From Muricea muricata (Eukaryota > Cnidaria > Anthozoa > Malacalcyonacea > Plexauridae), in NCBI GenBank assembly GCA_963855995.1, contig OY979720.1:18064139-18128138 (forward strand): DNA of 64,000 bases, given 5' to 3'. This document shows positions 1 to 64,000 of the stretch, piece after piece; position 1 is the stretch's first letter; each line of letters starts with the position of its first letter. The translations under genes were made by a program, and so were the position numbers. The notes under the pieces were generated by a model, which was not told the origin of the DNA, did not search any database, and saw only the letters and a list, made by a program, of their open reading frames with translations.

Positions 1-1061
1 TATAATAAAAAGTGGAGCTATTTATTTTTTGACCCGCCCGCTCGCTAACCGTAAATTCAAGAGACAGACTTGGTACAAGTCTAATGTTTGGGGTGCTCTG
101 AGGGCCTAATGCGAGGGGTTAACGCCTGATTTAGCCTAAGCGACCTATGAATGCGTAGAGGTCCTATAACAGAAACGCTTATAAGTACTTACACAACTTT
201 ATAATGAAATTAAACCCAGATATACATGGTGTCATTCTCCTCAACGGAAAAATTAGGTCGCATGCCACTTTCTCTAATATATTTTGTCTTGTGGAAATAA
301 AGTGATGGAATGTAAAAGACCACTGTTTTGAAGTGAAAATAAACCTTATTGTTAAAAAAATTACAGCATTTTTAGGGACCGGAGTATTAAATCGTCATGG
401 GTCAAATTATCCAACATAAATTTTGTCTTCTTGAGAAATGGTGTCGCGTAAAACGAGTCTGATAACAATCAGAAGTCATGGCCTCAACTCAAGATAGCTA
501 TATTGCATGTGTGGGATCCTATGACAGATGCGCTTGTAAGCTCTTTACACTGTTTTGCCACACAAGAGTACGCAAATGATCCATTTATATGTATCTATAT
601 ACCAAAAAGATAAAACAGTACAAATTCATTCCTGTTGAACTACTGTGTTGTTGGAGTAAGTATGTGATGGATTTGCGTGTTGGAAACATATACATACTTG
701 AGGTTATGGGGATAGTGACATCAGATATAAGGTATCATAGTAGCTGGATCGGATCTCAACTTCAGAAGAAAGAAAAAAATTTTGGATCAATTTAAACTGT
801 TTTGGCACCTGAGGGGCTGAGCCCTCCTAAAATGATCTTTGAGTCTCAAAGTAAATACACGTTTTAACAATTTACAGTCTTACACATGTCTTAATCCAAT
901 GATTATTGTAAAACTAACCTCAAAAGTGCAGAAAAACATGTTTGAGCGTGCTAAAAATAAAGAAAAAAATTCTGGGGGGCGTGTCCCAGGATCCCCCTAG
1001 CAGAACTTGCGCCTTAAGCGCTCAAAGAACCCCCTAACTTTTTTCATCTTCCTACGACCTT
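1..1061. other. Left flank, no gene recognised
   Basis: AT-rich sequence left of the array. The longest open frame (68 codons from 589) has no recognisable domain and looks random. Around 960-1030 a G/C-run segment (GGGGGGCGTGTCCCAGGATCC) has the look of dispersed invertebrate repeat debris, but I cannot name a family. Homology to the array starts abruptly at about 1062, and I see no target-site duplication at the junction. Confidence 0.5.
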
Positions 1062-4000
1062 GTATTTAATCATACTCTGTCGAGGAAGATCTTGAAGTTG
1101 CTTTTGAGTGTAATTACATTTTTAAATATATGGTGACAAATTTATTCCTAAATAAATCCAATTGAGTCTTTTGCAATATCACAAATAATAAAAATCGATA
1201 AGATCACAATTTGAGCATACAGTAGATTTCTGGTGTTGTATGTTTGTAACCCATATGTTTGTAAGTAGAACATATGAAAAATAAATGTGTGTTGAAATCA
1301 GCCTTCCCTTATACTCGGAGAAGACCTTGAAATTCTGATCAAACATACATTTCCAAATTTAATGACCCAGCTTTAGGCGTTCAATATATATCATTGAACT
1401 AAACAGATCATTATTTAAACCTAATGTCGAAGAACAACATTATTGCTGACTCTGAGGCACTACAGGGACGATAAGTATTAGCTAAATAAATGGAAATGTT
1501 GTTCGCTGATTCCATAAATGATCACGCAAATTATATTTTGATGTTTATGATACAACTTATATAAAGCACGTTAATAACGGCATCCTACACATGGATGCAT
1601 GTGCGCATGGCAATAGTGTCTATCCGGTCGTAATTCAACCACAATTACTGCAACAGCAGAGCATGACGTATATATATACAAATCGGTGATACTATATCTT
1701 GATGGTCTGATTCGAAGGTACAGGGTTTTAGCACTCACGGTCTGGGGGCCGCTTCTACCCTCCCCTATATTTTGAACCAGAGGTGGTGGAGTTATGATAC
1801 AGACGGTTGAGGCAGTCAATTCGATGTTGTTGTCGAAAGGCGACCGCATTTGGTGGGTTGTCGAGGCCAATTGTGCGAAGCCATCCGTGTGCAAACTTTT
1901 ATTACAATACCCCGGTCCTTTTCACTATCGTCATGCTGTCTTTTATACCATTCCTAGACTAATCCTTCGAAGGTAGCAGAATTTCTCAGCTGACACCTTT
2001 TGGAACTTTCTAATTTAAATTGGTTACGCTAGTGTGCAATCTCTTATGATGCTTTTCAATAGCCCTAATGTAAGTGGTATAGCATAATTCTTTTCAATTA
2101 TTTATTTGGGCTTTTTTGCAAAAAAAAAGATGGTTCCCACCGTTAAGAAAAACTATAGCATTTTGAGCACGGTGTTTTGTCCAATTTTTTTCGATGATTT
2201 TTTAAAACTGTTATTTTCTCCATTTACCAGAAATTTTGTCAGTGCGGTTAAGAACGAAATAAAAATTTTCATTTATCAGACTGTATGATACAAAGAAGTT
2301 GTGAAATTTTGACGACTTCTTTTCTAAAAAAAATTTCAAAATAGACAAAAAGATACTTTGGAAAGGGTCATAATTCTTCCACTTGACGAAAACTATTTAA
2401 TGCATGGGCAGGAATTGATCCTAGCCACCTTTGTTGAGTCATTTTTACTTGACCACTGGATTACGTTGGTTATGAGGCTGCGGCAGGTGGGTTTAAGTTG
2501 TCTAAACGTTCTAGCCTATGCTTAATGCTTAAAACTGACCAAAGCCAGAACGATTTTTGGCAAAGCTAGGGAGGTATTGTTCCCGGACTCAGTGATTGAT
2601 TTTGATGGATACATATTGTCTTTACCACTAGACTATGTTAGTTACCACTTTCCGTGTTAGTTACCACTTTCAAAGGGTTAAGAATTATCATAAATATGCA
2701 CGCTAGATTAAATCGAAGTTATTCGAGCCCATTCGCGAGCTTTTGTTCGCATTTCATCAAATAATATTTAATCATACTCTGTCGAGGAAGACCCTGAAGT
2801 TGCTTTTGAGTGTAATTACATTTTTAAATTATGTACAAATTTATTTCTAAATAAATCCAATTGAGTCTTTTGCAATATCACAAATAACAAAAATGGGTAA
2901 GATCACAACTTGAGCATATATTTTTGTGAGTAATAAAACATTTGAAAAATAAATGTGTGTTGAAATCAGCCTTCTCTTATACTCGAAGAAGATCTTGTAG
3001 ATTCTGATCAAACATGCTTTTCCAAATATAATGACCTAGCTATAGGCGTCCAATATATACATCATTGACAAAGCAGATCACTATTTAAATCTAATTTCGA
3101 AGGCGACATTATTGCTGGGGCACTACAGAGACGATAAGTATTAAATAAATGGAAACGTGTTTCGCTGATTGCATAAATGACCACGCAAATTATATTTTGA
3201 TGTTTATGATAAAACTTATACAGCACGTTAAAAACAGCAGCCTATATATAGATGCATGTGCGCATGGCAATAGTGCCTACCTGGTCGTAATTCAACCACA
3301 ATTAGTGCAACAGCAAAGCATGACGTATATATATACAAATCGGTGGCACTATAGTATCACCGATTTGTATATATATACGTCATGCTTTGCTGTTGCACTA
3401 ATTGTGGTTGAATTACGACCAGGTAGGCACTATTGCCATGCGTGATCATTTGCTTTTCTTGTTTTAAAATATCTGCCTGTACTTGGGGGAAACAGGCAGA
3501 TCTCTGAAAACAAGAAAGGCTGAACACATCAGAAACGTTAAGGAACATAATAATGGTTCAAACATCGAAAAACATGCAACGCGAACATCATTGACACACG
3601 GAATTTCCGTAGTCGCCTAAAACTAGAAGTCCAGAATCATGGCATACAGCTGCCAAAGACAGGAATGCTGATAACAACTCAAAACCGCTTCCTCGACAAT
3701 GTACAATCTTAATAAAGAAAACATAGTATCACCTTATCGTATTTCACAGTGCACATGTATATACACGTCATATCTAGCTTCATTTCACACTTTCACAGTT
3801 TATAAATCATTATAAATATACCCGTTGAAGGCTACAGACTGGTGGCCGAAAGCTCGTAAACAAATAAATATATTTTAGTCAGAGAACGTCTCACCCTTTT
3901 CATTTATGTCTAATCCTGGCTACACATCTACGATTTTTAGTGGTTTATATTGTTCAACTATTTTTTAAAGATCATTCAGTTGAAAACGGGTAAATAATTT

Positions 4001-4274
4001 AAACCACATAGGGCGAGTGTAATAGCCAACGCGGTCTGGTGATCAAGCAAAGTGGTGTAAATAAACAACGCAGCTGAACGATAATTCCCTTGCTCGGAAT
4101 TATTTTTATGTTTTAGAACAATTATGGGCTAGAGTAAACCCCGCTTAAACAATTTAAGTGGCAAGGGCGTGATAGCATTCATGTAGTCTAGTGGCCAATG
4201 CAAAATGTCTCAAGTCAACGAGTTTTTGGTCAAATCTTGCCCTTGTCACAAACCCCATAGGCTTTTGTCTGGGG
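1062..4274. repeat. Array unit 1 (truncated, divergent)
   Basis: It lacks about the first 100 bp of S-A and begins at TATTTAATCAT. It differs from all other units at many positions. It also lacks a 13-bp stretch that the others have near 5180-5200, where they carry a near-duplicated CCCGTGCGCGCCATCCGTGTGC. Edge units of tandem arrays usually diverge because they escape homogenisation. Confidence 0.9.
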
Positions 4275-4997
4275 TAAGAATTATTATAAATATGCACGCT
4301 AGATTAATTCAAAGTTATTTGAATCCATTCGCGAGCTTTTGTTCGCATTTCATCGAATGATATTTAATCATAGTCTGTCGAGGAAGATCTTGAAGTTGCT
4401 TTGAGTGTAATTACATTTTTAAATGTATGTACAAATTTATTCCTAAATAAATCCAATTGAGTCTTTTGCAATATCACAAATAATAAAAATCGATACGATC
4501 ACAACTTGAGCAAACAGTACGTTTCTGGTGCTACGAATTTTAAAAGCCCATATGTTTGTAAGTAGAACATATGAAAAATAAACGTGTGTTGAAATCAGCC
4601 TTCCCTTATACTCGGAGAAGACCTTGAAATTCTGATCAAACATACATTTCCAAATTTAATGACCCAGCTTTAGGCGTTCAATATATATCATTGAACTAAA
4701 CAGATCATTATTTAAACCTAATGTCGAAGAACAACATTATTGCTGACTCTGAGGCACTACAGGGACGATAAGTATTAGCTAAATAAATGGAAATGTTGTT
4801 CGCTGATTCCATAAATGATCACGCAAATTATATTTTGATGTTTATGATACAACTTATATAAAGCACGTTAATAACGGCATCCTATACATGGATGCATGTG
4901 CGCATGGCAATAGTGTCTACCCGGTCGTAATTCAACCACAATCACTGCAACAGCAGAGCATGACGTATATATATACAAATCGGTGATACTATATCTT
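4275..4997 (+). repeat. S-A block (unit 2 example)
   Basis: Block of about 0.72 kb shared, with divergence, with S-B 1.7 kb later in the same unit. It starts at TAAGAATTAT and ends at the ATATATACAAATCGGTG motif, after which S-A and S-B diverge. It may represent a flank or pseudo-LTR of the Penelope-like element, but no coding capacity is visible. Confidence 0.75.
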
Positions 4998-5988
4998 GAT
5001 GGTCTGGTTCGAAGATACAGGGTTTTAGCACTTACGGTCTGGGGGCCGCTTCTACCCTCCCCTATATTTCGGACCAGAGGTGGTGGAGTTGTTATACAGA
5101 CGGTTGAGGCAGTCAATTCGATGTCGTTGTCGAAAGGCAACCGCATTTGGTGGGTTGTCGAGGCCAATTGTGCGAAGCCACCCGTGCGCGCCATCCGTGT
5201 GCAAACTTTTATTACAATACCCCGGTCCTTTTCACTATCGTCATGCTGTCTTTTATACCATTCCTAGACTAATCCTTCGAAGGTAGCAGAATTTCTCAGC
5301 TGACACCTTTTGGAACTTTCTAATTTAAATTGGTTACGCTAGTGTGCAATCTCTTATGATGCTTTTCAATAGCCCTAATGTAAGTGGTATAGCATAATTC
5401 TTTTCAATTATTTATTTGGGCTTTTTTGCAAAAAAAAAGATGGTTCCCACCGTTAAGAAAAACTATAGCATTTTGAGCACGGTGTTTTGTCCAATTTTTT
5501 TCGATGATTTTTTAAAACTGTTATTTTCTCCATTTACCAGAAATTTTGTCAGTGCGGTTAAGAACGAAATAAAAATTTTCATTTATCAGACTGTATGATA
5601 CAAAGAAGTTGTGAAATTTTGACGACTTCTTTTCTAAAAAAAATTTCAAAATAGACAAAAAGATACTTTGGAAAGGGTCATAATTCTTCCACTTGACGAA
5701 AACTATTTAATGCATGGGCAGGAATTGATCCTAGCCACCTTTGTTGAGTCATTTTTACTTGACCACTGGATTACGTTGGTTATGAGGCTGCGGCAGGTGG
5801 GTTTAAGTTGTCTAAACGTTCTAGCCTATGCTTAATGCTTAAAACTGACCAAAGCCAGAACGATTTTTGGCAAAGCTAGGGAGGTATTGTTCCCGGACTC
5901 AGTGATTGATTTTGATGGATACATATTGTCTTTACCACTAGACTATGTTAGTTACCACTTTCCATGTTAGTTACCACTTTCAAAGGGT
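4998..5988. repeat. Y segment (unit 2 example)
   Basis: About 1 kb found only after S-A. A GC-richer patch (about 5030-5230) is followed by an AT-rich stretch with a T6-GC-A9 hairpin (near 5421) and then a minus-strand tRNA-like module. The frames here (108 codons on minus, 94 and 60 on plus) lack known motifs. U1 and the expanded poly-A in unit 4 break them, so I do not call genes. Confidence 0.65.
5711..5790 (-). repeat. tRNA-like module, minus strand (unit 2 example)
   Basis: On the reverse strand TAATCCAGTGGTCAAGT resembles an A box and GGCTAGGATCAATTCCTG a T arm with B box. Its spacing and sequence resemble the plus-strand module in X, so the two look like members of one tRNA-derived family in opposite orientation in each unit. 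Confidence 0.35.
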
Positions 5989-6667
5989 TAAGAATTATCA
6001 TAAATATACACGCTAGATTAAATCGAAGTTATTCGAGCCCATTCGCGAGCTTTTGTTCGCATTTCATCAAATAATATTTAATCATACTCTGTCGAGGAAG
6101 ACCCTGAAGTTGCTTTTGAGTGTAATTACATTTTTAAATTATGTACAAATTTATTTCTAAACAAATCCAATTGAGTCTTTTGCAATATCACAAATAACAA
6201 AAATGGGTAAGATCACAACTTGAGCATATATTTTTGTGAGTAATAAAACATTTGAAAAATAAATGTGTGTTGAAATCAGCCTTCTCTTATACTCGAAGAA
6301 GATCTTGTAGATTCTGATCAAACATGCTTTTCCAAATATAATGACCTAGCTATAGGCGTCCAATATATACATCATTGACAAAGCAGATCACTATTTAAAT
6401 CTAATTTCGAAGGCAACATTATTGCTGGGGCACTACAGAGACGATAAGTATTAAATAAATGGAAATGTGTTTCGCTGATTGCATAAATGACCACGCAAAT
6501 TATATTTTGATGTTTATGATAAAACTTATACAGCACGTTAAAAACAGCAGCCTATATATAGATGCATGTGCGCATGGCAATAGTGCCTACCTGGTCGTAA
6601 TTCAACCACAATTAGTGCAACAGCAAAGCATGACGTATATATATACAAATCGGTGGCACTATAGTAT
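5989..6667 (+). repeat. S-B block (unit 2 example)
   Basis: Second S copy in the unit. Relative to S-A it lacks the TTTCTGGTGCTACGAATT stretch, and it ends in the left arm of the long palindrome. S-B runs straight into the inverted arm and the GIY-YIG remnant. Confidence 0.75.
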
Positions 6668-6752
6668 CACCGATTTGTATATATATACGTCATGCTTTGC
6701 TGTTGCACTAATTGTGGTTGAATTACGACCAGGTAGGCACTATTGCCATGCG
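6571..6752. repeat. Long perfect palindrome, 85-bp arms (unit 2 example)
   Basis: The arms at 6571-6655 and 6668-6752 are exact reverse complements around a 12-bp spacer that itself contains the palindrome ACTATAGT. Equivalents occur in every unit (3261-3442, then every 3,310 bp). Four units (8, 10, 11, 13) carry one C-to-G change in the left arm only. The right arm is an inverted copy of the 3' end of the S block, fused to the GIY-YIG remnant. A transcript across it would form an 85-bp hairpin. Confidence 0.95.
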
Positions 6753-6780
6753 TGATCATTTGCTTTTCTTGTTTTAAAAT

Positions 6781-7036
6781 ATCTGCCTGTACTTGGGGGA
6801 AACAGGCAGATCTCTGAAAACAAGAAAGGCTGAACACATCAGAAACGTTAAGGAACATAATAATGGTTCAAACATCGAAAAACATGCAACGCGAACATCA
6901 TTGACACACGGAATTTCCGTAGTCGCCTAAAACTAGAAGTCCAGAATCATGGCATACAGCTGCCAAAGACAGGAATGCTGATAACAACTCAAAACCGCTT
7001 CCTCGACAATGTACAATCTTAATAAAGAAAACATAG
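6781..7036 (+). pseudogene. Penelope-like element GIY-YIG endonuclease remnant (unit 2 example)
   Basis: The plus frame reads CLYLGETGRSLKTRKAEHIR and continues with an NVK..NNGSNI.KHA motif, typical of the GIY-YIG nuclease at the C-terminus of Penelope-like polyproteins. A shifted frame then gives PESWHTAAK and ADNNSKPLPRQ before TAG, the usual end of such proteins. Compared with the dispersed copy at 50198, a 31-bp deletion after the KHA codons causes a frameshift, shared by all units. No reverse transcriptase domain is present. Equivalent starts are 3471, 10091, 13402, 16712, 20022, 23332, 26642, 29952, 33262, 36572, 39882, 43192 and 46502. It is non-functional as protein. Confidence 0.8.
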
Positions 7037-7125
7037 TATCACCTTATCGTATTTCACAGTGCACATGTATATACACGTCATATCTAGCTTCATTTCACAC
7101 TTTCACAGTTTATAAATCATTATAA

Positions 7126-7172
7126 ATATACCCGTTGAAGGCTACAGACTGGTGGCCGAAAGCTCGTAAACA
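7126..7172 (+). ncRNA. Decayed hammerhead-ribozyme-like motif (unit 2 example)
   Basis: About 95 bp downstream of the GIY-YIG stop, CCGTTGA is followed by a 6-bp stem (GGCTAC with GTGGCC, one G-T wobble) around AGACTG, then GAAA and GCTCGTA. The order matches the hammerhead core CTGATGA, stem II, GAAA, short stem III, cleavage triplet. Penelope-like elements are known to carry hammerheads near their ends. The first core block has two substitutions and stem III is not convincing, so it is probably inactive. It recurs once per unit (first at about 3816). Confidence 0.45.
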
Positions 7173-7470
7173 AATAAATATATTTTAGTCAGAGAACGTC
7201 TCACCCTTTTCATTTATGTCTAATCCTGGCTACACATCTACGATTTTTAGTGGTTTATATTGTTCAACTATTTTTTAAAGATCATTCAGTTGAAAACGGG
7301 TAAATAATTTAAACCACATAGGGCGAGTGTAATAGCCAACGCGGTCTGGTGATCAAGCAAAGTGGTGTAAATAAACAACGCAGCTGAACGATAATTCCCT
7401 TGCTCGGAATTATTTTTATGTTTTAGAACAATTATGGGCTAGAGTAAACCCCGCTTAAACAATTTAAGTG

Positions 7471-7556
7471 GCAAGGGCGTGATAGCATTCATGTAGTCTA
7501 GTGGCCAATGCAAAATGTCTCAAGTCAACGAGTTTTTGGTCAAATCTTGCCCTTGT
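7471..7556 (+). repeat. tRNA-like module, plus strand (unit 2 example)
   Basis: GCAAGGGC at the left and GCCCTTG at the right can pair as a stem. TAGTCTAGTGGCCAATGC resembles a tRNA A box (D arm), and GGTCAAATC a weak B box. It is probably a decayed tRNA-derived SINE head and not a working tRNA, since no clean cloverleaf is evident. It recurs in every unit just before S-A. Confidence 0.35.
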
Positions 7557-7584
7557 CACAAACCCCATAGGCTTTTGTCTGGGG

Positions 7585-10500
7585 TAAGAATTATTATAAA
7601 TATGCACGCTAGATTAATTCAAAGTTATTTGAACCCATTCGCGAGCTTTTGTTCGCATTTCATCGAATGATATTTAATCATAGTCTGTCGAGGAAGATCT
7701 TGAAGTTGCTTTGAGTGTAATTACATTTTTAAATGTATGTACAAATTTATTCCTAAATAAATCCAATTGAGTCTTTTGCAATATCACAAATAATAAAAAT
7801 CGATACGATCACAACTTGAGCAAACAGTACGTTTCTGGTGCTACGAGTTTTAAAAGCCCATATGTTTGTAAGTAGAACATATGAAAAATAAACGTGTGTT
7901 GAAATCAGCCTTCCCTTATACTCGGAGAAGACCTTGAAATTCTGATCAAACATACATTTCCAAATTTAATGACCCAGCTTTAGGCGTTCAATATATATCA
8001 TTGAACTAAACAGATCATTATTTAAACCTAATGTCGAAGAACAACATTATTGCTGACTCTGAGGCACTACAGGGACGATAAGTATTAGCTAAATAAATGG
8101 AAATGTTGTTCGCTGATTCCATAAATGATCACGCAAATTATATTTTGATGTTTATGATACAACTTATATAAAGCACGTTAATAACGGCATCCTATACATG
8201 GATGCATGTGCGCATGGCAATAGTGTCTACCCGGTCGTAATTCAACCACAATCACTGCAACAGCAGAGCATGACGTATATATATACAAATCGGTGATACT
8301 ATATCTTGATGGTCTGGTTCGAAGATACAGGGTTTTAGCACTTACGGTCTGGGGGCCGCTTCTACCCTCCCCTATATTTCGGACCAGAGGTGGTGGAGTT
8401 GTTATACAGACGGTTGAGGCAGTCAATTCGATGTCGTTGTCGAAAGGCAACCGCATTTGGTGGGTTGTCGAGGCCAATTGTGCGAAGCCACCCGTGCGCG
8501 CCATCCGTGTGCAAACTTTTATTACAATACCCCGGTCCTTTTCACTATCGTCATGCTGTCTTTTATACCATTCCTAGACTAATCCTTCGAAGGTAGCAGA
8601 ATTTCTCAGCTGACACCTTTTGGAACTTTCTAATTTAAATTGGTTACGCTAGTGTGCAATCTCTTATGATGCTTTTCAATAGCCCTAATGTAAGTGGTAT
8701 AGCATAATTCTTTTCAATTATTTATTTGGGCTTTTTTGCAAAAAAAAAGATGGTTCCCACCGTTAAGAAAAACTATAGCATTTTGAGCACGGTGTTTTGT
8801 CCAATTTTTTTCGATGATTTTTTAAAACTGTTATTTTCTCCATTTACCAGAAATTTTGTCAGTGCGGTTAAGAACGAAATAAAAATTTTCATTTATCAGA
8901 CTGTATGATACAAAGAAGTTGTGAAATTTTGACGACTTCTTTTCTAAAAAAAATTTCAAAATAGACAAAAAGATACTTTGGAAAGGGTCATAATTCTTCC
9001 ACTCGACGAAAACTATTTAATGCATGGGCAGGAATTGATCCTAGCCACCTTTGTTGAGTCATTTTTACTTGACCACTGGATTACGTTGGTTATGAGGCTG
9101 CGGCAGGTGGGTTTAAGTTGTCTAAACGTTCTAGCCTATGCTTAATGCTTAAAACTGACCAAAGCCAGAACGATTTTTGGCAAAGCTAGGGAGGTATTGT
9201 TCCCGGACTCAGTGATTGATTTTGATGGATACATATTGTCTTTACCACTAGACTATGTTAGTTACCACTTTCCATGTTAGTTACCACTTTCAAAGGGTTA
9301 AGAATTATCATAAATATACACGCTAGATTAAATCGAAGTTATTCGAGCCCATTCGCGAGCTTTTGTTCGCATTTCATCAAATAATATTTAATCATACTCT
9401 GTCGAGGAAGACCCTGAAGTTGCTTTTGAGTGTAATTACATTTTTAAATTATGTACAAATTTATTTCTAAACAAATCCAATTGAGTCTTTTGCAATATCA
9501 CAAATAACAAAAATGGGTAAGATCACAACTTGAGCATATATTTTTGTGAGTAATAAAACATTTGAAAAATAAATGTGTGTTGAAATCAGCCTTCTCTTAT
9601 ACTCGAAGAAGATCTTGTAGATTCTGATCAAACATGCTTTTCCAAATATAATGACCTAGCTATAGGCGTCCAATATATACATCATTGACAAAGCAGATCA
9701 CTATTTAAATCTAATTTCGAAGGCAACATTATTGCTGGGGCACTACAGAGACGATAAGTATTAAATAAATGGAAATGTGTTTCGCTGATTGCATAAATGA
9801 CCACGCAAATTATATTTTGATGTTTATGATAAAACTTATACAGCACGTTAAAAACAGCAGCCTATATATAGATGCATGTGCGCATGGCAATAGTGCCTAC
9901 CTGGTCGTAATTCAACCACAATTAGTGCAACAGCAAAGCATGACGTATATATATACAAATCGGTGGCACTATAGTATCACCGATTTGTATATATATACGT
10001 CATGCTTTGCTGTTGCACTAATTGTGGTTGAATTACGACCAGGTAGGCACTATTGCCATGCGTGATCATTTGCTTTTCTTGTTTTAAAATATCTGCCTGT
10101 ACTTGGGGGAAACAGGCAGATCTCTGAAAACAAGAAAGGCTGAACACATCAGAAACGTTAAGGAACATAATAATGGTTCAAACATCGAAAAACATGCAAC
10201 GCGAACATCATTGACACACGGAATTTCCGTAGTCGCCTAAAACTAGAAGTCCAGAATCATGGCATACAGCTGCCAAAGACAGGAATGCTGATAACAACTC
10301 AAAACCGCTTCCTCGACAATGTACAATCTTAATAAAGAAAACATAGTATCACCTTATCGTATTTCACAGTGCACATGTATATACACGTCATATCTAGCTT
10401 CATTTCACACTTTCACAGTTTATAAATCATTATAAATATACCCGTTGAAGGCTACAGACTGGTGGCCGAAAGCTCGTAAACAAATAAATATATTTTAGTC

Positions 10501-10894
10501 AGAGAACGTCTCACCCTTTTCATTTATGTCTAATCCTGGCTACACATCTACGATTTTTAGTGGTTTATATTGTTCAACTATTTTTTAAAGATCATTCAGT
10601 TGAAAACGGGTAAATAATTTAAACCACATAGGGCGAGTGTAATAGCCAACGCGGTCTGGTGATCAAGCAAAGTGGTGTAAATAAACAACGCAGCTGAACG
10701 ATAATTCCCTTGCTCGGAATTATTTTTATGTTTTAGAACAATTATGGGCTAGAGTAAACCCCGCTTAAACAATTTAAGTGGCAAGGGCGTGATAGCATTC
10801 ATGTAGTCTAGTGGCCAATGCAAAATGTCTCAAGTCAACGAGTTTTTGGTCAAATCTTGCCCTTGTCACAAACCCCATAGGCTTTTGTCTGGGG
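7585..10894. repeat. Array unit 3
   Basis: Carries the linked S-A variants GAACCCATTCG (about 7632) and CGAGTTTTAAAAG (about 7846), otherwise seen together only in unit 8. In Y it has CACTTACGG and GTTGTTATA, with CCACTCGACG. Confidence 0.95.
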
Positions 10895-13800
10895 TAAGAA
10901 TTATTATAAATATGCACGCTAGATTAATTCAAAGTTATTTGAATCCATTCGCGAGCTTTTGTTCGCATTTCATCGAATGATATTTAATCATAGTCTGTCG
11001 AGGAAGATCTTGAAGTTGCTTTGAGTGTAATTACATTTTTAAATGTATGTACAAATTTATTCCTAAATAAATCCAATTGAGTCTTTTGCAATATCACAAA
11101 TAATAAAAATCGATACGATCACAACTTGAGCAAACAGTACGTTTCTGGTGCTACGAATTTTAAAAGCCCATATGTTTGTAAGTAGAACATATGAAAAATA
11201 AACGTGTGTTGAAATCAGCCTTCCCTTATACTCGGAGAAGACCTTGAAATTCTGATCAAACATACATTTCCAAATTTAATGACCCAGCTTTAGGCGTTCA
11301 ATATATATCATTGAACTAAACAGATCATTATTTAAACCTAATGTCGAAGAACAACATTATTGCTGACTCTGAGGCACTACAGGGACGATAAGTATTAGCT
11401 AAATAAATGGAAATGTTGTTCGCTGATTCCATAAATGATCACGCAAATTATATTTTGATGTTTATGATACAACTTATATAAAGCACGTTAATAACGGCAT
11501 CCTATACATGGATGCATGTGCGCATGGCAATAGTGTCTACCCGGTCGTAATTCAACCACAATCACTGCAACAGCAGAGCATGACGTATATATATACAAAT
11601 CGGTGATACTATATCTTGATGGTCTGGTTCGAAGATACAGGGTTTTAGCACTCACGGTCTGGGGGCCGCTTCTACCCTCCCCTATATTTCGGACCAGAGG
11701 TGGTGGAGTTGTTATACAGACGGTTGAGGCAGTCAATTCGATGTCGTTGTCGAAAGGCAACCGCATTTGGTGGGTTGTCGAGGCCAATTGTGCGAAGCCA
11801 CCCGTGCGCGCCATCCGTGTGCAAACTTTTATTACAATACCCCGGTCCTTTTCACTATCGTCATGCTGTCTTTTATACCATTCCTAGACTAATCCTTCGA
11901 AGGTAGCAGAATTTCTCAGCTGACACCTTTTGGAACTTTCTAATTTAAATTGGTTACGCTAGTGTGCAATCTCTTATGATGCTTTTCAATAGCCCTAATG
12001 TAAGTGGTATAGCATAATTCTTTTCAATTATTTATTTGGGCTTTTTTGCAAAAAAAAAAGATGGTTCCCACCGTTAAGAAAAACTATAGCATTTTGAGCA
12101 CGGTGTTTTGTCCAATTTTTTTCGATGATTTTTTAAAACTGTTATTTTCTCCATTTACCAGAAATTTTGTCAGTGCGGTTAAGAACGAAATAAAAATTTT
12201 CATTTATCAGACTGTATGATACAAAGAAGTTGTGAAATTTTGACGACTTCTTTTCTAAAAAAAATTTCAAAATAGACAAAAAGATACTTTGGAAAGGGTC
12301 ATAATTCTTCCACTCGACGAAAACTATTTAATGCATGGGCAGGAATTGATCCTAGCCACCTTTGTTGAGTCATTTTTACTTGACCACTGGATTACGTTGG
12401 TTATGAGGCTGCGGCAGGTGGGTTTAAGTTGTCTAAACGTTCTAGCCTATGCTTAATGCTTAAAACTGACCAAAGCCAGAACGATTTTTGGCAAAGCTAG
12501 GGAGGTATTGTTCCCGGACTCAGTGATTGATTTTGATGGATACATATTGTCTTTACCACTAGACTATGTTAGTTACCACTTTCCATGTTAGTTACCACTT
12601 TCAAAGGGTTAAGAATTATCATAAATATACACGCTAGATTAAATCGAAGTTATTCGAGCCCATTCGCGAGCTTTTGTTCGCATTTCATCAAATAATATTT
12701 AATCATACTCTGTCGAGGAAGACCCTGAAGTTGCTTTTGAGTGTAATTACATTTTTAAATTATGTACAAATTTATTTCTAAACAAATCCAATTGAGTCTT
12801 TTGCAATATCACAAATAACAAAAATGGGTAAGATCACAACTTGAGCATATATTTTTGTGAGTAATAAAACATTTGAAAAATAAATGTGTGTTGAAATCAG
12901 CCTTCTCTTATACTCGAAGAAGATCTTGTAGATTCTGATCAAACATGCTTTTCCAAATATAATGACCTAGCTATAGGCGTCCAATATATACATCATTGAC
13001 AAAGCAGATCACTATTTAAATCTAATTTCGAAGGCAACATTATTGCTGGGGCACTACAGAGACGATAAGTATTAAATAAATGGAAATGTGTTTCGCTGAT
13101 TGCATAAATGACCACGCAAATTATATTTTGATGTTTATGATAAAACTTATACAGCACGTTAAAAACAGCAGCCTATATATAGATGCATGTGCGCATGGCA
13201 ATAGTGCCTACCTGGTCGTAATTCAACCACAATTAGTGCAACAGCAAAGCATGACGTATATATATACAAATCGGTGGCACTATAGTATCACCGATTTGTA
13301 TATATATACGTCATGCTTTGCTGTTGCACTAATTGTGGTTGAATTACGACCAGGTAGGCACTATTGCCATGCGTGATCATTTGCTTTTCTTGTTTTAAAA
13401 TATCTGCCTGTACTTGGGGGAAACAGGCAGATCTCTGAAAACAAGAAAGGCTGAACACATCAGAAACGTTAAGGAACATAATAATGGTTCAAACATCGAA
13501 AAACATGCAACGCGAACATCATTGACACACGGAATTTCCGTAGTCGCCTAAAACTAGAAGTCCAGAATCATGGCATACAGCTGCCAAAGACAGGAATGCT
13601 GATAACAACTCAAAACCGCTTCCTCGACAATGTACAATCTTAATAAAGAAAACATAGTATCACCTTATCGTATTTCACAGTGCACATGTATATACACGTC
13701 ATATCTAGCTTCATTTCACACTTTCACAGTTTATAAATCATTATAAATATACCCGTTGAAGGCTACAGACTGGTGGCCGAAAGCTCGTAAACAAATAAAT

Positions 13801-14205
13801 ATATTTTAGTCAGAGAACGTCTCACCCTTTTCATTTATGTCTAATCCTGGCTACACATCTACGATTTTTAGTGGTTTATATTGTTCAACTATTTTTTAAA
13901 GATCATTCAGTTGAAAACGGGTAAATAATTTAAACCACATAGGGCGAGTGTAATAGCCAACGCGGTCTGGTGATCAAGCAAAGTGGTGTAAATAAACAAC
14001 GCAGCTGAACGATAATTCCCTTGCTCGGAATTATTTTTATGTTTTAGAACAATTATGGGCTAGAGTAAACCCCGCTTAAACAATTTAAGTGGCAAGGGCG
14101 TGATAGCATTCATGTAGTCTAGTGGCCAATGCAAAATGTCTCAAGTCAACGAGTTTTTGGTCAAATCTTGCCCTTGTCACAAACCCCATAGGCTTTTGTC
14201 TGGGG
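10895..14205. repeat. Array unit 4 (3,311 bp)
   Basis: Has ten rather than nine A residues after TTTTTTGC near 12050, the only length change among full units. It combines CACTCACGG with GTTGTTATA, a mosaic of the two main Y haplotypes. Confidence 0.95.
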
Positions 14206-17200
14206 TAAGAATTATTATAAATATGCACGCTAGATTAATTCAAAGTTATTTGAATCCATTCGCGAGCTTTTGTTCGCATTTCATCGAATGATATTTAATC
14301 ATAGTCTGTCGAGGAAGATCTTGAAGTTGCTTTGAGTGTAATTACATTTTTAAATGTATGTACAAATTTATTCCTAAATAAATCCAATTGAGTCTTTTGC
14401 AATATCACAAATAATAAAAATCGATACGATCACAACTTGAGCAAACAGTACGTTTCTGGTGCTACGAATTTTAAAAGCCCATATGTTTGTAAGTAGAACA
14501 TATGAAAAATAAACGTGTGTTGAAATCAGCCTTCCCTTATACTCGGAGAAGACCTTGAAATTCTGATCAAACATACATTTCCAAATATAATGACCCAGCT
14601 TTAGGCGTTCAATATATATCATTGAACTAAACAGATCATTATTTAAACCTAATGTCGAAGAACAACATTATTGCTGACTCTGAGGCACTACAGGGACGAT
14701 AAGTATTAGCTAAATAAATGGAAATGTTGTTCGCTGATTCCATAAATGATCACGCAAATTATATTTTGATGTTTATGATACAACTTATATAAAGCACGTT
14801 AATAACGGCATCCTATACATGGATGCATGTGCGCATGGCAATAGTGTCTACCCGGTCGTAATTCAACCACAATCACTGCAACAGCAGAGCATGACGTATA
14901 TATATACAAATCGGTGATACTATATCTTGATGGTCTGGTTCGAAGATACAGGGTTTTAGCACTCACGGTCTGGGGGCCGCTTCTACCCTCCCCTATATTT
15001 CGGACCAGAGGTGGTGGAGTTATTATACAGACGGTTGAGGCAGTCAATTCGATGTCGTTGTCGAAAGGCAACCGCATTTGGTGGGTTGTCGAGGCCAATT
15101 GTGCGAAGCCACCCGTGCGCGCCATCCGTGTGCAAACTTTTATTACAATACCCCGGTCCTTTTCACTATCGTCATGCTGTCTTTTATACCATTCCTAGAC
15201 TAATCCTTCGAAGGTAGCAGAATTTCTCAGCTGACACCTTTTGGAACTTTCTAATTTAAATTGGTTACGCTAGTGTGCAATCTCTTATGATGCTTTTCAA
15301 TAGCCCTAATGTAAGTGGTATAGCATAATTCTTTTCAATTATTTATTTGGGCTTTTTTGCAAAAAAAAAGATGGTTCCCACCGTTAAGAAAAACTATAGC
15401 ATTTTGAGCACGGTGTTTTGTCCAATTTTTTTCGATGATTTTTTAAAACTGTTATTTTCTCCATTTACCAGAAATTTTGTCAGTGCGGTTAAGAACGAAA
15501 TAAAAATTTTCATTTATCAGACTGTATGATACAAAGAAGTTGTGAAATTTTGACGACTTCTTTTCTAAAAAAAATTTCAAAATAGACAAAAAGATACTTT
15601 GGAAAGGGTCATAATTCTTCCACTCGACGAAAACTATTTAATGCATGGGCAGGAATTGATCCTAGCCACCTTTGTTGAGTCATTTTTACTTGACCACTGG
15701 ATTACGTTGGTTATGAGGCTGCGGCAGGTGGGTTTAAGTTGTCTAAACGTTCTAGCCTATGCTTAATGCTTAAAACTGACCAAAGCCAGAACGATTTTTG
15801 GCAAAGCTAGGGAGGTATTGTTCCCGGACTCAGTGATTGATTTTGATGGATACATATTGTCTTTACCACTAGACTATGTTAGTTACCACTTTCCATGTTA
15901 GTTACCACTTTCAAAGGGTTAAGAATTATCATAAATATACACGCTAGATTAAATCGAAGTTATTCGAGCCCATTCGCGAGCTTTTGTTCGCATTTCATCA
16001 AATAATATTTAATCATACTCTGTCGAGGAAGACCCTGAAGTTGCTTTTGAGTGTAATTACATTTTTAAATTATGTACAAATTTATTTCTAAACAAATCCA
16101 ATTGAGTCTTTTGCAATATCACAAATAACAAAAATGGGTAAGATCACAACTTGAGCATATATTTTTGTGAGTAATAAAACATTTGAAAAATAAATGTGTG
16201 TTGAAATCAGCCTTCTCTTATACTCGAAGAAGATCTTGTAGATTCTGATCAAACATGCTTTTCCAAATATAATGACCTAGCTATAGGCGTCCAATATATA
16301 CATCATTGACAAAGCAGATCACTATTTAAATCTAATTTCGAAGGCAACATTATTGCTGGGGCACTACAGAGACGATAAGTATTAAATAAATGGAAATGTG
16401 TTTCGCTGATTGCATAAATGACCACGCAAATTATATTTTGATGTTTATGATAAAACTTATACAGCACGTTAAAAACAGCAGCCTATATATAGATGCATGT
16501 GCGCATGGCAATAGTGCCTACCTGGTCGTAATTCAACCACAATTAGTGCAACAGCAAAGCATGACGTATATATATACAAATCGGTGGCACTATAGTATCA
16601 CCGATTTGTATATATATACGTCATGCTTTGCTGTTGCACTAATTGTGGTTGAATTACGACCAGGTAGGCACTATTGCCATGCGTGATCATTTGCTTTTCT
16701 TGTTTTAAAATATCTGCCTGTACTTGGGGGAAACAGGCAGATCTCTGAAAACAAGAAAGGCTGAACACATCAGAAACGTTAAGGAACATAATAATGGTTC
16801 AAACATCGAAAAACATGCAACGCGAACATCATTGACACACGGAATTTCCGTAGTCGCCTAAAACTAGAAGTCCAGAATCATGGCATACAGCTGCCAAAGA
16901 CAGGAATGCTGATAACAACTCAAAACCGCTTCCTCGACAATGTACAATCTTAATAAAGAAAACATAGTATCACCTTATCGTATTTCACAGTGCACATGTA
17001 TATACACGTCATATCTAGCTTCATTTCACACTTTCACAGTTTATAAATCATTATAAATATACCCGTTGAAGGCTACAGACTGGTGGCCGAAAGCTCGTAA
17101 ACAAATAAATATATTTTAGTCAGAGAACGTCTCACCCTTTTCATTTATGTCTAATCCTGGCTACACATCTACGATTTTTAGTGGTTTATATTGTTCAACT

Positions 17201-17515
17201 ATTTTTTAAAGATCATTCAGTTGAAAACGGGTAAATAATTTAAACCACATAGGGCGAGTGTAATAGCCAACGCGGTCTGGTGATCAAGCAAAGTGGTGTA
17301 AATAAACAACGCAGCTGAACGATAATTCCCTTGCTCGGAATTATTTTTATGTTTTAGAACAATTATGGGCTAGAGTAAACCCCGCTTAAACAATTTAAGT
17401 GGCAAGGGCGTGATAGCATTCATGTAGTCTAGTGGCCAATGCAAAATGTCTCAAGTCAACGAGTTTTTGGTCAAATCTTGCCCTTGTCACAAACCCCATA
17501 GGCTTTTGTCTGGGG
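14206..17515. repeat. Array unit 5
   Basis: Y haplotype CACTCACGG with GTTATTATA. It has a private S-A variant CCAAATATAATG near 14580, which matches the state found in S-B blocks and may be a short conversion tract from S-B into S-A. Confidence 0.95.
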
Positions 17516-20500
17516 TAAGAATTATTATAAATATGCACGCTAGATTAATTCAAAGTTATTTGAATCCATTCGCGAGCTTTTGTTCGCATTTCATCGAATG
17601 ATATTTAATCATAGTCTGTCGAGGAAGATCTTGAAGTTGCTTTGAGTGTAATTACATTTTTAAATGTATGTACAAATTTATTCCTAAATAAATCCAATTG
17701 AGTCTTTTGCAATATCACAAATAATAAAAATCGATACGATCACAACTTGAGCAAACAGTACGTTTCTGGTGCTACGAATTTTAAAAGCCCATATGTTTGT
17801 AAGTAGAACATATGAAAAATAAACGTGTGTTGAAATCAGCCTTCCCTTATACTCGGAGAAGACCTTGAAATTCTGATCAAACATACATTTCCAAATTTAA
17901 TGACCCAGCTTTAGGCGTTCAATATATATCATTGAACTAAACAGATCATTATTTAAACCTAATGTCGAAGAACAACATTATTGCTGACTCTGAGGCACTA
18001 CAGGGACGATAAGTATTAGCTAAATAAATGGAAATGTTGTTCGCTGATTCCATAAATGATCACGCAAATTATATTTTGATGTTTATGATACAACTTATAT
18101 AAAGCACGTTAATAACGGCATCCTATACATGGATGCATGTGCGCATGGCAATAGTGTCTACCCGGTCGTAATTCAACCACAATCACTGCAACAGCAGAGC
18201 ATGACGTATATATATACAAATCGGTGATACTATATCTTGATGGTCTGGTTCGAAGATACAGGGTTTTAGCACTCACGGTCTGGGGGCCGCTTCTACCCTC
18301 CCCTATATTTCGGACCAGAGGTGGTGGAGTTATTATACAGACGGTTGAGGCAGTCAATTCGATGTCGTTGTCGAAAGGCAACCGCATTTGGTGGGTTGTC
18401 GAGGCCAATTGTGCGAAGCCACCCGTGCGCGCCATCCGTGTGCAAACTTTTATTACAATACCCCGGTCCTTTTCACTATCGTCATGCTGTCTTTTATACC
18501 ATTCCTAGACTAATCCTTCGAAGGTAGCAGAATTTCTCAGCTGACACCTTTTGGAACTTTCTAATTTAAATTGGTTACGCTAGTGTGCAATCTCTTATGA
18601 TGCTTTTCAATAGCCCTAATGTAAGTGGTATAGCATAATTCTTTTCAATTATTTATTTGGGCTTTTTTGCAAAAAAAAAGATGGTTCCCACCGTTAAGAA
18701 AAACTATAGCATTTTGAGCACGGTGTTTTGTCCAATTTTTTTCGATGATTTTTTAAAACTGTTATTTTCTCCATTTACCAGAAATTTTGTCAGTGCGGTT
18801 AAGAACGAAATAAAAATTTTCATTTATCAGACTGTATGATACAAAGAAGTTGTGAAATTTTGACGACTTCTTTTCTAAAAAAAATTTCAAAATAGACAAA
18901 AAGATACTTTGGAAAGGGTCATAATTCTTCCACTCGACGAAAACTATTTAATGCATGGGCAGGAATTGATCCTAGCCACCTTTGTTGAGTCATTTTTACT
19001 TGACCACTGGATTACGTTGGTTATGAGGCTGCGGCAGGTGGGTTTAAGTTGTCTAAACGTTCTAGCCTATGCTTAATGCTTAAAACTGACCAAAGCCAGA
19101 ACGATTTTTGGCAAAGCTAGGGAGGTATTGTTCCCGGACTCAGTGATTGATTTTGATGGATACATATTGTCTTTACCACTAGACTATGTTAGTTACCACT
19201 TTCCATGTTAGTTACCACTTTCAAAGGGTTAAGAATTATCATAAATATACACGCTAGATTAAATCGAAGTTATTCGAGCCCATTCGCGAGCTTTTGTTCG
19301 CATTTCATCAAATAATATTTAATCATACTCTGTCGAGGAAGACCCTGAAGTTGCTTTTGAGTGTAATTACATTTTTAAATTATGTACAAATTTATTTCTA
19401 AACAAATCCAATTGAGTCTTTTGCAATATCACAAATAACAAAAATGGGTAAGATCACAACTTGAGCATATATTTTTGTGAGTAATAAAACATTTGAAAAA
19501 TAAATGTGTGTTGAAATCAGCCTTCTCTTATACTCGAAGAAGATCTTGTAGATTCTGATCAAACATGCTTTTCCAAATATAATGACCTAGCTATAGGCGT
19601 CCAATATATACATCATTGACAAAGCAGATCACTATTTAAATCTAATTTCGAAGGCAACATTATTGCTGGGGCACTACAGAGACGATAAGTATTAAATAAA
19701 TGGAAATGTGTTTCGCTGATTGCATAAATGACCACGCAAATTATATTTTGATGTTTATGATAAAACTTATACAGCACGTTAAAAACAGCAGCCTATATAT
19801 AGATGCATGTGCGCATGGCAATAGTGCCTACCTGGTCGTAATTCAACCACAATTAGTGCAACAGCAAAGCATGACGTATATATATACAAATCGGTGGCAC
19901 TATAGTATCACCGATTTGTATATATATACGTCATGCTTTGCTGTTGCACTAATTGTGGTTGAATTACGACCAGGTAGGCACTATTGCCATGCGTGATCAT
20001 TTGCTTTTCTTGTTTTAAAATATCTGCCTGTACTTGGGGGAAACAGGCAGATCTCTGAAAACAAGAAAGGCTGAACACATCAGAAACGTTAAGGAACATA
20101 ATAATGGTTCAAACATCGAAAAACATGCAACGCGAACATCATTGACACACGGAATTTCCGTAGTCGCCTAAAACTAGAAGTCCAGAATCATGGCATACAG
20201 CTGCCAAAGACAGGAATGCTGATAACAACTCAAAACCGCTTCCTCGACAATGTACAATCTTAATAAAGAAAACATAGTATCACCTTATCGTATTTCACAG
20301 TGCACATGTATATACACGTCATATCTAGCTTCATTTCACACTTTCACAGTTTATAAATCATTATAAATATACCCGTTGAAGGCTACAGACTGGTGGCCGA
20401 AAGCTCGTAAACAAATAAATATATTTTAGTCAGAGAACGTCTCACCCTTTTCATTTATGTCTAATCCTGGCTACACATCTACGATTTTTAGTGGTTTATA

Positions 20501-20825
20501 TTGTTCAACTATTTTTTAAAGATCATTCAGTTGAAAACGGGTAAATAATTTAAACCACATAGGGCGAGTGTAATAGCCAACGCGGTCTGGTGATCAAGCA
20601 AAGTGGTGTAAATAAACAACGCAGCTGAACGATAATTCCCTTGCTCGGAATTATTTTTATGTTTTAGAACAATTATGGGCTAGAGTAAACCCCGCTTAAA
20701 CAATTTAAGTGGCAAGGGCGTGATAGCATTCATGTAGTCTAGTGGCCAATGCAAAATGTCTCAAGTCAACGAGTTTTTGGTCAAATCTTGCCCTTGTCAC
20801 AAACCCCATAGGCTTTTGTCTGGGG
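17516..20825. repeat. Array unit 6
   Basis: Y haplotype CACTCACGG with GTTATTATA. I noted no private variant. It is close to the consensus of units 5-9. Confidence 0.95.
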
Positions 20826-23800
20826 TAAGAATTATTATAAATATGCACGCTAGATTAATTCAAAGTTATTTGAATCCATTCGCGAGCTTTTGTTCGCATT
20901 TCATCGAATGATATTTAATCATAGTCTGTCGAGGAAGATCTTGAAGTTGCTTTGAGTGTAATTACATTTTTAAATGTATGTACAAATTTATTCCTAAATA
21001 AATCCAATTGAGTCTTTTGCAATATCACAAATAATAAAAATCGATACGATCACAACTTGAGCAAACAGTACGTTTCTGGTGCTACGAATTTTAAAAGCCC
21101 ATATGTTTGTAAGTAGAACATATGAAAAATAAACGTGTGTTGAAATCAGCCTTCCCTTATACTCGGAGAAGACCTTGAAATTCTGATCAAACATACATTT
21201 CCAAATTTAATGACCCAGCTTTAGGCGTTCAATATATATCATTGAACTAAACAGATCATTATTTAAACCTAATGTCGAAGAACAACATTATTGCTGACTC
21301 TGAGGCACTACAGGGACGATAAGTATTAGCTAAATAAATGGAAATGTTGTTCGCTGATTCCATAAATGATCACGCAAATTATATTTTGATGTTTATGATA
21401 CAACTTATATAAAGCACGTTAATAACGGCATCCTATACATGGATGCATGTGCGCATGGCAATAGTGTCTACCCGGTCGTAATTCAACCACAATCACTGCA
21501 ACAGCAGAGCATGACGTATATATATACAAATCGGTGATACTATATCTTGATGGTCTGGTTCGAAGATACAGGGTTTTAGCACTCACGGTCTGGGGGCCGC
21601 TTCTACCCTCCCCTATATTTCGGACCAGAGGTGGTGGAGTTATTATACAGACGGTTGAGGCAGTCAATTCGATGTCGTTGTCGAAAGGCAACCGCATTTG
21701 GTGGGTTGTCGAGGCCAATTGTGCGAAGCCACCCGTGCGCGCCATCCGTGTGCAAACTTTTATTACAATACCCCGGTCCTTTTCACTATCGTCATGCTGT
21801 CTTTTATACCATTCCTAGACTAATCCTTCGAAGGTAGCAGAATTTCTCAGCTGACACCTTTTGGAACTTTCTAATTTAAATTGGTTACGCTAGTGTGCAA
21901 TCTCTTATGATGCTTTTCAATAGCCCTAATGTAAGTGGTATAGCATAATTCTTTTCAATTATTTATTTGGGCTTTTTTGCAAAAAAAAAGATGGTTTCCA
22001 CCGTTAAGAAAAACTATAGCATTTTGAGCACGGTGTTTTGTCCAATTTTTTTCGATGATTTTTTAAAACTGTTATTTTCTCCATTTACCAGAAATTTTGT
22101 CAGTGCGGTTAAGAACGAAATAAAAATTTTCATTTATCAGACTGTATGATACAAAGAAGTTGTGAAATTTTGACGACTTCTTTTCTAAAAAAAATTTCAA
22201 AATAGACAAAAAGATACTTTGGAAAGGGTCATAATTCTTCCACTCGACGAAAACTATTTAATGCATGGGCAGGAATTGATCCTAGCCACCTTTGTTGAGT
22301 CATTTTTACTTGACCACTGGATTACGTTGGTTATGAGGCTGCGGCAGGTGGGTTTAAGTTGTCTAAACGTTCTAGCCTATGCTTAATGCTTAAAACTGAC
22401 CAAAGCCAGAACGATTTTTGGCAAAGCTAGGGAGGTATTGTTCCCGGACTCAGTGATTGATTTTGATGGATACATATTGTCTTTACCACTAGACTATGTT
22501 AGTTACCACTTTCCATGTTAGTTACCACTTTCAAAGGGTTAAGAATTATCATAAATATACACGCTAGATTAAATCGAAGTTATTCGAGCCCATTCGCGAG
22601 CTTTTGTTCGCATTTCATCAAATAATATTTAATCATACTCTGTCGAGGAAGACCCTGAAGTTGCTTTTGAGTGTAATTACATTTTTAAATTATGTACAAA
22701 TTTATTTCTAAACAAATCCAATTGAGTCTTTTGCAATATCACAAATAACAAAAATGGGTAAGATCACAACTTGAGCATATATTTTTGTGAGTAATAAAAC
22801 ATTTGAAAAATAAATGTGTGTTGAAATCAGCCTTCTCTTATACTCGAAGAAGATCTTGTAGATTCTGATCAAACATGCTTTTCCAAATATAATGACCTAG
22901 CTATAGGCGTCCAATATATACATCATTGACAAAGCAGATCACTATTTAAATCTAATTTCGAAGGCAACATTATTGCTGGGGCACTACAGAGACGATAAGT
23001 ATTAAATAAATGGAAATGTGTTTCGCTGATTGCATAAATGACCACGCAAATTATATTTTGATGTTTATGATAAAACTTATACAGCACGTTAAAAACAGCA
23101 GCCTATATATAGATGCATGTGCGCATGGCAATAGTGCCTACCTGGTCGTAATTCAACCACAATTAGTGCAACAGCAAAGCATGACGTATATATATACAAA
23201 TCGGTGGCACTATAGTATCACCGATTTGTATATATATACGTCATGCTTTGCTGTTGCACTAATTGTGGTTGAATTACGACCAGGTAGGCACTATTGCCAT
23301 GCGTGATCATTTGCTTTTCTTGTTTTAAAATATCTGCCTGTACTTGGGGGAAACAGGCAGATCTCTGAAAACAAGAAAGGCTGAACACATCAGAAACGTT
23401 AAGGAACATAATAATGGTTCAAACATCGAAAAACATGCAACGCGAACATCATTGACACACGGAATTTCCGTAGTCGCCTAAAACTAGAAGTCCAGAATCA
23501 TGGCATACAGCTGCCAAAGACAGGAATGCTGATAACAACTCAAAACCGCTTCCTCGACAATGTACAATCTTAATAAAGAAAACATAGTATCACCTTATCG
23601 TATTTCACAGTGCACATGTATATACACGTCATATCTAGCTTCATTTCACACTTTCACAGTTTATAAATCATTATAAATATACCCGTTGAAGGCTACAGAC
23701 TGGTGGCCGAAAGCTCGTAAACAAATAAATATATTTTAGTCAGAGAACGTCTCACCCTTTTCATTTATGTCTAATCCTGGCTACACATCTACGATTTTTA

Positions 23801-24135
23801 GTGGTTTATATTGTTCAACTATTTTTTAAAGATCATTCAGTTGAAAACGGGTAAATAATTTAAACCACATAGGGCGAGTGTAATAGCCAACGCGGTCTGG
23901 TGATCAAGCAAAGTGGTGTAAATAAACAACGCAGCTGAACGATAATTCCCTTGCTCGGAATTATTTTTATGTTTTAGAACAATTATGGGCTAGAGTAAAC
24001 CCCGCTTAAACAATTTAAGTGGCAAGGGCGTGATAGCATTCATGTAGTCTAGTGGCCAATGCAAAATGTCTCAAGTCAACGAGTTTTTGGTCAAATCTTG
24101 CCCTTGTCACAAACCCCATAGGCTTTTGTCTGGGG
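20826..24135. repeat. Array unit 7
   Basis: Y haplotype CACTCACGG with GTTATTATA. Private variant ATGGTTTCCACC near 21991, where the others have ATGGTTCCCACC. Confidence 0.95.
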
Positions 24136-27100
24136 TAAGAATTATTATAAATATGCACGCTAGATTAATTCAAAGTTATTTGAACCCATTCGCGAGCTTT
24201 TGTTCGCATTTCATCGAATGATATTTAATCATAGTCTGTCGAGGAAGATCTTGAAGTTGCTTTGAGTGTAATTACATTTTTAAATGTATGTACAAATTTA
24301 TTCCTAAATAAATCCAATTGAGTCTTTTGCAATATCACAAATAATAAAAATCGATACGATCACAACTTGAGCAAACAGTACGTTTCTGGTGCTACGAGTT
24401 TTAAAAGCCCATATGTTTGTAAGTAGAACATATGAAAAATAAACGTGTGTTGAAATCAGCCTTCCCTTATACTCGGAGAAGACCTTGAAATTCTGATCAA
24501 ACATACATTTCCAAATTTAATGACCCAGCTTTAGGCGTTCAATATATATCATTGAACTAAACAGATCATTATTTAAACCTAATGTCGAAGAACAACATTA
24601 TTGCTGACTCTGAGGCACTACAGGGACGATAAGTATTAGCTAAATAAATGGAAATGTTGTTCGCTGATTCCATAAATGATCACGCAAATTATATTTTGAT
24701 GTTTATGATACAACTTATATAAAGCACGTTAATAACGGCATCCTATACATGGATGCATGTGCGCATGGCAATAGTGTCTACCCGGTCGTAATTCAACCAC
24801 AATCACTGCAACAGCAGAGCATGACGTATATATATACAAATCGGTGATACTATATCTTGATGGTCTGGTTCGAAGATACAGGGTTTTAGCACTCACGGTC
24901 TGGGGGCCGCTTCTACCCTCCCCTATATTTCGGACCAGAGGTGGTGGAGTTATTATACAGACGGTTGAGGCAGTCAATTCGATGTCGTTGTCGAAAGGCA
25001 ACCGCATTTGGTGGGTTGTCGAGGCCAATTGTGCGAAGCCACCCGTGCGCGCCATCCGTGTGCAAACTTTTATTACAATACCCCGGTCCTTTTCACTATC
25101 GTCATGCTGTCTTTTATACCATTCCTAGACTAATCCTTCGAAGGTAGCAGAATTTCTCAGCTGACACCTTTTGGAACTTTCTAATTTAAATTGGTTACGC
25201 TAGTGTGCAATCTCTTATGATGCTTTTCAATAGCCCTAATGTAAGTGGTATAGCATAATTCTTTTCAATTATTTATTTGGGCTTTTTTGCAAAAAAAAAG
25301 ATGGTTCCCACCGTTAAGAAAAACTATAGCATTTTGAGCACGGTGTTTTGTCCAATTTTTTTCGATGATTTTTTAAAACTGTTATTTTCTCCATTTACCA
25401 GAAATTTTGTCAGTGCGGTTAAGAACGAAATAAAAATTTTCATTTATCAGACTGTATGATACAAAGAAGTTGTGAAATTTTGACGACTTCTTTTCTAAAA
25501 AACATTTCAAAATAGACAAAAAGATACTTTGGAAAGGGTCATAATTCTTCCACTCGACGAAAACTATTTAATGCATGGGCAGGAATTGATCCTAGCCACC
25601 TTTGTTGAGTCATTTTTACTTGACCACTGGATTACGTTGGTTATGAGGCTGCGGCAGGTGGGTTTAAGTTGTCTAAACGTTCTAGCCTATGCTTAATGCT
25701 TAAAACTGACCAAAGCCAGAACGATTTTTGGCAAAGCTAGGGAGGTATTGTTCCCGGACTCAGTGATTGATTTTGATGGATACATATTGTCTTTACCACT
25801 AGACTATGTTAGTTACCACTTTCCATGTTAGTTACCACTTTCAAAGGGTTAAGAATTATCATAAATATACACGCTAGATTAAATCGAAGTTATTCGAGCC
25901 CATTCGCGAGCTTTTGTTCGCATTTCATCAAATAATATTTAATCATACTCTGTCGAGGAAGACCCTGAAGTTGCTTTTGAGTGTAATTACATTTTTAAAT
26001 TATGTACAAATTTATTTCTAAACAAATCCAATTGAGTCTTTTGCAATATCACAAATAACAAAAATGGGTAAGATCACAACTTGAGCATATATTTTTGTGA
26101 GTAATAAAACATTTGAAAAATAAATGTGTGTTGAAATCAGCCTTCTCTTATACTCGAAGAAGATCTTGTAGATTCTGATCAAACATGCTTTTCCAAATAT
26201 AATGACCTAGCTATAGGCGTCCAATATATACATCATTGACAAAGCAGATCACTATTTAAATCTAATTTCGAAGGCAACATTATTGCTGGGGCACTACAGA
26301 GACGATAAGTATTAAATAAATGGAAATGTGTTTCGCTGATTGCATAAATGACCACGCAAATTATATTTTGATGTTTATGATAAAACTTATACAGCACGTT
26401 AAAAACAGCAGCCTATATATAGATGCATGTGCGCATGGCAATAGTGCCTACGTGGTCGTAATTCAACCACAATTAGTGCAACAGCAAAGCATGACGTATA
26501 TATATACAAATCGGTGGCACTATAGTATCACCGATTTGTATATATATACGTCATGCTTTGCTGTTGCACTAATTGTGGTTGAATTACGACCAGGTAGGCA
26601 CTATTGCCATGCGTGATCATTTGCTTTTCTTGTTTTAAAATATCTGCCTGTACTTGGGGGAAACAGGCAGATCTCTGAAAACAAGAAAGGCTGAACACAT
26701 CAGAAACGTTAAGGAACATAATAATGGTTCAAACATCGAAAAACATGCAACGCGAACATCATTGACACACGGAATTTCTGTAGTCGCCTAAAACTAGAAG
26801 TCCAGAATCATGGCATACAGCTGCCAAAGACAGGAATGCTGATAACAACTCAAAACCGCTTCCTCGACAATGTACAATCTTAATAAAGAAAACATAGTAT
26901 CACCTTATCGTATTTCACAGTGCACATGTATATACACGTCATATCTAGCTTCATTTCACACTTTCACAGTTTATAAATCATTATAAATATACCCGTTGAA
27001 GGCTACAGACTGGTGGCCGAAAGCTCGTAAACAAATAAATATATTTTAGTCAGAGAACGTCTCACCCTTTTCATTTATGTCTAATCCTGGCTACACATCT

Positions 27101-27445
27101 ACGATTTTTAGTGGTTTATATTGTTCAACTATTTTTTAAAGATCATTCAGTTGAAAACGGGTAAATAATTTAAACCACATAGGGCGAGTGTAATAGCCAA
27201 CGCGGTCTGGTGATCAAGCAAAGTGGTGTAAATAAACAACGCAGCTGAACGATAATTCCCTTGCTCGGAATTATTTTTATGTTTTAGAACAATTATGGGC
27301 TAGAGTAAACCCCGCTTAAACAATTTAAGTGGCAAGGGCGTGATAGCATTCATGTAGTCTAGTGGCCAATGCAAAATGTCTCAAGTCAACGAGTTTTTGG
27401 TCAAATCTTGCCCTTGTCACAAACCCCATAGGCTTTTGTCTGGGG
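24136..27445. repeat. Array unit 8
   Basis: Shares the S-A variants GAACCC and GAGTTTT with unit 3. It also carries AAACATTTC (about 25500), a CGTGG change in the left palindrome arm (about 26451) and GGAATTTCTG (about 26778), which recur in units 10, 11 and 13 in different combinations. Confidence 0.95.
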
Positions 27446-30400
27446 TAAGAATTATTATAAATATGCACGCTAGATTAATTCAAAGTTATTTGAATCCATT
27501 CGCGAGCTTTTGTTCGCATTTCATCGAATGATATTTAATCATAGTCTGTCGAGGAAGATCTTGAAGTTGCTTTGAGTGTAATTACATTTTTAAATGTATG
27601 TACAAATTTATTCCTAAATAAATCCAATTGAGTCTTTTGCAATATCACAAATAATAAAAATCGATACGATCACAACTTGAGCAAACAGTACGTTTCTGGT
27701 GCTACGAATTTTAAAAGCCCATATGTTTGTAAGTAGAACATATGAAAAATAAACGTGTGTTGAAATCAGCCTTCCCTTATACTCGGAGAAGACCTTGAAA
27801 TTCTGATCAAACATACATTTCCAAATTTAATGACCCAGCTTTAGGCGTTCAATATATATCATTGAACTAAACAGATCATTATTTAAACCTAATGTCGAAG
27901 AACAACATTATTGCTGACTCTGAGGCACTACAGGGACGATAAGTATTAGCTAAATAAATGGAAATGTTGTTCGCTGATTCCATAAATGATCACGCAAATT
28001 ATATTTTGATGTTTATGATACAACTTATATAAAGCACGTTAATAACGGCATCCTATACATGGATGCATGTGCGCATGGCAATAGTGTCTACCCGGTCGTA
28101 ATTCAACCACAATCACTGCAACAGCAGAGCATGACGTATATATATACAAATCGGTGATACTATATCTTGATGGTCTGGTTCGAAGATACAGGGTTTTAGC
28201 ACTCACGGTCTGGGGGCCGCTTCTACCCTCCCCTATATTTCGGACCAGAGGTGGTGGAGTTATTATACAGACGGTTGAGGCAGTCAATTCGATGTCGTTG
28301 TCGAAAGGCAACCGCATTTGGTGGGTTGTCGAGGCCAATTGTGCGAAGCCACCCGTGCGCGCCATCCGTGTGCAAACTTTTATTACAATACCCCGGTCCT
28401 TTTCACTATCGTCATGCTGTCTTTTATACCATTCCTAGACTAATCCTTCGAAGGTAGCAGAATTTCTCAGCTGACACCTTTTGGAACTTTCTAATTTAAA
28501 TTGGTTACGCTAGTGTGCAATCTCTTATGATGCTTTTCAATAGCCCTAATGTAAGTGGTATAGCATAATTCTTTTCAATTATTTATTTGGGCTTTTTTGC
28601 AAAAAAAAAGATGGTTCCCACCGTTAAGAAAAACTATAGCATTTTGAGCACGGTGTTTTGTCCAATTTTTTTCGATGATTTTTTAAAACTGTTATTTTCT
28701 CCATTTACCAGAAATTTTGTCAGTGCGGTTAAGAACGAAATAAAAATTTTCATTTATCAGACTGTATGATACAAAGAAGTTGTGAAATTTTGACGACTTC
28801 TTTTCTAAAAAAAATTTCAAAATAGACAAAAAGATACTTTGGAAAGGGTCATAATTCTTCCACTCGACGAAAACTATTTAATGCATGGGCAGGAATTGAT
28901 CCTAGCCACCTTTGTTGAGTCATTTTTACTTGACCACTGGATTACGTTGGTTATGAGGCTGCGGCAGGTGGGTTTAAGTTGTCTAAACGTTCTAGCCTAT
29001 GCTTAATGCTTAAAACTGACCAAAGCCAGAACGATTTTTGGCAAAGCTAGGGAGGTATTGTTCCCGGACTCAGTGATTGATTTTGATGGATACATATTGT
29101 CTTTACCACTAGACTATGTTAGTTACCACTTTCCATGTTAGTTACCACTTTCAAAGGGTTAAGAATTATCATAAATATACACGCTAGATTAAATCGAAGT
29201 TATTCGAGCCCATTCGCGAGCTTTTGTTCGCATTTCATCAAATAATATTTAATCATACTCTGTCGAGGAAGACCCTGAAGTTGCTTTTGAGTGTAATTAC
29301 ATTTTTAAATTATGTACAAATTTATTTCTAAACAAATCCAATTGAGTCTTTTGCAATATCACAAATAACAAAAATGGGTAAGATCACAACTTGAGCATAT
29401 ATTTTTGTGAGTAATAAAACATTTGAAAAATAAATGTGTGTTGAAATCAGCCTTCTCTTATACTCGAAGAAGATCTTGTAGATTCTGATCAAACATGCTT
29501 TTCCAAATATAATGACCTAGCTATAGGCGTCCAATATATACATCATTGACAAAGCAGATCACTATTTAAATCTAATTTCGAAGGCAACATTATTGCTGGG
29601 GCACTACAGAGACGATAAGTATTAAATAAATGGAAATGTGTTTCGCTGATTGCATAAATGACCACGCAAATTATATTTTGATGTTTATGATAAAACTTAT
29701 ACAGCACGTTAAAAACAGCAGCCTATATATAGATGCATGTGCGCATGGCAATAGTGCCTACCTGGTCGTAATTCAACCACAATTAGTGCAACAGCAAAGC
29801 ATGACGTATATATATACAAATCGGTGGCACTATAGTATCACCGATTTGTATATATATACGTCATGCTTTGCTGTTGCACTAATTGTGGTTGAATTACGAC
29901 CAGGTAGGCACTATTGCCATGCGTGATCATTTGCTTTTCTTGTTTTAAAATATCTGCCTGTACTTGGGGGAAACAGGCAGATCTCTGAAAACAAGAAAGG
30001 CTGAACACATCAGAAACGTTAAGGAACATAATAATGGTTCAAACATCGAAAAACATGCAACGCGAACATCATTGACACACGGAATTTCCGTAGTCGCCTA
30101 AAACTAGAAGTCCAGAATCATGGCATACAGCTGCCAAAGACAGGAATGCTGATAACAACTCAAAACCGCTTCCTCGACAATGTACAATCTTAATAAAGAA
30201 AACATAGTATCACCTTATCGTATTTCACAGTGCACATGTATATACACGTCATATCTAGCTTCATTTCACACTTTCACAGTTTATAAATCATTATAAATAT
30301 ACCCGTTGAAGGCTACAGACTGGTGGCCGAAAGCTCGTAAACAAATAAATATATTTTAGTCAGAGAACGTCTCACCCTTTTCATTTATGTCTAATCCTGG

Positions 30401-30755
30401 CTACACATCTACGATTTTTAGTGGTTTATATTGTTCAACTATTTTTTAAAGATCATTCAGTTGAAAACGGGTAAATAATTTAAACCACATAGGGCGAGTG
30501 TAATAGCCAACGCGGTCTGGTGATCAAGCAAAGTGGTGTAAATAAACAACGCAGCTGAACGATAATTCCCTTGCTCGGAATTATTTTTATGTTTTAGAAC
30601 AATTATGGGCTAGAGTAAACCCCGCTTAAACAATTTAAGTGGCAAGGGCGTGATAGCATTCATGTAGTCTAGTGGCCAATGCAAAATGTCTCAAGTCAAC
30701 GAGTTTTTGGTCAAATCTTGCCCTTGTCACAAACCCCATAGGCTTTTGTCTGGGG
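27446..30755. repeat. Array unit 9
   Basis: Y haplotype CACTCACGG with GTTATTATA, with unmutated palindrome arms and the AAAATTTC state. It interrupts the run of units carrying the unit-8 variant set. Confidence 0.95.
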
Positions 30756-33700
30756 TAAGAATTATTATAAATATGCACGCTAGATTAATTCAAAGTTATT
30801 TGAATCCATTCGCGAGCTTTTGTTCGCATTTCATCGAATGATATTTAATCATAGTCTGTCGAGGAAGATCTTGAAGTTGCTTTGAGTGTAATTACATTTT
30901 TAAATGTATGTACAAATTTATTCCTAAATAAATCCAATTGAGTCTTTTGCAATATCACAAATAATAAAAATCGATACGATCACAACTTGAGCAAACAGTA
31001 CGTTTCTGGTGCTACGAATTTTAAAAGCCCATATGTTTGTAAGTAGAACATATGAAAAATAAACGTGTGTTGAAATCAGCCTTCCCTTATACTCGGAGAA
31101 GACCTTGAAATTCTGATCAAACATACATTTCCAAATTTAATGACCCAGCTTTAGGCGTTCAATATATATCATTGAACTAAACAGATCATTATTTAAACCT
31201 AATGTCGAAGAACAACATTATTGCTGACTCTGAGGCACTACAGGGACGATAAGTATTAGCTAAATAAATGGAAATGTTGTTCGCTGATTCCATAAATGAT
31301 CACGCAAATTATATTTTGATGTTTATGATACAACTTATATAAAGCACGTTAATAACGGCATCCTATACATGGATGCATGTGCGCATGGCAATAGTGTCTA
31401 CCCGGTCGTAATTCAACCACAATCACTGCAACAGCAGAGCATGACGTATATATATACAAATCGGTGATACTATATCTTGATGGTCTGGTTCGAAGATACA
31501 GGGTTTTAGCACTTACGGTCTGGGGGCCGCTTCTACCCTCCCCTATATTTCGGACCAGAGGTGGTGGAGTTGTTATACAGACGGTTGAGGCAGTCAATTC
31601 GATGTCGTTGTCGAAAGGCAACCGCATTTGGTGGGTTGTCGAGGCCAATTGTGCGAAGCCACCCGTGCGCGCCATCCGTGTGCAAACTTTTATTACAATA
31701 CCCCGGTCCTTTTCACTATCGTCATGCTGTCTTTTATACCATTCCTAGACTAATCCTTCGAAGGTAGCAGAATTTCTCAGCTGACACCTTTTGGAACTTT
31801 CTAATTTAAATTGGTTACGCTAGTGTGCAATCTCTTATGATGCTTTTCAATAGCCCTAATGTAAGTGGTATAGCATAATTCTTTTCAATTATTTATTTGG
31901 GCTTTTTTGCAAAAAAAAAGATGGTTCCCACCGTTAAGAAAAACTATAGCATTTTGAGCACGGTGTTTTGTCCAATTTTTTTCGATGATTTTTTAAAACT
32001 GTTATTTTCTCCATTTACCAGAAATTTTGTCAGTGCGGTTAAGAACGAAATAAAAATTTTCATTTATCAGACTGTATGATACAAAGAAGTTGTGAAATTT
32101 TGACGACTTCTTTTCTAAAAAACATTTCAAAATAGACAAAAAGATACTTTGGAAAGGGTCATAATTCTTCCACTCGACGAAAACTATTTAATGCATGGGC
32201 AGGAATTGATCCTAGCCACCTTTGTTGAGTCATTTTTACTTGACCACTGGATTACGTTGGTTATGAGGCTGCGGCAGGTGGGTTTAAGTTGTCTAAACGT
32301 TCTAGCCTATGCTTAATGCTTAAAACTGACCAAAGCCAGAACGATTTTTGGCAAAGCTAGGGAGGTATTGTTCCCGGACTCAGTGATTGATTTTGATGGA
32401 TACATATTGTCTTTACCACTAGACTATGTTAGTTACCACTTTCCATGTTAGTTACCACTTTCAAAGGGTTAAGAATTATCATAAATATACACGCTAGATT
32501 AAATCGAAGTTATTCGAGCCCATTCGCGAGCTTTTGTTCGCATTTCATCAAATAATATTTAATCATACTCTGTCGAGGAAGACCCTGAAGTTGCTTTTGA
32601 GTGTAATTACATTTTTAAATTATGTACAAATTTATTTCTAAACAAATCCAATTGAGTCTTTTGCAATATCACAAATAACAAAAATGGGTAAGATCACAAC
32701 TTGAGCATATATTTTTGTGAGTAATAAAACATTTGAAAAATAAATGTGTGTTGAAATCAGCCTTCTCTTATACTCGAAGAAGATCTTGTAGATTCTGATC
32801 AAACATGCTTTTCCAAATATAATGACCTAGCTATAGGCGTCCAATATATACATCATTGACAAAGCAGATCACTATTTAAATCTAATTTCGAAGGCAACAT
32901 TATTGCTGGGGCACTACAGAGACGATAAGTATTAAATAAATGGAAATGTGTTTCGCTGATTGCATAAATGACCACGCAAATTATATTTTGATGTTTATGA
33001 TAAAACTTATACAGCACGTTAAAAACAGCAGCCTATATATAGATGCATGTGCGCATGGCAATAGTGCCTACGTGGTCGTAATTCAACCACAATTAGTGCA
33101 ACAGCAAAGCATGACGTATATATATACAAATCGGTGGCACTATAGTATCACCGATTTGTATATATATACGTCATGCTTTGCTGTTGCACTAATTGTGGTT
33201 GAATTACGACCAGGTAGGCACTATTGCCATGCGTGATCATTTGCTTTTCTTGTTTTAAAATATCTGCCTGTACTTGGGGGAAACAGGCAGATCTCTGAAA
33301 ACAAGAAAGGCTGAACACATCAGAAACGTTAAGGAACATAATAATGGTTCAAACATCGAAAAACATGCAACGCGAACATCATTGACACACGGAATTTCCG
33401 TAGTCGCCTAAAACTAGAAGTCCAGAATCATGGCATACAGCTGCCAAAGACAGGAATGCTGATAACAACTCAAAACCGCTTCCTCGACAATGTACAATCT
33501 TAATAAAGAAAACATAGTATCACCTTATCGTATTTCACAGTGCACATGTATATACACGTCATATCTAGCTTCATTTCACACTTTCACAGTTTATAAATCA
33601 TTATAAATATACCCGTTGAAGGCTACAGACTGGTGGCCGAAAGCTCGTAAACAAATAAATATATTTTAGTCAGAGAACGTCTCACCCTTTTCATTTATGT

Positions 33701-34065
33701 CTAATCCTGGCTACACATCTACGATTTTTAGTGGTTTATATTGTTCAACTATTTTTTAAAGATCATTCAGTTGAAAACGGGTAAATAATTTAAACCACAT
33801 AGGGCGAGTGTAATAGCCAACGCGGTCTGGTGATCAAGCAAAGTGGTGTAAATAAACAACGCAGCTGAACGATAATTCCCTTGCTCGGAATTATTTTTAT
33901 GTTTTAGAACAATTATGGGCTAGAGTAAACCCCGCTTAAACAATTTAAGTGGCAAGGGCGTGATAGCATTCATGTAGTCTAGTGGCCAATGCAAAATGTC
34001 TCAAGTCAACGAGTTTTTGGTCAAATCTTGCCCTTGTCACAAACCCCATAGGCTTTTGTCTGGGG
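30756..34065. repeat. Array unit 10
   Basis: Y haplotype CACTTACGG with GTTGTTATA, plus AAACATTTC and the CGTGG palindrome-arm variant, but not GGAATTTCTG. Confidence 0.95.
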
Positions 34066-37000
34066 TAAGAATTATTATAAATATGCACGCTAGATTAATT
34101 CAAAGTTATTTGAATCCATTCGCGAGCTTTTGTTCGCATTTCATCGAATGATATTTAATCATAGTCTGTCGAGGAAGATCTTGAAGTTGCTTTGAGTGTA
34201 ATTACATTTTTAAATGTATGTACAAATTTATTCCTAAATAAATCCAATTGAGTCTTTTGCAATATCACAAATAATAAAAATCGATACGATCACAACTTGA
34301 GCAAACAGTACGTTTCTGGTGCTACGAATTTTAAAAGCCCATATGTTTGTAAGTAGAACATATGAAAAATAAACGTGTGTTGAAATCAGCCTTCCCTTAT
34401 ACTCGGAGAAGACCTTGAAATTCTGATCAAACATACATTTCCAAATTTAATGACCCAGCTTTAGGCGTTCAATATATATCATTGAACTAAACAGATCATT
34501 ATTTAAACCTAATGTCGAAGAACAACATTATTGCTGACTCTGAGGCACTACAGGGACGATAAGTATTAGCTAAATAAATGGAAATGTTGTTCGCTGATTC
34601 CATAAATGATCACGCAAATTATATTTTGATGTTTATGATACAACTTATATAAAGCACGTTAATAACGGCATCCTATACATGGATGCATGTGCGCATGGCA
34701 ATAGTGTCTACCCGGTCGTAATTCAACCACAATCACTGCAACAGCAGAGCATGACGTATATATATACAAATCGGTGATACTATATCTTGATGGTCTGGTT
34801 CGAAGATACAGGGTTTTAGCACTCACGGTCTGGGGGCCGCTTCTACCCTCCCCTATATTTCGGACCAGAGGTGGTGGAGTTATTATACAGACGGTTGAGG
34901 CAGTCAATTCGATGTCGTTGTCGAAAGGCAACCGCATTTGGTGGGTTGTCGAGGCCAATTGTGCGAAGCCACCCGTGCGCGCCATCCGTGTGCAAACTTT
35001 TATTACAATACCCCGGTCCTTTTCACTATCGTCATGCTGTCTTTTATACCATTCCTAGACTAATCCTTCGAAGGTAGCAGAATTTCTCAGCTGACACCTT
35101 TTGGAACTTTCTAATTTAAATTGGTTACGCTAGTGTGCAATCTCTTATGATGCTTTTCAATAGCCCTAATGTAAGTGGTATAGCATAATTCTTTTCAATT
35201 ATTTATTTGGGCTTTTTTGCAAAAAAAAAGATGGTTCCCACCGTTAAGAAAAACTATAGCATTTTGAGCACGGTGTTTTGTCCAATTTTTTTCGATGATT
35301 TTTTAAAACTGTTATTTTCTCCATTTACCAGAAATTTTGTCAGTGCGGTTAAGAACGAAATAAAAATTTTCATTTATCAGACTGTATGATACAAAGAAGT
35401 TGTGAAATTTTGACGACTTCTTTTCTAAAAAACATTTCAAAATAGACAAAAAGATACTTTGGAAAGGGTCATAATTCTTCCACTCGACGAAAACTATTTA
35501 ATGCATGGGCAGGAATTGATCCTAGCCACCTTTGTTGAGTCATTTTTACTTGACCACTGGATTACGTTGGTTATGAGGCTGCGGCAGGTGGGTTTAAGTT
35601 GTCTAAACGTTCTAGCCTATGCTTAATGCTTAAAACTGACCAAAGCCAGAACGATTTTTGGCAAAGCTAGGGAGGTATTGTTCCCGGACTCAGTGATTGA
35701 TTTTGATGGATACATATTGTCTTTACCACTAGACTATGTTAGTTACCACTTTCCATGTTAGTTACCACTTTCAAAGGGTTAAGAATTATCATAAATATAC
35801 ACGCTAGATTAAATCGAAGTTATTCGAGCCCATTCGCGAGCTTTTGTTCGCATTTCATCAAATAATATTTAATCATACTCTGTCGAGGAAGACCCTGAAG
35901 TTGCTTTTGAGTGTAATTACATTTTTAAATTATGTACAAATTTATTTCTAAACAAATCCAATTGAGTCTTTTGCAATATCACAAATAACAAAAATGGGTA
36001 AGATCACAACTTGAGCATATATTTTTGTGAGTAATAAAACATTTGAAAAATAAATGTGTGTTGAAATCAGCCTTCTCTTATACTCGAAGAAGATCTTGTA
36101 GATTCTGATCAAACATGCTTTTCCAAATATAATGACCTAGCTATAGGCGTCCAATATATACATCATTGACAAAGCAGATCACTATTTAAATCTAATTTCG
36201 AAGGCAACATTATTGCTGGGGCACTACAGAGACGATAAGTATTAAATAAATGGAAATGTGTTTCGCTGATTGCATAAATGACCACGCAAATTATATTTTG
36301 ATGTTTATGATAAAACTTATACAGCACGTTAAAAACAGCAGCCTATATATAGATGCATGTGCGCATGGCAATAGTGCCTACGTGGTCGTAATTCAACCAC
36401 AATTAGTGCAACAGCAAAGCATGACGTATATATATACAAATCGGTGGCACTATAGTATCACCGATTTGTATATATATACGTCATGCTTTGCTGTTGCACT
36501 AATTGTGGTTGAATTACGACCAGGTAGGCACTATTGCCATGCGTGATCATTTGCTTTTCTTGTTTTAAAATATCTGCCTGTACTTGGGGGAAACAGGCAG
36601 ATCTCTGAAAACAAGAAAGGCTGAACACATCAGAAACGTTAAGGAACATAATAATGGTTCAAACATCGAAAAACATGCAACGCGAACATCATTGACACAC
36701 GGAATTTCTGTAGTCGCCTAAAACTAGAAGTCCAGAATCATGGCATACAGCTGCCAAAGACAGGAATGCTGATAACAACTCAAAACCGCTTCCTCGACAA
36801 TGTACAATCTTAATAAAGAAAACATAGTATCACCTTATCGTATTTCACAGTGCACATGTATATACACGTCATATCTAGCTTCATTTCACACTTTCACAGT
36901 TTATAAATCATTATAAATATACCCGTTGAAGGCTACAGACTGGTGGCCGAAAGCTCGTAAACAAATAAATATATTTTAGTCAGAGAACGTCTCACCCTTT

Positions 37001-37375
37001 TCATTTATGTCTAATCCTGGCTACACATCTACGATTTTTAGTGGTTTATATTGTTCAACTATTTTTTAAAGATCATTCAGTTGAAAACGGGTAAATAATT
37101 TAAACCACATAGGGCGAGTGTAATAGCCAACGCGGTCTGGTGATCAAGCAAAGTGGTGTAAATAAACAACGCAGCTGAACGATAATTCCCTTGCTCGGAA
37201 TTATTTTTATGTTTTAGAACAATTATGGGCTAGAGTAAACCCCGCTTAAACAATTTAAGTGGCAAGGGCGTGATAGCATTCATGTAGTCTAGTGGCCAAT
37301 GCAAAATGTCTCAAGTCAACGAGTTTTTGGTCAAATCTTGCCCTTGTCACAAACCCCATAGGCTTTTGTCTGGGG
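34066..37375. repeat. Array unit 11
   Basis: Y haplotype CACTCACGG with GTTATTATA, together with AAACATTTC, CGTGG and GGAATTTCTG. It matches the Y and X parts of unit 8. Confidence 0.95.
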
Positions 37376-40300
37376 TAAGAATTATTATAAATATGCACGC
37401 TAGATTAATTCAAAGTTATTTGAATCCATTCGCGAGCTTTTGTTCGCATTTCATCGAATGATATTTAATCATAGTCTGTCGAGGAAGATCTTGAAGTTGC
37501 TTTGAGTGTAATTACATTTTTAAATGTATGTACAAATTTATTCCTAAATAAATCCAATTGAGTCTTTTGCAATATCACAAATAATAAAAATCGATACGAT
37601 CACAACTTGAGCAAACAGTACGTTTCTGGTGCTACGAATTTTAAAAGCCCATATGTTTGTAAGTAGAACATATGAAAAATAAACGTGTGTTGAAATCAGC
37701 CTTCCCTTATACTCGGAGAAGACCTTGAAATTCTGATCAAACATACATTTCCAAATTTAATGACCCAGCTTTAGGCGTTCAATATATATCATTGAACTAA
37801 ACAGATCATTATTTAAACCTAATGTCGAAGAACAACATTATTGCTGACTCTGAGGCACTACAGGGACGATAAGTATTAGCTAAATAAATGGAAATGTTGT
37901 TCGCTGATTCCATAAATGATCACGCAAATTATATTTTGATGTTTATGATACAACTTATATAAAGCACGTTAATAACGGCATCCTATACATGGATGCATGT
38001 GCGCATGGCAATAGTGTCTACCCGGTCGTAATTCAACCACAATCACTGCAACAGCAGAGCATGACGTATATATATACAAATCGGTGATACTATATCTTGA
38101 TGGTCTGGTTCGAAGATACAGGGTTTTAGCACTCACGGTCTGGGGGCCGCTTCTACCCTCCCCTATATTTCGGACCAGAGGTGGTGGAGTTATTATACAG
38201 ACGGTTGAGGCAGTCAATTCGATGTCGTTGTCGAAAGGCAACCGCATTTGGTGGGTTGTCGAGGCCAATTGTGCGAAGCCACCCGTGCGCGCCATCCGTG
38301 TGCAAACTTTTATTACAATACCCCGGTCCTTTTCACTATCGTCATGCTGTCTTTTATACCATTCCTAGACTAATCCTTCGAAGGTAGCAGAATTTCTCAG
38401 CTGACACCTTTTGGAACTTTCTAATTTAAATTGGTTACGCTAGTGTGCAATCTCTTATGATGCTTTTCAATAGCCCTAATGTAAGTGGTATAGCATAATT
38501 CTTTTCAATTATTTATTTGGGCTTTTTTGCAAAAAAAAAGATGGTTCCCACCGTTAAGAAAAACTATAGCATTTTGAGCACGGTGTTTTGTCCAATTTTT
38601 TTCGATGATTTTTTAAAACTGTTATTTTCTCCATTTACCAGAAATTTTGTCAGTGCGGTTAAGAACGAAATAAAAATTTTCATTTATCAGACTGTATGAT
38701 ACAAAGAAGTTGTGAAATTTTGACGACTTCTTTTCTAAAAAAAATTTCAAAATAGACAAAAAGATACTTTGGAAAGGGTCATAATTCTTCCACTCGACGA
38801 AAACTATTTAATGCATGGGCAGGAATTGATCCTAGCCACCTTTGTTGAGTCATTTTTACTTGACCACTGGATTACGTTGGTTATGAGGCTGCGGCAGGTG
38901 GGTTTAAGTTGTCTAAACGTTCTAGCCTATGCTTAATGCTTAAAACTGACCAAAGCCAGAACGATTTTTGGCAAAGCTAGGGAGGTATTGTTCCCGGACT
39001 CAGTGATTGATTTTGATGGATACATATTGTCTTTACCACTAGACTATGTTAGTTACCACTTTCCATGTTAGTTACCACTTTCAAAGGGTTAAGAATTATC
39101 ATAAATATACACGCTAGATTAAATCGAAGTTATTCGAGCCCATTCGCGAGCTTTTGTTCGCATTTCATCAAATAATATTTAATCATACTCTGTCGAGGAA
39201 GACCCTGAAGTTGCTTTTGAGTGTAATTACATTTTTAAATTATGTACAAATTTATTTCTAAACAAATCCAATTGAGTCTTTTGCAATATCACAAATAACA
39301 AAAATGGGTAAGATCACAACTTGAGCATATATTTTTGTGAGTAATAAAACATTTGAAAAATAAATGTGTGTTGAAATCAGCCTTCTCTTATACTCGAAGA
39401 AGATCTTGTAGATTCTGATCAAACATGCTTTTCCAAATATAATGACCTAGCTATAGGCGTCCAATATATACATCATTGACAAAGCAGATCACTATTTAAA
39501 TCTAATTTCGAAGGCAACATTATTGCTGGGGCACTACAGAGACGATAAGTATTAAATAAATGGAAATGTGTTTCGCTGATTGCATAAATGACCACGCAAA
39601 TTATATTTTGATGTTTATGATAAAACTTATACAGCACGTTAAAAACAGCAGCCTATATATAGATGCATGTGCGCATGGCAATAGTGCCTACCTGGTCGTA
39701 ATTCAACCACAATTAGTGCAACAGCAAAGCATGACGTATATATATACAAATCGGTGGCACTATAGTATCACCGATTTGTATATATATACGTCATGCTTTG
39801 CTGTTGCACTAATTGTGGTTGAATTACGACCAGGTAGGCACTATTGCCATGCGTGATCATTTGCTTTTCTTGTTTTAAAATATCTGCCTGTACTTGGGGG
39901 AAACAGGCAGATCTCTGAAAACAAGAAAGGCTGAACACATCAGAAACGTTAAGGAACATAATAATGGTTCAAACATCGAAAAACATGCAACGCGAACATC
40001 ATTGACACACGGAATTTCCGTAGTCGCCTAAAACTAGAAGTCCAGAATCATGGCATACAGCTGCCAAAGACAGGAATGCTGATAACAACTCAAAACCGCT
40101 TCCTCGACAATGTACAATCTTAATAAAGAAAACATAGTATCACCTTATCGTATTTCACAGTGCACATGTATATACACGTCATATCTAGCTTCATTTCACA
40201 CTTTCACAGTTTATAAATCATTATAAATATACCCGTTGAAGGCTACAGACTGGTGGCCGAAAGCTCGTAAACAAATAAATATATTTTAGTCAGAGAACGT

Positions 40301-40685
40301 CTCACCCTTTTCATTTATGTCTAATCCTGGCTACACATCTACGATTTTTAGTGGTTTATATTGTTCAACTATTTTTTAAAGATCATTCAGTTGAAAACGG
40401 GTAAATAATTTAAACCACATAGGGCGAGTGTAATAGCCAACGCGGTCTGGTGATCAAGCAAAGTGGTGTAAATAAACAACGCAGCTGAACGATAATTCCC
40501 TTGCTCGGAATTATTTTTATGTTTTAGAACAATTATGGGCTAGAGTAAACCCCGCTTAAACAATTTAAGTGGCAAGGGCGTGATAGCATTCATGTAGTCT
40601 AGTGGCCAATGCAAAATGTCTCAAGTCAACGAGTTTTTGGTCAAATCTTGCCCTTGTCACAAACCCCATAGGCTTTTGTCTGGGG
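37376..40685. repeat. Array unit 12
   Basis: Y haplotype CACTCACGG with GTTATTATA. None of the unit-8 variant set is present. Confidence 0.95.
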
Positions 40686-43600
40686 TAAGAATTATTATAA
40701 ATATGCACGCTAGATTAATTCAAAGTTATTTGAATCCATTCGCGAGCTTTTGTTCGCATTTCATCGAATGATATTTAATCATAGTCTGTCGAGGAAGATC
40801 TTGAAGTTGCTTTGAGTGTAATTACATTTTTAAATGTATGTACAAATTTATTCCTAAATAAATCCAATTGAGTCTTTTGCAATATCACAAATAATAAAAA
40901 TCGATACGATCACAACTTGAGCAAACAGTACGTTTCTGGTGCTACGAATTTTAAAAGCCCATATGTTTGTAAGTAGAACATATGAAAAATAAACGTGTGT
41001 TGAAATCAGCCTTCCCTTATACTCGGAGAAGACCTTGAAATTCTGATCAAACATACATTTCCAAATTTAATGACCCAGCTTTAGGCGTTCAATATATATC
41101 ATTGAACTAAACAGATCATTATTTAAACCTAATGTCGAAGAACAACATTATTGCTGACTCTGAGGCACTACAGGGACGATAAGTATTAGCTAAATAAATG
41201 GAAATGTTGTTCGCTGATTCCATAAATGATCACGCAAATTATATTTTGATGTTTATGATACAACTTATATAAAGCACGTTAATAACGGCATCCTATACAT
41301 GGATGCATGTGCGCATGGCAATAGTGTCTACCCGGTCGTAATTCAACCACAATCACTGCAACAGCAGAGCATGACGTATATATATACAAATCGGTGATAC
41401 TATATCTTGATGGTCTGGTTCGAAGATACAGGGTTTTAGCACTTACGGTCTGGGGGCCGCTTCTACCCTCCCCTATATTTCGGACCAGAGGTGGTGGAGT
41501 TGTTATACAGACGGTTGAGGCAGTCAATTCGATGTCGTTGTCGAAAGGCAACCGCATTTGGTGGGTTGTCGAGGCCAATTGTGCGAAGCCACCCGTGCGC
41601 GCCATCCGTGTGCAAACTTTTATTACAATACCCCGGTCCTTTTCACTATCGTCATGCTGTCTTTTATACCATTCCTAGACTAATCCTTCGAAGGTAGCAG
41701 AATTTCTCAGCTGACACCTTTTGGAACTTTCTAATTTAAATTGGTTACGCTAGTGTGCAATCTCTTATGATGCTTTTCAATAGCCCTAATGTAAGTGGTA
41801 TAGCATAATTCTTTTCAATTATTTATTTGGGCTTTTTTGCAAAAAAAAAGATGGTTCCCACCGTTAAGAAAAACTATAGCATTTTGAGCACGGTGTTTTG
41901 TCCAATTTTTTTCGATGATTTTTTAAAACTGTTATTTTCTCCATTTACCAGAAATTTTGTCAGTGCGGTTAAGAACGAAATAAAAATTTTCATTTATCAG
42001 ACTGTATGATACAAAGAAGTTGTGAAATTTTGACGACTTCTTTTCTAAAAAAAATTTCAAAATAGACAAAAAGATACTTTGGAAAGGGTCATAATTCTTC
42101 CACTTGACGAAAACTATTTAATGCATGGGCAGGAATTGATCCTAGCCACCTTTGTTGAGTCATTTTTACTTGACCACTGGATTACGTTGGTTATGAGGCT
42201 GCGGCAGGTGGGTTTAAGTTGTCTAAACGTTCTAGCCTATGCTTAATGCTTAAAACTGACCAAAGCCAGAACGATTTTTGGCAAAGCTAGGGAGGTATTG
42301 TTCCCGGACTCAGTGATTGATTTTGATGGATACATATTGTCTTTACCACTAGACTATGTTAGTTACCACTTTCCATGTTAGTTACCACTTTCAAAGGGTT
42401 AAGAATTATCATAAATATACACGCTAGATTAAATCGAAGTTATTCGAGCCCATTCGCGAGCTTTTGTTCGCATTTCATCAAATAATATTTAATCATACTC
42501 TGTCGAGGAAGACCCTGAAGTTGCTTTTGAGTGTAATTACATTTTTAAATTATGTACAAATTTATTTCTAAACAAATCCAATTGAGTCTTTTGCAATATC
42601 ACAAATAACAAAAATGGGTAAGATCACAACTTGAGCATATATTTTTGTGAGTAATAAAACATTTGAAAAATAAATGTGTGTTGAAATCAGCCTTCTCTTA
42701 TACTCGAAGAAGATCTTGTAGATTCTGATCAAACATGCTTTTCCAAATATAATGACCTAGCTATAGGCGTCCAATATATACATCATTGACAAAGCAGATC
42801 ACTATTTAAATCTAATTTCGAAGGCAACATTATTGCTGGGGCACTACAGAGACGATAAGTATTAAATAAATGGAAATGTGTTTCGCTGATTGCATAAATG
42901 ACCACGCAAATTATATTTTGATGTTTATGATAAAACTTATACAGCACGTTAAAAACAGCAGCCTATATATAGATGCATGTGCGCATGGCAATAGTGCCTA
43001 CGTGGTCGTAATTCAACCACAATTAGTGCAACAGCAAAGCATGACGTATATATATACAAATCGGTGGCACTATAGTATCACCGATTTGTATATATATACG
43101 TCATGCTTTGCTGTTGCACTAATTGTGGTTGAATTACGACCAGGTAGGCACTATTGCCATGCGTGATCATTTGCTTTTCTTGTTTTAAAATATCTGCCTG
43201 TACTTGGGGGAAACAGGCAGATCTCTGAAAACAAGAAAGGCTGAACACATCAGAAACGTTAAGGAACATAATAATGGTTCAAACATCGAAAAACATGCAA
43301 CGCGAACATCATTGACACACGGAATTTCCGTAGTCGCCTAAAACTAGAAGTCCAGAATCATGGCATACAGCTGCCAAAGACAGGAATGCTGATAACAACT
43401 CAAAACCGCTTCCTCGACAATGTACAATCTTAATAAAGAAAACATAGTATCACCTTATCGTATTTCACAGTGCACATGTATATACACGTCATATCTAGCT
43501 TCATTTCACACTTTCACAGTTTATAAATCATTATAAATATACCCGTTGAAGGCTACAGACTGGTGGCCGAAAGCTCGTAAACAAATAAATATATTTTAGT

Positions 43601-43995
43601 CAGAGAACGTCTCACCCTTTTCATTTATGTCTAATCCTGGCTACACATCTACGATTTTTAGTGGTTTATATTGTTCAACTATTTTTTAAAGATCATTCAG
43701 TTGAAAACGGGTAAATAATTTAAACCACATAGGGCGAGTGTAATAGCCAACGCGGTCTGGTGATCAAGCAAAGTGGTGTAAATAAACAACGCAGCTGAAC
43801 GATAATTCCCTTGCTCGGAATTATTTTTATGTTTTAGAACAATTATGGGCTAGAGTAAACCCCGCTTAAACAATTTAAGTGGCAAGGGCGTGATAGCATT
43901 CATGTAGTCTAGTGGCCAATGCAAAATGTCTCAAGTCAACGAGTTTTTGGTCAAATCTTGCCCTTGTCACAAACCCCATAGGCTTTTGTCTGGGG
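40686..43995. repeat. Array unit 13
   Basis: Y haplotype CACTTACGG with GTTGTTATA and CCACTTGACG (as in units 2 and 14), combined with the CGTGG palindrome-arm variant of units 8, 10 and 11. Confidence 0.95.
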
Positions 43996-46900
43996 TAAGA
44001 ATTATTATAAATATGCACGCTAGATTAATTCAAAGTTATTTGAATCCATTCGCGAGCTTTTGTTCGCATTTCATCGAATGATATTTAATCATAGTCTGTC
44101 GAGGAAGATCTTGAAGTTGCTTTGAGTGTAATTACATTTTTAAATGTATGTACAAATTTATTCCTAAATAAATCCAATTGAGTCTTTTGCAATATCACAA
44201 ATAATAAAAATCGATACGATCACAACTTGAGCAAACAGTACGTTTCTGGTGCTACGAATTTTAAAAGCCCATATGTTTGTAAGTAGAACATATGAAAAAT
44301 AAACGTGTGTTGAAATCAGCCTTCCCTTATACTCGGAGAAGACCTTGAAATTCTGATCAAACATACATTTCCAAATTTAATGACCCAGCTTTAGGCGTTC
44401 AATATATATCATTGAACTAAACAGATCATTATTTAAACCTAATGTCGAAGAACAACATTATTGCTGACTCTGAGGCACTACAGGGACGATAAGTATTAGC
44501 TAAATAAATGGAAATGTTGTTCGCTGATTCCATAAATGATCACGCAAATTATATTTTGATGTTTATGATACAACTTATATAAAGCACGTTAATAACGGCA
44601 TCCTATACATGGATGCATGTGCGCATGGCAATAGTGTCTACCCGGTCGTAATTCAACCACAATCACTGCAACAGCAGAGCATGACGTATATATATACAAA
44701 TCGGTGATACTATATCTTGATGGTCTGGTTCGAAGATACAGGGTTTTAGCACTTACGGTCTGGGGGCCGCTTCTACCCTCCCCTATATTTCGGACCAGAG
44801 GTGGTGGAGTTGTTATACAGACGGTTGAGGCAGTCAATTCGATGTCGTTGTCGAAAGGCAACCGCATTTGGTGGGTTGTCGAGGCCAATTGTGCGAAGCC
44901 ACCCGTGCGCGCCATCCGTGTGCAAACTTTTATTACAATACCCCGGTCCTTTTCACTATCGTCATGCTGTCTTTTATACCATTCCTAGACTAATCCTTCG
45001 AAGGTAGCAGAATTTCTCAGCTGACACCTTTTGGAACTTTCTAATTTAAATTGGTTACGCTAGTGTGCAATCTCTTATGATGCTTTTCAATAGCCCTAAT
45101 GTAAGTGGTATAGCATAATTCTTTTCAATTATTTATTTGGGCTTTTTTGCAAAAAAAAAGATGGTTCCCACCGTTAAGAAAAACTATAGCATTTTGAGCA
45201 CGGTGTTTTGTCCAATTTTTTTCGATGATTTTTTAAAACTGTTATTTTCTCCATTTACCAGAAATTTTGTCAGTGCGGTTAAGAACGAAATAAAAATTTT
45301 CATTTATCAGACTGTATGATACAAAGAAGTTGTGAAATTTTGACGACTTCTTTTCTAAAAAAAATTTCAAAATAGACAAAAAGATACTTTGGAAAGGGTC
45401 ATAATTCTTCCACTTGACGAAAACTATTTAATGCATGGGCAGGAATTGATCCTAGCCACCTTTGTTGAGTCATTTTTACTTGACCACTGGATTACGTTGG
45501 TTATGAGGCTGCGGCAGGTGGGTTTAAGTTGTCTAAACGTTCTAGCCTATGCTTAATGCTTAAAACTGACCAAAGCCAGAACGATTTTTGGCAAAGCTAG
45601 GGAGGTATTGTTCCCGGACTCAGTGATTGATTTTGATGGATACATATTGTCTTTACCACTAGACTATGTTAGTTACCACTTTCCATGTTAGTTACCACTT
45701 TCAAAGGGTTAAGAATTATCATAAATATACACGCTAGATTAAATCGAAGTTATTCGAGCCCATTCGCGAGCTTTTGTTCGCATTTCATCAAATAATATTT
45801 AATCATACTCTGTCGAGGAAGACCCTGAAGTTGCTTTTGAGTGTAATTACATTTTTAAATTATGTACAAATTTATTTCTAAACAAATCCAATTGAGTCTT
45901 TTGCAATATCACAAATAACAAAAATGGGTAAGATCACAACTTGAGCATATATTTTTGTGAGTAATAAAACATTTGAAAAATAAATGTGTGTTGAAATCAG
46001 CCTTCTCTTATACTCGAAGAAGATCTTGTAGATTCTGATCAAACATGCTTTTCCAAATATAATGACCTAGCTATAGGCGTCCAATATATACATCATTGAC
46101 AAAGCAGATCACTATTTAAATCTAATTTCGAAGGCAACATTATTGCTGGGGCACTACAGAGACGATAAGTATTAAATAAATGGAAATGTGTTTCGCTGAT
46201 TGCATAAATGACCACGCAAATTATATTTTGATGTTTATGATAAAACTTATACAGCACGTTAAAAACAGCAGCCTATATATAGATGCATGTGCGCATGGCA
46301 ATAGTGCCTACCTGGTCGTAATTCAACCACAATTAGTGCAACAGCAAAGCATGACGTATATATATACAAATCGGTGGCACTATAGTATCACCGATTTGTA
46401 TATATATACGTCATGCTTTGCTGTTGCACTAATTGTGGTTGAATTACGACCAGGTAGGCACTATTGCCATGCGTGATCATTTGCTTTTCTTGTTTTAAAA
46501 TATCTGCCTGTACTTGGGGGAAACAGGCAGATCTCTGAAAACAAGAAAGGCTGAACACATCAGAAACGTTAAGGAACATAATAATGGTTCAAACATCGAA
46601 AAACATGCAACGCGAACATCATTGACACACGGAATTTCCGTAGTCGCCTAAAACTAGAAGTCCAGAATCATGGCATACAGCTGCCAAAGACAGGAATGCT
46701 GATAACAACTCAAAACCGCTTCCTCGACAATGTACAATCTTAATAAAGAAAACATAGTATCACCTTATCGTATTTCACAGTGCACATGTATATACACGTC
46801 ATATCTAGCTTCATTTCACACTTTCACAGTTTATAAATCATTATAAATATACCCGTTGAAGGCTACAGACTGGTGGCCGAAAGCTCGTAAACAAATAAAT

Positions 46901-47305
46901 ATATTTTAGTCAGAGAACGTCTCACCCTTTTCATTTATGTCTAATCCTGGCTACACATCTACGATTTTTAGTGGTTTATATTGTTCAACTATTTTTTAAA
47001 GATCATTCAGTTGAAAACGGGTAAATAATTTAAACCACATAGGGCGAGTGTAATAGCCAACGCGGTCTGGTGATCAAGCAAAGTGGTGTAAATAAACAAC
47101 GCAGCTGAACGATAATTCCCTTGCTCGGAATTATTTTTATGTTTTAGAACAATTATAGGCTAGAGTAAACCCCGCTTAAACAATTTAAGTGGCAAGGGCG
47201 TGATAGCATTCATGTAGTCTAGTGGCCAATGCAAAAGGTCTCAAGTCAACGAGTTTTTGGTCAAATCTTGCCCTTGTCACAAACCCCATAGGCTTTTGTC
47301 TGGGG
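43996..47305. repeat. Array unit 14
   Basis: Y haplotype as in units 2 and 13. Private changes cluster at its right end (AATTATAGGC near 47155 and AAAAGGTCTC near 47235), consistent with reduced homogenisation towards the array edge. Confidence 0.95.
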
Positions 47306-48179
47306 TAAGAATTATTATAGATATACACGCTAGATTAATTCAAAGTTATTTGAACCCATTCGCGAGCTTTTGTTCGCATTTCATCGAATGATATTTAATC
47401 ATAGCCTGTCGAGGAAGACCTTGAAGTTGCTTTTGAGTGTAATTACATTTTTAAATGTATGTACAAATTTATTTCTAAATAAATCCAATTGAGTCTTTTG
47501 CAATATCACAAATAACAAAAATAGGTAAGGTGAAAACTTGAGCATATAGTAGGTTTCTGGTGCTACGAATTTTAAAAGCCTATATTTTTGTGAGTAATAA
47601 AACATTTGAAAAATAAATGTGTGTTGAAATCAGCCTTCTCTTATACTCGGAGAAGACCTTGTAAATTCTGATCAAACATACTTTTCCAAATATAATGACC
47701 TAGCTATAGGCGTCCAATATGTATCATTGAACAAAGCAGATCACTATTTAAATCTAATTTCGAAGAACAACATTATTGCTGGAGCACTACAGAGACGATA
47801 AGTATTAAATAAATGGAAATGTTGTTCGCTGATTCCATAAATGATCACGCAAATTATATTTTGATGTTTATGATACAACTTATATACAGCACGTTAATAA
47901 CAGCATCCTATACATGGATGCATGTGCGCATGGCAATAGTGTCTACCCGGTCGTAATTCAACCACAATCACTGCAAAAGCAGAGCATGACGTATATATAT
48001 ACAAATCGGTGGTACTATAGTATCACTTATTCGTATATATATACGTCACGCTCTGCTGTTGCAGTAATTGTGGTTGAATTACGACCAGGTAGGCACTATT
48101 GCCATGCGTGATCTTTTGCTTTTCTTGTTTTTAAATATCTGCCTGTACTTAGGGGAAACAGGCAGATCTCTGAAAAGAC
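47306..48179. repeat. Terminal partial copy (S block, palindrome, start of GIY-YIG remnant)
   Basis: Homology breaks off inside the GIY-YIG remnant just after the YLGETGRSLK codons. The S block mixes states: it keeps the GTTTCTGGTGCTACGAATTTTAAAAG stretch typical of S-A (split here as GTTTCTGGTG and CTACGAATTT), yet has TTTTTGTGAGTAATAAAACA as in S-B. Unlike S-A it is followed by the inverted arm and the GIY-YIG remnant. This makes it a candidate for the ancestral, undimerised element, or a recombinant. Its palindrome arms (from 47927 to 48108) have about seven mismatches, unlike the perfect arms in the array. Confidence 0.85.
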
Positions 48180-48722
48180 TGAGGAAATGTCCTCAGATTT
48201 ATGCTGTTTGTATGGGGGTGGTATTAGTCATAATGAGGATGCATTTAATATTTTGAAAAGTTTATTGTTGTCTCATTCTCAACTACCCTACCCCTATAGA
48301 AATATGGATATGGAGATTAGTTTTGAGAGCACTGCTGTTCAGAGACAACGAGGTCGAGTTGTTTAATTGTTTTAGTATACACTCCTAACTAAAATACAAA
48401 TTGTAAAGGAAATTGGAAAAAAAATTGACCTAATACAAAAGCTCTAACAATTTCAATCTCGCAATCTTCGCGTGGGACGTTTTGTTTACTTTTTGCAACT
48501 TAATCGAGACGACAGAATCTATGCATCTCGTGAGCATAATTAAAGAACATCACAAAACACATCTCATAACCAACATATTTGTAAAGAAAATAACAAAAGA
48601 AGTTTTCATAGGCATTGGAGCACGATATAAAAACATAAGAGGCCATGAAATGAGCAAAAATTTAAACACTGGTTTAATTATAAACACTGCAGCTATATAA
48701 TATGGCTTCTCGAAATTCTACT
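48180..48722. other. Gene-poor stretch right of the array
   Basis: AT-rich. A 72-codon frame (48482-48700) has no recognisable motif. I see no element ends or RNA gene. Confidence 0.4.
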
Positions 48723-48818
48723 TCATTTTCCGTTAAAAGTTGGTTTAAAATTAACAAAAAACAACACTAATTTCGCTCGTGTCGTTGAAATAACGCCTGT
48801 CGAGAAAATGTCTCTCGT
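48723..48818 (-). CDS. Possible second exon of an unrecognised minus-strand gene
   Basis: After a good acceptor (TTTATGCATTTCAG on the minus strand) an open frame of 31 codons runs to TGA in phase 0, matching the phase of the candidate first exon at 49141-49245. The product is not recognised. Joining these two exons is an inference from splice signals only. Confidence 0.2.
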   Translation of the reverse strand, partial: TRDIFSTGVISTTRAKLVLFFVNFKPTFNGK

Positions 48819-49140
48819 CTGAAATGCATAAACACGGTTTAACATAAAATCTAAACGAAAAACTCAAAAGCTATAAAGGCAGCAATTTTTGGCGGGAAAT
48901 CTCGAAACATACAAAAAATACAATTTAAAAGTTATCAGCATAAATTTACACTTACAGCACGTAAAACACTAGGAAGACCTGGAAAACATGGTTGAATAAT
49001 TATGGGTGACTGTAGTTTTAACGATTTCGCTGGAATTAGTGAAATATATGCCTAAGTAATTCCACCTGTCTTCGTGTCACATTTTCACGCAAATAAAAGT
49101 AGATTTATCGTTAATATGTTGTTTAAATGTTGCTTCTTAC

Positions 49141-49245
49141 CTTTGGAAGTCTTCGGACCCATTTTTGTAGTCTTTTAGGCTCTTGGAATATCCCATTTTT
49201 GAGGAATTCCTGCGAAACACTCACCAAACAAACTTTTTCCGCCAT
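49141..49245 (-). CDS. Possible first exon of an unrecognised minus-strand gene
   Basis: The minus strand has CAAGATGGCGGAAAAAG, a strong Kozak and YY1-like start, opening a 35-codon frame that begins MAEKVCLVSVSQEFLKN and ends ...WVRRLPK at AAG|GTAAGAAG, a good splice donor in phase 0. The peptide is charged and soluble-looking and I do not recognise it. An inverted-repeat element begins 16 bp upstream of the ATG, so the promoter region is interrupted or supplied by it. It could also be a captured gene start. Confidence 0.35.
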
Positions 49246-49260
49246 CTTGTTTTGTTGTTT

Positions 49261-49823
49261 TTCTCAACCATGGCACAGATCAGGTATAGAACCGGATGTC
49301 TCACTAAGCAAAATTTATGTCCGCGATTTTGAAGAGCTCGCGTCAGCCTTCGTCAGATTTGCTCGCGTCAGATTTGCTCGCGTCAGATTTGCTCGCGTCA
49401 GATTTGCTCGCGTCAGATTTGCTCGCGTGGCGTGAATCTTTCTTGCTAAAAAGAAGCAGCGTATCATTTATCAGTAAAATTCGTCAAGAAAATAAAGATC
49501 AATAGGTAGTTGCGCCTAAAATCGCCGTTTAACTGCCAAAATCCTGCACTTCCCTATCTTTTTTCTGATAAAAAATGTGCATTACACTTGCCAGAGGTGT
49601 TGCGTGTCCAATTCGTGCTCTCACGTAAGCAATACACGTCAGCGTGGCAAGTGCCATTGCGTGAGCAATTCGTGCTCTCTGGTTGCGTCATCTCGCGTGT
49701 GCAATTCGTGATCAGCCGAAAAATCGCGGACACGAAAACATTAGGAATAGATAGGAAGTGAGACATCTGGTTCTATACCTGATCTGTGACCATGGTCTAT
49801 CACGAATAGACCACGGTTGAGAA
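49261..49823. mobile_element. Inverted-repeat MITE-like element (about 560 bp)
   Basis: Left end TTCTCAACCATGGCACAGAT and its continuation to 49304 are the reverse complement of 49758-49823, with a 20-bp insertion near the right end that forms its own small hairpin (TGGTCTAT...ATAGACCA). The interior contains a 15-bp minisatellite and three degenerate repeats of the type GCAATTCGTGCTCTC (about 49606-49712). No transposase is encoded. I did not find a clear target-site duplication. Confidence 0.7.
49336..49428 (+). repeat. 15-bp minisatellite, about six copies
   Basis: Five exact copies of CGTCAGATTTGCTCG from 49351 are preceded by one imperfect copy. Because 15 is divisible by 3, the plus frame gives a repeated RFARV pentapeptide, which I take as a by-product. 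Confidence 0.95.
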
Positions 49824-49869
49824 GCCATTCAAAAGTCTGCATTTGTAACAGTCCATGGCTGAGTGTATA

Positions 49870-50385
49870 CTAAATAAAATGTTGTTCGCTGATTGCATAA
49901 ATAATCACGCAAATTATATTTTGATGTTTATGATAAAACTTATTCAGCACGTTAATAACAGCAGCCTATATATAGATGCATGTGCGCATGGCAATAGTGC
50001 CTACCTGGTCGTAATTCAACCACAATTAGCACAACAGCAGAGCATGACGTATATATATACAAATCCGTAGTACCATAGTATCACCGATTTGTATATATAT
50101 ACGCCATGCTCTGCTATTGCATTAATTGTGGTTGCCGAATTATGACCAAGTAGGCACTATTGCCATGCGTGATCATTTGCTTTTCTTGTTTTCAAATATC
50201 TGCCTGTACTTAGGAGAAACAGGCAGATTTCTGAAAAGACAAAAAGCTGAACACATCAGAAACGTTAAAAAACATAATAATGGTTCAAACATCGCGAAAC
50301 ATGCATGGGACAATGATCATGTATTTGATTTTGACAACGCGAAAATCATTGACACAGGGAATTTCCGTAGTCGCCGTGGATTTGG
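49870..50385 (+). mobile_element. Dispersed fragment of the same Penelope-like/S element
   Basis: Begins in the 3' part of the S block, passes through the palindrome (arms between 49985 and 50169, with several mismatches) and into the GIY-YIG remnant. It lies about 1.7 kb right of the array and lacks Y, the hammerhead-like motif and the tRNA-like module. Confidence 0.8.
50198..50385 (+). pseudogene. GIY-YIG endonuclease remnant, longer frame
   Basis: Reads CLYLGETGRFLKRQKAEHIR, then NNGSNIAKHAWDNDHVFDFD and NAKIIDTGNFRSRR without a frameshift, so it keeps the 31 bp deleted in the array. Homology ends at about 50380, and the frame then runs through unrelated sequence to 50485. The catalytic-Glu segment is lost, so it is still a broken fragment. 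Confidence 0.75.
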
Positions 50386-50502
50386 AATCCGTAGACAGTC
50401 GGTAGCATCTTTAATGGTCGGTAGCATCATTGATCTCGATGTCAAGCCTATGTGTCTGATAAAACTAATAGATTTTTCTTTTTAAAATTTTAAATAATCC
50501 AA

Positions 50503-50533
50503 TCCCTGACCCAAACCCTAAACCTAACCCTTA
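50503..50533 (-). repeat. Short telomere-like tract
   Basis: CCCTGACCCAAACCCTAAAC followed by CTAACCCTTA is a degenerate run of the CCCTAA (TTAGGG) telomeric hexamer, about five imperfect copies, about 120 bp beyond the Penelope-like fragment. Confidence 0.5.
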
Positions 50534-50997
50534 CAAGAATCGTATAAAAGGGAAATAATATAAGAAAAAAAGTTTGACGAACTTTAAAAATAAAAAAGCC
50601 TCGGGTGGGATTCGAAGCCCTGCCTATTCTATTGTTATCATCTGCATATAAAGGACATACTCTGCTTTACTCGATGTAGACTTGCTTTATTTTTCTCGCA
50701 GTGAGTTGGAACGACGCTGTTTTCCCAGCACTCCAAGAGACAAGATCTGTTGTCATGAATTGTTCTGGATGCATCTTTGTATACTACCGCTGAACAAGCA
50801 ACAGGACATGCTCGCAGGCTTGCCGCTATGATGTGGGATGTGCCGCAGAACGTATAAATCGCTTGATTCGCTGAAGATTTAAAGAAAAAAGTCATATATC
50901 TCTTTTATTATCTAAGCTCAGTTCGGCTTAATTAATCCCTTGGGTGACCGTCGATGGTTAATCTACAGTGTATAGCAATATTTGAATCCCTCTTTCA

Positions 50998-51029
50998 TCA
51001 TGTGACATTAACATGTGTATTTCACATGA
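50998..51029. promoter_or_regulatory. Paired TCATGTGA sites upstream of cathepsin Z
   Basis: TCATGTGA (50998-51005) and its reverse complement TCACATGA (51022-51029) lie 150-180 bp before the ATG. The octamer is an M-box/E-box bound by MiT/TFE factors (MITF, TFEB), which control lysosomal genes in animals. No TATA box is evident. Regulation is inferred. Confidence 0.4.
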
Positions 51030-51177
51030 CGATCCTAGGAACATATTGCATACAAAGTGATGATTGATTATATCAATATTTTTACATACAGTAAACTTGT
51101 GAGACCTTTCCTGTCGCCTCATCCGCTTAGTGTTGCTGGCAGTTTGTGGTAAACTTTGGTAACAAACGCTTTGCTCA

Positions 51178-53454
51178 ATGGCTTTGTTCTACTTGTGTCT
51201 TTCTCTCGCTTGTCTGTATGCGGTTGAAAACTCTCAGGCTACGACAATTCGTACAAGACAGTCGTTGAGGTGTTATGAGAATCCAAAGCAAGACAAGGAT
51301 GCTGAAGAAGTCATGTAAGTTTTCTATCTTATGCTTGCAAGAAAAGTATGGACGCATCACGGTTGTAAGCTTATAAATATTTTGTCGATTGTTAGATGTA
51401 GTGCCGTTTCTGTCAGGTATGGATAAAATAGTAAAGCGTAACAATACACTCACAGAATCTCAAGACAATATTGGAAACACGATATTGCGTCAAATATAGT
51501 TTTACAAATCAGGCCGGGCGAATAGAATTGTCTTTCAGGATTAAAATAAGGAAATTGAATAGTATATTGCTCGGATTTTTATCAATTTTTTTAGAGCGAA
51601 ACAATTCAAATGTTGATTCAGTTTCATATTTCAGCACCTTTCGCGATGTTTATTTTTACTTCCTCACTAAATTTCGGAACGTCGTTGCATGACGTATGTA
51701 GACTAAGACGGCCACTACTAAAAAGCGATACAGCGATAAAGCGATACACGGAGCCGGAGCCGGAGCCTGGAGCCGGAGCCACGCGTAATTTATTCAAATT
51801 AATTAATTATTTAATAAATTATTGCTTTCAATCACCGCAGGAGACATTAGTAATTGTATTTTCCGGGGGGAGGGATATACTTAAAAATACCTATTATAAA
51901 GTGAAAATGCGAAGACTTAATTAAATAGGTTTAAATGCTCGCATATGCAAAACAATAATTTGGTATATTTCTTCACATACTAGGTGGTTGACAATAATAT
52001 TCATATAGATTGTAGGTCACTTCAGACATTCAGACTAACAGAAATTCGTCCAATGCCCTACGTCGACCCGCGCTTTGTATTTCACTGTTGATTGCTGATC
52101 TTTAAACTCTCATTAACTGTAATGATGTGTATATTTCAGTACTACCCCGCGCCCTCACGAGTACATCAATGTGAATGACCTTCCAGCATCTTGGGATTGG
52201 AGAAATGTTGACGGAAAAAATTACGTCAGTGTTTCACGTAATCAACACATTCCACAATACTGTGGATCATGTTGGGCAATGGGTACCACCAGTGCGTTAT
52301 CGGATCGAATCAACATAATGAGAAAAGGGGCATGGCCAGTGAATTATCTTTCGGTTCAAAATGTGCTCGATTGTGGTAGGTTGCTAGATTCATAACATAA
52401 AACTTTTCCAGGGGGTCCAGAGAAAGAGATATAGTTTACAATAGGAACATTAGACCTGAAAAGCTCTCGAGTAAACCAACAGGAAATGGAACAAGGGAAA
52501 CATGACAAAGTTTGAACAAAAATACAAGGGATTTTAAAGAAAACATGGAAACACAGACCCCTTCCGAGAAAACCTCGCACATCTGTGCGCAGAACATTGG
52601 GAAATCTATAATAATGAAAAAGGCATCCTCTTCGCTAAAGAAGACGCATCAGTTTTTAATCATGATAGGTGGCATGAAGAATGGAGTTTACAAAAAAATA
52701 AATGGAGTCTAAAAAACACTAAAATGATTATTTTCCCTGTAGGTGATGCTGGTTCATGCGGAGGTGGAAATATGATTCCAGTCTATGAATACGCACATAT
52801 TGAAGGTATCCCGGATGAAACGTGCAATAATTATCAAGCCAAGGATCAAGATTGTGATAAGGAACACCAATGCAAGACCTGCGATCATTCTGGTCACTGC
52901 TATGCTATCAAGAACTACACTCATTTTAAAGTTAGCGAGTACGGTATGTAAAGAATAATGTCACACGTGTCCTTTGTTTTTCTAAGCTTTCCATTTGCAA
53001 GCTTAGATCAAGGCAAAGAATCAGAAAAAAGATGATTTCGTACGTTCCGTAACAAGCTTTTTGGCTTTTCTAACTCTTCACGTTATTTCTCATTAAACCA
53101 GGCCATGTCAATGGTCGAGATAAAATGAAAGCAGAAATTTATGAGCGTGGTCCTATTGCTTGTGGAATTATGGCAACACAAAAGTTAGACGCTTATCTTG
53201 GTGGTTTGTACTCAGAATACAATACGAATATTGGTATCAACCATATTGTATCCGTGGCTGGCTGGGGTGTGGAGAAAGGTACAGAGTACTGGATCGTTCG
53301 CAACTCCTGGGGAAGGCCCTGGGGAGAGAAAGGGTGGTTGAGAATAGTCACAAGTGCTTACAAAGGTGGTGAAGGTGATGATTATAATCTTGGAATTGAG
53401 ACTGGCTGTGCCTTTGCTGTTCCAATTATTCCGGATGAACTGGTGACAAATTAA
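51178..53454 (+). CDS. CTSZ: Cathepsin Z (cathepsin X), papain-family lysosomal cysteine protease
   Basis: Four exons, 51178-51314, 52140-52375, 52743-52943 and 53102-53454, join in frame with GT-AG introns to give 308 residues, close to the usual length of about 300. Residues 1 to about 16 form a hydrophobic signal peptide ([16 protein letters not shown]). The very short propeptide has CYENP (Cys32), the Cys that caps the active site in proenzymes of this family. The mature enzyme starts near Leu60. Mini-loop His82-Ile83-Pro84 and catalytic Cys90 (CGSCWA), His239 and Asn259 (RNSWG) are all present; counted from Leu60 they are 23, 31, 180 and 200, as in cathepsin X. Asn182 (NYT) is a glycosylation sequon. 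It acts as a carboxypeptidase in lysosomes. Assignment is very sure; expression is unknown. Confidence 0.95.
51690..52075 (+). repeat. Intron-1 insertion with GGAGCC-type minisatellite
   Basis: Absent from the second gene copy, which passes from AGACTAAGACATGATG to the acceptor region in about 60 bp. It contains GCGATACAGCGATAAAGCGA followed by several CGGAGC repeats (about 51750-51781) and AT-rich sequence. It is probably an inserted repeat. I see no clear terminal repeats. Confidence 0.6.
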
Positions 53455-53633
53455 ACGGTTCCTTGATGGAATGATTGACTTTGCTAATTAACTATATACT
53501 AAGTTTCAAAAGAATTGTATTAGAATATGTTTAAAAGGGATACGAAGTAAATTACTAATACTTGTAATAGGGACAATGGTCGCATGAGTATCATTACATA
53601 TGAAATAATTCACGTTTTAATGCAACACAATTA

Positions 53634-53639
53634 AATAAA
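53634..53639 (+). terminator. Polyadenylation signal AATAAA
   Basis: Canonical hexamer 180 bp after the cathepsin Z stop codon. The corresponding hexamer of the second copy is at 57173-57178, displaced by an element insertion. Confidence 0.5.
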
Positions 53640-53730
53640 ATACATTCATTAACATGTCATGTTTTACTCTTGCAAAATCTATGAACTGCAAGAGCGCTTT
53701 GGAAGTAGAGCACGTATTACGTGAACACTT

Positions 53731-54082
53731 TAAGGACGTGTTTGCAGGGATAGATTAATGTAATTTTAATATCTTCTTGACATGTTTTGGAATAATGCCA
53801 GTCAATGTATGAAGGGTTGCTCATTGCTGGAATTTTTGCACATTCGTAAATTTTTGCACATTGGTAGCCTCAATTAAACTTTCTTTTTTACCAGATCCAG
53901 TTGGATGTGCTTGGACATTCCACCCTGCTTTATAGATTTGTAACATTGAGAACAGGAGGGGTGGTCCCACAAAATCTAAGCAGCTTTGGTAAAAAAAATT
54001 GCATATGTGGTCACATTGATGACAATCGTATATAACAATTTTTTCATAGATTAGCCCGCTTGAGGTTATTACAAACTATGGC
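53731..54082. other. Spacer between the duplicated segments
   Basis: AT-rich, unique. No coding frame, RNA gene or element ends were recognised. Confidence 0.5.
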
Positions 54083-54612
54083 AAATTATTATCATCTGCA
54101 TATAAAGGACATACTGCTATATTTTTCTCACTGTGAGTTAATACGCCGCTGTTTTCCCGGCATTCGTAGAGATATGATCTGTTGTCATGAATCAAGCAAC
54201 AGGACATGCTCGCAGGCTCACGCTATGATGTGGGAGGTCTCTGGTGGCGCTATGGTAGCGCCGCTGCTGGTATAGGGTAATACGCAAATTATTCCAGATT
54301 AGACTAGTAGGCGCAATTTCGCGCAAATGATTAGAAATTGCGTTTGGACCGACAGGTAGTGGGGCGAGATGATGAATTCAGTGGGTCGCGATGGGATTGG
54401 GCTAATTGTATTTACTGTAACTTGGTACGAAATTAAAATTGCAGCTAATTTCTATAAGGACTGTCAGAACGTATAAATCGCTTGATTCGCTGAAGATTTA
54501 GAGAAAAAAGTCACATATCTCTTTTATGATCTAAGCTCAGTTCGGCTTAATTAATCCCTTGCGTGACCGTCGATGGTTAATCTAAATAGCAATTAGTTGA
54601 ATCCCTCTTTCA

Positions 54613-54639
54613 TCATGTGACATTATGTAATTCACATGA
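54613..54639. promoter_or_regulatory. Paired TCATGTGA sites upstream of the cathepsin Z pseudogene
   Basis: TCATGTGA at 54613 and TCACATGA at 54632 are both retained after duplication, although the spacer between them shrank from 16 to 11 bp. Confidence 0.35.
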
Positions 54640-54792
54640 CGATTCTCGGAACATTACATATTGCGTACAAAGTGATGATTGATTATATCAATATTTTTAC
54701 ATACAGTAAACTTGTGAGACCTTTCCTGTCGCCTCATCCGCTTAGTGTTGCTGGCAGTTTGTGGTAAACTTTGGTAACAAACGCTTTGTTCA

Positions 54793-56724
54793 ATGGCTTT
54801 GTTCTACTTGTGTCTTTCTCTCGCTTGTCTGTATGCGGTTGAAAACTCCCAGGCTACGACAATTCGTGTAAGACAGTCGTCGAGGTGTTATGATAATCCA
54901 AAGCGAGACAAGGACGCTGAAGAAGTCATGTAAGTGTTCTATCTTATGCTTGTAAGAAAAGTATGGACGCATCACGGTTGTAAGCTTATAAATATTTTGT
55001 CGATTGTTAGATGTAGTGCCGTTTCTGTCAGGTATGGATAAAACAGTAAAGCGTAACAATGCACTCACAGAATCTCAAGACAATAGTGGAAACACGATAT
55101 TGCGTCAAATATAGTTTTACAAATCAGGCCGGGCGAATAGAATTGTCTCTCAGGATTAAAATAAGGAAATTGAATAGTATATTGCTTGGATCTTTATCAA
55201 TTTTTTAGAGCGAAACAATTCAAATGTTGATTCCGTTTCATATTTCAGCACATTGCGCGATGTTTATTTCTACTTCCTCACTAAATTTCTGAACGTCATT
55301 GCATGACGTAAGACTAAGACATGATGAAAGGTCAGTGAGCTGACAAAATGTGTTGATTGTTGATCTTTAAAATCTCATTATCTGTAATGATTTATATATT
55401 TCAGTACCACTCCACGCCCTGACGAGTACATCAATGTGAATGACCTTCCTGCATCTTGGGATTGGAGAAATGTTGACGGAAAAAATTACGTCAGTGTTTC
55501 ACGTAATCAATACATTCCACAATACTGTGGTTCATGTTGGGCAATGGGTACCACCAGTGCATTATCGGATCGAATCAACATAATGAGAAAAGGGGCATGG
55601 CCAGTGAATTATCTTTCGGTTCAAAATGTGCTCGATTGTGGAGGTTGCTAAATTCATAACATAAAACTTTTCCAGGGGGTCCAGAGAAAGAGATATAGTT
55701 TACAATAGTAACATTAGGCCTGAAAAACACTCGAATAAACCAACAGAAAATTGAAAAAGGGAAACATGACAAAGTTTGAACGAAAATGCAAAGAATTTTT
55801 GAGGAAACATGGAAGCACAGACCCCTTCCGAGAAAACCTCGCACATCTGTGGGTAGAAACTTTAGGAAATCTATAAGAATGAAAAAGGCATCCTCTTCGC
55901 TAAAGAAGACGCATCAGCTTTTAATCATGATAGGTTGCATGAAGAATGGAGTTTACAAAAAAATAAACGAAGTCTAAAAAACACCAAGATGATTATTTTT
56001 CCTGTAGGTGATGCTGGTTCATGCGAAGGTGGCGAGATGATTATATTCCAGTCTATAAGTACGCACATACTAAAGGTATCCCGGATGAAACGTGCAATAA
56101 TTACCAAGCCAAGGATCAAGATTGTGATAAGGAACATCAGTGTAAGACCTGCGATCATTCTGGTCACTGCTATGCTATCAAGAACTACACTCATTTTAAA
56201 GTTAGCGAGTACGGTATGTAAAGAATAATGTCACACGTGTCCTTTGTTTTTCTTAGCTTTCCATTTGTAAGCTTTGATCAAGGCAAAGAATCAGAAAAAA
56301 GATGATTTAATACGTTCCGTAACTAGCTTTTTGGCTTTGCTAACTCTTCACGTTATTTCTCTTTAAACCAGGCCATGTCAATGGTCGAGATAAAATGAAA
56401 GCAGAAATTTATGAGCGTGGTCCTATTGCTTGTGGAATCATGGCAACAGAAAAGTTAGACGCTTATCTTGGTGGTTTGTACTCAGAATACAATACGAATA
56501 TTGGTATCAACCATATTGTATCCGTGGCTGGCTGGGGTGTGGAGAAAGGTACAGAGTACTGGATCGTTCGCAACTCCTGGGGAAGGCCCTGGGGAGAGAA
56601 AGGGTGGTTGAGAATAGTCACAAGTGCTTACAAAGGTGGTGAAGGTGATGATTATAATCTTGGAATTGAGACTGGCTGTGTCTTTGCTGTTCCAATTATT
56701 CCCGATGAACTGGTGACAAATTAA
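54793..56724 (+). pseudogene. Cathepsin Z pseudogene, second copy
   Basis: Exons corresponding to the first copy lie at 54793-54929, 55405-55640, 56008-56213 and 56372-56724. Exons 1, 2 and 4 keep length and frame, and the catalytic Cys, His and Asn codons are intact. Exon 3 has a 5-bp insertion near 56043-56047 that shifts the frame just after the conserved AGSCEGG segment. The exon-2 donor G|GTAGGT has lost a T and reads GGAGGT; the nearest GT is 3 nt later, which would add one Gly. The mini-loop His is replaced by Tyr (CAC to TAC). A sequencing error could explain the indel, but three independent defects favour a recent pseudogene. Exon-4 sequence is nearly identical to the parent. Confidence 0.88.
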
Positions 56725-56870
56725 ATGGTTCCTTGATGGAATGATTGACTTTGTTAATGAACTATATACTAAGCTTCAAAATTATTGTATTAGAATATGT
56801 TTAAAAGGGATACGAAGTAAATTACTAATACTAGTAATAGTGACAATGGTAGCATGAGTATCATTACATA

Positions 56871-57168
56871 GAGAATAATACATGGGTGCGCGGAAATGCC
56901 AGATTTATTTCGAGTGTTGAACATGATATCTCACGAGTGAGCGCAGCGAACGAGTGAAAAATATCATGTTCAACACGAGAAAAAAATCTGGTATTTCCAA
57001 GCACCCATGTATTTTTCTGTCTAGTATATAAACTACTGGTTTTCCACCAATATAGAATGTCCAGAAGCTATGATTGGTGATTGTTTGAAAAGCGATAATT
57101 TTCACATGTGAAATTACCATAAATAATCTCGCATGTGAGGTTATCAGTTTTATCAGTGCGAAAAATCC
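56871..57168. mobile_element. Foldback element in the 3' flank of the pseudogene
   Basis: Absent from the first duplicate, where TCATTACATATGAAATAATT runs directly towards AATTAAATAAAATAC. The core 56878-57012 is a near-perfect palindrome: ATACATGGGTGC pairs with GCACCCATGTAT, and GTGTTGAACATGATAT with ATATCATGTTCAACAC. The loop is GAGTGAGCGCAGCGAACGAG. The remainder is AT-rich with small palindromes (TTTTCACATGTGAAAT). No protein is encoded. Confidence 0.75.
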
Positions 57169-57367
57169 TTAAATAAAATACGATCATTAACATGGCATGT
57201 TTAACTCTCGCAAAATCTATGAAATACAAGAGCACTTTTAAAGTAGAATACGTATCACGTGATTTCCTGCTAGTTAAATGGCCATCTTCCAAGAACGTTT
57301 GACGCAATCGTGACTATGATGCAAACGAGGATAAGAGACTTGCCAACAACATTCTTAACCTTGACCA

Positions 57368-57555
57368 AGGGTACACAGCAGAATGCAGCAAATATAGTAC
57401 CGGTTGATTTGTAGAATTACATTCCACGAACGTTTATGTAAAATGGGAGTTTGAGATTTAATAAATTGAATTCTGAAGAGCTTATTTTCATACTAGAGGT
57501 AAGATTCTACAAATCAACCTGTACTATATTTACTGCATTCTGCTGTGTTCCCTTG
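57368..57555. mobile_element. 188-bp MITE with candidate 9-bp target-site duplication
   Basis: Terminal inverted repeats of about 50 bp (AGGGTACACAGCAGAATGCA at the left, mirrored by TGCATTCTGCTGTGTTCCCT at the right, ending in a few mismatches) surround a short AT-rich core. CCTTGACCA flanks both ends (57359-57367 and 57556-57564). Nine-bp duplications are typical of Mutator-like elements, so it may be a MULE-derived MITE. Confidence 0.75.
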
Positions 57556-57564
57556 CCTTGACCA

Positions 57565-58177
57565 TATTTGATTCCATTTCTTCAACGATTAATTTCTCGT
57601 ACAGAGCAACCACTTTTGGCAACAGGCATGGCAGAAACTTTGCTGTCTTCACAATTCTTACTTACTTCATCATGTAAAGATATTCCAGAACCGCCAAAAA
57701 TGCTTTCAAGTTCATGTCCGGAAGTTTCACCTTGGGAATTCATTACTTTCATCAATGCAGAGAAGAACATAAGATGGGAATATTGATCTTTAGACGCAGA
57801 TCTTCATCAATACAATATTGCAAGCAAGCAGTGATGAGGTCTAAAAAGGAAATTGAGTTCTTGCTCCAGTTTTATACACCACTGCGTAGCACTTTTGTTA
57901 TTAGAACAATCTAAGAGTTTTAGCCTACTAATATTAAATTCTAGAGTGTCTTCCATCTATTAGTCTCAAATACCATTTAATAAGTTAGTAGTAAGTTACT
58001 GAAGTACTCAAATGTTACAAACAAAAAACAAAGCAAGAAAACTCCACAATTTGCAGCTAACTGAATTCGAAACATGTTTATACTGACTAGCCAGAACACA
58101 GATATAAATAAGGCAGTGACCTAGTTACTATATACCATTGTTACATTTCAATACTTGTTGTTTCATTCATTCATTGT
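57565..58177. other. No confident gene; one minus-strand open frame
   Basis: A minus frame (about 57585-57805) is open for about 70 codons with a polar composition (for example SKDQYSHLMFFSALMKVMNS), but I cannot assign it. It lies downstream of the BTB remnant on the same strand and might be a further part of that broken gene. Confidence 0.25.
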
Positions 58178-58451
58178 TTAAATGTTTGCAACCTTAATAT
58201 ACCCCTTACTCTTTGCTTCTTCAAAATGACCTTCTTGGAACATCGCAGTCATCATTGAACACAAAGCACACAGCAAAACTGCTTTGTGAGCAACAGTAGG
58301 ATGATATATTATCTTCCAGATCAAGCCATACATCAGCAAACACTAACTGTTTTCCAAAGCTTAACTTGTGCATGTCTTCCATAACTACAGTGAAGGTGAT
58401 CGCTGCGTCATTTTGCTCATTGATAACTGTTGTCCGAAAAAACTCAAAGTT
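58178..58451 (-). pseudogene. BTB/POZ-domain remnant (RHOBTB/LZTR1-like), frameshifted
   Basis: One minus frame reads VVMEDMHKLSFGKQLVFADV then WLDLEDN. After a +1 shift near 58295-58312 a second frame reads AHKAVLLCALCSMMTAMFQE then GHFEEAKSKG before a stop. FADVW.DLED, AHKAVLL and MM.AMF in this order are the A1 helix, B strands and A2-A3 pattern of BTB domains, closest in my reading to RHOBTB/LZTR1 types. There is no splice site between the two frames, so it is a broken fragment. The protein-protein interaction function is lost. Confidence 0.5.
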
Positions 58452-59193
58452 TGATCAACAATTTGAAGGGTTCAGCTGTGCCAAACGCAGACGGCACTCG
58501 ACAAGTTGCAAAATTAGAAAAAACTGAGAGAAAAAAAAATTTCGGCTATGGAGAACTTTTTGTGCAATTTAGCTGCAGCTGAGGGAATGGTGTGATATCT
58601 ACCAAGAGAATTCAAAATTAATATTTAGCTTAGTTTACCTTGCTATTGAATGTATATCTATAGGCACAACTGTACATGATATGTTTGAACACAAATTACA
58701 CTTGCAAAATATACCAGTGACAGAAAAAGAATTTTATCCACACTCAAATACACGTCTCTATAATGCATGCGCATATTAGACCACGCTTGACAACATTTTG
58801 TTTAAGGATATACGAGTATATACGGTGCGTGATTTGTTATTGTATCTAATGCTACATTAAAAGCACACCATCATTCTAGCGCAGTATTATGTAATGGCTC
58901 GAATCCTTGCAGCAAAGCCCTCTAACGTGTTTGTTTAGCAGTCGATGTCAATTACCACCTTCCACTGTACATTGTAAATGCTCGAATATAACCTATAATC
59001 TGTGTGAATAACTCCGCTATTATTTACCATATTCTTTCGAGATCCGGTCCTTGATTTACCCACGGTTCTGTTCACGACTCGAGCCAATTCACAACATTAC
59101 CAGTGCGGGTGATGGTGTGCTATTAATTAGCGACTACGAGGAGCGAATTTATCTATACTATGAACTATTTTTACGAAGTCAGAAAGAAATGGT
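58452..59193. other. Intergenic stretch downstream of the villin-headpiece gene
   Basis: AT-rich, no coding frame or RNA gene recognised. It holds the 3' UTR of the minus-strand gene ending at 59194, but I found no clear AATAAA on that strand. Confidence 0.4.
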
Positions 59194-59307
59194 TTAGAAC
59201 AATTTAACTTTCTTTTTCTGATCATGCTGCTTCCATTTTGGCAATTGGTAGAAGTCATCTCTCGCCATTTTGAACACCTCGCGAAACTCATCGTCACTCA
59301 AATATGT
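59194..59307 (-). CDS. Terminal exon encoding the villin headpiece C-terminal subdomain
   Basis: Acceptor TCTATAG, 37 codons plus TAA. Begins TYLSDDEFREVFKMARDDFY and continues QLPKWKQHDQKKKVKLF. The three core Phe (DEF, VF, DFY), the LP.WKQ turn with its Trp, the Lys cluster and the final LF all match the 35-residue villin subdomain. This is the strongest evidence for the gene. Confidence 0.93.
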   Translation of the reverse strand, partial: TYLSDDEFREVFKMARDDFYQLPKWKQHDQKKKVKLF

Positions 59308-62300
59308 CTATAGAAGAGAACCGAAGGTCCATTGTCAGTGGACAACAGAAGGTACAATGTACTCCGAATGTTCAATATTTAAGACTCTTTTCCACTTCAA
59401 GCGAAACGTAGCGCATTCTATGTTGAGACCATATCATTTGTTTTGTCTGAGTGTTCACGAAACAATAGAATACGCTACGTATCTCTACGATACGGTTAAA
59501 GTGGAAACTCAACTTAACATCTTGCAAACTCAAGACTCGAGTTATTATACCAAGACAAGGGATGTGCATCAGGTTCACCCTTACAAATACACTACTGATT
59601 ATAAACAATTATTGGATGAGGCTGAGTGTGATATCAAGATTTATCCAGACCGAGGTCAAAGTAATCTGCCGAAGCGAAACTGAGCCACATAACTTTGACC
59701 GAGGTCTGGATAAATCTTGATACCATGCGAAAGCCGAATTCAATAATTGTTTTATTACACAATTATAAAACCTCCCGTGCTTCAACATAAAACGATTTTA
59801 ATACATTGCAGATTTCTGCCTTGGTTTTCGGTTCCTCTTCGCCCTTTTCTTACAAGTAGGCTTCAAAGACGTTCCTCCCTGACAAAGTTGCTTATTTTGT
59901 ATTTTTGGCGTCCTTGTTTTCTACAAGTTTGTCCAATTGAGCCTCAGAAATAGTTTCGAATCTCGCCGAAGACGCCATTATATACCGTCCCTGCAGAGTG
60001 CAGACAATTTTCATTATTATATACTGAGTGTCAAAGTTCATCAATTCCTGTTTCTTATTGGTTAAGAACGTATCACGTGATAGTGGAGAAATTCTACTGT
60101 CTCCCTGGCAACGTAGCTAAGCGGTGGACATTACTTTTATTCACCGGTAAATAACAAATCCACAGAGCCTCACAGAGCCATGTTAGGTAAAAGGTAATCC
60201 TTTTTATACATGTTTGATTGATTTGTGGTACTTTTCTTCTCTTTTGACACTCAGTATATAATAAAATACTTGGCTTCGCCTCGGGAAACATCGACAGTCT
60301 CTGGTCCACAAAACATACTGTTTCCCGAGGTCTCAGTCAATAAGTGTTAAATGTCGTTGCAGGTGGCGTGACATTGAGAATTGTCTGTAGGCTATCAACC
60401 AATCAAAATTGAGATAGCCTAAGCATTGTATAATAATACAAATTGAAATCTTCACAACTAAGCTTCAGTTATGTAAATTTAGTATCTCTCCCTTTATGCA
60501 AGTTGAATAAACTTATTCCGTTTACCTCCAAGTTCTTTTTATCAACTCCTCTTGGTAAGCGATAGTTATCCACCTTGAGTTGCCGGTACGTGAAAATCTA
60601 CAAGGAGAAACATCAAACACAATCACGGTCCTTCATTCTCCCATGTAATTCCATCTCCCTAAGCATGTATATATTTACTATCTGTAGCAGTTATAGCACA
60701 GCATACACAATTGACGGTAGGGCTACTCAAATGAATTTGTGTGTCCACGCATTATCCCAACAAGTCTATTGCATTTTCTATCCAGTAAGAACGCTGAACT
60801 GGCCGTTCGCAGCCAGTTAGCAGCATAAAAATTACGTAGCACGTTGCGCTGTTGAGTGACCGTACTTTGCTGTAGCAGTATCACGAACTGTATCTATTTT
60901 AGCTGATCTGACCGTGAGTAAAAGGCCTGGAACTAGCTACCAAATAGAAATCCATTTTGCTGTTGTTAATCACTTATATCTGTTGTTTTCCTTCGTGAAC
61001 CTTGTTGAAACATAAGTCTGCCAGAAATTTAGAAACAAAGTAAATTATATTTCATGAGAAATCTGATAATTTCGATCGAAAAATAGACTTCTGTTTGACA
61101 ACTAGTGCCAGTACTTCGTTGTGTTTTCAGATCGACTTGTTGTGCAACAATGAGACAGTGTGTGTGACTTGAGCACAGTAACAACGAGTGTAAGTCGAAT
61201 ATTCAAACAAACTATCTCGAGATGGAATTACGGGTGGCATATGCAGCTAGCTTAAGGTGATAGGATGAATAACCTGTCTGCATTGCATGCCTGCTTACTT
61301 TCCTCAGGGTTCGTACAAAACTTGAATGTGCTTGAATTTGAAAACAAAAATTCAAGGCCTTGAAAGTCCTTGAATTTATGAAGAAGTGCTTGAAAGACCT
61401 TGAATTCGTCGAGCTCTGGTTTCTGGACATTTTTTCCACATCTGAAAGCTAAATTGCAGTGGTTCATAACTTCTAAATCTGTTTCAAATTCATTTGGGCT
61501 TCAGTTAGAGCGTTGTTTAACAACTCTTTTTAGTCCTTGAATTTCCTGATATATGCCCTAGAAAGTCCTTGAATTTTACTCTTCATTACTTGTACGACCC
61601 TGCAAATGCTTGAATAAACTGTACATAAGTAAAGTTTTTATAAATTATTACCAACCGGAACCTCTGCTGGAGATTTGGCGGAGGATGATGATGACGTGGC
61701 AACTCTACCAATCATGCTGTCATCAGAACTTCTGCCGATCTTCAACTGCACGCTCGTCTTGTACTTCCCACCCTAACGTATTTGGAAGTAAAATTGGTTT
61801 GAGCTTGAAATTTGACAAATGACGCTGTAAATAACAAGGCGAGTAATTTATCGTACCGGCGACACTGGTGTTGGTTGCGTCGTTTCGTCATAGCTGCCTA
61901 AAAAATAAAAACACCACAATGACTTACCCCACTGCTGAAGTATGCTGGGTAAATGCTTGGCAGGTCATAGTATGAACAGTAGAAAAGCCAGCCCGACAAT
62001 TTCGTCATGCTATGCAAATTTAAATCATTATCATTATTCATTTCTTTAGAAATTGATTCCTTATACGCACTATCAACACTGAAAAATTTACATTTGCATG
62101 ACCAAATGTCGGGTTGGCTTCGCCACTGAGTATGAACTTCGGAATGGCGTTTAGGAATAGCTTTTGAACAATTGGGTTCAGTGTGAGTCAAGTTTATTGG
62201 GTTTTGAGATGGGTCACAATTACATTGTGACCCTTATTAAAATACCACAATGACTTACCTCACTGCTGAAGCATACTGGGTAAAATATTTGGCAAGTCAT

Positions 62301-64000
62301 AGTGTGAACTTCGATTGGAAGAAGTTTAGGAATGGCGTTTGAACAATTGGGTTCACTGTGAGTCAAGTTTATTGGGTTTTGAGATGGGTCACTATTACAT
62401 TGTTACCCCCATTAAAATACCACAATGACTTACCTCACTGCTGAAGCATACAGGGTAAAATGTTTGGCAAGCCATAGTATGGATTTCGATTGAAAGAAGT
62501 TTAGGAATGGCGTTTGAACAATTGGGTTCACTGTGAGTCAAGTTTGCAGGGTTGTGAATTGGATCACAATTACATTGTTACTCCCATTATTTCAAGCGGG
62601 CCTAAATGCGATACTTACTGTGGCTTGATTCGTGATACGAAAATGGTCTTGGTCGTGATGGACCATTCTAAAGTAAACAGAAATACATATTGAAATTCGC
62701 AAGTTACAATAAATTGAGGCTATTTTACCGCGAGGGCAAGTTGACTTGAACTCACTCTCATTTGCACTTCTTGCGCGTCACCATTCAGTGATCCTGATCC
62801 AGTCCTTGGCAGAGAACCATAGCGTGCTTTCCAGTCCTTCGCGCGACTGTCGGTTCTCGTTGGTGGAGCAGGAGGACCTGAGAATGAAAAGAGTTGAATA
62901 TCGACCTTCAACCATAGGCTCTACTACACAAAAGCGATGGTTTATCACGATGGGATAATCTGGAATTCTGGCAAATGTAAAAGGGATAATAAAAGTGTTT
63001 GAACATCAGACTTGGCTACAATCATTGACAAACCACCTTTGAGCACTCTTAAGAAATAGTCTAAAACTTGCGACTATCAATCAAAGATTAAAAATAGCTG
63101 TATATATTCCCGCTTACCAATGTTGGTGCACGATAGCAAGTGCTCGTTAACAGCATATTCAGAACAAATTGATTTAAAACAACGTTGAAATGGGGGCATG
63201 GGGCACGAGCAAAGCAGAGTACCTAAACTGCCCAAAGGGTTTTGTTAATGATTCCAGTTTAGCTCTACTTTCAAAAGCGCTGAGCATTTTTAAAAAAACT
63301 ATAGCACAATACTTTTAAATGCCTTCATGTATTATATTTTTAGTGTCAAACAAGATATCTCTCTGCTCAACACCAGAAACAATACTCAGCTGGATTTTGA
63401 CTCGCTGATAATCGGTGCAAGTCAATATCCTCTACGGCACATTCTCCACAGTGAAACAAAATACATTACCATTTATTGAAAATATTTTAGGAGTTTTGAT
63501 TGGTTAAGAGCTAAAGGTGAAATCGTCATATCCGCTTGGTAGTTGCCCAAATTTGGGGGTGAAAACCAATATACGACATTATGAGTCATTTCATCGTATA
63601 TTGACTGACCTTGTAATCTGACAATTGTTTTAAGAATATTTTTTTCGTAGTCTGATTGGCTTTTTAAAGTTTCCGAACAATTTCATGCTGTTCCATTATT
63701 AGCAGCTTGTGTCAGCTTACTTACAAAGCAAGCGTTTAAACTGAGTTTAAATATTTTCAAAAAACTAATAACACAATTAATGGATTCGGTTCTCGCAGGA
63801 TGTGAGAAATTATTAAGGCCTCGGCCTGCTCGACCTCATTCAATAATTGTTTATTAGCTACAAGAACTTGCTAATATTTCACTATAGCAAGATGAAGGAA
63901 ACTTGGAACCCTTAATTCATTGCACGAGCAAACCTTACCTGGAGGTAATTCCTCTGGTCTTGGCGGTGGGGGCAAATCGTCAAAATCTGGAGAAGCTCTG
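59194..64000 (-). CDS. Villin-headpiece actin-binding protein, 3' half (dematin/abLIM/villin type), partial
   Basis: Seven exons on the minus strand join in phase: 63939-64000 (cut by the window edge), 62729-62877, 62619-62667, 61857-61897, 61638-61772, 60526-60597 and 59194-59307. The first five encode a low-complexity, Pro/Ser-rich linker with DFDDLPPPPRPEELPP (an LPPPP motif of the kind bound by Ena/VASP EVH1 domains), KDWKARYGSLPRTGSGSL and YDETTQPTPVSP. The last two encode a complete villin headpiece ending LF-stop. Headpieces at the C-terminus bind F-actin. The exon at 61638 can end at GAG|GTTCCG or CCG|GTTGGT (both phase 0) to reach the headpiece, or read on to a TAA. N-terminal domains (LIM or gelsolin repeats) would lie beyond 64000, so subfamily is open. 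Confidence 0.82.
59602..59757. mobile_element. Foldback MITE in the last intron
   Basis: TAAACAATTATTGGATGAGG ... ATCAAGATTTATCCAGACC is mirrored by GGTCTGGATAAATCTTGAT ... TTCAATAATTGTTTTATTA. A related end (CATTCAATAATTGTTTATTA) occurs at about 63836-63855. Confidence 0.65.
60012..60268. mobile_element. MITE with 22-bp inverted repeats in the last intron
   Basis: TTATTATATACTGAGTGTCA near 60014 is the reverse complement of TGACACTCAGTATATAATAA near 60245. The interior is non-coding. The 71-codon minus frame in it is not recognisable. Confidence 0.65.
60526..60597 (-). CDS. Exon encoding the N-terminal part of the villin headpiece
   Basis: Acceptor CTCCTTGTAG, donor GAG|GTAAAC, phase 0 at both ends. 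Encodes IFTYRQLKVDNYRLPRGVDK then KNLE. The Y..LKV...LP.GVD pattern is the hallmark of the headpiece N-terminal subdomain. Confidence 0.88.
61305..61602. mobile_element. hAT-like MITE with CAGGGT...ACCCTG ends
   Basis: Begins CAGGGTTCGTACAA and ends TTGTACGACCCTG, imperfect inverted repeats. The interior repeats TTGAAAGTCCTTGAATTT-type words in both orientations. CAGGG termini are typical of hAT elements, but no 8-bp target duplication is evident. It lies in the intron before the headpiece exons. Confidence 0.55.
61911..62597 (-). repeat. Triplicated intronic repeat of about 175 bp with splice-donor consensus
   Basis: Three direct copies start near 61911 (expanded to about 331 bp by an internal insertion), 62242 and 62419. 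Each shares CCACAATGACTTACC, TTTAGGAATGGCGTTTGAAC-type and GTGAGTCAAGTTT words. On the gene's strand each has AGCAGTGRG|GTAAGTC, a near-ideal donor, preceded by a frame reading Y(D/G)LP.I.P. This may be a duplicated cassette exon or only an intronic repeat. Confidence 0.7.
62878..63938. other. Intron of the villin-headpiece gene
   Basis: Bounded by donor CCTCCAG|GTAAGGTT (minus strand) and acceptor TTTTCATTCTCAG. AT-rich, no exon recognised. The stretch 63767-63860 (GAAATTATTAAGGCCTCGGC ... CATTCAATAATTGTTTATTA) resembles one end of the foldback family at 59602. Confidence 0.55.

What the first reader, a model, noticed from the sequence alone, without database searches (positions are those of the whole stretch)
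1062..48179. A 46-kb array of a dimeric 3.3-kb unit built on Penelope-like element debris
Most satellites have short units. Here a composite S-A/Y/S-B/X unit carrying GIY-YIG, hammerhead-like and tRNA-like parts has been amplified about 14 times with near identity. Penelope-like elements often insert as partial tandems, which would give a natural seed for unequal exchange. Seen: period, order, parts. Inferred: the amplification route.
Basis: partly seen in the sequence, partly recalled or inferred. Interest (0 to 1): 0.75.

Follow-up and report, generated by a model that had tools for sequence, protein, structure and literature searches.

The report
Coral satellite array of transposon debris
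A soft-coral chromosome carries fourteen nearly identical 3.3-kb tandem repeats that contain the dead tail end of a Penelope-type jumping gene, and the same repeat forms other arrays in that genome; this is a new example of a known process, jumping-gene wreckage turning into satellite DNA.

Summary
Confirmed: 14 head-to-tail units of ~3310 bp at 1062-47390, plus a decayed partial unit to ~48179. Units 2-14 differ pairwise at 0-12 of 3314 columns. The order S-A / Y / S-B / X holds. The host is most likely an octocoral.

X is Penelope-like element (PLE) debris: a profile of the C-terminal domain of RT-bearing relatives finds it at E 1.6e-12 and 1.9e-9. It is 5'-truncated and frame-broken. The name GIY-YIG rests on sub-cut-off Pfam hits in 2 of 10 relatives and on recalled motifs. 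The hammerhead and tRNA parts are not supported.

In the own genome a Y marker occurs 867 times. Arrays of the same order were read on contigs 2 and 3. The three arrays are homogenised separately: 0.16-1.1% divergence within, 1.6-2.8% between. One 36-mer variant occurs only here (14 of 14 hits). On contig 2 a five-unit block recurs nine units (29.9 kb) away.

Best reading: a multi-array complex satellite, probably seeded by a palindromic PLE derivative, amplified by unequal exchange. Several arrays per contig speak against a one-per-chromosome centromere. Known kind, new family.

The parts
1062..4359 (+). unit 1 (3298 bp), left edge of the array, the most divergent full unit
   Evidence: 53-59 column differences from units 2-14
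4360..47390 (+). units 2-14, 3310 bp each (one of 3311), near-identical
   Evidence: 0-12 pairwise column differences of 3314; units 6, 9 and 12 identical
47391..48179 (+). terminal partial unit: S, decayed palindrome, start of X
   Evidence: S aligned; X start at 48108-48180; palindrome arms with 9 mismatches
4272..4993 (+). module S, copy A (with its 88-bp leader), example unit 2
   Evidence: S-A/S-B 84% over 638 columns, leader 91% over 88; alignment
4994..5984 (+). module Y, unidentified
   Evidence: the frames 4871-5263 (-) and 4914-5264 (+), which span the S-A/Y joint, have 0 Pfam families at E<=1
5985..6663 (+). module S, copy B (with its 88-bp leader), example unit 2
6571..6752 (.). 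182-bp palindrome at the S-B/X joint, with TATATATATAC in both arms
   Evidence: 2 arm mismatches in 10 and 3 in 4 of the 14 array units; RNA fold -161.8 kcal/mol; positions
6664..7580 (+). module X: palindrome arm, then 5'-truncated PLE endonuclease end and its 3' tail
6790..6897 (+). PLE endonuclease-end fragment 1 (profile positions 16-51)
   Evidence: E 1.6e-12
6941..7030 (+). PLE endonuclease-end fragment 2, other frame (profile positions 74-102)
   Evidence: E 1.9e-9
49877..50393 (+). relict single copy outside the array: 5'-truncated S, palindrome, X start with a longer endonuclease piece; nhmmer extends the S part weakly to 49808
   Evidence: 86.6% to the unit over 49877-50375; nhmmer ends; profile E 4.9e-22 at 50204-50380

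Best explanation
The window holds one array of a complex satellite DNA family of an octocoral. Shown: the unit is a dimer of two monomers sharing module S (S-Y about 1.7 kb, S-X about 1.6 kb); X is the dead, 5'-truncated C-terminal end of a Penelope-like element; the same dimer forms arrays at several places in the genome; the three arrays read are each homogenised on their own; and a sister array holds multi-unit block copies. Inferred: a non-autonomous PLE derivative made of S, a head-to-head palindrome and a truncated endonuclease end was inserted by PLE-type retrotransposition, joined to S-Y, and then amplified by unequal exchange. No coding or RNA function of the unit was found.
For: Array anatomy. 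PLE homology: a 7-row profile without the three octocoral rows gives E 1.6e-12 and 1.9e-9 in the unit, window read backwards best E 5.3. Relatives carry reverse-transcriptase matches upstream of this domain: RVT_1 E 4e-4 to 2e-3 in 3 of 6 scanned, below the Pfam cut-off; NCBIfam RT models in 3 of 10 alignment members, best E 3.8e-7; YVDD visible in the alignment. Genome: 867 Y-marker hits, 0 for the reversed control; same-order arrays on C2 and C3. Mean divergence C5 0.16%, C3 0.25%, C2 1.10% within; 1.60-2.83% between (5 of 35 C2 units dropped by length). A 36-mer S-A variant found only here, 14 of 14 hits (repeated). C2 units 21-25 match units 30-34, and unit 13 equals unit 15. 5'-truncated copies outside arrays: 49877-50375 and L037 on C6, where S starts at position 199 after 102 bp without match. 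32 of the 150 scored PLE matches begin at residue 76, the X breakpoint, on 12 contigs; 11 of the 32 lie in two regular arrays, on C15 (8) and C13 (3).
Against: S and Y have no identified origin, so 'PLE derivative' rests on X and the palindromic form. The relict frame of the window has 0 Pfam families at E<=1. GIY-YIG is matched in only 2 of 10 aligned relatives, E 0.024 and 0.005, below the cut-off, and in 0 of the 6. Unrelated Pfam families score as well (TraV E 3.7e-4 in one member), so these weak scores alone prove little. No target-site duplication was seen at the array ends by eye and none was tested elsewhere. Palindrome arms differ between arrays, so its upkeep is no evidence of function. 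Only 40 of 2046 and 150 of 4145 candidates were scored. Matches starting at residue 76 may lie in arrays whose other units were not scored; only one of them (L037) was read, and only its 5' side. L036, chosen as a solo copy, proved to be array edges.
Confidence: 0.78

Rival explanations
1. The arrays are the centromeric satellite of this octocoral.
For: Homogenised arrays with array-private variants, and older decayed modules beside one of them (C2 24.2946-24.2989 Mb, 68-81% identity), a pattern known for centromeric satellites (pattern recalled).
Against: Several separate arrays per contig among the 100 listed of 867 hits: C3 at 17.85-17.90, 34.71-34.74, 37.61-37.62 and 40.49-40.66 Mb; C2 at 24.16-24.29 and 29.44 Mb; further regular X series on C13 and two on C15. 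A cathepsin Z-like gene starts 3 kb from this array.
Confidence: 0.08
2. The tandem form was made directly by PLE retrotransposition (template jumping over tandem transcripts), not by recombination.
For: PLEs are organised in tandem or partial tandem (PMC11167929, text parts 1 and 2 of 4 read; PMC3846280, passages).
Against: Near-identity of whole 3.3-kb units, collinear multi-unit block copies in C2, and an extra ~0.83 kb (spacings 4136, 4135, 4137) recurring in the C2 array point to DNA-level duplication.
Confidence: 0.1
3. Assembly artefact or wrongly expanded repeat.
For: Near-identical units are hard to assemble; no reads could be checked.
Against: Unit 1 and units 2-14 carry their own variants, one variant is private to this array, and separately assembled arrays have their own periods: 3120-3122 on C3, mostly 3294-3369 on C2. 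Exact copy number stays uncertain.
Confidence: 0.04

Closest known systems
Satellites with Penelope similarity in the flea beetle Omophoita octoguttata (superfamily SF1; PMC11846391, passages)
   Same: Tandem satellite families with stretches matching Penelope elements
   Different: Here a dimeric 3.3-kb unit with a dead endonuclease end and a long palindrome, in an octocoral
Retrotransposon-derived satellites of Lathyrus sativus (PMC7004042, abstract and outline)
   Same: Tandem pieces of a retroelement expanded into long arrays
   Different: There short arrays inside LTR retrotransposons, expanded mainly in primary constrictions; here PLE debris and several arrays per contig
Penelope elements of Adineta vaga (PMC3846280, passages)
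   Same: Head-to-head inverted pLTRs with a palindrome at the joint, TATATATA plus an initiator-like site readable both ways, 5' truncation, partial tandems
   Different: Those carry an RT-endonuclease frame; the unit here keeps only the endonuclease end, and S has not been shown to be a pLTR
Metazoan retrozymes with type I hammerheads (PMC7229834, passages)
   Same: Tandem repeats in cnidarian and other animal genomes tied to retroelements
   Different: Units of a few hundred bp with a hammerhead; here 3.3 kb and no hammerhead found

Membership tests
Satellite DNA family | head-to-tail tandem arrays of a repeated unit | tested here: met
Satellite DNA family | concerted evolution: copies within an array closer than between arrays | tested here: met
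   0.16-1.10% within, 1.60-2.83% between three arrays; private 36-mer
Satellite DNA family | heterochromatic location | not testable with these tools
   no chromatin data held
Canonical Penelope-like element (RT + GIY-YIG endonuclease) | reverse-transcriptase domain in the unit | tested here: not met
   the two stop-to-stop frames of 100 aa or more in unit 2 have 0 Pfam families at E<=1; X starts inside the C-terminal domain. The unit is debris, not a member. Shorter frames were not scanned for RT
Canonical Penelope-like element (RT + GIY-YIG endonuclease) | homology to the C-terminal domain of RT-bearing PLE proteins | tested here: met
   profile E 1.6e-12 and 1.9e-9, profile positions 1-15 lost and 52-73 matched only at E 3.8 in part; frames broken
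Canonical Penelope-like element (RT + GIY-YIG endonuclease) | that domain being GIY-YIG by a curated model | tested here: inconclusive
   Pfam GIY-YIG in 2 of 10 relatives, E 0.005 and 0.024, below cut-off; 0 families in the window's relict frame
Canonical Penelope-like element (RT + GIY-YIG endonuclease) | pLTRs in tandem and/or inverted orientation | tested here: inconclusive
   S recurs and sits head-to-head with X through a palindrome, but no intact PLE with S was read
Hammerhead retrozyme / hammerhead satellite | hammerhead ribozyme | tested here: not met
   Rfam and core scans find none in the unit; a more degenerate form is not excluded
Centromeric satellite | one main array per chromosome | tested here: not met
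   at least four arrays on C3 and two on C2 (100 of 867 hits listed)
Centromeric satellite | CENP-A occupancy | not testable with these tools
   no chromatin data held
tRNA-derived SINE | A and B boxes of a tRNA head | tested here: not met
   one weak pair against a shuffle mean of 0.9; ARAGORN 0

The most novel reading that the evidence does not exclude
S-palindrome-X is a non-autonomous foldback derivative of a Penelope-like element, mobilised in trans, whose insertions keep founding new satellite arrays across the genome, so that PLE self-priming (inverted, palindromic 5' ends) is a standing route from retrotransposon to satellite.
Probability: 0.25. Interest if true: 0.6.

Novelty: new member of a known kind. 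Interest (0 to 1): 0.4.

Why it matters
It brings together, in one animal genome, longer PLE copies, truncated palindromic copies outside arrays, and homogenised satellite arrays with visible multi-unit copies. That makes the step from retrotransposon debris to satellite testable in an early-branching animal. Six library searches on these themes (I saw titles and starts of abstracts of 15 of 64, 15 of 85, 1 of 1, 15 of 16, 15 of 50 and 2 of 2 papers) listed no paper that by title or abstract start describes this repeat; that does not show that none exists.

Tried and rejected
Hammerhead: strict core 0 and relaxed core (one mismatch in all, helix II of 3 bp or more) 0 in the unit on both strands. 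A looser pattern hits 7149 and 7346; 7149 departs from the core at several positions and lies in the tail behind the endonuclease end. tRNA/SINE: chance level. microRNA-type Rfam hits: all below gathering scores; the strongest lie on the palindrome. Conserved hairpin: arms carry 2-3 mismatches in the 14 C5 units, 3-5 in 15 C3 copies, 7-10 in 36 C2 copies, 5 and 5 in L036, 9 and 13 in the two window relicts; read by eye, the changes sit on one arm only (no pair-count tool was run). Solo transposon at C2:17.07 Mb: L036 shows array edges facing each other. Solved structures: 0 hits for one relative, P0154. PMC3833285 and PMC10794172 were opened for Penelope passages and gave nothing on PLE-derived satellites. 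Centromere: see rivals.

Genome distribution beyond the first contigs could not be mapped: one search lists 100 of 867 hits, in contig order, so contigs after C3 do not appear. Counts of the palindrome-X joint and of the X tail were asked for but did not complete.

Full report
OBSERVATION. The 20-mer offset histogram of the window peaks at 3310. Fourteen units run from 1062 to 47390; units 2-14 differ pairwise at 0-12 of 3314 columns and units 6, 9 and 12 are identical, while unit 1 differs at 53-59. A decayed partial unit follows to about 48179. The unit is a dimer: module S occurs twice (84% over 638 columns, with a leader of 88 bp at 91%), followed by Y in one half and X in the other. A 182-bp palindrome spans the S-B/X joint.

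WHAT X IS. X reads in broken frames as an endonuclease end. A protein search with the open relict frame 50126-50482 gave 17 proteins with E<=0.01 among 22 candidates, one of them the window's own. P0007 among them keeps an upstream block NNVIYKIPCKDC...YVGETGR. tblastn of P0007 against unit 2 gave blocks in three frames (E 6e-20, 1e-17, 3e-9). A search with P0007 gave 266 proteins with E<=1e-10 among 335 candidates. Of six longer relatives, three show partial RVT_1 (E 4e-4 to 2e-3, below the cut-off); of the ten aligned, three match NCBIfam reverse-transcriptase models (best E 3.8e-7); YVDD stands upstream of the shared block (motif meaning recalled). GIY-YIG in Pfam is reached by 2 of these ten, E 0.005 and 0.024, below the cut-off, and the window's relict frame has no Pfam family at E<=1, so the name GIY-YIG leans on recalled PLE motifs. 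A profile of seven rows, leaving out the three octocoral rows, finds the unit at E 1.6e-12 and 1.9e-9 and the relict at 4.9e-22; the window read backwards gives best E 5.3. X therefore derives from a PLE-type protein, is 5'-truncated within its last domain and frame-broken, and cannot encode a working enzyme (inference).

WHAT IS NOT THERE. No hammerhead and no tRNA was found. ARAGORN was run with its bacterial code. The 40 hits are all below their gathering scores and sit mainly on the palindrome.

HOST. Two tandem cathepsin Z-like genes lie to the right (duplicated stretches within 50846-53612 and 54465-56882, about 94%; Peptidase_C1 E 6.1e-24 for one exon frame; exon joins). The predicted protein is 89% identical to a partial Paramuricea clavata protein over 84% of the query and 79% to Dendronephthya gigantea over 100%: an octocoral, by inference.

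THE FAMILY IN ITS OWN GENOME. The window is C5:18064139-18128138 of a 453-Mb, 74-contig genome. Of 40 scored hits (2046 candidates) 13 are in the window, 23 on C2 and 4 on C3. A Y 32-mer with up to 3 mismatches hits 867 times (473 + 394; reversed control 0 + 0). The 100 exact hits listed fall on C2 (14) and C3 (86): C2 17.07 and 17.30 Mb (1 each), 24.16-24.26 (9), 29.44 (3); C3 17.845-17.903 (20), 34.71-34.74 (9), 37.61-37.62 (4), 40.49-40.66 (53, with spacings near 3315 and near 1691-1697). By extrapolation, 867 units of 3.3 kb would be about 2.9 Mb, 0.6% of the genome. Read: C2 24,157,878-24,285,648 with 36 Y starts, and the C3 array from 17,856,000 on with period 3120-3122 and a shortened S-B. 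Decayed modules in matching order (S, Y, X, S, then S, Y; 68-81%) lie beside the C2 array. Regular series of X matches also occur on C15 (8 at about 3330 bp; 13 mostly at multiples of 4944 bp) and C13 (3 at 3301 bp); whether those units carry S and Y was not read.

HOW THE ARRAYS GREW. Mean divergence is 0.16% (C5, 13 units, 78 pairs), 0.25% (C3, 15 units, 105 pairs) and 1.10% (C2, 30 units, 435 pairs) within arrays, and 1.60 (C3-C5), 2.50 (C2-C3) and 2.83% (C2-C5) between them; 5 of 35 C2 units were dropped for length. A 36-mer with up to 1 mismatch occurs 14 times in the genome, all in this array (repeated). On C2, units 21-25 match units 30-34 (0.00-0.03%), 29.9 kb apart, and unit 13 equals unit 15. 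This is multi-unit duplication at the DNA level, as unequal exchange would give.

WHERE THE UNIT CAME FROM (INFERRED). Two 5'-truncated copies outside arrays were seen: 49877-50375 in the window, and L037 on C6, where 102 bp without match are followed by S from position 199, the palindrome and X (only 701 bp read). In the own genome 32 of 150 scored PLE matches begin at residue 76, the X breakpoint, on 12 contigs (11 of the 32 in two regular arrays), while others keep residues 17-193. Head-to-head inverted repeats with a palindrome at the joint are described for Adineta PLEs and attributed to self-priming; one pLTR there has TATATATA 20 bp from an initiator-like TCACT and is readable both ways (PMC3846280, passages). 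The palindrome here has TATATATATAC and, about 20 bp on, TCACC (read by eye). S may thus be an inverted pLTR, but no intact PLE with S was read.

VERDICT. A real, multi-array complex satellite with PLE debris. Retrotransposon-derived and Penelope-like satellites are known. The family was not found in the searches named under Why it matters; the kind is known.

Noticed in passing
50846-53612 and 54465-56882: Tandem duplication of a cathepsin Z-like gene, about 94% identical stretches, 3 kb from the array.
   Followed up: partly
62149-62589: A 175-bp tandem repeat, 2.5 copies, 91% matches.
   Followed up: no
49351-49428: A perfect 15-bp tandem repeat, 5.2 copies.
   Followed up: no
L036 (C2:17068400-17071600): Two pieces of the satellite face each other across about 770 bp, a head-to-head array edge.
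   Followed up: partly
P0016 (150 aa, another public record): One open frame runs through reversed Y, a single palindrome arm and X, an order not seen in this window.
   Followed up: partly
L035 (C5:1-10000): Left end of the contig holds 1235 CCCTAA words after a run of N; the right end stretch L034 holds 16, so is not telomeric in the same way.
   Followed up: no
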